DNA from: Rivularia sp. MS3
GTDB taxonomy: Bacteria > Cyanobacteriota > Cyanobacteriia > Cyanobacteriales > Nostocaceae
Direction: 5' to 3'
Assembly (NCBI GenBank): GCA_019192545.1
Contig: JAHCMI010000048.1
Span: 1 to 64,000 of the forward strand
DNA: 64,000 nt
A model generated the notes under the pieces. The model worked only from the letters and a program-made list of their open reading frames with translations, was not told where the DNA came from and did not search any database. Positions 1 to 64,000 of the stretch are shown piece by piece. Numbering within the stretch: the first letter of the stretch is position 1; each line of letters opens with the position of its first letter. The translations under genes and the position numbers were made by a program.

Positions 1-229
1 ATAGCTTTTTAGCAAAAGACGGGGTAATAATTGGTACTAGAACATCTGGAAAAGGCAACGGTGGTAATTTAAGTATTGATGCCCAAAATGTACTAATAAC
101 TGGTGATTCAAGTTTATTAACTTTCTCTGAGGAAAACTCAACCGGAGATTCCGGAGATTTAACGATTACAGCTAATAGCTTTTTAGCAAAAGACGGGGTA
201 ATAATTGGTACTAGAACATCTGGAAAAGG
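1..229. repeat. Recent in-frame 174-bp intragenic duplication
   Basis: The 55 bases at 1-55 recur identically at 175-229. The offset of 174 bp equals 58 codons, one beta-helix repeat unit. The intervening sequence is diverged but still coding. This points to recent slippage or recombination within the adhesin gene. Confidence 0.85.
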
Positions 230-2183
230 TAAGGGTGGAGATTTAACAGTTAAAACTAATAGCTTGCTAACAAAAGATAATGTACTAATTAATACTAACG
301 CATCTGGAGAAGGAAACGGAGGTAATCTGAGTATTGATGCTCAAAATGTACAAATAACTGGTGACTCGCAATTGCTTACCTCTTCTGGGGAAAACTCCAC
401 TGGAGACTTAGGAAATTTAATGATTAAAACTAATAATTTGTTAGTTAAGGATGGAGCAGGTGTTCGTAGTTCATTGACATCTGAAAAAAGCAACGGTGGT
501 AATTTAAATATTAATGCTCAAGACGTGCAATTGATTGGTAGCTTAAGTGGTATATCTTTATTTGAAGGAGAAAACTCAACTGGAATCAAAGGAAATATAA
601 CCATTAAAACTAATACTTTGCTAATCAAAGATGGGGCATATATATCTAATACTACAGCAGGAAAAGGTAGCGGTGGTAATTTAAATATTGATGCCCAAGA
701 CGTGCAACTAATTGGTAGCTCAAGTGATTTATCTACCTTTACCTTTCCAAACTCTACCGGAGATGCAGGAAATATAACGATTAAAACCAATACTTTGCTA
801 TTTAAAGATGAAGCGACTATATATACCACCACATTTGGAGAAGGCAACGGTGGTAATTTAAATATTGATGCCCAAGATGTGCAGCTAATTGGCAACAGTA
901 GTTTGTCTAGCTTCACCAACTCAATCGGAGATGCAGGAGATATAACGATTAAAACTAATAGCTTACTAATTAAAGATGGTTCTGATGTTACAACTGACAC
1001 ATTAGGAAAAGGCAATGCTGGTAACTTAACTGTTGATGCTCAAGATGTGCAGTTAATTGGAGAAAGTAAGGATGGTCAGTTTTCTAGTAGTTTGTCTTCA
1101 GATGCAGCGATAAACTCAACTGGAGATGGGGGAGATTTGACGATTAGAACTAATAATTTACTGGTTAAAGATGGCGCACAAATTACTGCTGCAACATTTG
1201 GACAAGGTAAAGGTGGTAATGTAAATGTTGATGCAAAAAACGTACAGATAATTGGTAAAACCAGGGATAATCAGTTTCCTAGCGGTTTGTTTACATCCGC
1301 ACAGGAAAACTCAACAAGAGATGCAGGAAATTTAATAATTAACGCCGATATTTTACAGATTGAGGATGGTGCATGGGTAAGCGTAGCGAGTGCTGGTACG
1401 GGAAGAGCCGGAAATATAACCATAAATGCCGATTTTATCCGTCTAAATAACGATGGTTTAATCACCGGCAATACACGCAACAATAATAACTTGGACACAG
1501 AACAAGCAACAATCAATATTAATTCCCAAGAATTAATAATGCGTGACGGTAGCAGAATCAGAACTAACGCAACCGGGGAAAACGTTATCGGTGGAAACAT
1601 CAATATCAACACAGATTTCCTAATTGCGAACGAAAACAGCGACATCAGCGCCAATTCTGAAAACTTCCGTGGTGGGAATGTGCGAATAGATGCAGAAGGT
1701 ATTTTTGGTACTCAATTCCGACTTCAACCCACTTCTCAAAGCGATATTACCGCAACAGGTGCGAGTCCTGAATTAAACGGCACAGTAGAAATTATCACAC
1801 CTCAAACCGATCCTACCAGTGGTTCAATCAAATTTCCTACAATACCAGTTGAAACCCAAATCGCCGATGTTTGCTCTACACCCGGTTACGCTCAAAGCAG
1901 TTTTACTATTACCGGAAAAGATAGTTTACCACCGAGTCCTTTGAAACCACTTCCAGGTAGATTGAATCAAACTAAATTAGCGACTTTGGAAGAAGACATA
2001 AAGCCACAAGCAACACGAAGCAGACAAAATAAGAAACAAGAACCAGAAATAAAAGAAATTGTAGAAGCACGAGGTTGGGTGAGAACCCCTGACGGTAGAA
2101 TTATTCTTGTTGCCCATGCACCTAACGGTAGGTTTTCTTCTCCTCCTACCGCATCTAAATCTTGTTCTTACAAAAATAGTTAA
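1..2183 (+). CDS. Large secreted haemagglutinin-type beta-helix adhesin (TpsA-like), 5' end outside window
   Basis: The frame is open from the first bases (codons from position 3) to TAA at 2181-2183, so this is the C-terminal part of a longer protein; the first in-frame ATG at 264 is internal. It consists of degenerate beta-helix repeats of roughly 55-60 residues built around motifs such as GKGNGGNL, DAQDVQLIG, STGDAGNITIKTN and LLIKDGA. The last ~200 residues form the conserved cyanobacterial C-terminus, with a lone Cys (DVCSTPGYAQSSF), ITGKDSLPPSP, PLPGRLNQTKLATLEE and a final GWVRTPDGRIILVAHA. This end closely matches that of the adhesin at 9551-13966, so the two are paralogues. Such proteins are exported through FhaC/ShlB partners; one is encoded at 7382. 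The export role is inferred from family and context. Confidence 0.85.
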   Translation, partial: SFLAKDGVIIGTRTSGKGNGGNLSIDAQNVLITGDSSLLTFSEENSTGDSGDLTITANSFLAKDGVIIGTRTSGKGKGGDLTVKTNSLLTKDNVLINTNASGEGNGGNLSIDAQNVQITGDSQLLTSSGENSTGDLGNLMIKTNNLLVKDGAGVRSSLTSEKSNGGNLNINAQDVQLIGSLSGISLFEGENSTGIKGNITIKTNTLLIKDGAYISNTTAGKGSGGNLNIDAQDVQLIGSSSDLSTFTFPNSTGDAGNITIKTNTLLFKDEATIYTTTFGEGNGGNLNIDAQDVQLIGNSSLSSFTNSIGDAGDITIKTNSLLIKDGSDVTTDTLGKGNAGNLTVDAQDVQLIGESKDGQFSSSLSSDAAINSTGDGGDLTIRTNNLLVKDGAQITAATFGQGKGGNVNVDAKNVQIIGKTRDNQFPSGLFTSAQENSTRDAGNLIINADILQIEDGAWVSVASAGTGRAGNITINADFIRLNNDGLITGNTRNNNNLDTEQATININSQELIMRDGSRIRTNATGENVIGGNININTDFLIANENSDISANSENFRGGNVRIDAEGIFGTQFRLQPTSQSDITATGASPELNGTVEIITPQTDPTSGSIKFPTIPVETQIADVCSTPGYAQSSFTITGKDSLPPSPLKPLPGRLNQTKLATLEEDIKPQATRSRQNKKQEPEIKEIVEARGWVRTPDGRIILVAHAPNGRFSSPPTASKSCSYKNS

Positions 2184-2288
2184 TAATTTAAGCTTCTGCA
2201 TGAGTAACACAACCCCAGAAATAGAGGTATATAGTTTCAAACAAACCTTGCTCACTGCTCATATCATGGGTGATTGTCCGCATATCAC

Positions 2289-2416
2289 ATCACTGTTCAC
2301 TGCTCACTGCTCACTGCTCACTGTTCACTGTTCACTGTTCACTGTTAACTGCTCACTGCTCACTGTTCACTGTTAACTGCTCACTGCTCACTGCTCACTG
2401 TTCACTGCTCACTGTT
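2289..2416. repeat. Degenerate heptamer tandem repeat (STRR type)
   Basis: About 18 head-to-tail copies of a seven-base unit, CACTGYT with variants such as CACTGTT, CACTGCT and TAACTGT. This is the short tandemly repeated repetitive class known from heterocystous cyanobacteria. Because the unit is 7 bp, every frame reads as a low-complexity peptide (SLLTAHCSLFT-like); it is not coding. It lies directly before the DUF1822 start. Confidence 0.9.
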
Positions 2417-2422
2417 CTTGCG

Positions 2423-3718
2423 ATGAATCAACCTTTATCAAATTCAGATTTCACAGATTTACTCGATTGGGTGTCTTTGAACGAGACGCAAACTGAGCTA
2501 TCAACAGAACATTTTTGTCAAGCTGCTCGTTTAAGTCAATCGGTATGTTTGTCACAACAACGCTGGCAAGTTTATATAAATGCTTTGGCAGTTTTGGGTT
2601 TTGAGCAATGGCTTCAAGAACGCGCTCCTGATTTACAATTACGTATAGAACAGTCTTCTATTTGGCAACCGGAATACGCTAATTTACTAGCAGCAGCCTG
2701 TAATATTTTAGTTGGTAAGTTCAAAGTTTGTATAGTAACCGGAAGTAATTTAATCAACGAGCATAGCATTCCTTTTGCTGTTTTTGACATTCCTCGTTTC
2801 ACCGCTCATTTTTATGTATTAATGCAGGTTGTAGAAGAAAAAGAGCAGGTAGCTATTTCCGGATTTATGAGTTACGAACAATATTGTCGCTATCAAGAAT
2901 CGGTACAACTACCAATAGAATCGAATTGGACTTATACAATACCTCAATCTTGGTTTAACTTGGATGCTAATGCTTTATTGCTTAATCTTCGGTGTTTGGC
3001 AGCAAATGCGATTCAGTTACCGGTGATTGAAAACAATCAAGAAATTAATACTATAACGGCATTAAAACAAAAAATATTAAAACTGGAATCTCGATTCAAA
3101 AATCAATACCCTTGGCAATTATTAACGATTCAAGAAGGTATTGATTTACTAAACAATCCAGAATTAATCAAATGGGTATATAAAATTATTCAACCTTCCC
3201 CCGTACCCTCTTTAATTAATGTGGGTTATTGGTTAAACAATAAGTTTGATAACATAACTCAGGAATTAGGTTGGATGCTAATGCCTTCATTAAGGCTATC
3301 AGCAATGCGCTCCTTAGAAAATTTTGAGCAGATTAGAACGGGATTAGAACAGCAGGGAGTTCATATTCCTGTGACAGCAAAAGGTGCTTACCGAGATTTA
3401 GAATGCAACGAAAGTACTAGTTTGCGGTTGTACGCTATTACCTGGTTATTAAACGAAACTTCGGCTAATCCGGAATGGGTATTGTTAGTTGCTTTAGGTT
3501 CCCAAGCTCAAGCTAAAATGCCAGAAACGCTTAAATTAGAAATGCGCGACGAGACGCAAGTATTATTTGAACAAGAATTAAAAGATACAAGTCAAGGTAT
3601 TCTTTACGCTCAAGTAGTCGGTAATTATGGAGAGCGTTTTCGGGTTAATGTCACCGTCGATGAAGAAACTGTAATTGAAATTCCACCTTTCGGTTTTGAG
3701 TTGGAAGAAAGTGGTTAA
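2423..3718 (+). CDS. DUF1822 family protein
   Basis: A 431-residue protein of unknown function, restricted as far as I know to cyanobacteria. I place the start at ATG 2423 (MNQPLSNSDF): the frame extends 51 codons upstream, but that stretch is translated heptamer repeat. Family traits are an N-terminal block with QRWQVYINALAVLGFEQWLQE, a central FTAHFYVLMQVVEEKEQVAISGF segment, and a C-terminal domain ending GERFRVNVTVDEETVIEIPPF. No signal peptide or membrane segment is seen, so it is probably cytoplasmic. It is followed by a CHAT-CHASE2 gene. A shorter relative is at 62932-63975, also near a CHAT protein, which suggests a functional link between DUF1822 and CHAT proteins (inference). Confidence 0.8.
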   Translation: MNQPLSNSDFTDLLDWVSLNETQTELSTEHFCQAARLSQSVCLSQQRWQVYINALAVLGFEQWLQERAPDLQLRIEQSSIWQPEYANLLAAACNILVGKFKVCIVTGSNLINEHSIPFAVFDIPRFTAHFYVLMQVVEEKEQVAISGFMSYEQYCRYQESVQLPIESNWTYTIPQSWFNLDANALLLNLRCLAANAIQLPVIENNQEINTITALKQKILKLESRFKNQYPWQLLTIQEGIDLLNNPELIKWVYKIIQPSPVPSLINVGYWLNNKFDNITQELGWMLMPSLRLSAMRSLENFEQIRTGLEQQGVHIPVTAKGAYRDLECNESTSLRLYAITWLLNETSANPEWVLLVALGSQAQAKMPETLKLEMRDETQVLFEQELKDTSQGILYAQVVGNYGERFRVNVTVDEETVIEIPPFGFELEESG

Positions 3719-3826
3719 AAGTTAGGATTTAGGAGTTAGGAGTTAATAGTTAGGAGTTAATAGTTAGGAGTTAATAGTTAGGAGTTATGAGTTAGGAGTT
3801 ATGAGTTATAAGTTAATAGTTACTTT
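3719..3826. repeat. Heptamer-type repeat (GAGTTAG/GAGTTAA variants)
   Basis: The gap between the DUF1822 and CHAT-CHASE2 genes is filled with iterations of GGAGTTA, TAGTTAG and GAGTTAT. It belongs to the STRR/LTRR-like repeats seen at several other places here (7319, 9130, 16920). No obvious promoter or ribosome-binding site can be separated from it. Confidence 0.85.
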
Positions 3827-3869
3827 CTAATAATATTATTCTTCCCCATCTTTCCACCCTCCCTATCTT

Positions 3870-6284
3870 ATGAAAACTAATAATCACATATTTAATCTTA
3901 AGATTCAAAAATTTGAACAAATTTGTTTATTTGAGTTGTCTTGGGGACAAGGACAAAGATTAACTGCTGAAATTGATTATCCCAACAACTTTAATAAATT
4001 ACATCAAGAATGGCAACAAGCATACCTTAATTTTTATCAATCAGATGAAATGCGAGGACGTGCTATTGGTGGTGGAGTTGCCACAATTAATGTTGATTGG
4101 CACGCGGAACTTGTAAGAGCGGAAACTAAATTAATGTATGAGTTTCATCGCTGGTTGCGTAGTGTAGAATTATATGATATTCGCTCGGAAATAGCTCGCG
4201 CTTCTCAAGAATTAGTACGGGTTTTTATTACTTGTAGTCCCATTGAACTAGAACGCTATCCGTGGGAAGCTTGGGAAATTGGTACGGAATTTGCTACCAA
4301 AAGTCAGATTCAAATTATTCGTTGTCCTTTAAATATTGTTGCTTCTACCCAAACAACTGATAAAAAACACAAATATTACCGCAAACGTCCCCGCATTTTA
4401 GCAATTTTAGGTGACGATACGGGATTAAATTATCAAGCTGACAAAGAAGCTATAAAACCGCTTTTAAAAATAGCCGATGTCGAATTCACTGGTTGGCAAA
4501 CAGATGAAACACCAAGCGAAGTAATCGGAAAAATTAGCGATGCAATTACTGATATCAAAGGATGGGATATATTATTTTTTTTCGGACACAGTAATGAAAC
4601 TGAAATGACGGGAGGTGAGTTAGGAATTGCTCCCAATGTTTCAATTTCTATTAAAGAAATCGCTCCGCAATTAACTGTTGCTAAACAACGGGGATTAAAT
4701 GTAGCAGTATTTAATTCATGCAGCGGTTTAAATATCGCACAATCTTTAATTGAATTGGGATTTGGACAAGTTGTGGTGATGCGGGAGCCGATTCACAATC
4801 GAGTTGCTGAGGAATTTTTAGTCAGATTTTTACAAGGAATAGCCAAACATCTCGATCTCTATGAATCATTAGTACAAGCGCGACAATTTTTACGTATGGA
4901 AAAAAGCCATACTTACCCTTCTTCATACTTGGTACCTTCGCTATTTTGTCATCCGGGAGCGGAATTATACCGGATTGCACCAGTACGGTGGAAAGATAAG
5001 TTGCGTCAAAGTCTACCAAATCCTATGGAAGCAATAGTTATTGCAACCAGTCTTTTCTTAGGAATATCTCCTTCAGTTCAAGATACGCTGCTGAATGTAC
5101 GAATGCTCAATCAAGCAGTTTACCGCGAATTTACTACCCAAATATCTAACGAAGAAGCACCACCAGTAGCATTAGTAGAAATTGATACCGAATCTATTTA
5201 TCGCGCTCGAATACCTAATTCTCAACTACTGCCATTTAACCGCAGCTATATTGCTAAGTTAATTGATAGCCTCAGAACTTTGAATGCAACTCTAGTCGGA
5301 ATAGATTTTATCTTTGATTCACCTCAAAAAAATCCGTCATCTGGGGATCGAGATTTAGGTTTGGCGGTACGTCGAGCGGTTGATGCAAACATCTGGCTGA
5401 TTTTTGGAGCGGTGTTGGAACCCGAGCGGGAAATTGGAGCCAATGAATCAACTGGTATTAATAAATGGGATTGGACGTTACAAGCGTACCTTGATGCAAA
5501 TCCTTACGTCATCGAAATACCCGAGCGCGATCGCGATTGTCGTAATGCTTGTCCATTTTCCTATTTGCTTTCTCTAATACAAACGGCAAAATACGAAGTC
5601 AGCGATTTACCCCAACCTGATACCAGTCATACAACTAATTTACGCGCTCAAGTTCTAGATGTAATTGAAAATCACAGTTTAGACAGAGATGTAAATAAGA
5701 GTAATCTATCAAAACTATTAGAATTACCATCGAACGTGATATTGCAACCTTTAGTTGATTACTCCCTACCTCCCGATAGAATTTATACGAAAATTCCCGC
5801 TTGGAAGTTGATAGAAAACCCAGATATTAACGAATTTCCCTTGATTTCCGAACAGGTAGTATTGATTGCAGTAAGTAGTGATGAACGTTTGGGAAGCGCG
5901 CCGGGAAAACCCGACAGAATGACAATTCCTTTTGCTACAAGTTATTGGCTGCCAGACAAATATTGGATAACTGGGGGACAATCATTAGCTTACATGACTC
6001 ATCATTTTTTAAGGAACCGTTTTTTAACTGCTATTCCCGATATTTGGATGATTATAGCTGCAATAATTATTAGTAAAATTACAGTTTTAATATTGAAAAA
6101 TAAGTCGCCTTTTACTCCTCAAATGCGCTTAAATATTCTTGCCGGTTCTTTTGGAGCAGTTATCCTTTATGGTTTAGTATCATTACAACTTTATATCTGG
6201 GCAGCCGTTTTAATACCTTGGATTTTACCTTCAATCGTCTTTTTAGGTTACATCACACCATTTACAAAAAAGAATCATGTCTAG
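3870..6284 (+). CDS. CHAT-CHASE2 membrane protein
   Basis: An 804-residue protein. An N-terminal ~130-residue effector-associated region leads into a caspase-like CHAT domain (about 150-360) with the catalytic pair visible: His240 in FFFGHS and Cys284 in FNSCSGL. A membrane segment near 385-400 precedes a CHASE2 sensor domain (about 400-700; ALVEIDTESIYRAR, VGIDFIFDSP, PDRMTIPFATSYWLP). Two or three C-terminal membrane segments lie at 710-800. CHASE2 is normally an extracytoplasmic sensor joined to a kinase or cyclase; here the only output domain is the CHAT protease at the other end. I infer a protease controlled by a periplasmic signal. The end overlaps the DUF928 start by 8 nt, so the two are translationally coupled. 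Confidence 0.88.
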   Translation: MKTNNHIFNLKIQKFEQICLFELSWGQGQRLTAEIDYPNNFNKLHQEWQQAYLNFYQSDEMRGRAIGGGVATINVDWHAELVRAETKLMYEFHRWLRSVELYDIRSEIARASQELVRVFITCSPIELERYPWEAWEIGTEFATKSQIQIIRCPLNIVASTQTTDKKHKYYRKRPRILAILGDDTGLNYQADKEAIKPLLKIADVEFTGWQTDETPSEVIGKISDAITDIKGWDILFFFGHSNETEMTGGELGIAPNVSISIKEIAPQLTVAKQRGLNVAVFNSCSGLNIAQSLIELGFGQVVVMREPIHNRVAEEFLVRFLQGIAKHLDLYESLVQARQFLRMEKSHTYPSSYLVPSLFCHPGAELYRIAPVRWKDKLRQSLPNPMEAIVIATSLFLGISPSVQDTLLNVRMLNQAVYREFTTQISNEEAPPVALVEIDTESIYRARIPNSQLLPFNRSYIAKLIDSLRTLNATLVGIDFIFDSPQKNPSSGDRDLGLAVRRAVDANIWLIFGAVLEPEREIGANESTGINKWDWTLQAYLDANPYVIEIPERDRDCRNACPFSYLLSLIQTAKYEVSDLPQPDTSHTTNLRAQVLDVIENHSLDRDVNKSNLSKLLELPSNVILQPLVDYSLPPDRIYTKIPAWKLIENPDINEFPLISEQVVLIAVSSDERLGSAPGKPDRMTIPFATSYWLPDKYWITGGQSLAYMTHHFLRNRFLTAIPDIWMIIAAIIISKITVLILKNKSPFTPQMRLNILAGSFGAVILYGLVSLQLYIWAAVLIPWILPSIVFLGYITPFTKKNHV

Positions 6285-7128
6285 ATTAACATCTAATTTC
6301 AAACGCAAATATTTCGCTTTATTTAGCTTAGGAATTATTAGTGCAAGCATTGCTTTTGTCGTACCGCTCAGAAATGAGATTAACACAGAAAACATCGCGA
6401 TCGCGCAAACCCAAAAACCAAAACCAAAGCCCAAGCCCAAACCAAACAGTCGTCCGCGCAGAAGGCGCAAGGCAAGTCCATTGAAACGTTTGATAGGAAT
6501 ATTCGATCGGCATCGTCCGAAAACATTAGGTGCGCGTTCCATTTCTAATATCTGTCCCGTTGCTCCCGGTTTTATTGAAACATATACCGTTTGGCACACT
6601 CAACCGCTATTTTTATGGGTTAGTACTTTAAAAAATCAAGAAGCTCAAAAAAATCAAGAAGCTAAGTTAGTTGTTCGCGAACGTCATAGCGACAGCATAC
6701 TATGGGAGCAAAAAGTCAATATCGCCGACCAAAAAGTTTTTTATAGCGGACAACCTTTAGAACCTGGAAAACTTTATCAATGGAGATTGGAAGGAACTTT
6801 CTCTTCAAATTCTTGGGCAACATTTGAGATTATGCCAGCAAACCAACATGCTCAAATTCAAGCAGACTTACAAAGATTAGCGCAGAAGTCACAAAGTAAA
6901 GCTAATTCAGAACAAATGGCAATTCAAAAAGCCGAATACTTTTTTACATATTTAACAAAGCCTCAAACCAAAGATTATCTTTGGTCTGATGGATTACAAG
7001 CTCTCTACCAAGTTGAAAAACCATCTGAAGATTTTCTCAGAGAACGAGATATTTTAGTTGCAAATAGATGCACTCCAAGCAAGGAAGTAGTGAATAGAGA
7101 GGGAAGAAGTGAGGGAGTAAGGGAGTGA
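6277..7128 (+). CDS. DUF928 family exported protein
   Basis: A 283-residue protein with an N-terminal signal or anchor (YFALFSLGIISASIAFVVP, then AIAQT). A Lys-Pro run (KPKPKPKPKP) and an Arg-rich stretch follow, then the DUF928 core with LGARSISNICPVAPGF, TVWHTQPLFLWV, VFYSGQPLEPGKLYQW and a C-terminal helical segment. The family is cyanobacterial and commonly sits beside CHASE2/CHAT, FhaC and haemagglutinin genes, as here. ATG 6277 lies inside the upstream CHAT-CHASE2 gene, which implies co-translation. The last ~13 residues are encoded by a purine-rich heptamer tract, so the natural C-terminus was probably extended or replaced by repeat sequence. The biochemical function is unknown. Confidence 0.85.
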   Translation: MSRLTSNFKRKYFALFSLGIISASIAFVVPLRNEINTENIAIAQTQKPKPKPKPKPNSRPRRRRKASPLKRLIGIFDRHRPKTLGARSISNICPVAPGFIETYTVWHTQPLFLWVSTLKNQEAQKNQEAKLVVRERHSDSILWEQKVNIADQKVFYSGQPLEPGKLYQWRLEGTFSSNSWATFEIMPANQHAQIQADLQRLAQKSQSKANSEQMAIQKAEYFFTYLTKPQTKDYLWSDGLQALYQVEKPSEDFLRERDILVANRCTPSKEVVNREGRSEGVRE

Positions 7129-7133
7129 GGGAG
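7095..7133. repeat. Purine-rich heptamer tract at the end of the DUF928 gene
   Basis: Units of the type GAGGGAG, AAGGGAG and AGTGAGG run across the DUF928 stop codon (7126-7128), so the repeat supplies the final codons. The same kind of tract occurs at 16920-16972. Confidence 0.75.
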
Positions 7134-7318
7134 AGCGAATTAGGGAAGCGGTATTTAACAAGGCGGTGAGCCGCACGCCTTTATGCGTGAACGGCACAAA
7201 GAATATTCTGTCCGCCGACACGCCGCCCCAACCAATTACTAACACGCCAATTGACAGTGGGGTTTTAGTTACATTCGCCTCAATAAAAAGTAAAGAATAA
7301 GAAGTAGTAAGTAAATAT

Positions 7319-7376
7319 CACTACTCACTACTTATTACTCATAACTCATAACTTATAACTCATAACTCATAACTTA
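7319..7376. repeat. Heptamer tract (ACTCATA/ACTTATA) before the FhaC-type gene
   Basis: About eight copies of ACTCATA-type units end five bases before ATG 7382, so no normal ribosome-binding site is visible for that gene. The rest of the gap (7134-7318) has a GC-richer stretch with short inverted segments and no convincing gene. Confidence 0.8.
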
Positions 7377-7381
7377 ATTTC

Positions 7382-9130
7382 ATGGTTCTTAAATTATCAC
7401 GAACTCTGATGGCATCCTGTTGCTATCTAAGTTCATTTGTTTTAGTAAATTGGCTGACAATTCAACAAAGCCAAGCTCAGAATTTAGAATTACCACCACC
7501 GCAAGATGTCCAACCACTTCCACCGGAGCCTCCACCAACACCACCAATTCCTCCACAACTACCGCCACCATCGGATTTACTCGAATCTCCTACACAAACT
7601 CCGAGTTCTCCTCAACCATTACCTGATATTCCCGATACTGTTACCATTAAGAAATTTGAATTTACTGGAAATACGGCGTTTAGTCAAGCAGAATTAGCAA
7701 AAGTACTTGAACCTTTTACTAATAAACCGATTAGTTTCGCACAATTAGAAGAGGCTAGATTGGCGGTTATTCAATTTTATATTGACAATAAATACATTAC
7801 TTCTGGAGCTTATATTCCAGTCGGACAGGGTATTGAAGATGGTGTAGTTGAAATAGTCATTGTAGAAGGCAGATTAGAAGATATTCAAATTAGTGGCAAT
7901 CGTCGATTGAAATCTGATTATATTCGCAGTCGTATAGCCAGAGCAACGAAAGCACCTTTAAATCAAGAAAAGCTGTTGGAAGCACTGCAACTATTGCAAA
8001 TCAATCCCTTGATTGACAATTTGTCAGCAGAACTATCCGCTGGAACTAGTCCCGGTTTAAATGTATTATCTATTAAGGTAGAAGAAGCTCCCACCTTTGG
8101 AATTACCGCCGGACTTGACAATAATCGCTCTCCGAGCATTGGCAGTTTTCGTCGTCGCATTCAACTCAATCAAGCTAATTTATTAGGGTGGGGAGATGGT
8201 GTGAGTGTGGGTTATAGCAATACCGACGGCAGCAATACTTTCAGTGCAAGTTATTCCTTACCTATTAATCCTCGTAACGGTACTCTCAGCTTTAATTACA
8301 GCACCTCCGATAGCGATATTATCGAAGACACTTTTAACGAATTAGACATTGAATCCGGTTCGAGTAATTACGACTTAACCTTCCGTCAGCCATTAATGCA
8401 AACTCCCACACAAGAATTTGCTTTAGGATTCACAGCTTCTCGGCGAGACAGTCAAGTATCTTCGGAAGTATTATCTGACAACGGAATTCCCCTCAACGAA
8501 CTTTCTCCCGGTGCTGATGAAGACGGAGACACAAGAATTTCAGCATTGCGATTTTTCCAAGAATGGATATCTCGTAACAGTCGGGAAGTAATAGCTGCTC
8601 GATCTCAATTTAGTTTAGGAGTAGGAGCATTGAATGCAACCGTTAACTCCGATGCTCCCGACAGTCGTTTCTTTGCTTGGCAGGGTGAAGCACAATGGAC
8701 GAGATTATTAGCTCGCGACACATTACTATTAATTCGGGGTAACTTACAACTGTCATCCGACAGACTTTTAGCAGGAGAACAATATAGTTTGGGAGGAATA
8801 GAAAACGTTAGGGGATATCGACAAAATCTTCTTCTGAGAGACAACGGTGCTTTTGCTTCCGCTGAGGTACAGCTACCAATCTTCCGTTTATCCAAAAATG
8901 GCATAGTTAAACTAGCTCCCTTCGTTGACATTGGTACAACCTGGGATAACTCCGACGAAGAAAATGATGACAATACCTTAGCATCAGTTGGACTTGGATT
9001 GCGGTGGAGACAGGGAGATAACTTTAATGCTCGTCTTGATTGGGGTATTCCGTTAATTTCTGTAGACAAACAAGGAGATTCGTTACAAGAGAATGGTTTG
9101 TATTTTTCAGTACAATATAATCCGTTTTGA
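7382..9130 (+). CDS. Two-partner-secretion outer-membrane transporter (FhaC/ShlB, TpsB family)
   Basis: A 582-residue protein of usual TpsB length. It has a signal peptide ending near QSQAQ, a Pro-rich linker (about 38-85), then POTRA domains: POTRA_2 at about 90-165 (TIKKFEFTGNTAFS, VEIVIVEGRLEDI) and a second at 165-235. A 16-strand barrel begins near VEEAPTFGITAGLDNNRSPS. The diagnostic barrel-lumen motif is present as GGIENVRGYR, and the protein ends NPF with the C-terminal aromatic expected for outer-membrane insertion. It should export the adhesins encoded on either side (1-2183 and 9551-13966), recognising their N-terminal TPS domains. It is co-oriented with both and probably part of one functional unit. 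Confidence 0.93.
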   Translation: MVLKLSRTLMASCCYLSSFVLVNWLTIQQSQAQNLELPPPQDVQPLPPEPPPTPPIPPQLPPPSDLLESPTQTPSSPQPLPDIPDTVTIKKFEFTGNTAFSQAELAKVLEPFTNKPISFAQLEEARLAVIQFYIDNKYITSGAYIPVGQGIEDGVVEIVIVEGRLEDIQISGNRRLKSDYIRSRIARATKAPLNQEKLLEALQLLQINPLIDNLSAELSAGTSPGLNVLSIKVEEAPTFGITAGLDNNRSPSIGSFRRRIQLNQANLLGWGDGVSVGYSNTDGSNTFSASYSLPINPRNGTLSFNYSTSDSDIIEDTFNELDIESGSSNYDLTFRQPLMQTPTQEFALGFTASRRDSQVSSEVLSDNGIPLNELSPGADEDGDTRISALRFFQEWISRNSREVIAARSQFSLGVGALNATVNSDAPDSRFFAWQGEAQWTRLLARDTLLLIRGNLQLSSDRLLAGEQYSLGGIENVRGYRQNLLLRDNGAFASAEVQLPIFRLSKNGIVKLAPFVDIGTTWDNSDEENDDNTLASVGLGLRWRQGDNFNARLDWGIPLISVDKQGDSLQENGLYFSVQYNPF

Positions 9131-9173
9131 GAGTTAGGAGTTAGGAGTTAGGAGTTATGAGTTATGAGTTAAG
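9130..9173. repeat. Heptamer tract after the FhaC-type gene
   Basis: Six or so GAGTTAG/GAGTTAT units start at the stop codon of the transporter gene. Confidence 0.8.
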
Positions 9174-9185
9174 AATTAGTAATTT

Positions 9186-9262
9186 ATTTCGTAGGGTGCT
9201 GTAACGCTTTTATAAATGAAATCAAAAAATCAACATGTATGTTTCAAGCGTCACGCACCATC
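9186..9262. mobile_element. Small palindromic MITE-like element, copy 1
   Basis: The left end GTAGGGTGCTGTAACGCTT (from 9191) and right end AAGCGTCACGCACCA (to 9260) are imperfect inverted repeats around an AT-rich core. There is no coding capacity. Bases 9186-9217 are identical to 9302-9333, and a diverged inverted relative lies at 45315-45381. The repeat is therefore dispersed in this genome. Confidence 0.7.
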
Positions 9263-9301
9263 GGTATGGTAGTTAGTAATTAGTAATTGGTAATTGTTCA
9301 T

Positions 9302-9333
9302 ATTTCGTAGGGTGCTGTAACGCTTTTATAAAT
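9302..9333. mobile_element. MITE-like element, left-end partial copy 2
   Basis: These 32 bases are identical to 9186-9217, but the matching right end is not found downstream, so this copy is truncated. The surrounding 9131-9550 gap otherwise holds heptamer fragments (TAGTAATTGGTAATTG) and a GCGATCGC site near 9363. I see no gene in it. Confidence 0.7.
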
Positions 9334-9550
9334 TAACTAAAAAACCAAATCTAATCATTTAAGCGATCGCCATTTAATAAAGGTGAATTCCCTATTCCAC
9401 AAAACTGTTGCGATAAAGGAATAGTTAATATTCAATTACCTAAAATCTGTTTTTTGCATAAGTAGTGCTTCATCAGAAATATATAGTATCAACTGTCACA
9501 AATTAATATCCCGTTAAATAATCAATACTTTGGTAATTGGTGAATTGTTC

Positions 9551-12500
9551 ATGAATAATAAAATTAGAAAATCGAATTATATTTATCAGTATTTTTGTGG
9601 AATTACAGCTTTCTGTACCGTTATTTATTCCACCAATCTTGTATCCGCTCAAATCACTCCCGACAATACTTTACCCAATAATTCCCAAGTCAAAGTAGAA
9701 GGGAATATTAGCACTATCGAAGGTGGAACAACTGCTGGTACTAATTTATTTCATAGTTTTGAGAAGTTTGGAATTACGAAGGGTAATGAAGCGCACTTTA
9801 ACAATGCGGTTGACATAAGTAACATTATTACTCGCGTTACTGGTAATTCGATTTCTAATATTGATGGGTTGATTAAAGCTAATAGTGCAGCTAATTTGTT
9901 TTTAATTAATCCCAACGGAATTGTGTTTGGTGAAAATGCGCGGTTGGATATTGGTGGTTCGTTTGTGGGGAGTACGGCTGATGCTGTTAGGTTTGGTGAA
10001 GATAATTTTTTCAGCGCTTCAAATCCAGATTCTTCATCTTTGTTAAAGGTAAATCCTTCGGCTTTGTTTTTTAATCAAGTAAAAGCAGCATCGATTCAAA
10101 ACAAGTCGGTTGCGGACTCAAATGGAAATTCATCAGATATTCCTATTGCTAGAGGTTTGCGCGTACCGGATGGTAAGAGTTTACTGTTAGTAGGTGGCGA
10201 TATCAATATTGATGGTGGCGGATTATATGCTTTTGGTGGACGAGTAGAATTAGGTGGGTTGGCTGGTAAGGGAACAGTTGGATTAAATGGGGATGGGAAT
10301 AACTTAAGTTTGAGTTTTCCAGAGGGTGCAGACAGAAGTGACGTTTTCCTTAGCAATGGTGCTGGTGTTGCAGTAATTGCTGACAACGGTGGAAGTATAG
10401 CGGTTAATGCTCGAAATCTAGAGATGACTGAAAAGAGTTTTCTAATTGCAGGGATAGAAAGTGGGTTGGGTTCCGATCGTAGTAGGGCAGGAAATATTGA
10501 CATTAATGTAACTAACGCAATCAATAATAATGGGAGTTTTATTTTTAATGGGGTGCTATCGGGAGCAAGCGGACAGGCAGGCAATATTAATATAAATGCT
10601 AGCACCTTGCTAATTGAGGATGGTGCAGTAGTGAGTGCTAGTACAAATGGTGCGGGTAAAGGAGGAAATTTAACCGTTAATGCTGAAAATGTGCAATTGA
10701 TTGGTGAATCAGCCGATACTCAAACTGCCAGTGGTTTGGTTGCTTCCACACAATCGAACTCAACAGGGGATGCGGGTGATTTAACAGTTGAAACTAATAC
10801 CTTACTAGTCAAAGATGGGGCACAGGTGAATACTAGTACATCGGGTAAAGGCAAGGGTGGAAATTTAACCGTTAATGCTGAAAATGTGCAATTGATTGGT
10901 GAATCAGTCGATACTCAAACTGCCAGTGGTTTGTTTGCTTTGGTACAGCCAAGTTCAACAGGGGATGCGGGAGATTTGACAGTTACAGCTAATACCTTGC
11001 TAGTTAGAGATGGGGCACAGGTGAGTACTAGTACATCTGGTAAGGGCAAGGGTGGAAATTTAACCGTTGATGCTCGGGATGTGCGGTTGATTGGTACAAG
11101 TAAAGATGGTCAATTTCTCAGTGGCTTATATGCTGGAGCAGAGTCATACTCATCAGGGGATGCAGGAAATTTATCAATCAAAACCAGTAATCTGCTAATT
11201 CAAGACGGGGCACAGGGGGGTACTGATACATTTGGTGCAGGTAAGAGGAGAAATTTAATTCAAATTACTTCTAATAATACTCTACCTAACAACTCAGAGG
11301 TTAAAGTAGAAGGAAATACCAGCATTATCGAAGGTGGAACTACTGCTGGTAGTAATTTATTCCATAGTTTTGAAAAATTTGGGGTACCCAAAGGTGCCCA
11401 AGCGCACTTCAATAATGCAGTTAATATAAGTAATATTATTACTCGCGTTACTGGTAAGACGATTTCTTATATTGATGGATTAATTAAAGCTAATGGTACA
11501 GCCAGTTTATTTTTTATTAATCCCAATGGAATTGTATTTGCTGAGAATGCACGATTGGATATTAATGGTTCTTTTATGGGAAGTACCGCTGATAGTTTCA
11601 AGTTCGGGGATAATGTGGAATTTAGTGCAACCTCACCTGGAAATAAACTAGCGTTAAGCAATAATCTTCCTTTGGGATTGCAATTTGGAAACAATCCTGG
11701 AAGTATAGTTAATAAATCTCGCGTAATAAGTGATAATAATGAAACGATTGGATTACAAATAAAACCAGGAAATTCGTTGGCACTTATCGGTGGTGATGTC
11801 AAATTAAATAGAGGTCATTTAACAGCAGTAGAAGGACGAATTGAATTAGGAAGTGTTGATGGAAATAATTTAGTTCGCTTGAACGAAATTAATGAAGGCT
11901 GGGATTTTAAATACGAAGGTATAGAAGAATTTAAAGATATTCATATGACCCGAAAGGCTTTTATTGATACTAGTGGTTCGGGTAACGGTGAGATAGAAAT
12001 ACAAGGAAAAGAAATTACGCTTGTTGATGAATCAACAATTTGGGCATATACATTAGGAAACAAAGACGGGAAAAACGTTTCAATTAACGCTTTCGATTTA
12101 ATTGTAAAAGATGGCTCTCAAATAGCGGTTAGTTCCAATGGTGAAGGAAATGGTGGGTCTTTGACAATTAATGCTTCTGAATCTATCAAGGTGATAGGAA
12201 CTGCTAATAATAACTTTCCTAGTGGATTATCTGCTCAAAGCTACGGTAATGGTTCATCTAGAGACATAACAATTAATACTAAAGAATTAGTTGTACAAGA
12301 TGGAGGGCAAATCGTTACTTCCACCTATTCTTTAGATGATAAATTATATGGCAAGAAAACAGCAGGAGATTTAAAAATATTTGCCTCCGACTCTGTAAAA
12401 TTATCAGGTACAAGCTCATCTCCTAGTGCTGTATCTAGCGAGAGTTTTGGCTTTGGTAATGCTGGCGATATAACAATAAAAACTCCTCAATTAATTATAG

Positions 12501-13966
12501 AAGATGGAGCATATATTTCTACTTCTAGCCGATTTTTCGGAATGGGAGGAGATTTAAATATTTCATCAGAATTAGTTAAAATTCAACAAGCTTTAAGTGG
12601 CTTATTTACTGAAAGCACATTTCTAGGGAATGCTGGAAGTTTAAATATTGATACTAAAGATTTACTTGTTAATAATGGAGCAAGAATTTCTAGTTCTTTT
12701 ATGAATAATTTGGCATTGTCATTAGTAAATGTTTCCCCGAATAGTAAAGCTATTACATATTCGCATATCATGATACCTATGTTTTTAGAAGATAATTATA
12801 TAGTTTCTGCCTCAATAAATAGTAAAGTATTTCCCGCTGTTGATTGTTCTATTTGCGATAAAGCATTTGTAGGTACATTTATTTCTACGATTAATAAGTT
12901 AAATAATGATTATACAGAAGAAAACTTTTTAAAAGGTTTTGGTCGTCAAATTAATTTTGAACCTGTATTTTTGAATAATGCTGATGCAGGTGATATTAAT
13001 ATTAATGCTTCCGAAAAAATTGAAATATCTGGTACAACACCAGATGGAAAAATTCCTAGCTTATTATTTACAAATACATTAGGTAGAGGAAATGCAGGTT
13101 CTTTAAAAATTAATACAAAGCAGTTAACAGTCAGAAATTCAGCGCAAATAGCTGTTAATAGTCAAAGGATAAAAAATACAAATGATTTAGTAGGAGATGC
13201 AGGTAGCTTAGACATTACGGCTGATTCCATCCAGCTACAAAATCGAGCAAGGTTAAGTGCTAATTCTATATCTACAGAGGGAAACATTAATTTACAAACT
13301 CATAATTTATTATTGTCTAATGATAGCAATATCACAACCAACGCACGAGGCGAAAACGTTGTCGGTGGCAACATCAACATCAACACAGATTTCCTAATTG
13401 CCAACGAAAACAGCGATATTAGCGCCAACTCCGAAAACTTTCAAGGTGGAAATATACGAATAGATGCTCAAGGTATATTTGGTACTCAATCTCGACCCCA
13501 GCTTACTCCTCAAAGCGATATTGCAGCAACAGGTGCAAGCCAAGAGTTAAGCGGTACAGTGGAAATCATTACACCCCAGAGTGACCCCAAAAATGGTTTA
13601 GTTGAACTACCAACAGCACCAGTTGAAACCGAAGTAGCCAACGCTTGCTCTAGCCCCGGTTACGCTCGAAGCAGTTTTACAATTACCGGAAAAGGTAGTT
13701 TACCACCAAGTCCCTTGAAACCACTTCCAGGTAGATTGAATCAAACTAAACTAGCGACTTTAGAAGGTGAAATCGAGCCGCAAGCAACACGAAGAAGACA
13801 AGTAAAGAAAGAACAACCACAAATAAAACAAATCGTAGAAGCAAAAGGTTGGGTGAGAACTCCCGACGGTAGAATTATTCTTGTTGCTCATGCTCATCAA
13901 AATTCAAATTATCAAACTCAGACAAATTCTCATAATTGCAATCAAAAACGAGCAGCAAATGATTAA
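9551..13966 (+). CDS. Filamentous-haemagglutinin-type secreted adhesin with two TPS domains
   Basis: A 1471-residue protein, read from ATG 9551; a TTG seven codons earlier is less likely. Signal peptide 1-33 (ends NLVSA). A first TPS domain (about 36-240) has NTLPNNSQVKVEGN, TNLFHSFEKFG and NLFLINPNGIVFGENARLDIGGSF. Beta-helix repeats follow (about 330-565; KGGNLTVNAENVQLIG). A second complete TPS domain (about 571-775) has FHSFEKFGVPKGAQAHFNNA and FFINPNGIVFAENARLDING but no signal peptide. More diverged repeats and the standard C-terminus (ACSSPGYARSSFTITG, SLPPSPLKPLPG) end it. The first TPS domain should dock on the FhaC-type partner at 7382; the internal one looks like a gene fusion after GAGKRRNL. 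The C-terminal ~200 residues closely match 1-2183. Likely surface-exposed or released. Confidence 0.92.
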   Translation: MNNKIRKSNYIYQYFCGITAFCTVIYSTNLVSAQITPDNTLPNNSQVKVEGNISTIEGGTTAGTNLFHSFEKFGITKGNEAHFNNAVDISNIITRVTGNSISNIDGLIKANSAANLFLINPNGIVFGENARLDIGGSFVGSTADAVRFGEDNFFSASNPDSSSLLKVNPSALFFNQVKAASIQNKSVADSNGNSSDIPIARGLRVPDGKSLLLVGGDINIDGGGLYAFGGRVELGGLAGKGTVGLNGDGNNLSLSFPEGADRSDVFLSNGAGVAVIADNGGSIAVNARNLEMTEKSFLIAGIESGLGSDRSRAGNIDINVTNAINNNGSFIFNGVLSGASGQAGNININASTLLIEDGAVVSASTNGAGKGGNLTVNAENVQLIGESADTQTASGLVASTQSNSTGDAGDLTVETNTLLVKDGAQVNTSTSGKGKGGNLTVNAENVQLIGESVDTQTASGLFALVQPSSTGDAGDLTVTANTLLVRDGAQVSTSTSGKGKGGNLTVDARDVRLIGTSKDGQFLSGLYAGAESYSSGDAGNLSIKTSNLLIQDGAQGGTDTFGAGKRRNLIQITSNNTLPNNSEVKVEGNTSIIEGGTTAGSNLFHSFEKFGVPKGAQAHFNNAVNISNIITRVTGKTISYIDGLIKANGTASLFFINPNGIVFAENARLDINGSFMGSTADSFKFGDNVEFSATSPGNKLALSNNLPLGLQFGNNPGSIVNKSRVISDNNETIGLQIKPGNSLALIGGDVKLNRGHLTAVEGRIELGSVDGNNLVRLNEINEGWDFKYEGIEEFKDIHMTRKAFIDTSGSGNGEIEIQGKEITLVDESTIWAYTLGNKDGKNVSINAFDLIVKDGSQIAVSSNGEGNGGSLTINASESIKVIGTANNNFPSGLSAQSYGNGSSRDITINTKELVVQDGGQIVTSTYSLDDKLYGKKTAGDLKIFASDSVKLSGTSSSPSAVSSESFGFGNAGDITIKTPQLIIEDGAYISTSSRFFGMGGDLNISSELVKIQQALSGLFTESTFLGNAGSLNIDTKDLLVNNGARISSSFMNNLALSLVNVSPNSKAITYSHIMIPMFLEDNYIVSASINSKVFPAVDCSICDKAFVGTFISTINKLNNDYTEENFLKGFGRQINFEPVFLNNADAGDININASEKIEISGTTPDGKIPSLLFTNTLGRGNAGSLKINTKQLTVRNSAQIAVNSQRIKNTNDLVGDAGSLDITADSIQLQNRARLSANSISTEGNINLQTHNLLLSNDSNITTNARGENVVGGNININTDFLIANENSDISANSENFQGGNIRIDAQGIFGTQSRPQLTPQSDIAATGASQELSGTVEIITPQSDPKNGLVELPTAPVETEVANACSSPGYARSSFTITGKGSLPPSPLKPLPGRLNQTKLATLEGEIEPQATRRRQVKKEQPQIKQIVEAKGWVRTPDGRIILVAHAHQNSNYQTQTNSHNCNQKRAAND

Positions 13967-14030
13967 CAATTGGTAATAGGTAATTAGTAATTGTTTTATG
14001 AATCATCAAATTAAAAAAAATCAACTCTTT

Positions 14031-14064
14031 TTCCTCTGCGTTTACCTTTGCGTTCCTCTGCGTT
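14031..14064. repeat. Dispersed CTCTGCGTT/CTTTGCGTT repeat
   Basis: Three tandem variants of the unit CCTCTGCGTT, CCTTTGCGTT, CCTCTGCGTT lie in the gap after the adhesin. I recognise this as a common intergenic motif in filamentous cyanobacteria; no function is known to me. Confidence 0.6.
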
Positions 14065-14181
14065 AAAAAATATTATGTTGCTCAATCGCGGTATGAATCG
14101 AGATTTTGACACATTGCAGTGCAAATTTCTTTTTCTCCCACTTTCTTAATAATTCGTTCTTATAGCATCACGAATAAATCG

Positions 14182-16881
14182 ATGAAATCTACCAAAAGAC
14201 ATCACAAACGCTTATTAAAATTCATTACACCAATGATGTTAACTGCACTTTTATGCATTACATCACCCGCTTTTGCTCAAATCTCATATTTAACCAAACC
14301 CCAAATCATCGCTCAAAATCAATCCGGATTATCCATCGAACAACAAGCGCGATCGCACTTTAATAAAGGTGAATTTTCCCAAGCTGTACAACTATTTCAA
14401 GAATCAATGCAAAAATACGCAGCTTCCGGAAATATTACTCGTCAAGCTTTGAGTTTGAGCAATTTATCGCTGAGCTATCAACAACTCGGACAATGGAATA
14501 ATGCCAGCGACAGCATAACTAAAGCAATTAATTTATTAAAAGATATAAATAATCCTAACAATCAAACAGATTTAGCCCTAGCTCAAGCTTTTGATATCCA
14601 AGGTAGTTTACAATTAGCACGAGGACAGGCCAATCCCGCTCTCGAATCTTGGAAAAAGGCTACGGATGTTTATATTAAGTTAAATAAACCCGCTAAAGTA
14701 TTAGTAAGCAAAACCAATCAAGCCCAAGCGTTACAGAATTTAGGTCTTTACCATCGCGCAATTACTTTACTTCAAACAGCTTTAAAATTACAATCTGAGT
14801 CAACAAATAGCACTTTAAAACTAAAAAGTCTTTTACAACAAATTCCCACTTCTCCCGAAACCGCAGCTGCTTTACATACTCTCGGGGATTCGCTACGAGT
14901 GGTTGGGAATTTTTCTCAAGCTCAATTAGTTTTACAGCGCAGCCTCGATATTGCAAAGCAGTCTAACTTACCCGAAATAATTACACTATCACAGCTTGGA
15001 CTTGCTAACACAGCCCGCGCTCAACTTAGTCAAAATAATAAAACCAAAAATGCCGGTGACTCTCAAGCAACCCAAACGGCTTTAAACTATTATCAACAAG
15101 CTGCTAAATCAAATTCAGAAAATCTTAGAGTGCAAGCTCTTGTGAATCAACTTAGTTTACTGGTTGATATAAACAAGATAGAGGCAGCCAAAAAGCTGAT
15201 ATCGCCACTAAAACAGCAAATTGATTCCTTACCACCGAGCCGTAGCGCTATCGAAGCCCGCTTGCATCTGGCTCATGCAATGATGCAGATATCAAAACAA
15301 AACAATACAATCCCATTACGTGAAATTGCTGCTAACTTAGCAGTGGCGGTACGACAAGCAACAGAATTATCCCATCCCCGCTTGCAGGCAGACGCTTTAA
15401 TCAGTCTGGGAAATATCTACGAGCAAAGCCAACAATGGCAAGAAGCAGAAGAAATAACTAAACAAGCATTGCAATTTGCTCAACAAGCAAAAGCAAGCGA
15501 TATTACCTATCGTTCGCAATGGCAATTAGGAAGGATACTCAAAGCACAGGGTAAAACCGAAAGAGCTATTTATACATATCAACAAGCCGTCAGCAGTATC
15601 AAATCCTTACGAGCAGATTTAGCTTCAGCCAGCCCAGACGTGCAGTTTTCTTTCCGAGATGAAGTTGAACCAATACACCGTCAACTGGTAAGCTTATTAA
15701 TAAAATCCAATCAAAAAGACAATCTCAGAAAAGCACGGGATATCATTGAAGCTTTACAGTTAGTTGAACTCGATAACTTTTTTCGCGAACCTTGTTTAAA
15801 AGCCGATCCTACTCAAATAGACCGTGTTGATGAAACAGCAGCGGTGATTTATCCAATTATTTTAGAAAACGAATTAGCTATCATTGCCAGTTTACCAAAA
15901 TCAAACGGTCAATCTCAACAGAAATCGCAAAAACAACAAAACCGCGATTTTCGATATTACAAAACTGCGATCGCGACTTCAGAAATTGAAAAGCTAGTAT
16001 CTAACTTACGAGATGACTTGCAACAACCAACAGCTGACGATTTAGCGCTTGAGCAATTGCAAGAAATTTACAATCTAATTATTCGTCCCGAAGCTGCTGA
16101 TTTAGCTGCAACCGAAGTAAAAACATTAGTATTTGTATTAGATGGCGTTTTGCGGAATGTACCGATGGCAGCATTGCATGATGGTAAAAATTTTCTGGTC
16201 GAAAAGTACAGCATTGCTTTAACTCCTGGACTACAGCTATTAGCACCACGAGCTATTACTGAAGCAAGTTTAGAAGTTTTGGTCGGTGGATTAAATCAAG
16301 CCCGTCCCCCCGAATTTCCATCTCTACCTTACGTAGGAAAAGAAGTAGAAAAAATTCAATCAAAACTGCCCAGTCAAGTTTTGTTTAACCAGAAATTTAC
16401 CAATAATGCTTTTGAAGAGAAAGTACCAGCAGTTTCTTATCCTATAGTACACTTAGCAACACACGGTAAATTTGGTTCCACAGCAGACGAAACCTTTATC
16501 ATCACATGGGATGACAAAATTAAAGTAAACCAACTCAGCAGCATCCTAAAAACAGGAGAAATATCCCGCGACAATCCATTAGAATTACTAGTATTAAGTG
16601 CTTGCGAAACCGCAGCAGGAGACAACCGTTCGGCATTAGGATTAGCAGGTGTAGCAGTACGCTCGGGAGCCAGAAGCACCATAGCAACATTATGGCGCGT
16701 CAACGACGAAGCTTCCGCAATGTTGATTAGTAAATTTTACGAACAACTAACCAAACCCAACAAAACAGCAATTTCCAAAGCAGAAGCATTACGTCAAGCC
16801 CAAATTAATATTTTGAAAAACCCAGAATATCAAGTTCCCTATTACTGGGCTGCATACGTGTTATTAGGAAATTGGACATAA
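14182..16881 (+). CDS. Exported TPR-CHAT protein
   Basis: An 899-residue protein from ATG 14182, chosen because it begins a clear signal peptide (KFITPMMLTALLCITSPAFAQ); the frame extends 21 codons further up without support. An N-terminal array of about eight TPR-like helical repeats (60-500; LSLSNLSLSYQQLGQWNNA, ADALISLGNIYEQSQQWQEA) is followed by a coiled segment and a C-terminal CHAT domain (about 600-898). The catalytic residues are His761 in VHLATHGKFG and Cys808 in VLSACETAAGD. The layout is the classic cyanobacterial TPR-CHAT type. With a signal peptide and its place after the adhesin, it may act in the periplasm on the TPS system (inference). It is the second of three CHAT proteins in the window. 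Confidence 0.9.
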   Translation: MKSTKRHHKRLLKFITPMMLTALLCITSPAFAQISYLTKPQIIAQNQSGLSIEQQARSHFNKGEFSQAVQLFQESMQKYAASGNITRQALSLSNLSLSYQQLGQWNNASDSITKAINLLKDINNPNNQTDLALAQAFDIQGSLQLARGQANPALESWKKATDVYIKLNKPAKVLVSKTNQAQALQNLGLYHRAITLLQTALKLQSESTNSTLKLKSLLQQIPTSPETAAALHTLGDSLRVVGNFSQAQLVLQRSLDIAKQSNLPEIITLSQLGLANTARAQLSQNNKTKNAGDSQATQTALNYYQQAAKSNSENLRVQALVNQLSLLVDINKIEAAKKLISPLKQQIDSLPPSRSAIEARLHLAHAMMQISKQNNTIPLREIAANLAVAVRQATELSHPRLQADALISLGNIYEQSQQWQEAEEITKQALQFAQQAKASDITYRSQWQLGRILKAQGKTERAIYTYQQAVSSIKSLRADLASASPDVQFSFRDEVEPIHRQLVSLLIKSNQKDNLRKARDIIEALQLVELDNFFREPCLKADPTQIDRVDETAAVIYPIILENELAIIASLPKSNGQSQQKSQKQQNRDFRYYKTAIATSEIEKLVSNLRDDLQQPTADDLALEQLQEIYNLIIRPEAADLAATEVKTLVFVLDGVLRNVPMAALHDGKNFLVEKYSIALTPGLQLLAPRAITEASLEVLVGGLNQARPPEFPSLPYVGKEVEKIQSKLPSQVLFNQKFTNNAFEEKVPAVSYPIVHLATHGKFGSTADETFIITWDDKIKVNQLSSILKTGEISRDNPLELLVLSACETAAGDNRSALGLAGVAVRSGARSTIATLWRVNDEASAMLISKFYEQLTKPNKTAISKAEALRQAQINILKNPEYQVPYYWAAYVLLGNWT

Positions 16882-16919
16882 CAGTTAAGTAGGTTGGCGT
16901 TGAAAATTATAATCAAAGC

Positions 16920-16972
16920 AAGGGAGTAGGGAATAGGGAGTAGGGAATAGGGAGTAGGGAATAGGGAATAAG
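16920..16972. repeat. Heptamer tract (GGGAGTA/GGGAATA)
   Basis: Seven alternating units AGGGAGT/AGGGAAT follow the TPR-CHAT gene. No terminator is recognisable between them. Confidence 0.85.
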
Positions 16973-17119
16973 AGCAAGGGTTTGAGGTTAGTTTACATTT
17001 TTTTTATATAGTCATGTTTATTTGTGCCGACTTAGTTAATAGTTTCCAATGTCCAACCTGCATAAGTTTCTGTTATTCAGAAATATATAGACTTAGCCGA
17101 ACGATGGGGGAAAGGTATC

Positions 17120-18025
17120 TTGAGAGAACAAATTTATACATCACAAAAGCTAACTCAAATGCATTCAGATTTATGGGAATGCGTTTTAAAATTTGTAAAT
17201 TTCTCGGCAGTTCAAGAAAGACATCGAATTGCACGAGATTTACATGATTCTTTAGGAAATGCGCTTATAGGACTTAATTTTCAACTACAAACTGCAATCG
17301 GGCTTTGCAAATCTGATTCTCATCAAGCATGGAAGTTTTTAAATGAAGCACGCCGTTTAGCAGAAGTAGCTTCTGGGGAAGTTCGTCAATCTGTAAAAAC
17401 GTTACGCGATGACGAATTTGAAACTCAATCTTTGGAAAAGCTAGTTGAGTCTTTAGTACAAGATTTTGAACAAACTACAGGAATTGTACCCCAAGTAAAT
17501 ATCGAATTATCCACAGCAGTTCCATCACAATTTACTATCCATATCTATCGCATTATTCAAGAAGCTTTGAATAATATCTGTAAATACGCTGTTGCTACAG
17601 CAGTAGAAATAAATGTTTCTCAAATTTACGAGCAACTGCATTTAAGCATAAAAGATAATGGTCGCGGATTCGATCCCGAACGAACTTGCGGTGGATATGG
17701 TTTGCAAGGAATGCGAGAAAGAGTTGATATTTTACAAGGAAGTTTCCGATTAGAATCACAACCAGGACATGGTTGTTGCATTAACGTTGAAATTCCTATG
17801 CAGATATCAAGAAGTAATCTTGTTAATTCAGATAGAAATCAATCTGATAAACAAAATGATTTGCTTGTAATGAATATCATATCTGTTAATAATAAAAAAT
17901 GTTTTTTACAAGATGATTCGGCAAATACAAATCAAGATATTTCTTTGAATTCCGAAGGGCAACTATGCCAACATCATGTAAAAATCGGTAAATGGCAAAC
18001 TTTAAACTTGAATTATCTTTTATAA
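17120..18025 (+). CDS. NarX/LiaS-type sensor histidine kinase, apparently lacking its sensor part
   Basis: A 301-residue protein from a TTG start; no ATG fits. A HisKA_3 dimerisation domain has the phosphoacceptor His42 in ERHRIARDLHDSLGN. A HATPase_c domain follows, with IIQEALNNICKYA (N box) and DNGRGFDPERTCGGYGLQGMRERV (G boxes). The last ~75 residues are polar with no recognised domain. The same frame is open further upstream to 17066 and reads KYIDLAERWGKGIL, which looks like genuine kinase sequence, so either a non-ATG start lies upstream or the N-terminal sensor region has been lost. The partner is most likely the response regulator at 18337. Confidence 0.82.
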   Translation: MREQIYTSQKLTQMHSDLWECVLKFVNFSAVQERHRIARDLHDSLGNALIGLNFQLQTAIGLCKSDSHQAWKFLNEARRLAEVASGEVRQSVKTLRDDEFETQSLEKLVESLVQDFEQTTGIVPQVNIELSTAVPSQFTIHIYRIIQEALNNICKYAVATAVEINVSQIYEQLHLSIKDNGRGFDPERTCGGYGLQGMRERVDILQGSFRLESQPGHGCCINVEIPMQISRSNLVNSDRNQSDKQNDLLVMNIISVNNKKCFLQDDSANTNQDISLNSEGQLCQHHVKIGKWQTLNLNYLL

Positions 18026-18101
18026 CTTAAAAAGGGTATAGAAAAATTAGAATTAGACTTTTTATGTCTATATTCAATGTTCCATGCCCAATTCTTAATT
18101 A

Positions 18102-18308
18102 ATATGATGTCCGGCAAATCACCCATAATATGTCATTGCGTTAGCGAAGCGTGTCCGATAGGACATGCGTAATGAAATGGAGCGTTAGCGGAGCGTCTCC
18201 CGGAGGGAGATAGCAATCGCAATAAATCCCAATATGTTGCGATGATCCGCAGCTTCGCTGAATGCTTCGCTTCGCTCGCAATGACGTTTAATTTAACGGA
18301 CATCATAT
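18102..18308. mobile_element. 207-bp MITE-like palindromic element between kinase and regulator genes
   Basis: Perfect 12-bp terminal inverted repeats ATATGATGTCCG and CGGACATCATAT. Inside are nested inverted segments (GTCATTGCG / CGCAATGAC) and GCGTTAGCGAAGCG and CTCCCGGAGGGAG motifs typical of dispersed cyanobacterial repeats. There is no coding capacity. It occupies most of the 18026-18336 gap and separates the kinase and regulator genes. Confidence 0.75.
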
Positions 18309-18336
18309 AACTCGCCATTAATACATATTAATATAT

Positions 18337-18972
18337 ATGATTAAATTATTACTTGTAGACGACCAAAGTTTGATACGTCAAGGCTTAAAAGCAATGTTGA
18401 GTTTAGAGCCTGACTTAAAGATTGTAGGTGAAGCAGAAAATGGAGAAGAAGCAATTGCAAAAGTTGAAGCACTGCAACCAGACGTTATTTTAATGGATGT
18501 GCGGATGCCAATTATGAACGGTAGTACGGCTACGCGAATTATTTGCGAAAAGTTTCCTCAAAGCAAAGTTTTGATTTTAAGCACTTTTGATGATGGATTG
18601 GATGTTGATGAAGCAATACAGGCTGGTGCAAAAGGTTATCTATTGAAAAATATGCCTTCATGCGAACTAGTAAACGCAATTCGCTGTATCCGAAATGGAT
18701 ACGCTCAACTTGCTCCTGGTGTTTTAGAAAAATTTGTCACTCAAAAATTAAAGCCATCAACTTTATCTAAACCTATAGATTCTAAACTATCTATTTTGAC
18801 ACCTAGAGAAACAGACGTAGCACGTCTGGTTGCGCTAGGAGCAACAAATCAAGAAATTGCTCGGAAACTATTCATATCCGAAAGTACGGTGAAAACTCAT
18901 ATCAACAACATTTTTCATCGTCTCAGTCTAAAAAATCGAGCGCAACTTGCAATACACGCCGCATTAATCTAG
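18337..18972 (+). CDS. NarL/FixJ-family response regulator
   Basis: A 211-residue protein with an N-terminal receiver domain (Asp8, Asp9, phosphoacceptor Asp54 in ILMDVRMP, Lys in AKGYLLKNM). A C-terminal LuxR-type helix-turn-helix spans about 148-208 (LTPRETDVARLVALGATNQEIA, SESTVKTHINNIF). It is intact at normal family length. It should be phosphorylated by the HisKA_3 kinase at 17120 and regulate transcription. The targets are not evident; the neighbouring adhesin/CHAT genes or the convergent RND pump are candidates by position only. Confidence 0.95.
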   Translation: MIKLLLVDDQSLIRQGLKAMLSLEPDLKIVGEAENGEEAIAKVEALQPDVILMDVRMPIMNGSTATRIICEKFPQSKVLILSTFDDGLDVDEAIQAGAKGYLLKNMPSCELVNAIRCIRNGYAQLAPGVLEKFVTQKLKPSTLSKPIDSKLSILTPRETDVARLVALGATNQEIARKLFISESTVKTHINNIFHRLSLKNRAQLAIHAALI

Positions 18973-19007
18973 TACTCGAACAAGCCAACATTGCTGGGTG
19001 GGGATAA

Positions 19008-19095
19008 GCAGGGGGAGCAGGGGAAGCGGAGGAAGCAGGGGGAGAAAAGATTTTTCCGCATGAAGGTAAACCCTGCAAAGTTCGCTTGGCGAACT
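19008..19095. repeat. G-rich repeat tract and small hairpin in a convergent gap
   Basis: Bases 19008-19045 are iterations of AGCAGGGGGAG/AAGCGGAGG. Bases 19079-19095 form a perfect hairpin AGTTCGC-TTG-GCGAACT. The hairpin lies between the ends of the convergent regulator and RND genes and could serve as a shared terminator, but no T run follows on either strand. Confidence 0.5.
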
Positions 19096-19136
19096 ACTAG
19101 GTATATTTATTTAACTATATCGAAGCAGTAAAAACA

Positions 19137-22100
19137 TTAATTATTCGATGTTAATTGTAGATATAAACCAGGTACTACAACTAACGAAATTAGCGTTGAG
19201 GCAATTAAGCCAAATATAATCGCACAACATAAAGGCATCCAAGTTGAATCACTTAATGCTAAAGGTATCAAACCAATAATCGTAGTTATACTTGTTGTTA
19301 AAATAGGTCGCAAGCGGTCAGCAGCACCTTTAGCCGCAGCACGACGTATTTCCATTCCTTTTTGACGATAGTTATTCATGGTATCAACCATAACTATAGA
19401 ATCATTCACTACAATACCTGTTAAGGCGATAATACCGATAAAAGCAGAAAACGAAAAAGGTATCCAAGCTAGAAAAAAACCACCTAATGTGCCGATTAAA
19501 GCAAAAGGAATTGCAAGAAGAATAATAAATGGTTGACTAAAAGAACCGAATTGCAATACTAATACTGCAAACACCATAAAAATTGCTAACAAAAGTGCTT
19601 GTCCCGCAGAACCAAATGTTTGGGATTGCTCTTCTACCTCTCCTCCAAAGCTATAGCTGTAACCTTCCTTCCACTGCTGTGTCATAGCTTCAAGTTCGGG
19701 TTCGAGTTCTGCTAAAATTTCTCCAACAGTCCGATTGCTTATGTTTGAAAGTACGGTAACTGTCCGCTGTCCGTTCAGGTGGGTAATTGAAAGTGGTATT
19801 TCTCCAAAAACTGTTTCTACAATTGCATCTGCTGGAATTGGTAGTGTTCCCGGTTTTGAATTAAAGAAATTAATCGATAGCAATTCATCTTGACGAGTCG
19901 GGCCACCAACTTTCCCTTTACGAGATTCCCAAGCAGTACTCAAACGAATTTCCAAATTTTCTTCGTTTCCACCAACGATAAAATCACCAATATCATTTAC
20001 CGTTGTATAGTAACGGGCTTGCTCGGCGATTTCTTCTTCACTAATTCCATAGAATTCTAATGCTTCACGTTTCGGAACTATCTTTAAGTCTGGCTGCAAA
20101 TCTCCTAAGTTGTCTCTAACATCAGTTGTACCGTTTATAGCGCGTAATCGCATTTGTATTTCTCCGGAAATCCGCCGCAATTCGTTCAAACTTTCACCAG
20201 TAATTTGAATTTGAATCGGTTCTTCGTTAGTCGTTGTTTGCTGCGAATTTAATGCTAATGTTGCACCAGGATATTGTTCTAATACGGTTTGTAATTCAGT
20301 TCTTAAATTATCTATGTACTTATAAGAATCAAATTCTCTTTGTTTTCTGGGAGTAAATACACAATCAAAACTAAGTAGGTAGCTAGCGATTGATGGCTTT
20401 AAAAAATCTGAAATTACTAATTCTCCACTTTGACCTACATATTTAATTGCACTTTCAAAATACTTCTTTTTGCGTAAAATTACTCCTAATTCATCAGCAA
20501 TTTTTTGAGATTTATCAATGGTTGTAGTTGCAGGCATATCAATATTTATAGTTAGCTTGCGTCCATCTGTAGGCGGAAAAAACTCGATAGGAATTTGTGT
20601 AAAAGCCATTACCGCACAAACAAATAAAGCTATTGAGCCGATGCTCCAAGCACGAGCTATTGATTTACTACGAACTGTATGATTCAAACTCCAGAGCGCA
20701 AAACGTTTTTGAGCAACTTCACTAATTTTATCAATCCGAGATTTATTTTTTTTGTTTTTTACTTGATTCAATAACAGCCGAGATATAGGAATATCTACAA
20801 GTAGAGCAATGATGAGACTAAGTAACAAACAAATTATTGCTGTAGTCGGCAGCAAGCGGATAAATTTTCCTGTAGTGCCGCTAATTGCCATCAAAGGTGT
20901 CATCGCCACAATTGTCGTCATTTGACCGGCAAATGCAGGAATGGCATAGGTTTTGACGGTATGAATTGCAGCGGCATCGAAGCTTAAACCATTTACGAAT
21001 ATAGCTTCATGCATTCCTTCCATCATTAATATAAACACATCAACTAGCAGCCCTAATGCTAGTACCATGCCAATTAACACAATATTATTTAAAGTTTGAC
21101 CTGTTAACCACAAACAAAATAAAGCACCTAAAAAAGTTAGTGGAATTGAGATCCCTGCAATTAATGCTTCTCGCCAAGAAAGTGCAATAAATAAAATGAA
21201 AAAAACCGCTAACATTGCTTGTACGGCATTAGCGAATAAATTACTTAACTTATCCCAAATAATTTCCGCATCATTACTAATAACGCGATACTCAATTCCA
21301 TGAGTCCAATCTTGAGGATTTTTCTGGATTTGCTCAATTTTTTTTAGGACTTGATCTATAATTGCGATTGTGTCTTGTCCCGGTACCTTTTTGACTGCAA
21401 TACTTATAGTTGGTTTATATTCGCTACCATTCCAACTCAAAAAAGCTTGCTTGTTTTCCTGCTCTAATTCCCGACGTACTGTTGCAATTTCATTTAATCT
21501 TACTATACGAGAATCTAAACGAGTGATTGGTAGTTGCTCTAAAACTTTGATATTACGAAATTTACCATAAAAACGTAATTGCGTACCAATCGTGCTACTC
21601 TCGATTTCGTCTAACGGTAAATCTTGATTTGCATTTTTTATTTTGTCAGCTACATTTTTAGGAGAAATTCCCAACTCCAGCAGACGGGAAGGATAAAGCT
21701 GTATCTGTACAACTTCTTCACAGGCTCCACTGATTTTTGTCTCTTTTACCCCAGAAACATTTTCCAATCGTTTTTCTATAATTAGAGCCTGATGACATAA
21801 AACACTACGTTCGAGTTCACCTGATATCGCAATAGTTAAAATGGGGGTATCACTTATGGCAACCTGTTCTACTAACGGCTGCTCTACTTCTGAAGGTAAT
21901 TCGGGTAAAGCTTGAGAAACTGCATCTCGTACCAACTGAATTGACTTCGTCACATCGGCATCGGCATCAAACTCTACATCAATCATAGAAAATCCACTGA
22001 AAGATGCACTTCTTAAAGATTTCAAACCAGCAATAGACTTAATCTTTAATTCCAGAGGCTTAGTGACTTCTTGCTCGATAGTTGCTGCATCCGCTCCCAC

Positions 22101-22247
22101 CCAAATAACCTTTACAGCTGCGATCGCAATATCAACGTCGGGATCGGATTCTTTGACCATAGAGCTATAGCCCAATAATCCCCCTACTACTAATAAGATA
22201 GAGAGCAGAATAGCAAAGACGGTTCTAAGAAAGAAAAAGCGAATCAT
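19137..22247 (-). CDS. RND efflux pump inner-membrane permease (AcrB/HAE1-like)
   Basis: A 1036-residue permease with the duplicated RND layout: TM1 at the N-terminus (FFFLRTVFAILLSILLVVGG), a large periplasmic loop, TM2-6 (about 335-480), TM7 (near 535), a second periplasmic loop and TM8-12 (about 855-1030). In TM4 the usual Asp-Asp proton-relay pair reads LLVDVFILMMEG, so the second Asp is Val. TM10 reads GIVVNDSIVMVDTMN. It is transcribed divergently from the biosynthetic cluster, with the membrane-fusion protein gene upstream. No TolC-like protein is encoded in the window. Substrate unknown; export of the neighbouring cluster's product is possible but unproven. Confidence 0.92.
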   Translation of the reverse strand: MIRFFFLRTVFAILLSILLVVGGLLGYSSMVKESDPDVDIAIAAVKVIWVGADAATIEQEVTKPLELKIKSIAGLKSLRSASFSGFSMIDVEFDADADVTKSIQLVRDAVSQALPELPSEVEQPLVEQVAISDTPILTIAISGELERSVLCHQALIIEKRLENVSGVKETKISGACEEVVQIQLYPSRLLELGISPKNVADKIKNANQDLPLDEIESSTIGTQLRFYGKFRNIKVLEQLPITRLDSRIVRLNEIATVRRELEQENKQAFLSWNGSEYKPTISIAVKKVPGQDTIAIIDQVLKKIEQIQKNPQDWTHGIEYRVISNDAEIIWDKLSNLFANAVQAMLAVFFILFIALSWREALIAGISIPLTFLGALFCLWLTGQTLNNIVLIGMVLALGLLVDVFILMMEGMHEAIFVNGLSFDAAAIHTVKTYAIPAFAGQMTTIVAMTPLMAISGTTGKFIRLLPTTAIICLLLSLIIALLVDIPISRLLLNQVKNKKNKSRIDKISEVAQKRFALWSLNHTVRSKSIARAWSIGSIALFVCAVMAFTQIPIEFFPPTDGRKLTINIDMPATTTIDKSQKIADELGVILRKKKYFESAIKYVGQSGELVISDFLKPSIASYLLSFDCVFTPRKQREFDSYKYIDNLRTELQTVLEQYPGATLALNSQQTTTNEEPIQIQITGESLNELRRISGEIQMRLRAINGTTDVRDNLGDLQPDLKIVPKREALEFYGISEEEIAEQARYYTTVNDIGDFIVGGNEENLEIRLSTAWESRKGKVGGPTRQDELLSINFFNSKPGTLPIPADAIVETVFGEIPLSITHLNGQRTVTVLSNISNRTVGEILAELEPELEAMTQQWKEGYSYSFGGEVEEQSQTFGSAGQALLLAIFMVFAVLVLQFGSFSQPFIILLAIPFALIGTLGGFFLAWIPFSFSAFIGIIALTGIVVNDSIVMVDTMNNYRQKGMEIRRAAAKGAADRLRPILTTSITTIIGLIPLALSDSTWMPLCCAIIFGLIASTLISLVVVPGLYLQLTSNN

Positions 22248-22336
22248 TCGATTTTACGTTTTCAAAATATAGCAGTTTGATTTAAATCGTTGGGAACTTG
22301 TTTTCCGATAAAATTCTACACATTGATAAGATAATT

Positions 22337-23929
22337 TTATTCATCATCATTATTTAATACGAACGGTAGGGATGGAGAAGGGTAATCTACCTTACGAACA
22401 ATTTTTACAGGTGTTTCATCTACTAAACGATTCTGTCCTTCCACGACAATATATTCACCAGCTTTCACACCACTAAGAATTTCTTGCTTATCAATTCCTT
22501 TAATTCCTAGTTTCACAGAGCGTTGCTCGACAACTGCTTTCTCAGGATTAACAACAAAAATATAGGGCTTTTGCTCGCGAAAAGTTAAAGCCTTTAAAGG
22601 TAAAACTAAAGCTCTTGGTTTTCCATCTACAGCAATCCAAGCTGTAACTCGTTCACCGTGTTGAAGTTTCATACCTCCCTCAGTAATACGAATAGTCGCA
22701 CTAATGGAACGTCTTCCTGGATTAACTACGGGATTGACTCCAAAAACTCGACCTTTTGCTTTAATACCTTTGATTAAATTTTTGCTGTTACTAGTATCAT
22801 CACTATGATTTTCCGGGTAAGATTTATTACTAATAATGGCAGTCTGACCGATAACAACTTGCTTGCGATCGGTTTTAGCTAAGTTAACAGATACTTCTAG
22901 CAAACTAGGATCTACGATCACAATTGGTACTCGGTCTAAAATCCCTTGATAATCACCCCCAAGTTGAGAATTGACTATTTGAGGACTAAATGTTTCGCGC
23001 TCGCGAATATTTATATAAGCGACAACACCATTGAATGGAGCATAAAGTCTAGATCCTTCTAAGCCTACGCGAGATTGAGTTAACTGAGCGCGAGCATTGA
23101 CTATCGCTGAATCTGCGGCTTCTAATTTTTCTTGGGCTGCTTCAACTTCACTTTGAGCCGATTCTACCTCTTTTTGGGCAGTTGTTATGGCGGCTTGAGC
23201 CGCAACTAGTTCTGCTTTTGCAGTATCAACTGCTATGGAACGAGTATCAAAATCATCCGCAGAAATTACTCCTTCTTGGTAAATCTTTTTATATCGCTCC
23301 ATGCGTGTTTGTGACAGTTTTAAACTCGAAAGTGCTTTTGCGTATAGTGCTTGCTTTTCTCTAACTTGTGACTCAGCCTGTGCTACTTTAGCTTTCGCTT
23401 TAGCTACATCTGCTGCCGCGACAGATTTCTGCTTTTGTGCTTCGATTACGCCAGCTACCGCTTTATTTAGATCCGCAACTGCTTCTCTATCATCAACACG
23501 TGCTAGCAACTCTCCTTTTTTTACCCTATCTCCCGGACGTAAAATCCTCCCCGAATCTCGTTTGGCAATGTAAGTAACTTCACCTTCAAAATCAAAAGTT
23601 AAATGCTTGAGTTTTACAGCCCGAACAGTTCCTTCACTAGCAATCCAAGCCTTCAAAGGTTCTAAAGCAACTTTTGTTACTGTTACTGGTAAATAGTTAT
23701 TTTTTGCCTGAGACTCAATTCGTGATTCAGTTTGGTTTAATCGCTTTACAGAAATAATACTGATGGTTAATAACACTCCTATCACTGGTAAAAACCACCA
23801 GTTTTTTTTTAATCTTGCTTTTACCAAACTTAAAGAAGTCATTCTTTGAGAACCACTGCTGCTATTAACGCTTAGTCTGACATTTTTAGAAGAAGCAGAT
23901 TGAGTAGTGTTATTTTTTCGAGAATGCAT
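22337..23929 (-). CDS. RND membrane-fusion (periplasmic adaptor) protein, HlyD/AcrA family
   Basis: A 530-residue protein, first gene of a two-gene operon with the permease (89-bp gap). After a ~40-residue polar N-terminus there is one membrane anchor (WWFLPVIGVLLTISIISV). A lipoyl/barrel-sandwich half (AKRDSGRILRPGDRVKKGELLARV), a long Ala/Glu/Gln-rich coiled coil (about 135-285), the returning half-motif (LYAPFNGVVAYINIRE) and beta-barrel/MP domains (VNPGRRSISATIRI, GEYIVVEGQNRLVD) follow. The adaptor links the inner-membrane pump to an outer-membrane channel. It is somewhat longer than typical AcrA because of the coiled coil and N-terminal extension. Confidence 0.93.
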   Translation of the reverse strand: MHSRKNNTTQSASSKNVRLSVNSSSGSQRMTSLSLVKARLKKNWWFLPVIGVLLTISIISVKRLNQTESRIESQAKNNYLPVTVTKVALEPLKAWIASEGTVRAVKLKHLTFDFEGEVTYIAKRDSGRILRPGDRVKKGELLARVDDREAVADLNKAVAGVIEAQKQKSVAAADVAKAKAKVAQAESQVREKQALYAKALSSLKLSQTRMERYKKIYQEGVISADDFDTRSIAVDTAKAELVAAQAAITTAQKEVESAQSEVEAAQEKLEAADSAIVNARAQLTQSRVGLEGSRLYAPFNGVVAYINIRERETFSPQIVNSQLGGDYQGILDRVPIVIVDPSLLEVSVNLAKTDRKQVVIGQTAIISNKSYPENHSDDTSNSKNLIKGIKAKGRVFGVNPVVNPGRRSISATIRITEGGMKLQHGERVTAWIAVDGKPRALVLPLKALTFREQKPYIFVVNPEKAVVEQRSVKLGIKGIDKQEILSGVKAGEYIVVEGQNRLVDETPVKIVRKVDYPSPSLPFVLNNDDE

Positions 23930-24988
23930 AGTTGAGCATATTTAGTGAATGCCAACAAACTTAGGTTTACTAATTAATTTTGATTAAAAATCTTTAATTA
24001 CTATACCATTGACATACTCATAAAACTTTTTTCACTTACATACTCACTGCCTGCAAATTTTGTAATTAAGCAGGAATCACACATGGTTGTATAAAACCTC
24101 ATGCGTGCATATTTTTCATCTAATTTAGCAGTTAATTTGGATACCGTATTCTGAATCAATTAAATAAGTATCTTAAACTAATTCAGTCGCTGATTGAAAT
24201 TAAATTTTTGTAACTATCAATAGATTCTCAGTGTTATATTTTTTACTAACTTTCGCTCGTAAAACTAATAACTTTACAGTTTTAGACGATTGCAATTTTC
24301 ATTTACCTTGCTAAAGGTAGAACTATTTACTGCTATATCATACTTATAAATAAAGCTATATAAAACCTTTTGTATAGATATTTACTATACCTAAGACAGA
24401 TTTGCAAATGTAATACAATGCCAGAAAACAAAATTATGATTATTGACAATTGATTTTCAGGTATTCGTAAAATTCATACGTATCAACTGTTATAGGGCTA
24501 CTATTAGCTACCTAATTTAATTTACTCAAAAATTAATGCCAAATTGGCACAAAATAACGATGAAAAAGTATTTAATGAGTCTAGAAACGTACAAAATAAC
24601 GAAATAAAGTTAACAAAAGTTTGAAAACCTATTGGTATAGCTAAAATATACGACTTTAGCAGTTCTAAAAGTAGGTTGCGGTCGTATTTAATGTGGGGTA
24701 CCCACCCGTAGCAGTTTAAAACTGTTGACTAAGATAGCTCGCGTGTATTGTCTTGCATAAAGTTAGTACGGGCACAGTATATTTTTTCTTGCACTGTGTA
24801 GTTTTTGAGAAACCAGCGATCGGGATTATTTTAGTTGGACACTTATAGCTGTCACATTTAATTAGGATACTGTTTGCTACTTCCTATTCTGATTTTAGGA
24901 TTGGGGACTAGAAGGTTTTCACCGAGGCTGAAATACTGTATTTTGTAGGACTTCGATTTCATTAAGAGTAGTACATAGGTGTATCTCA
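23930..24988. other. 1.06-kb divergent intergenic region between efflux operon and biosynthetic cluster
   Basis: No credible gene is seen on either strand. It must hold the promoters of the leftward efflux operon and of the fatty acyl-AMP ligase gene. Weak candidates are TTGCAT (24753) with AGTATA 17 bases further on, and a short dyad CAGTTT-A-AAACTG at 24712-24724. It is unusually long for this window, fitting a regulated control region for the cluster. Confidence 0.5.
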
Positions 24989-26836
24989 ATGAGTACTTTT
25001 TTAAAGTCGGGTAAAGAAGATACTAAATCAGATTTCTCAAGCTTGATTGATGTAGTTAACTACAGAGTCGAGAATCAGCCGCTAAACCAAGCCTATACTT
25101 TTTTGCAGAATGGGGAGAATGTTATTCAAGAATGGACATATGAAGAATTGCATTTACGCTCGTTAGCAATTGCAGCTTCGCTTCAAGATTTAAACCTAGT
25201 TGGGGAGCGTGCTTTACTTTTGTATCAACCGGGTTTAGATTTTATTGCGGCTTTTTTAGGCTGTATTTATGCCGGTATTATTGCGGTTCCTGCTTACCCA
25301 CCAAGGCGAAATCGAAATTTATCTAGATTACAAGCAATTGCTACGGATGCAAAAGCTAAAATTGTTTTAACTTCTTCATCTTTATTGGCAAACTTGCGTA
25401 GTGCTTCCGAGGATGAAAGCTTGGAAATAAATGGATTGCAGTGGTTGGGAACTGATGAATTAGACCGCAATTCAGCATCCAAGTGGTGTAAACCTTCAGT
25501 GAAGTCTGACGATATCGCATTTTTGCAATACACTTCTGGTTCAACCGGAAATCCAAAGGGAGTAATGATTTCCCACGGCAACCTTTTAGACAATTTGCGA
25601 ATTATACATGAATGCTTTGGACACACACCCACAAGTCAGGGTGTGATTTGGCTGCCACCTTATCATGACATGGGTCTAATTGGTGGAATTTTACAGCCAA
25701 TTTATGGTGGATTTCCAGTAACGTTAATGCCGTCAGTCGCGTTTCTTCAAAAACCAATACGCTGGCTACAGGTTATTTCTGATTGCAAAGCAACTACGAG
25801 TGGTGCACCAAATTTCGCTTATGAGTTGTGTGTAGACAAAGTAAAACCAGAACAGTTAGCAAGTCTTGATTTGAGTAGTTGGGAAGTAGCTTTTACTGGT
25901 GCAGAACCAATTCGTAGCGAAACATTAGAGCGTTTTGCTAAAACTTTTGCTTGTTGTGGATTCCGTAAAGAAGCTTTTTACCCTTGCTACGGTATGGCAG
26001 AAACAACTTTGATAGTTTCTGGAGGGGAAAAAAGAGAATTACCAATTACCTGCAAGATTGAAGATATTGCATTAGAACAGAACCTAGTTGTTAAAGTCGA
26101 TAGTTTACGCGAAGGTAGTCGAGAAATTGTTAGTTGTGGGCGGATTCCAGACGGAGTAAGTGCGGTTGTTGTCAATCCCGATTTGACTTGCTGTAGTTGT
26201 CAAGAAGTCGGAGAAATTTGGGTGAGGGGAGACAGCGTTGCCAAAGGCTACTGGAATTTGGAAGAAGAAACCCAAAAAACTTTTCATGCTTATTTGGCCG
26301 ATACAGGAGAGGGTCCTTTTCTACGTACTGGAGATTTAGGCTTTTTACAAGATGGTGAGCTATATGTTACGGGAAGGCTCAAAGATTTGATTATCATTAG
26401 AGGGCAAAATCATTACCCTCAAGATATTGAATTGACTGTTGAGGGAAGTCATCAAGCTCTAAGAAACGGCTGCGGAGCTGCATTCACGATAGATATTAAA
26501 GGTAAAGAAGAATTAGTTGTTGTTCAAGAATTAGAAAGAAGTTATCTACGAAAGTTAAATATTTCAGAAGTTGTTGGAGATATTCGACAAGCTGTGGTAT
26601 CCAATCATGGATTAAGGTTATTTTCAGTTGTATTAGTGAAAACCGCAAGTATTCCTAAAACTTCTAGTGGTAAGATTCGCCGTCGTGCTTGTCGAGATGC
26701 ATTTCTATCTGGAAATTTGGATATAGTCGATGACTGGAGCGAAAGTCCTCAGCACAAAGCTAAGTTTATCAGCGTCAATTCTGAAGTTGAGAGCGTTTTA
26801 CAACAAGTTGTGCAGCAAAGTCAAATTATCAAGTAG
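24989..26836 (+). CDS. Fatty acyl-AMP ligase (FAAL), cluster starter-unit loading enzyme
   Basis: A 615-residue ANL-superfamily enzyme. The AMP/ATP P-loop is YTSGSTGNPKGVMISH (about 180-195). FAAL hallmarks LPPYHDMGLIGG and SGAPNFAYELC are present, with YGMAETT (A5), LRTGDLGF (A7), GRLKDLIIIRGQNHYPQDIE (A8) and a C-terminal Lys in KTSSGKIRR (A10). FAALs activate a fatty acid as acyl-AMP and pass it to an ACP; the free-standing ACP at 27272 is the obvious acceptor. In cylindrocyclophane biosynthesis the same trio is CylA (FAAL), CylB (ACP), CylC (halogenase), and the order here is identical. A weak AT-rich hairpin follows at 26855-26870. Confidence 0.93.
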   Translation: MSTFLKSGKEDTKSDFSSLIDVVNYRVENQPLNQAYTFLQNGENVIQEWTYEELHLRSLAIAASLQDLNLVGERALLLYQPGLDFIAAFLGCIYAGIIAVPAYPPRRNRNLSRLQAIATDAKAKIVLTSSSLLANLRSASEDESLEINGLQWLGTDELDRNSASKWCKPSVKSDDIAFLQYTSGSTGNPKGVMISHGNLLDNLRIIHECFGHTPTSQGVIWLPPYHDMGLIGGILQPIYGGFPVTLMPSVAFLQKPIRWLQVISDCKATTSGAPNFAYELCVDKVKPEQLASLDLSSWEVAFTGAEPIRSETLERFAKTFACCGFRKEAFYPCYGMAETTLIVSGGEKRELPITCKIEDIALEQNLVVKVDSLREGSREIVSCGRIPDGVSAVVVNPDLTCCSCQEVGEIWVRGDSVAKGYWNLEEETQKTFHAYLADTGEGPFLRTGDLGFLQDGELYVTGRLKDLIIIRGQNHYPQDIELTVEGSHQALRNGCGAAFTIDIKGKEELVVVQELERSYLRKLNISEVVGDIRQAVVSNHGLRLFSVVLVKTASIPKTSSGKIRRRACRDAFLSGNLDIVDDWSESPQHKAKFISVNSEVESVLQQVVQQSQIIK

Positions 26837-27271
26837 AACAATAAATTTTATTTGATGCTTTAAAAAGCATATTAATAACTATCGTTAATATATCTGAAGA
26901 GGAATGTCCTTTAATTTGTAGCTAAGTATTGCGTTTATAATTTTTAACAGACGGTAATATTTAGATATCAAATAATATTTCTTATTTATTAATTTTAGAA
27001 CATTATTAATAGCAAGAATTTGCTGATAGTAACAATTGTGTAATAATATAATGAGCATAGATTAGATTTATGAAATAAACATTAAGGTAGATAAGTATTA
27101 GTATTTTATGATGTGATAATAGTGTTGAAGTAAATTTACTTCGTCTGCTATAAGTTTTTTGTTTAGAAGTTAAGCTTTTGACTATTAGCACAAAATATTT
27201 TTTGTATAGTAAAAATCAGTTTTACTATTTTCAAATTCAGTTGAACGGTATTTATATTAGGATTCATAAAT
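26837..27271. other. 435-bp AT-rich gap between FAAL and ACP genes
   Basis: Very AT-rich, no gene seen. A hairpin ATGCTT-TAAA-AAGCAT at 26855-26870, 16 bases after the FAAL stop codon, lacks a T run. The size suggests the ACP gene may have its own promoter. Confidence 0.4.
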
Positions 27272-27538
27272 ATGATTGCAGAAACTAAAAACTCGCTCCA
27301 TCAGAAAGATAAAGCCGAACATATAGAAGAATGGATAACTTCCTATGTTGCAAACTTGCTTGAAGTGGATGCAGAAGAAATTGATCCTACCATTCCATTT
27401 GACCGTTATGGCTTAGATTCCTCTGCTGCTGTTGGTATGACTGGCGATTTAGAAGACTGGTTGGGACGTGAGATAGATCCAACTATGATTTATGATTATC
27501 CAACTATTAAGGCTTTAGCTGAGTGCTTGAGTTCGTAA
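27272..27538 (+). CDS. Free-standing acyl carrier protein, probable partner of FAAL and halogenase
   Basis: An 88-residue single carrier domain with the phosphopantetheine attachment Ser50 in YGLDSSAAVG and the usual preceding LEVDAEEIDPTIPFDRYG. It lies between the FAAL and the CylC-like gene, matching CylB. The inferred role is to hold the activated fatty acyl chain while the diiron enzyme modifies it and then deliver it to the KS at 29214. The C-terminal IYDYPTIKALAECL is the standard helix-four region. Confidence 0.93.
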   Translation: MIAETKNSLHQKDKAEHIEEWITSYVANLLEVDAEEIDPTIPFDRYGLDSSAAVGMTGDLEDWLGREIDPTMIYDYPTIKALAECLSS

Positions 27539-27802
27539 ATTAGTATCAATAATCCTCAAGGTTGGGATGTATCTAGAAACAGAATTTTTTTCTATACTTG
27601 TTGTTTGATTTCGCTCGGTAATTTCTGCGCTTAATTTCTAATTTGTTGAGAAGGATTTAGAGTTGTATCTGCTAACTTTGTCTAAATTATTATTATAAAT
27701 ATGAGCAGATATAGATTACCTCTATAGTTTTATAGTTTTTAGAAAAGGTTAGTTATGCAGTAGTTCTGAAAGAACGATGTTTAATGCTTGAGGAAAAAAT
27801 TT
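27539..27802. other. 264-bp intergenic region before the CylC-like gene
   Basis: AT-rich with no gene. A Shine-Dalgarno-like GAGGA at 27790-27794 precedes ATG 27803 by 8 bases and supports that start over the upstream TTG at 27788. Confidence 0.45.
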
Positions 27803-29155
27803 ATGATAGCTACCCAAAAAAATATTTCGGGGCTGAAATCTCCGATAACTACTAAGCAAAAGTGTAATAAGTTAATCGACAAAACATATCAGAATAACAC
27901 CGATTCCGACTACACTGAAAAGATAGAGGAGTTGAGTAAAAGTTTCAAATATAGCGACAATAGTAATCATTATTGGAGCGAACCCGAACAATCTCTACTT
28001 TATGGCTCCCCACTTTATGAAGAAGCTTCTCCATCTCAAAAGTTAGCACTAAATCATCTCCACTGGTTTACAAACTACAACTACATTTCTGATTCCGAAA
28101 CTGAAACTGTAAATTTAAACCAGGTTACATCTAGCGTTTTTCAAGCTATAAGCGGTTACGAAACTCTTTCTGAAGAACTATCTTTTGAAACAGAGCAAGA
28201 ATATCATCATATAAATGCTTTTCGCAAAATAGGCTTGATGTCCGCAAATGCTTTGATAGGTAAAAAAGGACTAAGCGCTCTGTTTAAATGGAATTCTTAC
28301 AAATCCGCTTTGGGACATGACACTCTAACAACATATAAATACTATGGATTGCGCTCCATAGCAAAAAGTATGTCGGGTGATAAAAAACGAGAATATTCAG
28401 CTTATTTACAAAACTTAGAGCAGAAGAATAAGTACATTCTCAAAGCTCCTACAACAGGAATGTTAGGACGCTCCTTAGAATATTCTCTTCCTTTACAAAG
28501 TTTTTTCAGTTTTAATTGGGGTTCTGGTTCACCTTTTATGGCTTGCCAGTTCTATACAATACGTATCATTGCCAATTTGTATCTGAAGAATATGGAACAT
28601 TCCATTGCCAAGTACTTTAAGAAACTGGAGAAAAATGGCGAGTTTATTCCATCTCCAACAGCAGTTTCTCGTTACCATTTTTTAGACGAGTCTTTTCACA
28701 CTACAATTTCTCAGTTATTGGCAAAAGACATGTACAAAGCTTTTGCGAAACCAACAGCATACGAGAAATTTGTAGGTAATATGGCAATCTATATGATGCA
28801 ACGAGGTACTTTAGGTGGACTGTCGAGCGTATTACCGCATCGTTATTTTGCTGACGACTCTATGATTATGGAGCTAGTTTATCAACTGTTACAGGCTCCC
28901 ATATTTGGAATGTCTTCTCAAGAAGCCCTTGATTGGATGGAAAAATGCTTTTGTCAGGAACATGAAGGTTTACAGGTAGCTTCTAAAAATCGTCAGCGTC
29001 TTCTAGAAGAAATGCGACGATTTTTTGTAAATATAGATTATCTATGGACAACTAATCGAGAAATGCGCCTAATGGCTTCATTAGGTTCAATAGACAGAGC
29101 AGTTCGGAATAATAAAGAGACTTTTCGTCATTTTAGTCAATCAGTGATGGCTTAA
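27803..29155 (+). CDS. CylC-like diiron carboxylate enzyme, probable alkyl halogenase
   Basis: A 450-residue protein from ATG 27803. Two ExxH metal-ligand motifs typical of ferritin-like diiron proteins are visible: Glu133-His136 (QEYHHINAF) and Glu296-His299 (DESFHTTIS). The segment LNHLHWF to NQVTSSVFQAISGYETLSEEL fits the CylC/AurF-like fold, and the length matches CylC-type enzymes. CylC, BrtJ and the columbamide halogenases chlorinate unactivated carbons of ACP-bound fatty acyl chains. Position after a FAAL and an ACP and presence of a CylK-like gene in the same cluster support this call. I assign it from motif and context memory, without alignment; an N-oxygenase, desaturase or hydroxylase of the same fold remains possible. 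Confidence 0.78.
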   Translation: MIATQKNISGLKSPITTKQKCNKLIDKTYQNNTDSDYTEKIEELSKSFKYSDNSNHYWSEPEQSLLYGSPLYEEASPSQKLALNHLHWFTNYNYISDSETETVNLNQVTSSVFQAISGYETLSEELSFETEQEYHHINAFRKIGLMSANALIGKKGLSALFKWNSYKSALGHDTLTTYKYYGLRSIAKSMSGDKKREYSAYLQNLEQKNKYILKAPTTGMLGRSLEYSLPLQSFFSFNWGSGSPFMACQFYTIRIIANLYLKNMEHSIAKYFKKLEKNGEFIPSPTAVSRYHFLDESFHTTISQLLAKDMYKAFAKPTAYEKFVGNMAIYMMQRGTLGGLSSVLPHRYFADDSMIMELVYQLLQAPIFGMSSQEALDWMEKCFCQEHEGLQVASKNRQRLLEEMRRFFVNIDYLWTTNREMRLMASLGSIDRAVRNNKETFRHFSQSVMA

Positions 29156-29169
29156 AGCCGTCATTTTTT
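29146..29169 (+). terminator. Possible intrinsic terminator/attenuator overlapping the CylC-like stop
   Basis: A stem GATGGC / GCCGTC with a five-base loop is followed at once by six T residues. It includes the stop codon of the halogenase-like gene and lies 45 bases before the KS gene, so it may lower read-through into the rest of the cluster. Confidence 0.45.
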
Positions 29170-29213
29170 GATGAACAATTGGAACACAAAAAATAAGCTT
29201 TAGAATTAATCAA

Positions 29214-31796
29214 ATGGAGCCTATAGCAGTAATTGGTATTGGTTGTCGTTTTCCGAAAGCCGCAAATCCTCAATCTTTTTGGCAGCTATTACGTCATGGT
29301 GGAGAAGGAGTAGTCCCCATACCAAGAGAAAGGTGGGACGTAGATACTTATTACAATCCTAATCCGGGCACCCCAGGAAAAATGAATGTACGTTGGGGTG
29401 CTTTTCTGGATAACGTAGATAAGTTTGATGCTGACTTTTTTGGCATGTCTCCCGAAGAAGTAGAGCATACAGATCCCCAGCAAAGGTTATTTCTAGAAGT
29501 TGCTTGGGAAGCTTTGGAAAATGCTGGAATAGTACCGAATTGTTTGGCAGGGAGTCAAACAGGAGTTTTTACTGGTATATGTACTATTGATTACCATAGA
29601 CTCCTATATAAAAACTTTGATTCTATCGGACCTTACAGCAGTACGGGGACAACTTTTTGCATTACAGCTAATCGCTTATCTTATCTATTAGATTTACGCG
29701 GTCCTAGTATGGCGGTTGATACAGCCTGTTCTTCGTCGCTGGTTACAATTCATTTAGCTTGTCAAAGTTTGCGTAACGGTGAGTCTAACATGTGTTTGGC
29801 TGGAGGAGTCAATCTAATTTTGTCTCCAGATTCAACTATTTCATCATCTCAAACTCGTATGCTTTCGACTCAAGGTCGCTGCAATACTTTTGACGCAAAA
29901 GCAGATGGCTATGTAAGGGGAGAAGGTTGTGGAGTAGTTGTACTCAAGCGACTCTCTGATGCGATAGAAAATGGGGATAATATTCTAGCGTTGGTAAGAG
30001 GTTCGGCGGTTAATCAAGATGGTTTAAGTAATAGCTTAACTGCACCCAACGGACTCGCACAGCAGGCAGTTATCCGTCAAGCTTTAGCTAATGCTGGGGT
30101 ACAACCGGCAGATATCAGCTATGTAAATACTCACGCTGTAGGTACTTCTATCGGCGATGCCATTGAATTTAAAGCTTTAAAAGCAGTTTTAAATCGGGGA
30201 AGGGAAGCAAATCAAACTTGCTGGGTAGGTTCGGTAAAGCCTAATATCGGTCATTTAGAAGCAGCTTCAGGGATGTCAGCTTTAATTGGAGTTATATTAT
30301 CGCTGCAAAATCAAGAAATACCTCCTCACCTGCACTTGGAAGAATTAAACCCCTACGTATCTTTAGAAAATACTCCTTTTGCTATTCCCACTAAGCTACA
30401 AAAATGGTGTCGAGGAGATAAAAGCCGTTTGGCTGGAGTTAGTGCATTTGGATTCGGCGGTACTAATGCCCATATTGTGATTGAGGAGGCACCAAAATCG
30501 GGGTTATTTAAGAAAGATCAACCAACAGACAAATTGCACTGCATGATTCTTTCTGCAAAAACCGATTCAGCTTTGAAACAATTAGCTCAAAGATATGCAG
30601 GTTATTTAGAATCACAGCCAAAAGTATCTTTGGCGAGTATTTGCTTTAATGCTAATACCCGAAGAACATTTTTTAAGAAACGTTTGTGTCTGATTGTCAA
30701 CTCAAAGCAACAGTTGCAGCAGCATTTAAGTAGTTTTGTTAATCAAATAGAAGATTCAGAAGTTATCAAAGGTGAAGTAAAAGGTAGAAAAAAACCCAAA
30801 TTACTATTTGTTTTTCCTTCCGAAGAATTTCAATATATGAGGATGGGATATCAGCTGTATCAAACCCAATCCGCTTTTCGTTCTGCATTTGATGAATGTG
30901 GAGAAATTTATCAAAGTCGTTTCAAAGAATCTCTAATAAAAGTACTTGATTCATCTAAAGATGAATTAGAAAATAGAGCGGATTATTCTGATTGTGTTTT
31001 ATTTGCAGTAGAATATGCCTTGGCTAAACTATGGCTGAGTTGGGGTATTAAGCCGAAAGCTGTAATGGGTTTTGGAGTCGGTGAATATGTTGCTGCGAAA
31101 ATTGCCGGGATTTTAAAACTCGAAGATGCTTTGAAACTAGTTATCGAACGCAGTCGTTTATTAGAAACTGGTGTAAACAGCGAAGAGATTCTCAGTCAGG
31201 AAGTTGATAAGATAAGTTTTTCTCAACCAAAAATCCCTGTAATCGTAAATAACAATCGGAAATTTCAAGAAATTGCGACTGCAAAATATTGGAAAAATCA
31301 TTTACCAGCGAAAGATAAAATGGCAGTTGAAAGCGATGCTTTAGCTAACTACCATATCTGTTTATCCGTAGGTGTAGAAACAACAGCTTTAAAATTTGAC
31401 GGGATTCATTTATCGAGCTTGTGTCAGGGAAATGAGTGGGGACAAATACTCCGTAGCTTAGGGGAATTAATTGTTAGAGGTACGATGATAAATTGGAACG
31501 AATTTTATCAAAATTATTATTCTCCCGTGCAGCTACCAACTTATCCATTTGAAAGACAGCGCTACTGGTTTAAGACTGCTAAAGATACATCTGAAGATGC
31601 AACGGATTTACAAGAAAAAACACAAGAAAAGTTATTTAGTTTGCTGCATCAATCGGAAGTTAAGCATTTAACAGAATTACTAGAAAACACCGGTGCATTT
31701 TCTCCAGAGCAGATTAAAATACTTCCTCAAATTCTAGAAACTTTAGCAAAAAATCATCAAGCAGAAATAAGTACAGTAAAAAATTTAGTTAAATAG
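29214..31796 (+). CDS. Type I polyketide synthase: ketosynthase with a decayed acyltransferase
   Basis: An 860-residue protein. The KS (about 1-425) is intact: Cys172 in DTACSSSLV, His307 in VNTHAVGTSIGDAIE (usually EAHGTGT) and His347 in NIGHLEAASG. The linker runs to ~520. The AT remnant begins LLFVFPSEEF where GQGSQ is expected. Its nucleophile motif reads GFGVGEYVAA instead of GHSxGE, so Ser is Gly621. About 100 residues that should carry the AFHSPLM-type His motif are missing between RSRLLETG and PKIPVIVNN. The post-AT LPTYPFERQRYWF remains. A C-terminal helical tail follows with no ACP in the chain. The KS should extend the acyl chain using the ACP at 31817, loaded by an AT in trans, or perform a non-extending condensation. 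Confidence 0.9.
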   Translation: MEPIAVIGIGCRFPKAANPQSFWQLLRHGGEGVVPIPRERWDVDTYYNPNPGTPGKMNVRWGAFLDNVDKFDADFFGMSPEEVEHTDPQQRLFLEVAWEALENAGIVPNCLAGSQTGVFTGICTIDYHRLLYKNFDSIGPYSSTGTTFCITANRLSYLLDLRGPSMAVDTACSSSLVTIHLACQSLRNGESNMCLAGGVNLILSPDSTISSSQTRMLSTQGRCNTFDAKADGYVRGEGCGVVVLKRLSDAIENGDNILALVRGSAVNQDGLSNSLTAPNGLAQQAVIRQALANAGVQPADISYVNTHAVGTSIGDAIEFKALKAVLNRGREANQTCWVGSVKPNIGHLEAASGMSALIGVILSLQNQEIPPHLHLEELNPYVSLENTPFAIPTKLQKWCRGDKSRLAGVSAFGFGGTNAHIVIEEAPKSGLFKKDQPTDKLHCMILSAKTDSALKQLAQRYAGYLESQPKVSLASICFNANTRRTFFKKRLCLIVNSKQQLQQHLSSFVNQIEDSEVIKGEVKGRKKPKLLFVFPSEEFQYMRMGYQLYQTQSAFRSAFDECGEIYQSRFKESLIKVLDSSKDELENRADYSDCVLFAVEYALAKLWLSWGIKPKAVMGFGVGEYVAAKIAGILKLEDALKLVIERSRLLETGVNSEEILSQEVDKISFSQPKIPVIVNNNRKFQEIATAKYWKNHLPAKDKMAVESDALANYHICLSVGVETTALKFDGIHLSSLCQGNEWGQILRSLGELIVRGTMINWNEFYQNYYSPVQLPTYPFERQRYWFKTAKDTSEDATDLQEKTQEKLFSLLHQSEVKHLTELLENTGAFSPEQIKILPQILETLAKNHQAEISTVKNLVK

Positions 31797-31803
31797 GTTA
31801 AAT

Positions 31804-31808
31804 AGGAG
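31804..31808 (+). promoter_or_regulatory. Ribosome-binding site of the second ACP gene
   Basis: AGGAG lies 8 bases before ATG 31817 in the 20-bp gap after the KS gene. It supports that start and tight operon linkage. Confidence 0.7.
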
Positions 31809-31816
31809 ATTTAACG

Positions 31817-32119
31817 ATGTCAGGAAAAGAACTATTAGCATTATCGGATTCAATTACATCAGAAGAAATACAAGATTGGTTGGCTTATCAAATATCCGCC
31901 CAGATAGGAATAGATGCAGACGAGATAGATATTCAAGCACCTTTTGATACTTACGGCTTAAATTCAATGCAGGCTATGAATATTTCTAGCTTGGGTAAAA
32001 AGCATCTAGGAATAAATTTTTCTCCTTTAGCAATTTGGAATTATCCTAATATTGCCTCTTTATCTAAATATCTAGTTGAAGAATTAGAATCATCAGAATC
32101 AGAAACTTTTGAAATTTGA
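31817..32119 (+). CDS. Second free-standing acyl carrier protein with acidic C-terminal tail
   Basis: A 100-residue carrier domain with phosphopantetheine Ser50 in YGLNSMQAM, preceded by IGIDADEIDIQAPFDTYG. It is probably the in-trans carrier for the KS at 29214. Beyond helix four it has an extra acidic tail (VEELESSESETFEI). The next protein starts with a TubC-type docking domain, a fold that in other assembly lines binds short C-terminal peptides of the preceding carrier-bearing subunit. I infer that this tail is the docking peptide. Confidence 0.92.
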   Translation: MSGKELLALSDSITSEEIQDWLAYQISAQIGIDADEIDIQAPFDTYGLNSMQAMNISSLGKKHLGINFSPLAIWNYPNIASLSKYLVEELESSESETFEI

Positions 32120-32144
32120 AATCATGCAATAGTAAGGAGAAGGA

Positions 32145-34001
32145 ATGAGCGTATCTGCACTATTGGAAAATCTCAAGCATCTTGATGTTAAGTTATGGGT
32201 TGATAATGACAAGCTCAAAATTAATTCTCCAAAAGGAGCATTAACTCAGCAATTAAAGTCAGATATCGCCAGTCAAAAACATGAAATCATCCGATTTTTG
32301 AATTCTCGTCAAGATTCTACCGCTTACACGGCTACGGGATTAAGTTTACAAACAATAGGACGTTTAATTGGTGGCTTTTGTCCGCAATTATCAACTGAAT
32401 TTAAGCCCCCTATTATCGAACCGGAGATAATGGCAAAGCAGTTGAAAGTGTCATTTAGACCATTGCCAAAGAGATATGATAAACAAGCTATCAAAAAATT
32501 TAGGGAAGAATTAAAGCTCAAATTAGAACAAAACGGTGTAAATATTATTGATTGGGAATTAGCTACTAAGGATTTTCGCTATCAAATTCATTTTCCGCTA
32601 ACAAAGTGGAATAAAAGCGTAACAATGAAGGTTGTTAAAGACAATATTGATGCAGTTATCGATGTTGAAAGACCACATTCATTTATTGGTAAAATCAAAA
32701 GCTTAGTTGCCGAGAAAGTTTATCAAGGTTATTCTAATTTCGTTTTGAAGAATAACAAAAAATCTGTTTCTACAATTACCAAGTTAATTGGTTGGGCAGA
32801 AGATAATGTCATGCAGCGTTTGGAAGATCCAACCTCAACCCAAGTTGTTTTACTTACAGAAATCGATAAAAACTTTGTCGATTCTCAAATACCTTATAAA
32901 GAAAAAATATCTATTGGTATCAACACTTTAGTCAAAACTTTTTCTGAAATTGTTATTGGTGTATCCGATGGTAATATTTCGATTTTGAATATGAATCTTT
33001 CCGATTCAATTTTTTCTAAAGACAGCTTTGACAACTTTGTCAAAAAATCTTTGATTCCCAAGCTTTACGTACCAATAGCACCTTTACCAATGAGCCGTTT
33101 TGCAGTTGGTAAATATAATCCGGAGCAGTCTGAATATGCATCAAAGTTAGTAAAATTGAGTCAAGAATTAGCCAAAACAGATTTATTTCCTTCTGGTTTT
33201 CAGCTTAGTGAAATTATTAACAGACAATCTCATCGAGACATTGTAGATTCTATTGTAAACGGTAGAACAGGTGTATCTTACGGATTTGTAGCATATGCAG
33301 AACCACCCCAATTCATTGGTAAACGTGAACTTGAACCGCAGGAATGGGAAAGCCTATCTGCTGTAGCTGGATTCAATGCTAAGGAAGTTCGTCAAAATGC
33401 GATTGGCAGAAGATACGTTAAAACCAAGATTAAAAATAGATTTGTCTACAAGCAACTTCCCGATATTTGGTTAGTATGTTCCCGCTCAGGTGCCAATAAA
33501 ACTGATTTGAATTTAGAAAATGATATTCTGCGAATGGGTTTGAAAGATAAACTTTATCTTGAATTACCTTCTGGTATTGACCAAAACAAAGTAGATATTA
33601 AACCTTCCTACGATACCTATGTGATGGTAGGCTTAGTTCTTTCTGCTGCTTTGTATACACCAGAATTAATCGAGAATGGTGCACCGATGATTCATTTTCA
33701 TGGTTATCCAGCAAACCAATGGTTTCACGAGAATGAATATTACACCGGTGTTAATAATCCTTCAGTTCCATGTGGAACTTATGAATCAGGGGTTTTCAAC
33801 TTTCTAGGTATTCATAATTTAGCAGATAGTCATGACAGTCAAATTACTTTGGCAACTCTTTTAGAACCAGACCACGGAACTAACATTGTCACTGGTGATT
33901 TAGATTATCTTTTAGATAGGTTACACAATGGTATTCAGCAAGGACAAATTGAATTAGGCGGAAAGCATTTTGCTTCTCTCAAAGAGTTAGCACAAGTTTG
34001 A
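32145..34001 (+). CDS. TubC-docking-domain protein with an unrecognised ~550-residue domain
   Basis: A 618-residue protein. Residues 1-52 (VSALLENLKHLDVKLWVDND, LKSDIASQKHEIIRFL) match the TubC N-terminal docking domain normally found on NRPS condensation subunits. The rest contains no NRPS or PKS motif I recognise. Conserved-looking stretches are IGWAEDNVMQRL, PIAPLPMSRFAVGKY, GFVAYAEPPQFIGKRELEPQEW, APMIHFHGYPANQWF, NNPSVPCGTYESGVFNFLGIHN and EPDHGTN. The His/Cys/Asp-rich C-terminal third could form an active or metal site. A strong ribosome-binding site (AAGGAGAAGG, 32132-32141) precedes the ATG. I infer it acts on the acyl chain held by the preceding ACP. No function can be named. Confidence 0.72.
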   Translation: MSVSALLENLKHLDVKLWVDNDKLKINSPKGALTQQLKSDIASQKHEIIRFLNSRQDSTAYTATGLSLQTIGRLIGGFCPQLSTEFKPPIIEPEIMAKQLKVSFRPLPKRYDKQAIKKFREELKLKLEQNGVNIIDWELATKDFRYQIHFPLTKWNKSVTMKVVKDNIDAVIDVERPHSFIGKIKSLVAEKVYQGYSNFVLKNNKKSVSTITKLIGWAEDNVMQRLEDPTSTQVVLLTEIDKNFVDSQIPYKEKISIGINTLVKTFSEIVIGVSDGNISILNMNLSDSIFSKDSFDNFVKKSLIPKLYVPIAPLPMSRFAVGKYNPEQSEYASKLVKLSQELAKTDLFPSGFQLSEIINRQSHRDIVDSIVNGRTGVSYGFVAYAEPPQFIGKRELEPQEWESLSAVAGFNAKEVRQNAIGRRYVKTKIKNRFVYKQLPDIWLVCSRSGANKTDLNLENDILRMGLKDKLYLELPSGIDQNKVDIKPSYDTYVMVGLVLSAALYTPELIENGAPMIHFHGYPANQWFHENEYYTGVNNPSVPCGTYESGVFNFLGIHNLADSHDSQITLATLLEPDHGTNIVTGDLDYLLDRLHNGIQQGQIELGGKHFASLKELAQV

Positions 34002-34068
34002 GTAAGTAATAATTTCAGTTTAATTATTAAAGTAACTATTGCTTACCAATAAAATTAAAATTTAAATA

Positions 34069-34902
34069 ATGACTAGTATCAAAGGTAAGACAGTAATTTT
34101 AACAGGTGCCTCGCGAGGAATTGGAACATTTATTGCTCGCGAATTTGCCAAAAAGCAAGCGAGGATCGTATGTATTTCTCGTTCTCAAAATGATTTAGAT
34201 AAAGTATGTAATGAAATTAATGATTTGGGTGGTGAAGGAATAGGTTTAGCTTTTGATATTAGTGAGGTTGAAAATATAACAAAACTGATAGATGAGATAA
34301 TATCGGTTATTGGTTCGCTTGATGTTGATATTTTGGTTAATAATGCTGGCATAGAAATATATAGTGCCTTTCAAAATTATTCTTTGAAAGAAATGCATTC
34401 GGTAATGTCGGTTAATTTAATGGCAGCAATAGAATTGACACGCTTGATATTGCCGCAAATGTTAGAAAAAAATAGCGGTCACATTGTAAATATTGCTTCC
34501 CTTGCCGGAAAAAAGGGTCATCCTTATGACAGCATTTATTCTGCTAGTAAAGCAGGTTTGCTAATGTGGGCTAATGCTCTTAGACAGGAATTAGCTAATA
34601 CAAAAGTAGAAGTTTCTAACATCTGCCCTGGATATATCTCTGGGAAGGGATTGCTTGCCGATACTGGCATACCAGCCCCCACAATGGCAGGTATTTCTAC
34701 ACCAGAAAATGTGGCGATCGCAGTTTGTAATGCTATCCAAGAAAATGATGCTGAGGTAGTTGTTAATGGCAATATTCTGATGAAAATATTGACTAAGTTG
34801 TTACTTGCTACGGAACAATTGTTCCCTCGATTGGGAGACTTTACGAATAACAGTTTAGGAGTAAATAGATTAAATCAAATGCGTATAAAAAATTATAATT
34901 AA
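34069..34902 (+). CDS. Short-chain dehydrogenase/reductase
   Basis: A 277-residue classical SDR. The NAD(P)-binding motif is TGASRGIGTFIA, with the NNAGIE motif, an upstream Ser in VNIASLAGKKG and the catalytic Tyr157-xxx-Lys161 in YSASKAG. It is intact. In this cluster it most likely reduces a beta-keto acyl intermediate made by the KS (no KR domain is present in the PKS) or a sugar carbonyl. A C-terminal extension of ~40 residues (ILTKLLLATEQLFPRLGDF) may associate with membrane. Confidence 0.93.
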   Translation: MTSIKGKTVILTGASRGIGTFIAREFAKKQARIVCISRSQNDLDKVCNEINDLGGEGIGLAFDISEVENITKLIDEIISVIGSLDVDILVNNAGIEIYSAFQNYSLKEMHSVMSVNLMAAIELTRLILPQMLEKNSGHIVNIASLAGKKGHPYDSIYSASKAGLLMWANALRQELANTKVEVSNICPGYISGKGLLADTGIPAPTMAGISTPENVAIAVCNAIQENDAEVVVNGNILMKILTKLLLATEQLFPRLGDFTNNSLGVNRLNQMRIKNYN

Positions 34903-35004
34903 ATTTAGATATTTTTAATTTAATTATACTCTATATAAACAAAAAATATAATATTAATTAATAAAAATACTTAATTCAAGATTAACTCAGAGAGAACTGA
35001 TGAA

Positions 35005-36174
35005 ATGAAAAAAATATGTTTCACAATTTACGATATGGGTGCCGGTCATCGGGCTACTGCCAATGCTTTGAAAGAGGTTATTGCTCGACGAAACTTACCG
35101 TGGCAGATTCAGATAGTAGAAATTTTTAAAGAGGTTTTTGGTTTTACCAGACCGCAATTTGTTTATAATAATTGGGTTTTAAATAAGAAGTGGGCAAAAC
35201 TGATTAATGACCCTTTATCAGTTCCTCTATTTAAGTTAGAAATTGCTTTGCGTCATCGCGCTTGGTGTCGCTTATTAAGAGAATATTGGCGCGAACATCA
35301 GCCAGATTTAGTGGTTTCCTTAATGCCATTAGTAAATCGAGTACTTTACGAAAGCTTACAAACAGAGTTACCGCAAACTCCTTTTGTAACTTCAATTACT
35401 GACTTTGCTGATTGTCCTCCCCATTTCTGGATTGAACCCCAAGAGCAACTGTTAATTTGTCCTTCAAAATTAGCAGTTAGACAAGCGCAGAATGTGGGCT
35501 ATCCGGATTCAAGAATTTACAGTACTTCTGGAGTCGTTATTCATCCTCGTTTTGCAGAACCTTTAACAGTCAATAATCGCCAGCAAAAAAGGCAGAATTT
35601 GGGACTGAAGCCAGACTTACCCACTGGATTAGTTATTTTTGGTAGTTATGGAGCGCCGGAAATGCTCGAAATTGCCGAGGGTTTAGAGCAGTCGTCTTTA
35701 GAACTTCAACTTATTTTCATCTGCGGACGAAACGAACAGTTAGCTTCTGCATTAAGAAATCGTACCAGTCGTTTACCAAGCTTTGTTGAAGGATTTACAA
35801 GTCAAATTCCCTACTATATGAATTTGTGTGATTTCTTTATTGGTAAACCCGGTAGCGTAGGAGTAAGCGAAGCTATAGCGATGAAGCTACCAGTAATAAC
35901 CGAATGCAATTCCATCATGACGCTATTTCAAGAGCGTGCTACTGCTGATTGGCTAGCAGAAAACCAGTTGGGAATTGTAGTAAATAATTTTCGGAATATT
36001 GATGAAGCTGTTGCAGAGCTAATTACACCGGAAAATTATTCTCGCTACAAAAAGAATGTAGACCAGACCGAAAATCGGGCCGTCTTTGAAGTTGTGGATA
36101 TTTTAGAAAACATTCTAGAAAATACCTCCGCTACCAAAGACATACCTCTGCTTCAGACAATGCAGCCCAATTGA
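35005..36174 (+). CDS. GT28-family (MGDG-synthase/MurG-like) glycosyltransferase, paralogue 1
   Basis: A 389-residue GT-B enzyme of the family that glycosylates lipid acceptors. The N-terminal glycine motif is DMGAGHRATANAL. TDFADCPPHFWIEP lies mid-protein, and the nucleotide-sugar region is FIGKPGSVGVSEAIAMKLPVI. It shares these blocks with the proteins at 37401 and 40115 but lacks their ~10-residue insert after the first helix region. The acceptor is probably the lipid made by the cluster. The gap upstream (34903-35004) is AT-rich. Confidence 0.88.
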   Translation: MKKICFTIYDMGAGHRATANALKEVIARRNLPWQIQIVEIFKEVFGFTRPQFVYNNWVLNKKWAKLINDPLSVPLFKLEIALRHRAWCRLLREYWREHQPDLVVSLMPLVNRVLYESLQTELPQTPFVTSITDFADCPPHFWIEPQEQLLICPSKLAVRQAQNVGYPDSRIYSTSGVVIHPRFAEPLTVNNRQQKRQNLGLKPDLPTGLVIFGSYGAPEMLEIAEGLEQSSLELQLIFICGRNEQLASALRNRTSRLPSFVEGFTSQIPYYMNLCDFFIGKPGSVGVSEAIAMKLPVITECNSIMTLFQERATADWLAENQLGIVVNNFRNIDEAVAELITPENYSRYKKNVDQTENRAVFEVVDILENILENTSATKDIPLLQTMQPN

Positions 36175-36209
36175 GAATTGCCATAGATTATGCTTGACAA
36201 AAAATTATC

Positions 36210-36214
36210 GGAGG
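36210..36214 (+). promoter_or_regulatory. Ribosome-binding site that supports a GTG start
   Basis: GGAGG ends seven bases before GTG 36222. The encoded N-terminus begins at the FAD-binding strand (FDWLIIGAGYSA), so GTG is the right start. Confidence 0.7.
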
Positions 36215-36221
36215 AAAATTT

Positions 36222-37388
36222 GTGAAATTTGATTGGCTTATTATCGGAGCAGGTTATTCAGCCTGCGTGTTGGCTGAAAGAATCGCAACTCAATTATCCC
36301 AAAGGGTTTTGATTGTAGAAAAAAGAAATCATATTGGTGGGAATGCCTACGATTATTACAACGAGCATGGTATTCTTGTCCATAAATATGGCCCCCATAT
36401 CTTTCATACTAAATCTAAGAAAGTCTGGCATTATCTCTCCCAATTTACAGAGTGGAGACACTACCATCACCAAGTATTGGGAGTATTAGAAGGCAAGAAG
36501 GTACCTATTCCTTTTAATCTTAATTCGCTTTACGCCCTTTTTCCGCCAAAATATGCTGAAAAGCTAGAGAATTTACTTTTAGAAAACTTTGGTTTCGGTG
36601 TTAAAGTACCAATTTTGAAACTGCGCGAGAGTACTAGCGGTGATTTAGCTTTTCTTGCCGATTATATCTATGAAAATATCTTTCTTCGGTACACAATGAA
36701 ACAATGGGATATGAAGCCCGAAGAATTAGACCGGGGAGTTACCGGAAGGGTACCGGTTTATATCAGTAGAGATAACCGCTATTTTCAAGATACCTATCAG
36801 GCTATGCCTAAGTTAGGCTATACAGAAATGTTTAATAGGATGTTGAACCATCCCAATATAAAGGTACTCTTAAATACAGACTATCGTGAGGTAATTGACG
36901 ATATTAAATTTAATCGAGCAATTTGTACCGGCCCCATCGATACCTTTTTTGATTGTATGTACGGTGAATTGCCCTATCGCAGCATCCGCTTTCATTTTGA
37001 GACATTAGATAAAGAATATTATCAAGAGGTAGGTACGGTTAACTACCCTAACAACTACGATATTACCCGCATTACCGAACAGAAATACTTATCAGGGCAA
37101 ACTTCTCCAAAAACTACCTTGGTGATGGAATATCCCCAGGCTTATATTCCGGGGAAAAATGACCCTTACTATCCCATATTGAACGAACAAAATCGCGACC
37201 GACTTAATCTTTATCTGAAGGAAGTAGAAAAGCTCAACGGAACAGTTCTTTTTGCCGGACGCTTGGGTAATTACAAATATTACGACATGGATCAAGCGGT
37301 AGTTAGAGCTTTAGGTTTATTTGAACAAGAAATAGCAAATTCTGTTTACAAGCATTTTCAAAAAGAAAAGCAACTGATTACGGTTTAA
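36222..37388 (+). CDS. glf: UDP-galactopyranose mutase
   Basis: A 388-residue flavoenzyme of normal length. The FAD motif is LIIGAGYSACVLAERI with acidic strand end VEKRNHIGGNAYDY. Active-site regions are KYGPHIFHTKSKKVWHYL, YTMKQWDM, GRVPVYISRDNRYFQDTYQAMP, RITEQKYLSGQ and the C-terminal FAGRLGNYKYYDMDQAVVRAL. It converts UDP-galactopyranose to UDP-galactofuranose. Embedded between lipid glycosyltransferases, it predicts a galactofuranosyl residue, or a related furanose, on the product. GTG start with good ribosome-binding site. Confidence 0.95.
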   Translation: MKFDWLIIGAGYSACVLAERIATQLSQRVLIVEKRNHIGGNAYDYYNEHGILVHKYGPHIFHTKSKKVWHYLSQFTEWRHYHHQVLGVLEGKKVPIPFNLNSLYALFPPKYAEKLENLLLENFGFGVKVPILKLRESTSGDLAFLADYIYENIFLRYTMKQWDMKPEELDRGVTGRVPVYISRDNRYFQDTYQAMPKLGYTEMFNRMLNHPNIKVLLNTDYREVIDDIKFNRAICTGPIDTFFDCMYGELPYRSIRFHFETLDKEYYQEVGTVNYPNNYDITRITEQKYLSGQTSPKTTLVMEYPQAYIPGKNDPYYPILNEQNRDRLNLYLKEVEKLNGTVLFAGRLGNYKYYDMDQAVVRALGLFEQEIANSVYKHFQKEKQLITV

Positions 37389-37400
37389 GGTTTTACTAAG

Positions 37401-38597
37401 ATGAAAAAAAAATTTGTAATTAATGTAGTTACAGGGCAAGGAGGTGGCGGACACTACGCTACTTATCGCGCCATTCGGGCAATTGCCGAGCAACAGCAAC
37501 TTCCTTGGCAATTCCAAGTTACTGATATGGATGAAATCATTACAGGACTATCGCAGCAAAACAAGGTCAAGAATGCCTATGAAATGCTGGGTTTTTCAGG
37601 ACATGATTTGTATAACTTAATGGTCAAAGGTGGTTGGACGTGGCTTTGGCCTTTAAAAATGCGTCTTAACAAGTTACTAGTTAAGCTCAATTACGATATT
37701 GGAATTCAAATATTTGAGGAGTACTGGCGCAAACAACAGCCAGATTTAGTTGTTTCTGTGATGCCTCTCTACAATAAAGGGCTTTGGGAAAGCTTGCAAA
37801 GAGCTAAACCAGGAACGCCATATATTACCTTGATGACAGATTTTGCAGATTGTCCTCCTGATTTTTGGATAGATCCAGAAGCAAGAAACCATATTATTTG
37901 TGGAACTCCAAGGGCTGCAAATCAAGCTCGTTCTTTGGGGGTAGAAGAGAAACGGATTATTGAAACTTCCGGATTGGTAGTTAATCCTAGTTTTTACAAG
38001 TCTCAGCTAGCTGATAAAAGTAGCGAAAGAGAAAAATTAGGTTTAGATGCCAATCGTTTGACAGGTTTAGTTATGTTTGGAGGCAATGGCTCCAAGACAA
38101 TACTTGATATTGCTAAACGTCTCGAATGTTTTCAAGATAAAATTCAATTAATATTTATCTGCGGACGAAATCAAGAGCTAGCTTCAGAATTAAATCAAAA
38201 TTCGGGTTTGCAAAAGCGATTCGTTACTGCTTTTACCGAAAATATTCCTTACTATATGCACCTTGCCGATTTCTTTATCGGTAAGCCTGGTAATGTCAGT
38301 ATTAGCGAAGCTATGGTAATGAAGTTACCAGTAATTACCGAGAGTAATTACCTAACTATGATTCAGGAAAAGTACTGTGCCCAATGGATAAAAGAAAAAA
38401 AAGCCGGAATTGTAGTTTCGGACTTTCGTAATATCGAACGAGCTGTTGCTAAGTTGATTCTGCCAGAAAATTATTCTCGCTACCAAGCCAATCTCGATCG
38501 CTTAAATAACCGGGCTGTATTTGAAGTTATTGAAATTTTAGAAAAAACTCTCCAGCAGTCCTATTCCAATGTACTTTCGCAAGCCATAGCGAGATGA
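37401..38597 (+). CDS. GT28-family glycosyltransferase, paralogue 2
   Basis: A 398-residue GT-B enzyme with TGQGGGGHYATYRAI at the N-terminus, TDFADCPPDFWIDP mid-protein and FIGKPGNVSISEAMVMKLPVI in the donor-binding half. It follows glf by 12 bases and is closest in layout to the copy at 40115 (same GGGHYATY motif and MHLADFFIGKPGNVS). Tandem copies suggest sequential addition of different sugars to one lipid, with this copy a candidate user of the Glf product (inference). Confidence 0.88.
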   Translation: MKKKFVINVVTGQGGGGHYATYRAIRAIAEQQQLPWQFQVTDMDEIITGLSQQNKVKNAYEMLGFSGHDLYNLMVKGGWTWLWPLKMRLNKLLVKLNYDIGIQIFEEYWRKQQPDLVVSVMPLYNKGLWESLQRAKPGTPYITLMTDFADCPPDFWIDPEARNHIICGTPRAANQARSLGVEEKRIIETSGLVVNPSFYKSQLADKSSEREKLGLDANRLTGLVMFGGNGSKTILDIAKRLECFQDKIQLIFICGRNQELASELNQNSGLQKRFVTAFTENIPYYMHLADFFIGKPGNVSISEAMVMKLPVITESNYLTMIQEKYCAQWIKEKKAGIVVSDFRNIERAVAKLILPENYSRYQANLDRLNNRAVFEVIEILEKTLQQSYSNVLSQAIAR

Positions 38598-38654
38598 GGA
38601 AAAAGAATCTGAGTTGAAAATTTGATGAATTACACCAATTAAATCGATTTGTTT

Positions 38655-40118
38655 ATGCAACACATATCAGCTGAGGATAAATCAGCTACTTCGTTTGAAA
38701 ATGAATCTGAGATAGTTAAAGATAAGCTAGCTATACTTGGAGGCACACCAGTCCGTACTCAACCTTATCCAGAATGGCCGGTTGTTGATGAACGAGACAC
38801 TGAAGCTGTAACAAAGGTTATTCAATCGGGGCAGTGGGGAAGTACCCCTTATCCAGGAGAACAAACTGCCGCATTTGCAAAACAGTTTGCAGATATACAG
38901 GGCGGCGGTATTGCGGTACCAATGGTCAACGGTACCGTTACAATGGAAGTAGCTTTACGAGCAGCTAATATTGGTTGGGGAGACGAAGTTATCGTCCCTG
39001 CTTATACCTTCCAAGCAACCGCAACCGCACCAATGGCAGCCGGAGCTATCCCGGTGATTGTAGATATAGACCCCGATACATACTGTATTAGTCCCGCAGC
39101 AATTGAGGCAGCCATTACCGAAAAAACACGGGCTATTATCCCCGTCCATTTGGGAGCGCAAATAGCAGACATGGATGCTATTATGAAAATCGCCAAACGG
39201 TATAATTTGATTGTGATTGAAGATTGCGCCCACGCTCATGGTGCCCAGTGGAAAGGTAAAGGCGTTGGTACTATCGGTCACTTCGGTTCTTTTAGCCTCC
39301 AATCATCAAAAATTCTCACGACTGGAGAAGGTGGTTTATTGCTTTGCAGCACTCAAGAATTAGCTCAAAAAGTAGCCAGTATTATTAACTGCGGACGTTT
39401 TACCTTATTGGAAAAAAATATAGAGCAAGAAGCACAAAGCAATGGATTACCTCAACTAGTTAAAGAGTTAGCACAATTAAGCGCTCGGGAACAAGAACAG
39501 GTATTTGTTCTAGGAACAAACTACCGAATGACAGAGATGCAGGCTGCTTTGGGTAATGTGGCATTACAGCGTTTTCCTCAACAGGTAGAACAGCGAGAAG
39601 CTATGGTAGACTACTTAGAAAAACGTCTAAGTGAAGTACCTGGAATCAGATTATTAAAGCGGGATTCTCGCCATACAAAACGTTCGTTTTATCGATATAT
39701 CTTTGCTTTAGAGCCAAAAATATTTGGTGCAAAACACGATGAAGTATGTATGGCTTTATATCTAGAAGGTATTCCATGCAGTTCCGGTTATCAAGCCATG
39801 CACCGCTACGATTTGTTTCAACCCCAGCTATCAAGACTGCCAGTACCCAGCGCTTTCCCAGAGTATTTTGACTTCAAAAACATGAGCTTTCCCCAAGCAG
39901 AGCGAGCTTGCGATCGCGAAGCTGTATGGTTGGAAGAATCAGTATTTAGAGCCGGAAAGCAGGGAATTGATGATGTCATCAAGGCACTTACTAAAATTCA
40001 ATCTAATACAGGGGCTTTGGCAGTTGCAAAATCTGTTAAAAATTTAGCCGTCAAATCAATGCAGTTAAAACCTGTTAAGGCTTTGATGGATTTTTACGTT
40101 TCCCGGAGTTACAAATGA
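38655..40118 (+). CDS. DegT/DnrJ/EryC1-family PLP aminotransferase
   Basis: A 487-residue enzyme from ATG 38655 (a TTG two codons earlier is possible). AILGGTPVRTQPYPEWP opens the fold. The PLP-contact motifs are NGTVTMEVALRAANIGWGDEVIVPAYTF and IEDCAHAHGA, and the Schiff-base Lys219 lies in SLQSSKILTTGEGG. NCGR and YRMTEMQAALG follow. The details (LGGTP start, QSSK, NCGR) resemble enzymes that aminate keto-cyclitols or keto-sugars, such as scyllo-inosose aminotransferases, and AHBA-synthase relatives. A C-terminal ~45-residue helical extension is extra. It predicts an amino sugar or aminocyclitol in the product, perhaps formed after the oxidase at 41340 makes a ketone. Confidence 0.9.
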   Translation: MQHISAEDKSATSFENESEIVKDKLAILGGTPVRTQPYPEWPVVDERDTEAVTKVIQSGQWGSTPYPGEQTAAFAKQFADIQGGGIAVPMVNGTVTMEVALRAANIGWGDEVIVPAYTFQATATAPMAAGAIPVIVDIDPDTYCISPAAIEAAITEKTRAIIPVHLGAQIADMDAIMKIAKRYNLIVIEDCAHAHGAQWKGKGVGTIGHFGSFSLQSSKILTTGEGGLLLCSTQELAQKVASIINCGRFTLLEKNIEQEAQSNGLPQLVKELAQLSAREQEQVFVLGTNYRMTEMQAALGNVALQRFPQQVEQREAMVDYLEKRLSEVPGIRLLKRDSRHTKRSFYRYIFALEPKIFGAKHDEVCMALYLEGIPCSSGYQAMHRYDLFQPQLSRLPVPSAFPEYFDFKNMSFPQAERACDREAVWLEESVFRAGKQGIDDVIKALTKIQSNTGALAVAKSVKNLAVKSMQLKPVKALMDFYVSRSYK

Positions 40119-41347
40119 AAACCTCTCAATCATCTTCTGTTATTGAAAAAAAGGTGTTAATTGATGTTCTCGTGCTGCGAGGTGGTGGTGGACACTATGC
40201 TACTTACGATGCTTTACGTGCAATTGTTGAACAGAAGCAGCTACCTTGGGAGTTAAGCGTAACTTTTGCAGATACTATCGGAGAATCTTCCTCAGAGGAT
40301 AAGAAAGTTTCGGATGTTTCAAGTTTAGTAGGAAGAGCTTCAGATAATTTTTATGACCAAATTCAAAAGAACGGTTTGGGGTGGATTCATCTGCTAACTA
40401 TGCACCTGCATAAACTAATAATTAAACTCAAGCATAATATTGATGTTAGATTATTAAAGGAAAAATGGCATAAGCAACAGCCAGATTTAATTATTTCAGT
40501 AGTTCCTTTTCATAATAAAGCATTATGGGAAAGCGTTAAGGAACTAAAGAAAGAGATTCCGGTAGTTACTATTCTTGCCGATTTTGCTGATTCTCCCCCA
40601 GCTTATTGGATAGAGCCGAAAACAAAAAATTATGTAGTTTGCGGAACCCAAAAAGCTGTAGAGCAAGCGCAAGGTTTAGGTGTAGATAAAGAGCGGATAA
40701 TCAAAACTTCTGGTTTAATAATTCATCCCCGCTTTTATCAGTCAATTAAAGATAGCCATAACCAAACACCAGAAGATTACCGTCGTCATCAAAGAAAACG
40801 TTTAGGTTTAAGTCCAGACTGTAGAACTGGATTAGTCCTATTTGGAGCTAATGGTTCTAAAGTAATGTTAGATATTGCTAAACGTTTAGAATGCTTTCAC
40901 AAAAATCTACAGCTAATATTTCTATGCGGACGCAATCAAGAAGTAGCGACATTTTTAACCCAGCAGAAAAGTTTGCAGAAGCGCGTTGTCGTCACTTTTA
41001 CTAAGGATATTCCTTACTATATGCATCTTGCAGATTTTTTTATTGGTAAACCTGGAAATGTCAGTGTTAGTGAAGCTTTAGTGATGAATTTACCTTTAAT
41101 TGTAGAAAATAATTTTTTGACTTTACCGCAAGAAAGTTATGCTGCACAATGGATTCAAGATAATGAAGTTGGCATTACTATCTCCAGTTTTCGCCATATC
41201 CATAAAGCAGTAGAAAATTTTATTGAACCCGAAAATTTTGCTCGATACCGTAGAAATGTAATTGCTATAAACAATAAAGCTGTATTTGAAATTCCTGAAA
41301 TTTTGAATAATATTTTGATTAAAAGTAGAGATATAAATCATGAATAA
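40115..41347 (+). CDS. GT28-family glycosyltransferase, paralogue 3
   Basis: A 410-residue GT-B enzyme. Start ATG overlaps the aminotransferase stop by 4 bases (ATGA), so it is translationally coupled. Motifs are LRGGGGHYATYDALRAI, LADFADSPPAYWIEP (FADS replaces the FADC of the other two) and MHLADFFIGKPGNVSVSEALVM. It is clearly a duplicate of the gene at 37401. The pairing with an aminotransferase suggests it could transfer the amino-sugar unit (inference). Confidence 0.88.
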   Translation: MKTSQSSSVIEKKVLIDVLVLRGGGGHYATYDALRAIVEQKQLPWELSVTFADTIGESSSEDKKVSDVSSLVGRASDNFYDQIQKNGLGWIHLLTMHLHKLIIKLKHNIDVRLLKEKWHKQQPDLIISVVPFHNKALWESVKELKKEIPVVTILADFADSPPAYWIEPKTKNYVVCGTQKAVEQAQGLGVDKERIIKTSGLIIHPRFYQSIKDSHNQTPEDYRRHQRKRLGLSPDCRTGLVLFGANGSKVMLDIAKRLECFHKNLQLIFLCGRNQEVATFLTQQKSLQKRVVVTFTKDIPYYMHLADFFIGKPGNVSVSEALVMNLPLIVENNFLTLPQESYAAQWIQDNEVGITISSFRHIHKAVENFIEPENFARYRRNVIAINNKAVFEIPEILNNILIKSRDINHE

Positions 41348-42770
41348 AGTTTTAACTACTCCGAATAAAAATATTAAAAAAAAATCAAAAAAATATCAGA
41401 AACATCATTTTGATGAAAATCAAACAAAATCAAAACGTCAAATATTTAACAGCGCTGTTTCCCTTTATAGTTTTACTCCCGATAATGTTTATCATCCAAC
41501 TAAAGAATTAGAAATAGTTAAATTAATTCGGCAAGCGGCACAGAACAATCAGCAAGTTAGAGCAATCGGCTCTCTACACTCTGCTGCTCCTATCCCCGCA
41601 ACCACAGGCATTTGTATTGTTCTTGATAAATACAGAAATCTTGTCAAAATTGACGGTTCTTTAGTTACAGTACAAGCAGGAATGAAGATTTGGGAGCTAA
41701 ATGAAATTTTAGCAGAACATAACTTAGCATTACCTACCCTCGGAACTATTGTTCAACAAACTGTTTCCGGAGCTATTTCCACAGGTACTCATGGTGGCTC
41801 TCTTGATTGTAAAAGTCTTAGTGGTTACGTTCATTCTCTCAAGTTAATCAAAGCCGATGGTAGCGTTTTAGAAGTTGAGAAATCCCAAGATATCTTCAAA
41901 GCTGTTATAATTTCAATGGGATTATTAGGGATTGTTTCTACTATTACCTTCGATTGCGTTCGGGCATTTTCTCTACAGTCAAAAGTTTCTACCCTATCAA
42001 TAGATAATTTAATAGAGCAATTTGACGAAATTCACCACAACAATAAATATGTAGACATCAGATATTCACCAATTACAGATAAAGTCCAAATCGTAAAAAT
42101 AAATCCGACTTTAGAAGCAAAAGAAAACGGTGGCTGGCATCCCGTCAAGAAGTCAAAAATAGAGTGGCAGATAACAGATTCTATTAATAAACTGGCACAG
42201 CGGCTTTTCAATACTCACCGATTAAACTGGCTGCAAAAATGGTGTATAGACAGATATGATAAAACGCTATATTCCTCTCCCTACGGACGTAGCGATTTTG
42301 TTTTGACGCATTTTGACGCAACATCTGACGACTTAATCACCAACGGTGATATTAACCATAAAGAATTAGATCCAGTCGCTGATATGGAAATCGCCATTCC
42401 ATATTCCCATGCAAAAGCAGCTTTAACAACTTTATGCAGTCATTTTCATCAAACCCGGAAATATCCCAGCATGAATATTCATATCCGATGTTCCGCAGCA
42501 GAAGATTTCTGGTTAAGCCCAGCTTATGGAGAAGCAATCTGTTGGATTGAATTTTGGGAATATCCTTGTACTGGTAAATTTTTTAAAGAAATAGTTGAAG
42601 TACTCAAACCATTTAAATTTCGCTGTCATTGGGGAAAACAGATACCAGTAGAGCATGAATACTTAAAAAAGCAATATGAAAAATGGCAAGATTTTATTCA
42701 GCTTCGAGAAGATTGGGATTCTCAAGGTATATTTCTAAATCCTTGTTTGAAAAGCTATTTTTATTCTTAA
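41340..42770 (+). CDS. FAD-linked oxidase, gulonolactone/arabinonolactone oxidase type
   Basis: A 476-residue VAO-family flavoprotein whose start overlaps the upstream stop by 8 bases. The FAD-binding half has QQVRAIGSLHSAAPIPATTG, LPTLGTIVQQTVSGAISTGTHGG and the following SLKLIKADGSVLEVE. The C-terminal ALO-like substrate half has PSMNIHIRCSAAEDFWLSPA, RCHWGKQIP and a terminal WDSQGIFLNPCLKSYF. Relatives oxidise sugar lactones, alditols or cyclitols. In this operon it could provide the keto substrate for the DegT aminotransferase or tailor a sugar. Its ~35-residue Lys-rich N-terminus is unusual. Confidence 0.85.
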   Translation: MNKVLTTPNKNIKKKSKKYQKHHFDENQTKSKRQIFNSAVSLYSFTPDNVYHPTKELEIVKLIRQAAQNNQQVRAIGSLHSAAPIPATTGICIVLDKYRNLVKIDGSLVTVQAGMKIWELNEILAEHNLALPTLGTIVQQTVSGAISTGTHGGSLDCKSLSGYVHSLKLIKADGSVLEVEKSQDIFKAVIISMGLLGIVSTITFDCVRAFSLQSKVSTLSIDNLIEQFDEIHHNNKYVDIRYSPITDKVQIVKINPTLEAKENGGWHPVKKSKIEWQITDSINKLAQRLFNTHRLNWLQKWCIDRYDKTLYSSPYGRSDFVLTHFDATSDDLITNGDINHKELDPVADMEIAIPYSHAKAALTTLCSHFHQTRKYPSMNIHIRCSAAEDFWLSPAYGEAICWIEFWEYPCTGKFFKEIVEVLKPFKFRCHWGKQIPVEHEYLKKQYEKWQDFIQLREDWDSQGIFLNPCLKSYFYS

Positions 42771-42810
42771 ATTTATCCAAATATCTCTGTAAATTAAAGC
42801 ATAATAATCA

Positions 42811-44412
42811 ATGGAACCAACTTATAAACCGGAGCTTGCACAAAGTAAAGATTTGATTTATGCAGCATCCCCAAAGGAAAGTAAAAAAATCCGCAAGCTC
42901 AAGACTATATCATTAATAGGATTGTGTATTGCTCTGTTGATGATTAGCTTTGACGATACCGTAGTAAATATAGCGCTTCCCAAAATCCAAGCTGGTTTAA
43001 ATCTAGATGTATGGCAACTACAGTGGGTTCTTACTGCAAACGCGCTACCTGCGGCTAGCTTGGTTATGTCTACTGGCAGATTGGGTGATATTTACGGACA
43101 TAAAAAAATCTTTCTGTGTGGATTAATCGCATTTTTTATTGGTTCTTTAATTTGCGGTTTAGCTCCCAATTTAGAAATTTTAATTGTTGGTAGAGCTTTA
43201 CAGGGAATGGGGGATGCTGCTCTGCTGCAAGCATCTCTAACTATAATCGCCGACACCTTTCCAAAAGACGACGAAAAAGCTAAAGCTATTAGTATTTGGA
43301 CGGCAGCTTCTGGGGTTGCATTAGTTAGCGGGCCTGTTATCGGTGGGTTTTTGGTAGATAATTTTGGATGGGGGAGCATATTCTTTATCAATCTACCGCT
43401 ATCAATATTAGTTTTTTGGTTAATCTCGACAGTTGTCAAGGAGGTTAAAAACGATAACAAACAAGCTGTTGACTTACCTGGCTTTATTTTTAGTATAATC
43501 TTTTTAGCATCTTTGGTTTATGCTCTGACTGAAAGCGTTAAAATCAGCCATTTAAACGTTTTGTTATTTTTAGGTATCTCTGGATTTAGCCTTCTCGTGT
43601 TCTTACTGATTGAATCTCGCTCTCGAAATCCGATGCTGCCGTTAAGTTTATTTCGTAACATTACATTTACGACAGTGAATTTCGTTTCGGTTTTAGTCTT
43701 CTTTACCCTTGTAGGTTTACTTTTTGTTTTCAGTCTATTTTTGCAAGAAGTACAGGGTTATTCACCAGCATCTGCGGGTTTAAGATTTCTACCATTTAAC
43801 GGAGCTTTTATTACAGCGTCTCTTGTTTCTGGATGGTTAGTAGCCCGTATGGATTCGAGAAAAACAATTACTGTTGGATTAATTTTAGGCTGCATTGCCA
43901 CATTGATATTTTTTGGTATTGATGCACAAAGCGAATATAGAACCATCATGGGAGGTTTTATCGTCTTTGGCTTTGCTTGTGGATTAACAATTCCACCAAT
44001 GTCAACAGTGGCTATGAGTTCTGTATCTAAAAGTCAAGCTGGAATTGCTTCGGCAATACATGGTACCTGTAATCGTATTGGTTGGATTCTGGGAATTACC
44101 CTCCAAGGTAACATCTTGACACAGTATTTGAGCGCGGATTTTAGACAGACTTTGGTAAGTTGGGGGATACCTTCAAATCACGCAAATCACGATAAATTAA
44201 TTGCCGATGCTTTGCATAACTCAAGATTAGTTCCTGAAGAATTACCAGTTAGCATTTCTCAGTCTACCTATATTGAAGGAGTTAATCGTGCTTTTGTTTC
44301 TGGTTTTCATGCAGTAGTATTAGTTGCTTGTTTAGCTTTAATTTTCGGAACTGTATTAGTTGTAAAATTTGTTGCTTCAACTCCTAAAGAACTACCAAAT
44401 GAAATTTCTTAA
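42811..44412 (+). CDS. MFS drug-efflux transporter, DHA2 (EmrB/QacA) family
   Basis: A 533-residue, 14-TM permease. Motif D1 is MISFDDTVVNIALPKIQAGL, motif A GRLGDIYGHKKIF, motif B/C FPKDDEKAKAISIWTAASGVALVSGPVIGGFL. It closes the run of tightly spaced + genes and is the natural exporter or self-resistance pump for the cluster product. The divergent RND pump is a second candidate. Confidence 0.93.
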   Translation: MEPTYKPELAQSKDLIYAASPKESKKIRKLKTISLIGLCIALLMISFDDTVVNIALPKIQAGLNLDVWQLQWVLTANALPAASLVMSTGRLGDIYGHKKIFLCGLIAFFIGSLICGLAPNLEILIVGRALQGMGDAALLQASLTIIADTFPKDDEKAKAISIWTAASGVALVSGPVIGGFLVDNFGWGSIFFINLPLSILVFWLISTVVKEVKNDNKQAVDLPGFIFSIIFLASLVYALTESVKISHLNVLLFLGISGFSLLVFLLIESRSRNPMLPLSLFRNITFTTVNFVSVLVFFTLVGLLFVFSLFLQEVQGYSPASAGLRFLPFNGAFITASLVSGWLVARMDSRKTITVGLILGCIATLIFFGIDAQSEYRTIMGGFIVFGFACGLTIPPMSTVAMSSVSKSQAGIASAIHGTCNRIGWILGITLQGNILTQYLSADFRQTLVSWGIPSNHANHDKLIADALHNSRLVPEELPVSISQSTYIEGVNRAFVSGFHAVVLVACLALIFGTVLVVKFVASTPKELPNEIS

Positions 44413-44505
44413 AAATCGAGTATTTTTATTGCGAAATAGCATAGCTGAAATCAGATAAAAATCAGAATAGCAATCAAAGTCAACCATCACCCATGAGATG
44501 ATTCT

Positions 44506-44847
44506 ATGTTTTTATTCAACCCAATGACGAATTCTGATAATAATATTGACTTCATTACAGGCTTACCCGTACAAGATTCACGAGATTATGGTGTAGAAAC
44601 CGTTCCAGTACGTGATGTTACAGACCAGTTTTTAATCAATGAAAATTTGCCTAAAGGCGATAATCGCATCAATTACGCAGAGGGAATTGAATTAGATTTC
44701 GATGCACCAGTTGATACAGTAGATTACGGTCAAATACTTTCTAACTTAAGCAGCATTTTCAACTTTAATTCAGAAAATGCTTTCTCTTCAACCTCAAATG
44801 ATATGATGAACGATTTATTACTAGAATTTTTGTTTCCCGAATTATAA
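44506..44847 (+). CDS. Small protein related to the C-terminal tail of the CylK-like protein
   Basis: A 113-residue acidic protein with no signal peptide. Residues ~28-80 (VPVRDVTDQFLINENLPKGD, NRINYAEGI, VDTVDYGQILSNLSSIF) align with residues ~656-712 of the protein at 45490 (VSVQDVSSSFVTNEALPDGD, NRIDLTEGI, VVDYGKISSSLANIF) without gaps apart from a short loop. It is therefore either a free-standing copy of that tail domain or the last fragment of a former second CylK-like gene. The reading frame is intact with its own ATG; a second in-frame ATG lies at 44524. Function unknown. Confidence 0.7.
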   Translation: MFLFNPMTNSDNNIDFITGLPVQDSRDYGVETVPVRDVTDQFLINENLPKGDNRINYAEGIELDFDAPVDTVDYGQILSNLSSIFNFNSENAFSSTSNDMMNDLLLEFLFPEL

Positions 44848-44888
44848 CTTACAAAGATAGGTGAAATCTTTCAAAGAAAATCAAAAAA

Positions 44889-44930
44889 TAAAATTAAATA
44901 AAATTAAATAAAATTAAATAAAATTAAATT
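44889..44930. repeat. 10-bp tandem repeat, about four copies
   Basis: The unit AAATTAAATA occurs three times exactly from 44891, with a fourth ending AAATTAAATT. Simple AT-rich slippage repeat downstream of the small tail-domain gene. Confidence 0.85.
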
Positions 44931-45314
44931 AACAAATAGTTTTAGGGCTTCAATTTTTCAAAAATGAGGAACGGAAGCCTTATTTGACTTGATTCAAATA
45001 TTCAACATTAATACAACATTAAGCAGCGTTAATAATTTAATTAAAATAGTCCAGAAACAATTATATTTAGAACTAATGTTTTCCAAAATAGCCTTTGAAA
45101 TACACACTAAAGATTAAACCAAACCCAGTTGATGGCAAGAGTATATTATTCTCATCAAATTCCATATAAATGCTGCATATGTTATGCAAAAAATCAATTA
45201 CTCTTAAAAAAAAATATACTTCAAAAACTAGCTTGATACTGTTAATATTATCTATATATAGTTAAATGGCAAAGACATATATCCAGGAATGGCCGCAATT
45301 GTCACAATACCCGG

Positions 45315-45381
45315 TTGGTGCGTGACACTAAAAACATTATTACTACGTGCAAAGTGAATCGAAGTGTCACAGCACCCTACA
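45315..45381. mobile_element. MITE-like element, inverted diverged copy 3
   Basis: TGGTGCGTGACACT at the left and AAGTGTCACAGCACCCTA at the right are the reverse complement of the ends at 9191-9260, allowing for G/A changes. The two ends pair with each other around a ~30-bp core. Confidence 0.65.
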
Positions 45382-45489
45382 ATAAAATATGCCGTTTGCG
45401 TAAGTCCTAATATCTTAAGGATATATGTGTAACTGAAGCATCTGTATAAACTTTTTAACAATAAAAAATCACAGTAAAGGTCTGATATC

Positions 45490-47676
45490 ATGGATGAATT
45501 TGAAATTAGTACTGCACTGCTAACACCTGCAAGCGACTTAGTAAATGGCGACCCAGGGGCAAAATTTGAACTTAATTTTGCTCGTGGTGGTAACGATACA
45601 ATATACGTTTTTGACCCTGGCTCTAGCAATAATCAAAAAGAGAATATTGACTTTCTTTTTGGCGATCTATTTGACAATTCTCCAGAAGAGTTTGAAATTA
45701 TTCTTAATATTCAGAGCAGTCAAGAAGGTGGTAATCCATTACTAATATTAGAAAGAGATATACCTTCGGTAGGAAGAGATAAATTTGTATTAGGAGACCA
45801 AAATCAACCATATTATACAAGTAATGTAGAAGATTTAACTGGTGATAACGCTCTGGGAACTGATTCATTTGCCGTAATCTATGATTTCAGTAAAGAAGAA
45901 GATAGCATCCAGCTAAACGGTGATAAGAAAGATTACAGATTAGTAGATGTAAATGGATTACAGTTAGAAGGAGTCGAACAGCCATTTTTCGGTAAAGCTT
46001 TATTTTCGGTACAGCAGGAAATTCCCGATTTAGTTGCCTTTATAGTTGCTAAACCAGATGTGGAGTTAAAGTTAGATAAAAAAGATAATTTCATATTTGT
46101 CGGTAAAAAGCCACCGAAGAAACCAGAAGAAGAAAAAAAGATTGGACAGTTAGGCACCACCGGCATCGATATTAGTTTTGATAGTACTGTAGATCCTGCG
46201 GGGAATATTTATCTTACAGGTTCTACAAGCGGTCCTTTACAAGGAAATTCTCAAGGTTTTACAGATGCTTGGGTAGCGAAATTTAACAGTAATGGCGACC
46301 AGCTAGCAGGTCAACAAATTGGTTCTTCTGCTGGAGAAACAGCTTACGAAATTGTTTCAGATAAAGACGGCAATTATTATTTAGCAGGAGCTACTGGTGG
46401 AAGCCTTGTTGATTCTAAGAAGTCAGCAGATCAAGATGCTTGGGTAGCTAAATACGATAGCAGTGGTAATCGGCTATGGGGTAGACAAATTGGAGCAAAC
46501 CAAACCGGAGGTTTTAGCAATAGCGGTTTTGGACTCGATGTTGACGATGCAGGTAATGTATATCTATCAGGATTAGCAATTAAAGAAAACAACGATAGAG
46601 AGACTTTTGATTTTAACGTTCAAGATGATTCTTGGATCGCAAAGTTCGATAGTAATGGTAATCAGCAATGGTTCAATCAAATAGGTGGACCATTTTTCGA
46701 TGAAAGTTATGATTTAGCAACCGATGCACAAGGAAACTCCTATATAATTGGTTGGACGCAGGGTTTAGTCGAAGAATCCGACCCATCTCGAAACCTATTA
46801 AAGTATGATGCATGGATTGCAAAATATAATACTGATGGTCAGCAAGAATGGGTTCAACAATTCGGGAGTGCAGACCAGGGTCTGGAATTTGCATGGGCTA
46901 CAGATACTGATAGCGAAGGTAATATTTATGTCACAGGCTGGACAACTGGTGAGCTTGGAACCAGAGATAAAGATTTTAAAGACTCCGAATCATACGATAT
47001 TTGGCTAGCTAAATTTTCACCCGACGGGACTCAACAGTACGTCAAACAATTCGGTTCAAAAGGCGATGATGGAACCTATTTGTCAGACATGGTGATAGAT
47101 TCCCAGGATAATATTTTTCTTACCGGATATACTAACGATAAATTAGGGAAAGGTGATAAAGATAAGGAAAGCTTTAACGCTTGGGTGGCAAGATTTGATA
47201 CTCAAGGAAATAACATATGGACTCAACAAATCGGAAGTAAAGAAAATGTTGATTATGCGACAGGCTTAAGTGTTGACGATTCCGGTAGGCTATATGTCAA
47301 CGGTTTTACCGAAGCATTTTTAGGTACCAGTAGCAATGGGGCTAACGGCTCGGGAATTGATGCTTGGTTTGCACAGTTGGATGTAGAGAAAGGCAAACTA
47401 CAGAAATTTATTGGCGAGTCGAAAAATGCTGTTAGTAGCGCGAATGCTGGTGTAGTATCAGTACAAGATGTTAGTAGTTCATTTGTGACTAACGAAGCAT
47501 TACCCGATGGTGATAACCGTATTGACTTAACAGAGGGAATTGATACAACCGTTAGTGTAGTCGATTACGGCAAGATATCTTCTAGTTTGGCTAATATTTT
47601 CGACCCGAGTTCTTCTAATTCTTTACCATCAGCTTTGACTGATGCAGTGAATAGCGGCACCATTGAAATTGATTAG
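45490..47676 (+). CDS. CylK/BrtB-like alkylating enzyme candidate: calcium-binding-like domain plus seven-bladed SBBP propeller
   Basis: A 728-residue protein with no signal peptide. Residues 1-210 form an acidic beta domain of the cyanobacterial hemolysin-type calcium-binding kind (GRDKFVLGDQNQPYYTSN, DSFAVIYDFSKEEDSIQLNG). Residues ~217-645 hold seven SBBP repeats, each with a GNIYLTGxT-type strand and a DAWVAKxDxxGNxxW-type strand, making a seven-bladed propeller. A ~70-residue tail matches the small protein at 44506. CylK, which joins alkyl chlorides to resorcinols, and BrtB, which joins them to carboxylates, have this same two-part layout. A CylC-like halogenase gene in the same cluster supports the call. 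Two-domain architecture is visible; the catalytic role is inferred. A surface SBBP protein is the alternative, but it lacks export signals. Confidence 0.72.
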   Translation: MDEFEISTALLTPASDLVNGDPGAKFELNFARGGNDTIYVFDPGSSNNQKENIDFLFGDLFDNSPEEFEIILNIQSSQEGGNPLLILERDIPSVGRDKFVLGDQNQPYYTSNVEDLTGDNALGTDSFAVIYDFSKEEDSIQLNGDKKDYRLVDVNGLQLEGVEQPFFGKALFSVQQEIPDLVAFIVAKPDVELKLDKKDNFIFVGKKPPKKPEEEKKIGQLGTTGIDISFDSTVDPAGNIYLTGSTSGPLQGNSQGFTDAWVAKFNSNGDQLAGQQIGSSAGETAYEIVSDKDGNYYLAGATGGSLVDSKKSADQDAWVAKYDSSGNRLWGRQIGANQTGGFSNSGFGLDVDDAGNVYLSGLAIKENNDRETFDFNVQDDSWIAKFDSNGNQQWFNQIGGPFFDESYDLATDAQGNSYIIGWTQGLVEESDPSRNLLKYDAWIAKYNTDGQQEWVQQFGSADQGLEFAWATDTDSEGNIYVTGWTTGELGTRDKDFKDSESYDIWLAKFSPDGTQQYVKQFGSKGDDGTYLSDMVIDSQDNIFLTGYTNDKLGKGDKDKESFNAWVARFDTQGNNIWTQQIGSKENVDYATGLSVDDSGRLYVNGFTEAFLGTSSNGANGSGIDAWFAQLDVEKGKLQKFIGESKNAVSSANAGVVSVQDVSSSFVTNEALPDGDNRIDLTEGIDTTVSVVDYGKISSSLANIFDPSSSNSLPSALTDAVNSGTIEID

Positions 47677-48101
47677 ATTATAGCTTTACCAAAAAAGGTA
47701 GTCGGCAGTAGTAAAGCAGCATTGGTGACAAGTTAAGCTTGTGTGGCAGTTGTCAACTTGTTTTTAGTCGATTTTTAATTTGGCAAAACTATAATCGTCT
47801 AGGTGAGCAATAGTAGTTTTATAAATGTAATATGCCACATTATCTCAAATGATAATGTGGTTAAAAGCTTTTGCTGCAATGATTAGAGCTTTATCCTTGA
47901 GATAGATAACTGTTTGAGCTATTCATATTTTCTGACTGAATAGCTCGATTTATCGCTTGTTTCAATATTATTCAAGTGAGCGTTTTTCCGGTTCAAACAA
48001 AATATTCTCAAGTAACTGAGCTATCCATGTGACTCTAATCATACAAAAATTCTGCCATTAGCCAGTGCTATTCATTATCGCAACCAATCAACAACTCTTC
48101 T
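47677..48101. other. Intergenic region after the biosynthetic cluster
   Basis: No intact gene. It holds two hairpins (47728-47765 and 47835-47860) and then the decayed start of the glycosyltransferase remnant. It marks the probable right border of the cluster. Confidence 0.45.
47728..47765 (+). terminator. Possible intrinsic terminator of the CylK-like gene
   Basis: Stem ACAAGTT / AACTTGT with a 20-base loop, followed by a run of T (47761-47765), 52 bases after the stop codon. A second stronger stem without T run, CCACATTATC / GATAATGTGG, lies at 47835-47860. Confidence 0.4.
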
Positions 48102-48767
48102 TCTAATAATCTTAATCCCCAAGCAAAATTACGACTTCATTGTAAATACAACATTTCTCCCCAGACTCCGATAATACTATTTCTTTCTCGGCTGCGTCAT
48201 AATAAATGTCCAGATATGTTAATCAAAGCACTTAGTCTTATAAATACCAACTGCCTAGATTTTCATCTTTTAATTGCTGGGGATGGAGAACTCGATTATA
48301 TCGACTATTTAAAACAACTTATAAACTCTTTGAAATTAAATAATCGCGTTACATTTACAGGTTTTGTGCAAAACGAACAAAAGAATTTATTACTACAAGG
48401 TGCAGACTTGTTTGTTTTACCCTCTGTTTCAGAAAACTTTAGTATAGCTACAGCAGAAGCAATGACAGCAGGAAAACCTGTAATTGTAACTCCTGGTGTA
48501 CAGCTTGCTCCAGAAATCATCGCAGCCAATGCTGGGTTAATGGTGGAACGAAATATTGATGCTCTACTTAGGGGAATATCTAAGTTACTTAGCTCTCCTA
48601 AGTTAAGAGAAGAATTAGGAAACAATGGTTTTAATTGGGCAAGCAATCGTTACTGTCCCAATCAAATTGCTATTAATCTGAACCACATATATAAAGCTAT
48701 TATCAACAAAAGTAGTTATTGTGAATCTTCCATTTCACAAGTTCAAGAATACGAAATGCTAAAATAA
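48102..48767 (+). pseudogene. Remnant of a GT4-family glycosyltransferase (C-terminal half)
   Basis: The frame is open from 48039, and from about 48111 it reads as glycosyltransferase sequence (AKLRLHCKYNISPQTPIILF then LSRLRHNKCPDMLIKAL), the start of the GT4 donor-binding domain. No ATG precedes this region; ATG 48216 falls inside a conserved motif. The rest is intact: LLIAGDGELDYIDYLKQ, VTFTGFVQNEQKN, DLFVLPSVSENFSIATAEAM and GKPVIVTPGVQLAPEI, up to TAA. The whole N-terminal acceptor domain is missing, so this is most likely a truncated, inactive copy. It could represent former sugar-transfer capacity at the edge of the cluster. Confidence 0.75.
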
Positions 48768-48884
48768 TTTCCAAGATTTCAATTGGGATGCATTCAAAGA
48801 GCGCTTCGCAACTGATTTTGTAAAAGTTGAAGAAAAGCGTTATTCCCTTGAAAAATTGCTTGAATTCGCTTTATACAATATATT

Positions 48885-50219
48885 CTAACTCACTAACCGT
48901 TCTTGAAAATATAAACGATAGAGTTGATATCGTGGCGATACACTATTATTTGAAAGCTCTACCAAACCACAATCATATAATTTGACTGCATCATCTAATG
49001 CAATATCCGTATTAATTTGAATGGTATAATCTGACAATACAATTTCTTTAAAAATATCTAAGAGTTTAGTATTTGACTGTAGGTAACGTAAATGTCTTTC
49101 TAAATGAGTCCGGTAGCACCCAGAAGCTGTAGGTGCTGACTTTAATAAATTTTCTAAAGTCGTACCCTGGCGGGATATTTCCTCTATAGCTTTTTTTATC
49201 AAATATGGGTGTCCTCCCACCATTGCCATTAACTGTTTAACTTGAGTGTTTCCCCAGTTTAATTTATATTTGTTCGCTAAAGATTCTACTTGCTCGCTGT
49301 TAAAGTCTGTTAATTTAATTTCAGTTCCGGTATTAAATGGTGATTGATTAATATTTATTTGATTATAAACTTCTCTATGTAAAATTAATAAACGTAATTG
49401 TTGCCAAATAGGTTTAGTTTTAGCGTATTCATGCCAAGTTCGTAACACTCCTAAAAACTCTCCAGCTATTTCTTCATGTGGAAATAGTTTATCGAGTTCA
49501 TCTAAAGTAATAACAATCGGATTATCTCTAGGTAAAATATATTTTTCAAAATAAGTTCGGCATTTTATCTTACAGTTACCCAAACTTTTATGCCAGTGTT
49601 CTTCCACAGATTGCTCTATCTGTAATGTTTCGCTAATACTAACAATAAACCATTGCAAAAAGTTATCTAAATTCTGAAAGTCTTCAGTTACTGCATCTCG
49701 CAGATTTAAAACTACCGTGCGGTATTTTTCTGAGAGTGCATATTCTATTACTCGCGACATCAGTTCTGTTTTCCCAAACTGCAATGGAGCATGAATTCGC
49801 AACAAAGCTCCTGGTTTAGATATTTCTTGATAACAGTAAGATTCAATGTTCGGACGTTCAATAAATGGTTCTTCATTTAATTCTATGATTGACGGTTGAA
49901 TATCCGATATAGTTGCTGTATCTACGTAACTAGAAGCTTGTTTTTCCCATTGTCGCTGTAGTGCTTGACGAAAGTTGGTTTTTTTAACATCTTCTCCTAA
50001 TGCTTCGGAAAGATTGCTCCAAAGTCTACCTCCCACTTCACCAATGTACTTTACAGCAAGAAAAGATTCGGAGGCGATCGCCTCATAGGTTTTCCCACAC
50101 CAAGCCCCGTGAAGTACCTGTATTTCCGAAGCTCCAAGGTGCTTTCTGGTGACTTGAAAAACTAAATCATCTACTAAATTTTGTGTCTGCTTCCAGCTTA
50201 ATTCGGATTCGGTTTTCAT
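48885..50219 (-). CDS. AAA-like (AAA_35/vMAP-type) STAND ATPase
   Basis: A 444-residue protein from ATG 50219; a TTG four codons earlier is possible. The N-terminal ~95 residues (VDDLVFQVTRKHLGASEIQVLHGAWCGKTYEAIA, EVGGRLWSNLSEALG) match the small helix-turn-helix-like region that precedes AAA_35 domains in cyanobacteria. The ATPase core has an atypical P-loop APLQFGKTE (Lys150) and Walker B IVITLDELDKLF (Asp240-Glu241). A winged-helix-like C-terminal part (GGHPYLIKKAIEEIS, LYDCGLVELSNNSVSPRY) ends without any WD40, TPR or CHAT effector. It belongs to a family thought to act in signalling or conflict systems. Function unproven. Confidence 0.8.
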   Translation of the reverse strand: MKTESELSWKQTQNLVDDLVFQVTRKHLGASEIQVLHGAWCGKTYEAIASESFLAVKYIGEVGGRLWSNLSEALGEDVKKTNFRQALQRQWEKQASSYVDTATISDIQPSIIELNEEPFIERPNIESYCYQEISKPGALLRIHAPLQFGKTELMSRVIEYALSEKYRTVVLNLRDAVTEDFQNLDNFLQWFIVSISETLQIEQSVEEHWHKSLGNCKIKCRTYFEKYILPRDNPIVITLDELDKLFPHEEIAGEFLGVLRTWHEYAKTKPIWQQLRLLILHREVYNQININQSPFNTGTEIKLTDFNSEQVESLANKYKLNWGNTQVKQLMAMVGGHPYLIKKAIEEISRQGTTLENLLKSAPTASGCYRTHLERHLRYLQSNTKLLDIFKEIVLSDYTIQINTDIALDDAVKLYDCGLVELSNNSVSPRYQLYRLYFQERLVS

Positions 50220-50534
50220 GGATTTTAGCAATTCTCTACAAATATGATGGCAAATGTTCCCAGTTCTTACAATAAATTATTACTATTATTTTCGCTCATA
50301 TCACCAACATCTTTATAAATACCTGGAAAAAACCGGATTTTTTCCGGAACTTGATTTGTTGCCGAATTTTTCCGGTTTTATTATCACCAATTGTTGTTTG
50401 AAGTACAAATTCAAAACCTGTTTTTTTCCGGCTGACTATTAAGAAATAATCTGTGAGTATAGGTACATGAAGAGGAAAGCGAATAAAAAACGCTTTCACC
50501 AAAATATAAATTAAAAATTGAGGTCATTAGTTAA
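50220..50534. promoter_or_regulatory. Divergent intergenic region with nested CCGG/T-tract inverted repeats
   Basis: Bases 50322-50440 contain GGAAAAAA-CCGGA-TTTTTTCC, then CCGGAA and TTTTTCCGGTTTT, and a further TTTTTTTCCGG, i.e. repeated CCGG cores flanked by A or T tracts that can pair in several ways. A GTATAGGTA motif follows at 50457-50465, about 70 bases before ATG 50535. This could be an operator array or a decayed MITE. Confidence 0.45.
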
Positions 50535-51047
50535 ATGAATAGTAAAACTAAAGCGAAACTTTCCTTATTTGCACTCGCAATTTCTACAATTGCAGCACCA
50601 TTTGTAATTTCAAATTCTCCAGCGTTCTCCCTGAATCGTAGAACTTGTGAAGCTCGGTTTTTAATAAATGGCAAAGTAGTAAAAGGATGGACTGATTTAG
50701 GTAGAGTTGGAGGAACAAGTAGACAAAAGAGATGCAGAAGAAGAGGCGAGCGTCACGCTAGAAGTAAGATTACATATCGCCAAATTGGTTTAACACCAGA
50801 ACAAGTATGTAAGAAGTTTGGTGCAAAAGGTGGAGCAACTATTTACATTGATACCAGATTAAGAGGAAAACCACAGAGTCAAGATGGTAGTGTTAAAACT
50901 TGGCTTGGACTGAAAGGGTGTACTCCCACATGCACTTATAGACCTCAATTTAAGTCAACTTCCAGCGGAGGTTCAAGTGGTACAAATTCCGGAGGTGGAT
51001 CTGGTGGCTCTTCCACAACTTTACCGACGAACCCTCCTATTAAATAA
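50535..51047 (+). CDS. Small secreted basic protein of unknown function
   Basis: A 170-residue protein with a clear signal peptide (KAKLSLFALAISTIAAPFVISNSPAFS). The mature domain has four Cys (RTCEARF, QKRCRRR, EQVCKKF, LKGCTPTC region gives more) and a basic core. A low-complexity Gly/Ser tail (TSSGGSSGTNSGGGSGGSS) follows, then a Pro-rich end. Weak ribosome-binding site GAGG at 50520. It is followed by another secreted protein gene. I do not recognise the family. It is probably exported to the periplasm or the sheath. Confidence 0.75.
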   Translation: MNSKTKAKLSLFALAISTIAAPFVISNSPAFSLNRRTCEARFLINGKVVKGWTDLGRVGGTSRQKRCRRRGERHARSKITYRQIGLTPEQVCKKFGAKGGATIYIDTRLRGKPQSQDGSVKTWLGLKGCTPTCTYRPQFKSTSSGGSSGTNSGGGSGGSSTTLPTNPPIK

Positions 51048-51068
51048 GGTCACGCAAAAAAGATTGCT

Positions 51069-51104
51069 AGATAAGAGTTTAACTCTACGATTGAACTCTT
51101 ATCT
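51069..51104 (+). terminator. Strong hairpin between two secreted-protein genes
   Basis: Perfect 11-bp arms AGATAAGAGTT / AACTCTTATCT with a 14-base loop, 21 bases after the first gene. There is no T run, so it may be a stability or factor-dependent termination element. Confidence 0.4.
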
Positions 51105-51152
51105 AAACGAGATGTTTATATACAATTTCAAACCCTAAAAAGAAGAATTAAT

Positions 51153-52727
51153 ATGTTTACAAATTCAATCAAGTCGAAGTTTCTTGCATTATTTACATTT
51201 AGCACAGTCTTAGCACCATTTATTGCGATTAATCCAACTGCAACTATTGCCGCAACACCGAATAAACTAGAAGCTTCAAAAGTATCAGAGAAAAATCTAT
51301 ATGCTCAAAACGTCAATAATAATCGAATTAAACCTTTAAATCCCACAGCTAAAGGTAACGGTAAGGCTATGACCTGGAAAATATTACAAGGACCTTTATA
51401 TCTGAGTTCCAAAAGTACTGCTTACATTTTATTTGGCTCGGATACTGGTAAGCCCGGTGGTACAAATCCTTACAATGGCGATACTAGTATTAATGAATAT
51501 CGCTCGCTTCTCTGCATCAAAAAGACAGGTATTCCCAGACCAAAGGGTTTACCACCTGCTAAGGTATCACCTGGTGGTGCAACTACACGCTCTTGGTCTG
51601 GTGGTACTGCGCTGGTAATTCCAAATGTGCAAGGGAAGCAATTAACTTCTCAAGCAGTTGCAGACGGAATGTGCGAGAAAGCAGGAAAAAGAAAGCGCGG
51701 TACTTCTGGATATCGTATGGCAGAATTCCATGATGGTAATGGTAAGAATGCTGGATGGAGTTTTTGGGCACAAGCTTTTTTCCGCGATGTACAAGGTTTA
51801 AATCCAAACACTCGTTTCTGGGTTAATATCAACGACCAACCAAATGCGACTCCTTGGGGTTCAATGGTTAGTGATAATACTCCATCTTCCTCTATTGCTA
51901 GATTTCAAGTTTCTTACGGTGGTGTCAGTCGTTTCCAGCCACTGCTTCGCGAAAGTCTTGATAAAAGAGGTTATTTTCTAGATTCATTCCGCTTTGAAGA
52001 TTTTAATGGTGATGGTAAGACTGATATTTTGACACAATTTGGTCGTAGGTTAGTAGTCTCTTATGGTGGTACTTCTCACTGGAAACCTCTTCGTCGGAGA
52101 CTTTTCCCTAGTAGAAGTATTCCTCTGAAAAAGTTACGTTTTGGAGATTTTAACGGAGATGGTAAAACTGACTTATTCACAACTATTAATGGTAGATTTT
52201 ACGTATCTTACAGTGGTAAATCTCGCTGGAGACCTCTACTTTTAGCAAAGCCAAATTACAGAACAATTCCATTAGAAAAATTACGTTTTGGAGATTTTAA
52301 CGGAGATGGTAAAACTGATGTTTTCACAACATTTGATGGTAGATTCCAAGTTTTTTACACTGGTGCTTTTAACTGGAAACCTCTAGCTGGAACAAAGATT
52401 CCCTTAGAAAGATTCCGCTTCGGAGATTTTAACGGGGATGGTAAGACTGATGTTTTCACAGTATTTAATGGTAGATTCCAAGTTTCTTATGGTGGTACAT
52501 CTCGCTGGACACCTCTACAAAGAACAAGGATTCCTCTAGAAAAATTCCGATTGGGAGATTTCAATGGAGATGGTAAAACTGATGTTTTCACAATATTTAA
52601 TGGTAGGTTCCAAGTTTCCTATGGTGGTACATCTCGCTGGAAATCTCTGCATCGTACAAGGATTCCTTTAGAGAAATTGCGTTTTGGAGATTTCAACGGA
52701 GATGGTAAGACTGATGTGTTTATCTAA
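51153..52727 (+). CDS. Secreted FG-GAP/VCBS repeat protein, ending inside a repeat
   Basis: A 524-residue protein. The signal peptide is FLALFTFSTVLAPFIAI up to TIAATP. The middle domain (about 70-235) has WSGGTALVIPN, CEKAGKRKRGTSGYRMAEFH and FFRDVQGLNPNTRFWVNIND. From about 245 there are six copies of a calcium-binding FG-GAP repeat with the core DFNGDGKTD, each followed by a GRFQVSYGGTSRW-type strand. The last copy stops four residues after its core (DVFI), so the array ends in mid-blade with five full repeats, short of a usual propeller. Either the stop is a recent truncation or the blade closes with the N-terminal strand. Confidence 0.85.
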   Translation: MFTNSIKSKFLALFTFSTVLAPFIAINPTATIAATPNKLEASKVSEKNLYAQNVNNNRIKPLNPTAKGNGKAMTWKILQGPLYLSSKSTAYILFGSDTGKPGGTNPYNGDTSINEYRSLLCIKKTGIPRPKGLPPAKVSPGGATTRSWSGGTALVIPNVQGKQLTSQAVADGMCEKAGKRKRGTSGYRMAEFHDGNGKNAGWSFWAQAFFRDVQGLNPNTRFWVNINDQPNATPWGSMVSDNTPSSSIARFQVSYGGVSRFQPLLRESLDKRGYFLDSFRFEDFNGDGKTDILTQFGRRLVVSYGGTSHWKPLRRRLFPSRSIPLKKLRFGDFNGDGKTDLFTTINGRFYVSYSGKSRWRPLLLAKPNYRTIPLEKLRFGDFNGDGKTDVFTTFDGRFQVFYTGAFNWKPLAGTKIPLERFRFGDFNGDGKTDVFTVFNGRFQVSYGGTSRWTPLQRTRIPLEKFRLGDFNGDGKTDVFTIFNGRFQVSYGGTSRWKSLHRTRIPLEKLRFGDFNGDGKTDVFI

Positions 52728-52775
52728 TATCTTGCACTGGTATTCTACCTAATGCTTTAAACCATAATTCAAACG

Positions 52776-52798
52776 AAACCCGCGCTGAGGGCGGGTTT
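52776..52798 (+). terminator. Intrinsic terminator-like hairpin after the FG-GAP gene
   Basis: Perfect arms AAACCCGC / GCGGGTTT with a seven-base loop, 48 bases after the stop. It is GC-rich and ends in TTT, a good but short terminator. Confidence 0.55.
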
Positions 52799-52839
52799 AG
52801 ATTTATATATCTAAGTATTTTATAGCGCTTTTCATCTGG

Positions 52840-53089
52840 GTACAATACATCTTGATAGACCTCACCCCCTTCCCCTCTCCTTAATAAGGATACTGTTGGC
52901 GAATAGTAGGTCAGACCCCTCATCCCAACGAATTAATAGGGATTTTAAGTTATCAGCAGGAGTGCGATCGCACTCCTCAAACCCTCATTTTTTTGGTTAT
53001 TCAGGGGTGTCACCCCTGAATAACCAGCAGTATCCTTAATAAGGAGAGGGGTGTCCGGAGGACGGGGTGAGGTTTCGGGTGTATTGTAC
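52840..53089. mobile_element. 250-bp MITE-like element with imperfect long terminal inverted repeats
   Basis: The ends GTACAATACA and TGTATTGTAC are perfect inverted repeats. The homology continues inwards over ~55 bases (CCTCACCCC, CCCCTCTCCTTAATAAGG, GGATACTG on the left, its complement on the right). Inside are two perfect palindromes: AGGAGTGCGATCGCACTCCT at 52958-52977, centred on a HIP1 octamer, and the 15-bp arms GGTTATTCAGGGGTG with a single central T at 52995-53025. There is no coding capacity. It fills the gap between the 3' ends of the FG-GAP gene and the AAA-like gene. Confidence 0.8.
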
Positions 53090-53114
53090 TTAACCGAAAA
53101 CTGCAATATCATAT

Positions 53115-54251
53115 TTAGCGAATACTTTTCAAACATTTTTCTAATTGTTTCCCTACCCAAATATCATCAAAAACTGATTTATAGATACGGTTATAAACCT
53201 CTAATTTACCGTCATACTCTTTCACCAAACCCGACAAGTATAATTGCAAAACTTCAGGACTATCATCAGCAGAAATATTTCCATAGTGCAAAACTTTTTG
53301 ATACAACTGCAATAACTTATAAGCAGGTATTTCATTGTTGAGAATGCGGTCTTTGATTGTATAAAAATGCTGTTGTTTATCCTGTAATAACCAATTGTCG
53401 ATAATGTAGGAACGCACAATCCAAGAAACAGTTTCTGCTTCTTCTCCTTGTGCTATTTGCAATCCTGAATTACAAATTAATTGACAAATCCATTGAGTTA
53501 AAAACGGCTGTCCTCCCGTCCATGAAAGGATTTCTTGCATTAGCATTGATGGATTATCGGCTAGTCTGGTTAATGGTGTTTGTAATGACTCTACTTCATG
53601 AAGTTGAAAACCAGTTAATTCTATCGCTCGGTGCTGCATCTGAAAATATGTATCATTTATATAATTTTTATCTTGAAATAATTCTTCGATAGTTGCAGTT
53701 CCTAATAGAGCAAAAGTAAGACGATTTAGGGAGCGTTTTTCAATCCTTTTGTAATAGCAAGAGCGAATAAAAGCCATAAAGTCATTTTTAAAGCTGAAAT
53801 TTAAAAGATTATCAATTTCATCTATAAATATGACAATATGTTGTGAAATTTGTAATTGTGATATTATTTCATCAAAAAATTTACTCAACCGTAAATATGG
53901 TTGAATAAATCTGTGTTCGTACCACCAATCTTCCAAATCAATATTAATATTTAATTCGTTCGCTAAATGACTAACAAATCCACTATAGAATTCATCTTCT
54001 GTGACGTTATTAACGCAAAGCTCAGTCATATCAAATGCAACACAAGCAAAACCTTCTTGTTTCAACTCTGACATTGTTCGCACCTGCAAACTAGATTTTC
54101 CCATTTGTCGGGAATTTAGTACAGAGCAAAGCATTCCCTCTTTTAAACCTTGGTAGAAATCAAAATCGGCTTTTCTGACTACGTAACTAGGAGCTTCTTC
54201 GGGTAGACTTCCCCCTAGTTGATATTCATCACCTTGTTTAACAGAAATCAT
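53115..54251 (-). CDS. AAA-like (AAA_35) STAND ATPase lacking an effector or repeat domain
   Basis: A 378-residue protein. The family start is DEYQLGGSLPEEAPSYVVRKAD, then YQGLKEGMLCSVLNSRQMGK with P-loop residues 45-53 (Lys52) and Walker B IVIFIDEIDNLL. GGQPFLTQWICQLI and the winged-helix end LYLSGLVKEYDGKLEVYNRIYKSVFDDIW follow. In most relatives known to me this last motif leads directly into a membrane segment plus WD40 repeats, or another effector. Here the protein ends ~20 residues later, and the MITE-like element begins 26 bases beyond the stop. It may be a truncated allele or a stand-alone ATPase. Confidence 0.85.
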   Translation of the reverse strand: MISVKQGDEYQLGGSLPEEAPSYVVRKADFDFYQGLKEGMLCSVLNSRQMGKSSLQVRTMSELKQEGFACVAFDMTELCVNNVTEDEFYSGFVSHLANELNINIDLEDWWYEHRFIQPYLRLSKFFDEIISQLQISQHIVIFIDEIDNLLNFSFKNDFMAFIRSCYYKRIEKRSLNRLTFALLGTATIEELFQDKNYINDTYFQMQHRAIELTGFQLHEVESLQTPLTRLADNPSMLMQEILSWTGGQPFLTQWICQLICNSGLQIAQGEEAETVSWIVRSYIIDNWLLQDKQQHFYTIKDRILNNEIPAYKLLQLYQKVLHYGNISADDSPEVLQLYLSGLVKEYDGKLEVYNRIYKSVFDDIWVGKQLEKCLKSIR

Positions 54252-54413
54252 AAACTGCTATAAATTTAATTATTTTTTAGTTTAAAAACGGGAACAAAGT
54301 TATAGAAACTAAGTCTTCGTTCCAGCCATAAAGCACAGTTGTGATGCTTCTGTTAGTTAATAGTTTTGGAGATTTTTGCCTATACAGTTTTGACTTGATA
54401 AGCAATTGAAGCA

Positions 54414-54588
54414 GGAGCATCCCAATTTTAAATAAATATTTTACCAACACCCTGGAAGGGTGCCGCTACAGGGACAAAGCCTACCTTCGTAGGCTAAGAA
54501 ATCTTTTAGCCCATGCAGATGGGCTTTGTAATATTAGCCCCAGGCTTCTAGTCTGTAGGCTTTTTGAAAATTTAATTTGGGATGCTCC
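54414..54588. mobile_element. 175-bp MITE-like element with internal hairpins
   Basis: Perfect 12-bp terminal inverted repeats GGAGCATCCCAA / TTGGGATGCTCC. The interior has stacked small hairpins: AGCCTAC-CTTC-GTAGGCT and AGCCCAT-GCAG-ATGGGCT. The motif CTACAGGGACAAAGCCTAC is, from memory, common in filamentous cyanobacterial genomes. Non-coding. Confidence 0.75.
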
Positions 54589-54608
54589 CAATTAAAATGA
54601 TTTGATAT

Positions 54609-54652
54609 CAAAAAAACAAAAATACCCCAGCCAATATTTAAAGTGACTGGAG
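54609..54652 (-). terminator. Intrinsic terminator for the secreted-protein gene on the minus strand
   Basis: Read on the minus strand, CTCCAGTCA pairs with TGGCTGGGG (one mismatch plus wobble) and is followed by a T-rich tail of about 18 bases. It lies 65 bases beyond the stop of the gene at 54717. Confidence 0.5.
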
Positions 54653-54716
54653 TGCTTTTAATTATAAATAAGGATTAACGTTAACTATTTCTCAATCTTT
54701 CCCAATCATTTTTGGA

Positions 54717-55067
54717 TTAATCAATAGATAAAATTTGTTTTCCTGATGGTCGTTTCTTATCGCATCTTATATTAATGTAAACCCATCTTCTTAGTCTCCA
54801 ATTCCAAACCCTACGTCTGCACTTGTCTGGTACTGGTCGTCTTGGTGGTTGAGGATTGATTGGTAGCTTTTCGATTAATCGTGGTTTTGGTTTTTGTTTC
54901 TCAACTAAAGGTTTTATATTATCATCTGTAACTTGATTCGTTACTGTCGGAGAATTTGCAGCGTCAGCAACTAAGTATTTACCAGAATTAACAGCATTAC
55001 TCGGTAGACTATTGGTCGTTAAAAGCAGGATTGCACTGGCTGTAATTTGAGCAATTTTTTTGTTCAT
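54717..55067 (-). CDS. Small secreted Arg/Trp-rich basic protein, copy A
   Basis: A 116-residue protein. ATG 55067 is chosen because it directly follows a ribosome-binding site (GAAGAGGG) and starts the signal peptide KKIAQITASAILLLTTNSLPSNA. The mature part is a polar Pro/Lys-rich linker followed by a C-terminal cysteine-flanked motif DKCRRRVWNWRLRRWVYI ending IRC. The neighbour at 55208 has the same design, so they are a tandem duplicate pair, and their upstream regions are also alike. Function unknown. The cationic, Trp-bearing C-terminus recalls antimicrobial or envelope-binding peptides, but that is only a resemblance. Confidence 0.75.
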   Translation of the reverse strand: MNKKIAQITASAILLLTTNSLPSNAVNSGKYLVADAANSPTVTNQVTDDNIKPLVEKQKPKPRLIEKLPINPQPPRRPVPDKCRRRVWNWRLRRWVYINIRCDKKRPSGKQILSID

Positions 55068-55149
55068 TTTTCCCTCTTCAGAGTAATTGTTTATATAATG
55101 GTTGAGCATCGAATGAAAAGACCTATATCTTTCTCCGAGGCTGCTAATA

Positions 55150-55188
55150 GTAGATAGTTATGGACAAAATTTACCTATACAAATTTGG
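55150..55188 (-). promoter_or_regulatory. Upstream block A with GTATAGGTA motif
   Basis: On the minus strand it reads AAATTTGTATAGGTAAATTT then GTCCATAACTATCTACTATT. The same block lies before copy B (55568-55612), and the core GTATAGGTA recurs before the genes at 50535 and 61400. Candidate shared promoter or operator. Confidence 0.4.
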
Positions 55189-55207
55189 ATTTTAAAAAGT
55201 AAATAAT

Positions 55208-55519
55208 TTATTTACGAACACAAGTTTTAACCCATCTTTTTAGTCTGCGATTGTAAACCCACCTCCTATAGCAACTTGGTCTTCTTCTTATTCTGCGCCA
55301 ATTTCTATGATTTATTTTAATCGTATTTTGTTCCAGCTTATGCTTTCTTAGTTTGTCAATCAAAGGGTTTGTTTTTTCTTCTGTAACTTGTTTTTTTTGT
55401 GTCTCTAATTTTATTGGAAGTCTAGCGAGTGAGGTTTCACCGAGCGCATAAATCGATAAACTATTTATGATTAAACCCAGGGTTAAACTAGTTGTGATTT
55501 TAGCTATTTGACTTTTCAT
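55208..55519 (-). CDS. Small secreted Arg/Trp-rich basic protein, copy B
   Basis: A 103-residue protein with a signal peptide (AKITTSLTLGLIINSLSIYA), a Lys-rich linker and a C-terminal motif SCYRRWVYNRRLKRWVKTCV. The Cys-x2-Arg, Trp, Arg-Leu-x-Arg-Trp-Val pattern matches copy A at 54717. ATG 55519 begins MKSQIAKITTS, parallel to MNKKIAQITAS in copy A. About 90 bases upstream the two genes share a near-identical block (see 55153-55188 and 55568-55612), so promoter and gene were duplicated together. Confidence 0.75.
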   Translation of the reverse strand: MKSQIAKITTSLTLGLIINSLSIYALGETSLARLPIKLETQKKQVTEEKTNPLIDKLRKHKLEQNTIKINHRNWRRIRRRPSCYRRWVYNRRLKRWVKTCVRK

Positions 55520-55567
55520 TTTTTTTCATGAGAGTAATTGTTTAAATAACCATTGAGCATTTTTGAT

Positions 55568-55612
55568 GCTGCTAATAGTAGATAGTTCTAGGAAAAATTT
55601 ACCTATACAAAT
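55568..55612 (-). promoter_or_regulatory. Upstream block B with GTATAGGTA motif
   Basis: Minus-strand sequence AAATTTGTATAGGTAAATTT then CCTAGAACTATCTACTATT, nearly identical to block A and at a similar distance before its gene. Confidence 0.4.
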
Positions 55613-55664
55613 TTGTAGGGAGATAGGAAAAATGTCTCATATTTAATTACTAATTACCCATTAA

Positions 55665-58600
55665 TTAACGCAATTCTTCAATTACTTGTGGTGTAAACGG
55701 ATTTTTACCACCTCGTAAGTCTTCAATCCAAGCTTGACGCTTTAATTTCTCTTTCTTATCATCAGTTTGCTTTACAAATACCTCGAAATCTTCGATAGCA
55801 CCTTTATAATCCCCAGTCAGCGCTCTAGCTAATCCACGGCTATCTATGATATTTTCGTCTAATGGTTTAAGAGCTACTGCTTTTTCACAAGCAAACATTA
55901 CCTCTGTAGAAGACTTATGTAAGCTACCATACCAACATAATTCGTTCCAATGTTGTACAGAGACTGGCAATTTAGGAACAATTTTGATTGCTTGGTTATA
56001 TGCTGTAATAGCTTCTTTTATTTCACCCTCGCTAGCTAATTCTCTAGCTTGAGTAATCAAAATGATTGCTTTAGCTCTAACTTCTGAATTAATATTTAAC
56101 TCTGGATTCCATTTATTTGCTTTGCGAAACTTGTTTACAGCACCTTCTAAATCTCCATCTTTCGCTAATTTCTCACCTTGTTTAACTAAAGAAAAAGCAG
56201 CACGAGCTAATATCTCGCGGTTTTGACAAGTTTTAATTTCTTCTAATTTCTCAGGATGATTAATGAAATAACCTTTTAATTTACTACAACCTCGGGTTAA
56301 TAAATTATCAAAATTCCAATTCCATAATTTGACAGTCCCATCATCAGAAGCGGAAATAATAGTTTTACCATCTGCGCTGAATATTGCACTATTAACATCA
56401 GATTCATGTCCTGATAAAGTATGTAGTAATTGACCGCTACTAGTTGACCACAATTTTACTGTTTTATCTGCTGAAGTAGAAACAATAGTTTTACCATCTG
56501 GACTAAATTTAATGCTTTTAACTTCGGATTTATGTCCTGGTAAATTATAAAGTAATTTACCGCTATTTGCAGACCACAATTTTACTGTTTCATCTCGTGA
56601 AGCTGAAGCGATAATTTTTCCATCTGGGCTAATTTGTACATTATAAACTGCGTCTTGATGACCGGATAAAGTGTGAAGTGATTTACCGCTATTTACAGAC
56701 CACAATTTTACTGTTTCATCTGCTGAAGCTGAAGCTATTATTTTTCCATCTGGACTAAATTGTATGCTATCAACCCAAAATTCATGACCTGATAAATTAT
56801 TGATTAAGGTACCGCTACTAACAGACCATAACTTTATTGTTCCATCACCAGAAGCAGAAGCAATTTTCTCACCATCCGGGCTAAATTTAACATCCAAAAT
56901 TTCCTCTTTATCACCGGATAATGTATGGATTAATTTACCGCTATTTGTAGACCACAATTTTACTGTTTTATCCCGTGAGGCTGAAGCGATAGTTTTTCCA
57001 TCATGGCTAATATCTAAACTATAAACTAACTCTTTATGGTCGGATAAAGTGTGAAGTAATTTACCGGTATTTGCAGACCATATTTTTACTTTTCTATCAC
57101 CAGAAGCGGAGGCAATTGTTTTACTATCCTTAGTAAACCTGATGCTATAAACAGCATCTTGATGACCGGATAAAGTATGTAGCAATTCACCATTATGAGC
57201 AGACCATATTTTTATTGCTTTATCGTTGGAAGCTGAAGCGATGATTTTACCATCTGGACTAAATATTGCGCTGACAACCGAATCTTGATGTCCTGATAAA
57301 GATTGAACCAATTCATCATTTTCAAAAGACCATAATTTGATTTTATTGTCCTTGGATACAGAAGCAATAGTATTTCCATCGCTACTAAATGCGAAATTAA
57401 ATCCTGATAATGAGTACAGTAATTGACCGTTACTAGCAGACCATAGCTTCACTGTTCCATCTTTCGATGTGGAAGCAATGATTTTACCATCAGCACTAAA
57501 ATCAACACGGTTAACTGAATCTCTATGTCCTGATAAACTATAAAGTAATTGACCGCTACTTGCAGACCATAATTTTATTATTCCTGCATCATCAGCCGAA
57601 ACAATTTTCTCACCATCATTACTAAATTCAATACTATTAACAGATGATTTATGTCCTGATAAAGTTTTTAATAATTTACCGTTACTAGTAGACCATAATT
57701 TTATTATTCCAGCATCATCAGCCGAAACAATTTGCTTATCATCATGACTAAATTTAACACTGTTAGCAGATGATTTATGTCCTGATAAGGTTTTTAATAA
57801 TTTACCGTTACTAGCAGACCATAATTTTATTATTCCAGTATCATCAGCCGAAACAATTTTCTTACCATCATTACTCAAATCAAGACTATTAATAGAAGAT
57901 TGATTTATTGATAAAGTCTTTAGTAATTGACCACTAGATGCAGACCATAATTTTACTATCCCATTATCTGAAGCAGAGACAATAGTTTTACCAAACTCCT
58001 TCGGAGTCGCTACGCTAACACCACTAAAAACGAGACTATTAATATTAGATTTATTATCTAATAAAGTATGTAATAATTTACCATTAATTGCAGACCATAA
58101 TTTTACTTTTCCATTAGCAGAAGCGGAAGCAATTATTTTACCATCTGGACTAAATACTAAATTATTAATTACCTGCTTATGTCCCGATAAAGTGTATTTT
58201 TCTTCTAGCCAATAATTATTAATTGGCTTATATATCGACATTTGAATTTTTTGTTTGGTATCGGCTTTGATAAAACTTCTAAACCAAGTATTATCTAGTG
58301 ATTGCTGTGCTTTCAAAGCTTCTAACAATGCTTCTTGATAATTTTGTAAATTAAAATATTTTTCAGAAATTATAACCGAACTATTTAGCTTTTCCCTTGT
58401 AGCAATTATCTCCGCTTTTACCCAATTCCACCCAGCGAATCCCGCAAAAATTAAACTAACAATAGATAAACCTGCTAACCGAAAAATAGTTCTTCGTTGC
58501 TTGAACTTTTCTTCCTTAATTTTTTTATCTCGCTGATTTAAACTCTCTCGAATAAACTTTCTCTGAGAATCGCTTAAATACTTGCGATATTTCTCATCAT

Positions 58601-61028
58601 TTAACCAAACTTCCGCTTCACCTAAACCACCACCGCTTAATAAATAATCGCTATTGTATTTATTATCTTCCCATTTAACCACTTCAAATTGTAATCGCTT
58701 CTGCCAAACCCGAAACCGACGATTACTTTTTATCCATTCCCTGAGTATTCCCCATTCCCGAATCAAAGCTTCATGAATAATCTCTACCGTTTCCTGTTGA
58801 CTGCTTTCATCCCAACCAGTCACCACCAAACGATGATTTGCTAATTCCTCAACTAATCCCCAATTATCTTCCCCCACTTCCCCACGGGTAGCTTTACGCT
58901 TGGTATCTTCCGTACCTTCCCCTGGACTAATTAACTGAATAAATATGCGTTCGGCTTTTTCTTTATTGACAGCAGATAACGGATTTAAAACACCATCCGC
59001 GTATTTCGCTAAAGCCTTTTCTAAACCACCAATTTCTGCATAAGCTCTATGGGTAAGATACCATTTATCGTGTTTATCCCACAGTAGCGATAAGGTAAAC
59101 TCTAATAAAGGTAAACGTCCGGATTGATTACCCAAATCATCAATTAATTTGCTTGTTAAACCCTGCTCCAATTCCACCTTCAACTTCGCTGCTGGTTGCT
59201 CAATAGCTGCTTGTAAATCCTCTCTTTTCATAGGAGTCAGCAAAACCGGGGGATATTTCTGGAAAGCTTCACCCATCGGTTGATAATCCAGAAATTTACC
59301 CATGAAATCAGCCCTTAACGTCAACACTAAACTAAAAAGCGGAGCATTTTGCACTGTATAGAGTAATAAATCGAGAAAAGATTGACGCAGAGAATCTTCA
59401 GTTAAAGTGTAAAGTTCTTCAAATTGGTCAGCAATTACTATAAAACGGGGATTTTGACCTTTTTCTTCAATCCAATCGCATAATGCTTTTTTATTATGTT
59501 CTAAGTTGACTCCCAGTTCCAATTCCTTTAACCTGCTGTTAACAGATTCAAGATTTTGAACTTTCTTTAATGCAATAGCCAAAGCATCAAAAGGATTCTT
59601 CCCCGGACGAAAGGATACGATTTGTACGTTACCAATATTCCTCAACTGCGGAACTAACCCTGCAAATACCACCGAAGACTTTCCGCTTCCAGAAGCACCA
59701 ATCACCGGAACCAAAGGTTTATTATTAACCGCTTCCACTAAATCTGCAATTACATTATCCCTACCAAAAAAGAATTCCTTGTCTTCTTCCCCAAATGCGG
59801 ATAAACCCTGATAGGGACAGTCAGGAAGTTTACCCGTAAGTCCTCCCAAATCTTCCCAAGTCGGGGCAGCATAAGTTGTATTTTTACAAATTATCGGCAA
59901 CCATTCCAATCCGGGAATTTGTTTTTCTTTTTCGTGCCTATTACTAAGTTCTACAAGCTTAATTCTTGCATCTCGTACTGATTTAAATAACGATTTACCT
60001 TCAGAATAAGAGCTAAGAAAATATTCCAGAAATCTAATTGCAATCTTATCCGGTACGGGTTCTCGCCAAACTATAATATAGGGCAAATGTAAATCTGCTA
60101 ATTGCTTTGCTAAACCCAAACCATCACAAGAATTAAATATAGCTAACTTTAAACCTTTGCGGATGGCTTCTTGAAAAGTATTTCTAATTTCCTGTAAATT
60201 TAAATTTTCCTCGCTATTAATTTGTAATGAACCAGCAGTACCATTAATACTACTTTCACTATGACCGCTATAAAATAAAATATCGCATGGTTCATCCCAT
60301 AACTTGATAAAATCTTGCCGTTGTGGTTGCTCCAGGTTAATTAACTCCGCTCCCCGCTTCTGAAGTTTTGCGATTAATTGACGATCGCCATCAACATCGA
60401 TGTCTGTACTGTCTCCAAATATACTCGTAATTCTAACTCTTCTAAATATTCCGCTATCTACAACAGATGGTGAATTTGATTGAAATTCACTCAAACATAA
60501 AACAGCTTCAAAAGTTGAATTACGATCAAAATAATCCCATTCCTGCCAAGGTAGACGATGTAAAATATCTTTTGTCACCCTGGATGTAATATTTTCAGTA
60601 TTAATAGTTAATAAAATTTCTGAATTTGCATCTAACTTAAACTCAGTTTCTAATCGAGATTTAATTACAACCAGCCATTGATTAATTTGAGTACGTAAAT
60701 CCTCTGCATATTGATTGCAATTCTGCTGACACTCATAATACGAAAAGTTGGTAGGTTGCTGTTTGCTAAAACCTCTTGAGAAATCTTCTGTATAAAAACC
60801 ACTAGTTACTAATTCTTCAGTTACAATTTTTCTGACGCGAGTTTCAACTAACTCGCTGTACTTATTTTGCCAACTTTGATATAACTCAGGAATTCGAGGT
60901 GCAGCAGGGAGTTGAGTTTGTAACTCTGTAGAATTTTTGCTACCAGCTATACTGGCACTAAGGTTAGTTTTATCAAATCCATGTTCAAAGTCACCATCAC
61001 TAAACCTTAGATTTACTAGTACCTGCAT
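55665..61028 (-). CDS. CHAT - STAND NTPase - WD40 - TPR giant protein
   Basis: A 1787-residue protein. The N-terminal region (1-200) is similar in style to that of the CHAT-CHASE2 protein. The CHAT protease domain (about 205-375) has His256 in LFYSGHSESS and Cys301 in AIFNSCDGLG. A STAND-type NTPase follows (about 395-830; PYQGLSAFGEEDKEFFFGRD, P-loop GASGSGKSS near 445, VIADQFEELYTL), then a membrane-like segment near 860 (IFRLAGLSIVSLIFAGFAGW). Fifteen WD40 repeats (about 945-1580) and TPRs (about 1610-1770) end it. Ribosome-binding site AAGGA. Such proteins resemble NLR-type sensors: WD40/TPR bind a ligand, the NTPase oligomerises and the CHAT protease fires. Immune or cell-death roles are plausible but not shown. 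Confidence 0.92.
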   Translation of the reverse strand: MQVLVNLRFSDGDFEHGFDKTNLSASIAGSKNSTELQTQLPAAPRIPELYQSWQNKYSELVETRVRKIVTEELVTSGFYTEDFSRGFSKQQPTNFSYYECQQNCNQYAEDLRTQINQWLVVIKSRLETEFKLDANSEILLTINTENITSRVTKDILHRLPWQEWDYFDRNSTFEAVLCLSEFQSNSPSVVDSGIFRRVRITSIFGDSTDIDVDGDRQLIAKLQKRGAELINLEQPQRQDFIKLWDEPCDILFYSGHSESSINGTAGSLQINSEENLNLQEIRNTFQEAIRKGLKLAIFNSCDGLGLAKQLADLHLPYIIVWREPVPDKIAIRFLEYFLSSYSEGKSLFKSVRDARIKLVELSNRHEKEKQIPGLEWLPIICKNTTYAAPTWEDLGGLTGKLPDCPYQGLSAFGEEDKEFFFGRDNVIADLVEAVNNKPLVPVIGASGSGKSSVVFAGLVPQLRNIGNVQIVSFRPGKNPFDALAIALKKVQNLESVNSRLKELELGVNLEHNKKALCDWIEEKGQNPRFIVIADQFEELYTLTEDSLRQSFLDLLLYTVQNAPLFSLVLTLRADFMGKFLDYQPMGEAFQKYPPVLLTPMKREDLQAAIEQPAAKLKVELEQGLTSKLIDDLGNQSGRLPLLEFTLSLLWDKHDKWYLTHRAYAEIGGLEKALAKYADGVLNPLSAVNKEKAERIFIQLISPGEGTEDTKRKATRGEVGEDNWGLVEELANHRLVVTGWDESSQQETVEIIHEALIREWGILREWIKSNRRFRVWQKRLQFEVVKWEDNKYNSDYLLSGGGLGEAEVWLNDEKYRKYLSDSQRKFIRESLNQRDKKIKEEKFKQRRTIFRLAGLSIVSLIFAGFAGWNWVKAEIIATREKLNSSVIISEKYFNLQNYQEALLEALKAQQSLDNTWFRSFIKADTKQKIQMSIYKPINNYWLEEKYTLSGHKQVINNLVFSPDGKIIASASANGKVKLWSAINGKLLHTLLDNKSNINSLVFSGVSVATPKEFGKTIVSASDNGIVKLWSASSGQLLKTLSINQSSINSLDLSNDGKKIVSADDTGIIKLWSASNGKLLKTLSGHKSSANSVKFSHDDKQIVSADDAGIIKLWSTSNGKLLKTLSGHKSSVNSIEFSNDGEKIVSADDAGIIKLWSASSGQLLYSLSGHRDSVNRVDFSADGKIIASTSKDGTVKLWSASNGQLLYSLSGFNFAFSSDGNTIASVSKDNKIKLWSFENDELVQSLSGHQDSVVSAIFSPDGKIIASASNDKAIKIWSAHNGELLHTLSGHQDAVYSIRFTKDSKTIASASGDRKVKIWSANTGKLLHTLSDHKELVYSLDISHDGKTIASASRDKTVKLWSTNSGKLIHTLSGDKEEILDVKFSPDGEKIASASGDGTIKLWSVSSGTLINNLSGHEFWVDSIQFSPDGKIIASASADETVKLWSVNSGKSLHTLSGHQDAVYNVQISPDGKIIASASRDETVKLWSANSGKLLYNLPGHKSEVKSIKFSPDGKTIVSTSADKTVKLWSTSSGQLLHTLSGHESDVNSAIFSADGKTIISASDDGTVKLWNWNFDNLLTRGCSKLKGYFINHPEKLEEIKTCQNREILARAAFSLVKQGEKLAKDGDLEGAVNKFRKANKWNPELNINSEVRAKAIILITQARELASEGEIKEAITAYNQAIKIVPKLPVSVQHWNELCWYGSLHKSSTEVMFACEKAVALKPLDENIIDSRGLARALTGDYKGAIEDFEVFVKQTDDKKEKLKRQAWIEDLRGGKNPFTPQVIEELR
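57996..58019. repeat. Dispersed repeat inserted in frame inside a WD40 repeat
   Basis: CTCCTTCGGAGTCGCTACGC lies within the second WD40 unit and encodes the extra residues GVSVATPKEF where other units have SPDG or SNDG. The motif is of the same family as the CTCCGAAGGAG/GTTAGCGTAGCG repeats common in cyanobacterial intergenic regions; compare the interior of 18102-18308. The net gain is about eight residues in a surface loop. Confidence 0.65.
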
Positions 61029-61399
61029 TATCGGTTCCTTACAGTAGTTGTATCCCGTATCTCCTTACTGACTATGTGATATTACTATATGTGCCGTAAA
61101 AATATTACTTTTTGCATCAAAATGTTTCCTAAAATTATGTGATTTCACAAAAATCAATATAATCAATCATTAGATAGATGACAAAATTATGCTTAGTAAT
61201 ATTTTTGACTTGTACGTAGCGCTATATCTGTCTTCTAAAAATGAGATACGGGAAAAATCTCTATAAACTAAGCTATAAGCAGGTTTCAGTAAAAGTGTAT
61301 AGGTAAAAAATATTCAAACTATATATAAATGTAAGCCTAACCAAGCAAAACATCATACCCATGTAAGATTATTAACTAACTTAAACGAACAGCATATAT
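61029..61399. promoter_or_regulatory. Divergent promoter region of the CHAT-STAND gene and DUF1822 operon
   Basis: No gene. It holds a perfect dyad TGTGAT/TTCACA... written TGTGATTTCACA at 61138-61149 and the motif GTGTATAGGTAAA at 61295-61307, about 95 bases before ATG 61400. GTATAGGTA also precedes three other genes here. Confidence 0.4.
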
Positions 61400-62923
61400 A
61401 TGGATACAAACACATCAAGGTATTGGACAATTAACATTATCGCTAATCCTTTCGACAAAGATGGTAAAGCTACTTCTTGTCACAGAGAGAAACAATCAAC
61501 TTTAGCAACAGAGTTTTTTGAGAATGAATTTCCACAATTAAGCAGTCAAAAAAGTTTATCTAAGGGTGAAAATCAATATCTTCAAGTACATTTATGGAAA
61601 ATATTTCATGATAGTACAGTTGATAATAAAAAACGTGCTAAGGCTGGACTTTGTTTGAGATGCTATTTATCTCATTCTATTATTAAAGGCTGTCAAATAC
61701 TTGCTGGTAGAAGTTCTAGTAACTATACTTTATTTTCAGAATTATTATCATACGTTCTCAACGATGACGGTAGTACCTTAATAGTTTTAGACAACAATAA
61801 TAAAACTCAATTAATTCTAAATGAAAATTGCCATACTCAACCAATACCTAAAGAAGGAAACTTTTTTAGTGTGGATGTTTTAAGAACTTATAATCCAAAT
61901 TTATTTAATAGTAACAATAGTGAAAGTTTGGATAATTGGTGTATTAGATGTACTAGGCAAAATACAGATTTACAAACCCATTTATTAGAAATCGGTGTTT
62001 GGATTCCCAGCGATTGGTCATTATTATGTAGAGAAATTCCTCAATCCCTTGATACTCATTTTACTAATAACCAATGTCAGCTTATAGAAGTATTTCATGC
62101 AGTATATAGAAGAGATAGGCAAAAATTTCGTCAAAGGGGCAGGTGTTCCGAACCAACATACCCACAGTTAGAAGAAATGCTTTGTTTATTGGGGAACAAA
62201 AACATTATACTTAGCTCTGCTCATGAATTAATTCAACATTTCCAAGAAATTGCAGAAATATTACGTCAAGATACTTATTCTACTAAGATAGGAAGTCCTA
62301 AAGCTGATTCTATAGATAATTATTTCACAAATAATAGTGATTCTTTTTCTAAACCAAATCTATCTTGTATTAATCAAAATACTAACTCCGAAGATATTGA
62401 AGAGATTGAATTACGAGAACTTTTAAATCAATTACCGAATCAAGTATTATTCAACGCAATATCAGAAATAATTCCTCAACGAGTAAAATTTTTATCTAAA
62501 AAAAAGAATTATTCTGCTTATGCTGCAAAATTCATCCAAGGACTACAACTTTATTACCAAAAAAATAAACCTTTGAGTTTAAAAGAAATAGCTGCATTAT
62601 GGGAGATAAATTGGGCAAAAGCCAGACGGATATTTCAATTGAGCGAGTTCATCGAAAATGTTCAGTCTTTTTCTGAGAGGAGTTTCATAGAACAAATTAA
62701 AGAAAGAGCTAGCATTTTTTGTACTTCAGAATTATCTTGCAATCCCAATAATTTACGAAATATAGCACAGGAAGTAAGAAATTTTTTGTATGAGATAGCA
62801 TTCAAAGAAGCTTACGCAGAAATTACAGCATCGAGGAGCGTTTATAAAAATAGTTTATTTGCTCAAGTTTTGCGAGATTACATCCACGAAAAAATAAACA
62901 GTAATAAAAATAATCATATATAA
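61400..62923 (+). CDS. Uncharacterised protein preceding a DUF1822 gene, with a helix-turn-helix-like segment
   Basis: A 507-residue protein that I do not assign to a named family. Its N-terminal 200 residues contain several Cys (AGLCLRCYLSHSIIKGCQIL, NWCIRCTRQ). A middle part has IEVFHAVYRRDRQKFRQRGR. After a polar linker (300-330) a C-terminal helical domain contains KPLSLKEIAALWEINWAKARRIFQL (about 393-417), which looks like a sigma-factor-type or regulator-type helix-turn-helix. It may therefore be a DNA-binding or sigma-like protein. It is eight bases from the DUF1822 gene, so they form an operon, and it is divergent from the CHAT-STAND-WD40 gene. Confidence 0.65.
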   Translation: MDTNTSRYWTINIIANPFDKDGKATSCHREKQSTLATEFFENEFPQLSSQKSLSKGENQYLQVHLWKIFHDSTVDNKKRAKAGLCLRCYLSHSIIKGCQILAGRSSSNYTLFSELLSYVLNDDGSTLIVLDNNNKTQLILNENCHTQPIPKEGNFFSVDVLRTYNPNLFNSNNSESLDNWCIRCTRQNTDLQTHLLEIGVWIPSDWSLLCREIPQSLDTHFTNNQCQLIEVFHAVYRRDRQKFRQRGRCSEPTYPQLEEMLCLLGNKNIILSSAHELIQHFQEIAEILRQDTYSTKIGSPKADSIDNYFTNNSDSFSKPNLSCINQNTNSEDIEEIELRELLNQLPNQVLFNAISEIIPQRVKFLSKKKNYSAYAAKFIQGLQLYYQKNKPLSLKEIAALWEINWAKARRIFQLSEFIENVQSFSERSFIEQIKERASIFCTSELSCNPNNLRNIAQEVRNFLYEIAFKEAYAEITASRSVYKNSLFAQVLRDYIHEKINSNKNNHI

Positions 62924-62931
62924 AAAATGTC

Positions 62932-63975
62932 ATGACTAAATTAAGCTTACCTCCAGAACAAAATTTTAGCAGACGAATTCAACCGAGAATTGCTTGGTTA
63001 GAAGCAGAACATTACGAAAAAGCTAACAATATTAGTCAAAATATTAATGATGAAAAAAATCAATGGAGAGTTTACTTAAATCAACTAGCTTTATTTGGTT
63101 TTGAAGAATGGTTGCAAGAACAAATCCCAGATATTGAAATTAGGCACGATTATACAAATTTTCAACAGAAAAGCGTTAATTTACGAGTTGGTGAATTTAA
63201 AGTTCAATTAATCACTGTAGATAGCATTTATGAAAATTTCATTACTATTTCTCAAGAAAATATCACATCACCACAATTTGCGGCTCACTTTTATGTATTA
63301 GTCGAAATTTTAGAAGAAGCCGAACAGTTAATAATTCATGGAATAATACGACATGATGAATTATCTCAAGTTGAAAAATCTGAGATTTGTAAAATTCCGC
63401 TTTCTAATTTTGATAGTGAAATAAACAATCTTTTCTTGTATATTCGATTTCTGGAAATTGAAGCTATTCCTTTACCCAAACCAACAGAAAATATTACTAA
63501 CGCAGTTACTCAATCTCTTGTTAATCTTGCTCAGTGGTGGAGTGGAGTATTTGAAGAAAGTTGGCAATCTCTCGAAGAAGTTTTGACTCCGCAAACACCG
63601 ACATTAGGTTATTCAGGTGCAGCCAGAAAAAATACTAATTCATCAGATTTTGCAGTCAGAAGGGGTAAATTATTTGACTTTGGTTTATTACTAAATGGTC
63701 AACGCTTTGCATTAACAGTTAATATGAGATTTGAAGAAAATCAAGAAATAGGTATACTCGTACAAATTCTAACTCATAATCAAGATTGTTTACCCCAAGG
63801 GTTAAAACTTAGAGTAACGCTTAATCATAATACTGATGAAGCAGAAAGTGAATCAGCAATTGCAAGAGAATACGACCAAATTATTCAGTTAGCATTTAGC
63901 GAAGCTGTTGGTAAACAATTCAAGGTTGAAGCTATTTATCAAGATGCTGTGGTAATAGAAGAGTTTGTTTTGTAA
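62932..63975 (+). CDS. DUF1822 family protein, second copy
   Basis: A 347-residue protein. It shares the family's N-terminal block (WRVYLNQLALFGFEEWLQEQ, GEFKVQLITVDS, FAAHFYVLVEILEEAEQLII) and end (VGKQFKVEAIYQDAVVIEEF) with the copy at 2423-3718, but has a shorter middle region. No signal or membrane segment. It is the second gene of an operon with the 507-residue protein, and the operon may continue past the window. As with the first copy, a CHAT gene is adjacent (divergent at 61028). Confidence 0.82.
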   Translation: MTKLSLPPEQNFSRRIQPRIAWLEAEHYEKANNISQNINDEKNQWRVYLNQLALFGFEEWLQEQIPDIEIRHDYTNFQQKSVNLRVGEFKVQLITVDSIYENFITISQENITSPQFAAHFYVLVEILEEAEQLIIHGIIRHDELSQVEKSEICKIPLSNFDSEINNLFLYIRFLEIEAIPLPKPTENITNAVTQSLVNLAQWWSGVFEESWQSLEEVLTPQTPTLGYSGAARKNTNSSDFAVRRGKLFDFGLLLNGQRFALTVNMRFEENQEIGILVQILTHNQDCLPQGLKLRVTLNHNTDEAESESAIAREYDQIIQLAFSEAVGKQFKVEAIYQDAVVIEEFVL

Positions 63976-64000
63976 TTTCAATATCTACTGGCTTTTTTGG

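Follow-up and report, generated by a model that had tools for sequence, protein, structure and literature searches.

Which product can be expected from a gene cluster in which homologues of the halogenase CylC and the alkylating enzyme CylK stand among genes for fatty acid activation and glycolipid tailoring? We addressed this question for a window of 64,000 nucleotides from Rivularia sp. MS3 (the whole stretch of DNA analysed), in which positions 24989..47676 form a single run of plus-strand open reading frames:

24989..26836, plus strand: FAAL, fatty acyl-AMP ligase of 615 aa (AMP-binding 6e-68, FAAL-type NCBIfam matches)
27272..27538, plus strand: ACP1, free-standing carrier, probably for the activated fatty acid (PP-binding 9e-18)
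27788..29155, plus strand: CylC-type dimetal halogenase homologue (conserved halogenase residues; TTG start)
29214..31796, plus strand: collapsed module, KS with a dead, truncated AT (Pfam/NCBIfam, motif inspection, KS tree)
31817..32119, plus strand: ACP2, terminal-type carrier with -FEI tail (PP-binding 3e-12)
32145..34001, plus strand: docking domain (1-55) and predicted class II aldolase-fold domain (about 325-618) (TubC_N; predicted structure)
34069..34902, plus strand: SDR (adh_short 1e-54)
35005..36174, plus strand: GT28-type glycosyltransferase 1 (MGDG_synth 1e-9; diglucosyl-DAG synthase-like 3e-23)
36222..37388, plus strand: UDP-galactopyranose mutase, UGM (GLF 3e-70; PDB UGM 1e-113)
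37401..38597, plus strand: GT28-type glycosyltransferase 2 (Pfam MGDG-synthase/GT28 type)
38649..40118, plus strand: DegT aminotransferase, scyllo-inosose type (DegT 8e-89; PDB 5w71 E 2e-69, 2c7t E 4e-69)
40115..41347, plus strand: GT28-type glycosyltransferase 3 (Pfam/NCBIfam MGDG-synthase/GT28 type)
41340..42770, plus strand: ALO-type FAD oxidase, alditol/lactone oxidase family (ALO 8e-35)
42811..44412, plus strand: DHA2-type MFS exporter (efflux_EmrB 254 versus a cut-off of 230 bits)
44506..44847, plus strand: remnant, C-terminal tail of a second CylK-like copy (tblastn E 1e-13)
45490..47676, plus strand: CylK/NglO-type alkylating enzyme (E 3e-98 to CylK)

Pfam and NCBIfam searches bore out the gene families given in the initial annotation (FAAL, ACPs, KS, SDR, GT28s, UGM, DegT, ALO, MFS and SBBP), and thus the presence of glycolipid tailoring genes. 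The aminotransferase, annotated as cyclitol-type, indeed had L-glutamine:2-deoxy-scyllo-inosose aminotransferases as best PDB relatives (E 2e-69) and contains SSKILTTGEGG, which we read as its PLP-lysine motif. PDB relatives of the oxidase were an FAD-binding protein (3e-32) and xylitol oxidase (7e-30), and the UGM was found as a single copy in the genome. As annotated, type III PKS and dialkylresorcinol enzymes are absent: none of the 26 ORFs scanned from 14119 to 54251 carried such a domain or was a type III PKS (CylI) or DarA/DarB-type gene. A truncated GT4 gene lies just downstream of the cluster (48216-48767).

The same annotation regarded the cluster as apparently a new type. This is not supported, since a CylC/CylK glycolipid cluster, ngl (pks3) of Nostoc punctiforme ATCC 29133, has already been characterised as the source of nostochlorosides (PMC10849952), and its relationship to the window is clear. 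A Desmonostoc locus (L113/G278) matches ngl in the R/E/Y spacing (344 and 376, as in NglO) and in a C-terminal RTX-like region, and served as the ngl type in our comparisons. For the UGM-type cluster of the window, the titles and abstract starts of open-licence literature yielded no description.

Nine further loci (L103-L111) share the arrangement of the window. ACP1, CylC, KS/AT, ACP2, docking protein, SDR and GT28 occur in the same order and on the same strand in 9/9, so the arrangement is not due to chance. UGM is present in eight (it was not seen in the stretches read of L110), as is FAAL (L109 is cut by a contig end); FAALs of seven of the nine loci are 63-71% identical to that of the window, with 68% for the FAAL of L108's genome. 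L107 and L108 carry their CylK genes on the opposite strand. The latter, from Nostocaceae cyanobacterium MO_167.B47, resembles the window in gene order from ACP1 to ALO and in sequence (CylC 78%, DegT 76%, GT3 76%, ALO 68%, UGM 90%), but has FAAL and two full CylK copies on the opposite strand. Since the aldolase-fold gene was not found in seven other genomes of the same genus, the cluster is accessory.

Does the cluster encode halogen chemistry? The 455-aa CylC-like protein (ATG at 27803 is a possible start instead of TTG at 27788) gave no sequence match in Pfam, NCBIfam or PDB, the latter searched with phmmer. It does carry QExxH (Q137-H141) and HxxDExxH (H297-H304), the motifs reported for CylC-type halogenases (PMC12101540). 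E104, Q137, E138, H141, E270, H297, D300, E301 and H304 were unvarying in all 22 aligned CylC-type proteins; E104 is our candidate for the ninth halogenase residue. Eight of these nine positions are also kept in the distant, uncharacterised homologues, so that only Glu270 discriminates: the described halogenases have Glu there as well (PMC12101540), whereas all 13 distant homologues checked have Gln. The 30 residues from E270 to D300 equal the spacing of E252/D282 in NocO. That is, the protein combines both motifs with the Glu equivalent to NocO E252, and it was these motif residues that assigned it to the CylC type. An AlphaFold model based on 22 alignment rows was set aside (pLDDT 47.6).

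Sequence cannot reveal activity, and in a quick tree of uncharacterised relatives and the ngl-type copy of G278 (47% identical), the CylC proteins of the window and L108 formed their own branch, apart from those of the other eight collapsed clusters. Both points would suit a cluster that makes the same glycolipid with a hydroxylating or desaturating CylC-like enzyme and a structural CylK-like protein. We consider such a halogen-free pathway unlikely, given the full halogenase residue set with Glu270 rather than Gln, and a CylK with catalytic residues beside the cluster in 9/9 other genomes.

The initial annotation had also related the propeller protein to CylK, and here the pairing with a CylC-like protein held. 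Residues 25-643 align with residues 98-663 of CylK (E 3e-98), and R32, E405 and Y439 with R105, D440 and Y473. The protein thereby shows the architecture of CylK, BrtB and NglO, in which a propeller is fused to an N-terminal domain and an Asp or Glu base accompanies the Arg and Tyr assigned to the halide. Arg, Glu and Tyr are kept in 11/11 CylK proteins of the collapsed group (the window and ten copies from nine genomes). An identity as a generic SBBP repeat protein was rejected on the full-length CylK alignment and the catalytic residues; the Tyr is missing from two SBBP proteins, L078 and L079. The remnant upstream matched residues 656-721 of the CylK-like protein in a tblastn search of a 1,077-base stretch.

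Analysis of the PKS part confirmed the annotated dead AT: only a partial domain was detected, and its serine motif reads GFGVGEY instead of GHSVGEY. Any extender unit would thus be loaded in trans. The KS retains Cys and both His, whereas in ngl-type clusters the terminal KS has not kept its His; the last step may therefore differ. Its HGTGT loop is changed to HAVGT, a change shared by 10/10 collapsed modules. For a KS tree, 25 of 80 loci were chosen (L114 gave no KS row, and the fragment row from the first ORF of L122 was dropped). The collapsed KSs of ten genomes formed one clade (support 100/100), which grouped with six first-module KSs (96/88); descent from a terminal KS was therefore rejected. 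ACP2, in turn, is 52-54% identical to the ACPs of three terminal modules. The loci form a graded series, from two extending modules plus terminal KS (L113/G278) through one KS-AT-KR-ACP plus terminal KS (L118) to a KS only (window, L103-L111). Loss of PKS modules and decay of the AT could also mark a degenerate cluster whose lipid is no longer made, as might the CylK tail remnant and the truncated GT4 gene. This is highly improbable: all core ORFs are open, and the single KS clade carries the same motif changes in ten genomes.

How, then, is the chain finished? The protein encoded at 32145-34001 consists of a TubC_N docking domain and a remainder without Pfam or NCBIfam assignment. In place of the "unknown fold" of the initial annotation, structure prediction suggests a class II aldolase fold; membership of this superfamily is assigned from the predicted structure only. 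The fold search used the whole model, and our claim is limited to residues about 325-618, with none made for about 60-320. Matches include pyridine dicarboxylate decarboxylase 2z7b and YgbL, titled putative aldolase/epimerase/decarboxylase. By sequence, Pfam Aldolase_II matched none of 40 family members, and hhalign against 16 cyanobacterial Aldolase_II proteins gave no match. H517, H519, H577 and D490 are unvarying in 40/40 family members; their order and rough spacing resemble those in FucA/RhaD, which makes them candidates for a metal-binding His triad and catalytic acid.

In 80/80 loci the aldolase-fold gene has an ACP or terminal-KS ORF no more than 2.2 kb upstream, and 26 of the 30 upstream-protein tails listed end in FEI, as does ACP2. 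An SDR gene follows directly in the nine collapsed loci and in ngl-type L113. Only 25 of the 80 loci have CylC, CylK or UGM in the flank. The aldolase-fold protein is also encoded in PUFA-synthase-like clusters whose flanks, as far as seen, contain no halogenase, so it need not act on a chlorinated substrate. We propose that the aldolase-fold protein is a chain-finishing enzyme, as its predicted structure would allow.

Taken together, the following pathway can be envisaged. FAAL would load a fatty acid onto ACP1, where the CylC-type enzyme, judged by its residues, would chlorinate a mid-chain carbon. The single KS would pass or condense the chain onto ACP2, whose tail may dock it to the aldolase-fold protein for release by C-C cleavage or decarboxylation as R-CO-CH2OH, a hydroxyketone that the SDR could reduce to a 1,2-diol. 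Three GT28 enzymes would attach sugars, one of them probably galactofuranose made by UGM; the FAD oxidase and DegT aminotransferase may turn one hydroxyl into an amine, and the MFS pump would export the lipid. By analogy to NglO, the CylK-like enzyme would displace chloride with an oxygen nucleophile, giving ether-linked lipids.

Very probably, then, the product is a chlorinated lipid bearing several unusual sugars, and we favour, with some reserve, a shortened relative of the nostochloroside pathway. The ngl products are chlorinated C21 glycolipids that contain a vicinal diol and are oligomerised by NglO; to account for the odd chain, the authors of that study put forward the hypothesis that a larger PKS product is cleaved (PMC10849952). 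Our proposal for this step is tentative: an ACP-docked aldolase-fold enzyme might cut or decarboxylate the chain to a terminal hydroxyketone, which would explain why lipids of the nostochloroside type are odd-numbered 1,2-diols, with the window's CylK-like enzyme then alkylating another nucleophile. A different nucleophile would be needed because the internal hydroxyl thought to be used by NglO is predicted to be missing here; candidates are an oxygen of a sugar or of the diol and, where DegT is present (window and L108), possibly an amine. It is less likely that the KS instead condenses normally with a trans-loaded malonyl-ACP2 and that the aldolase-fold protein simply decarboxylates a beta-keto acid or cleaves a thioester, so that a ketone or secondary alcohol results instead of a 1,2-diol. 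The intact Cys and His residues and the 2z7b and YgbL matches fit such a route, whereas the vicinal diol of the ngl product, the homologous terminal genes in ngl-type L113 and the HAVGT change speak against it.

The conserved docking protein has a predicted fold that could perform the cleavage hypothesised for nostochlorosides, whose odd C21 chain had been left unexplained; if true, this would be a new way in which polyketide or fatty chains are finished. Of the PKS versions seen here, the collapsed cluster is the smallest, with FAAL, two ACPs, halogenase, KS, aldolase-fold protein and SDR, and the family appears to show stepwise module loss and halogenase replacement within one lineage. It also appears to have retained a CylK-type enzyme despite the predicted loss of the nucleophile presumed for it, so that nucleophile choice in this enzyme family becomes testable.

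Compared with known systems, ngl shares with the window FAAL, a CylC homologue, PKS, glycosyltransferase and the CylK homologue NglO with Arg/Glu/Tyr, and its PKS includes a KS with an inactivating mutation (PMC10849952). FAAL, ACP, CylC, terminal ACP, aldolase-fold protein, SDR and CylK are common to the window and the Desmonostoc locus, which has homologues of the window's terminal KS/ACP. In contrast, the window lacks the two extending modules and the inactivated terminal KS of that locus, having a single KS of first-module descent; it additionally encodes UGM, three GT28s, DegT, ALO and MFS, and an RTX-like tail is missing from its CylK. A second group combines UGM with one extending module (L118-L120, L122, L123, L129; G101, G167). 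Shared with the window are UGM (87-89%), GT28s, MFS, aldolase-fold protein, SDR and, in loci whose flank extends far enough, CylK (55-59%); these clusters differ in the retained extending module, which is KS-AT-KR-ACP in the scanned locus L118, and in a terminal KS whose His is replaced. The HT-58-2 cluster (L128), listed as T1PKS with carbamidocyclophanes as similar known cluster (PMC8073705), shares aldolase-fold protein, SDR, GT28s, MFS and an ALO domain (61%); it differs by an extending module, an ALO fused to an epimerase domain and a flank without UGM or CylK. Cylindrocyclophane (CylC/CylK) and bartoloside (BrtJ/BrtB) clusters employ the same halogenase and alkylating enzyme families, as judged by motif and CylK alignment, but the window has no type III PKS or dialkylresorcinol domains among the scanned ORFs, and the base of its CylK-like protein is Glu405, as in NglO, versus Asp in CylK.

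The window belongs to a cyanobacterial genome of 9.19 Mb (G000, contig C117); most of the named organisms that carry the nearest clusters are Nostocaceae. ORF calls and domain assignments bore out the gene run described in the initial annotation:

24989 to 47676, + strand: ORFs in the order FAAL, ACP, CylC-like protein, KS with partial AT, ACP, docking-domain protein, SDR, GT28, UDP-galactopyranose mutase (UGM), GT28, DegT aminotransferase, GT28, ALO-type oxidase, MFS exporter, 113-aa orf and beta-propeller protein
17120 to 23929, upstream of the cluster: histidine kinase, LuxR-type regulator, RND pump and a 530-aa protein that gave no Pfam match
48216 to 48767: GT4 gene fragment of 183 aa

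The GT4 fragment, whose profile match begins at position 33 of 172, is probably a truncated glycosyltransferase. An RND-like pump (24% identical) also lies near FAAL in the genome of L108 (Nostocaceae MO_167.B47).

Scanning GTDB genomes with the docking protein, which carries a predicted aldolase fold, yielded 118 relatives. Among the best 80 of these, nine loci (L103-L111) share the collapsed core of the window, a single KS with a dead AT, and their docking proteins are 66-69% identical. The hosts are Komarekiella, Nostoc, Mojavia, Roholtiella, Aliterella and one Nostocaceae MAG; UGM was found in eight of the nine, L110 having none in the stretches read. We compared KS motifs in rows from 25 chosen loci and the window. 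Extending modules had HGTGT and GHSVGE (14/14), while terminal modules had the KS histidine replaced (15/15; 14 Gln, 1 Asn) and, where an AT region was present, lacked the AT serine (13/13). Collapsed modules, including that of the window, combined HAVGT, with the histidine kept, and a dead AT in all ten cases. In the KS tree the collapsed KSs formed a single clade (support 100/100) adjoining first-module KSs from six clusters (96/88), of which five were seen with UGM, and distant from the terminal KSs (99/95). First-module KSs of L122 and L128 were placed elsewhere, beside those of larger modules of ~2,220 aa. The AT part is about equally close to first-module and terminal sources, and the ACP that follows belongs to the terminal type, matching three terminal ACPs at 52-54%. 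Given this ACP and the KS tree position, the make-up of the collapsed module suggests a KS of first-module origin joined to the dead AT and the ACP of a terminal module.

A search of G000 gave one UGM match; the enzyme is 87-90% conserved among these clusters, above most neighbouring genes. The closest relatives of the window DegT are scyllo-inosose aminotransferases, and the oxidase comes closest to FAD enzymes in the alditol/lactone oxidase family. Among collapsed clusters, this pair occurred only in the window and L108 in the stretches seen. Of the other collapsed loci, three were scanned here: L103 encodes a second SDR, a methyltransferase and a GMC oxidase, L107 a fatty acid hydroxylase and L110 a 609-aa protein without family. 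The HT-58-2 cluster encodes an epimerase-ALO fusion of 763 aa (L128:14126-16417), which could oxidize and reduce a sugar within one chain.

Sequence searches of Pfam, NCBIfam and PDB found no match to the 455-aa CylC-like protein. Its QExxH motif lies at 137 and its HxxDExxH motif at 297; PMC12101540 counts these as seven of nine essential residues. The position of NocO E252 is occupied by Glu. Each of the nine assigned positions is identical in all 22 relatives aligned. In a more distant CylC-like group eight of the nine are retained, and the position of E252 is Gln in 13/13 rows, which makes this Glu the discriminating residue. That group includes a second G000 copy (C36:27993-29105, L099; 29-33%), likewise with Gln in place of the halogenase-type Glu. 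In a quick CylC tree of uncharacterised relatives and an ngl-type copy (G278), supported by SH-aLRT only, the window protein paired with that of L108 (78% identical), apart from the other eight collapsed clusters; this placement suggests that the halogenase was replaced in the window/L108 lineage.

The propeller protein aligned with CylK over residues 25-643 (E 3e-98). Its R32, E405 and Y439 match R105, D440 and Y473 of CylK and R84, E428 and Y460 of NglO, the homologue from the nostochloroside (ngl) cluster; the roles of these Arg, base and Tyr residues are taken from PMC10849952. The base is Glu, as in ether-forming NglO. All three residues are kept in 11/11 collapsed-group proteins (window and L183-L192). 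By contig coordinates, a CylK homologue (57-66%) lies within a few kilobases of the cluster in all nine genomes of L103-L111. Cyanobacterium PCC 7702 (G334, L072) has a CylK homologue (45%) with Arg, Glu and Tyr intact, and a CylC search of that genome found no match.

The aldolase-fold protein also occurs in other contexts. In Cyanomargarita, Fischerella and Pelatocladus (L114, L117, L131, L136) its neighbours are an ACP, CylK and one or two CylC genes, and the flanks retrieved gave no KS match, which makes this a further variant that is apparently PKS-free. Together with an ACP, it is also found in PUFA-synthase-like clusters of heterocystous and bloom-forming cyanobacteria (L096-L098, L100, L102, many of L121-L182). 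These contain KS and PfaD, some also PKS_DH or a PapA-type acyltransferase, with Pfam scans covering three loci, and no halogenase was seen in them.

The analysis established gene content, motifs, conservation and predicted fold; the pathway steps are inferred. FAAL would load ACP1, the chain would be chlorinated at a mid-chain position, and the single KS would serve chain transfer or condensation. The aldolase-fold protein may then cleave or decarboxylate the chain to R-CO-CH2OH, which the SDR would reduce to a 1,2-diol. Glycosylation and export would follow, and the CylK-like enzyme would substitute the chloride.

The cluster had been proposed as a new type of CylC/CylK glycolipid cluster. 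Such clusters are already known from ngl, which reduces the claim of novelty; the collapse of the PKS and the proposed finishing role of the aldolase-fold protein still contribute something worth a specialist's test. According to PMC10849952, ngl comprises FAAL, a CylC homologue, a PKS with mutated KS, a glycosyltransferase and NglO. Its products are chlorinated C21 glycolipids that bear 6-O-methylgulose and a vicinal diol, and NglO oligomerises them through ether bonds. Our literature searches found no published description of a collapsed variant. The Desmonostoc geniculatum locus (L113, G278) is ngl-type: the R, E and Y of its CylK protein are spaced as in NglO (344 and 376), and the C-terminal region of that protein is RTX-like. 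Its PKS genes are followed by an aldolase-fold protein (60%), SDR (60%), GT4, two genes with methyltransferase domains, and CylK. Two extending modules are present in the ngl-type locus (1581 and 2212 aa; the second, the one scanned, with DH, ER and KR domains), one KS-AT-KR-ACP module in L118 and none in the window. In our reconstruction, the ngl C21 chain would be palmitate plus two extensions and one net carbon, with the 6-OH at palmitate C1, a count that fits the structure reported in PMC10849952. By the same logic, the window aglycone would consist of the starter and one further carbon and would lack an internal OH. The window cluster is a genuine, conserved ngl-type variant.
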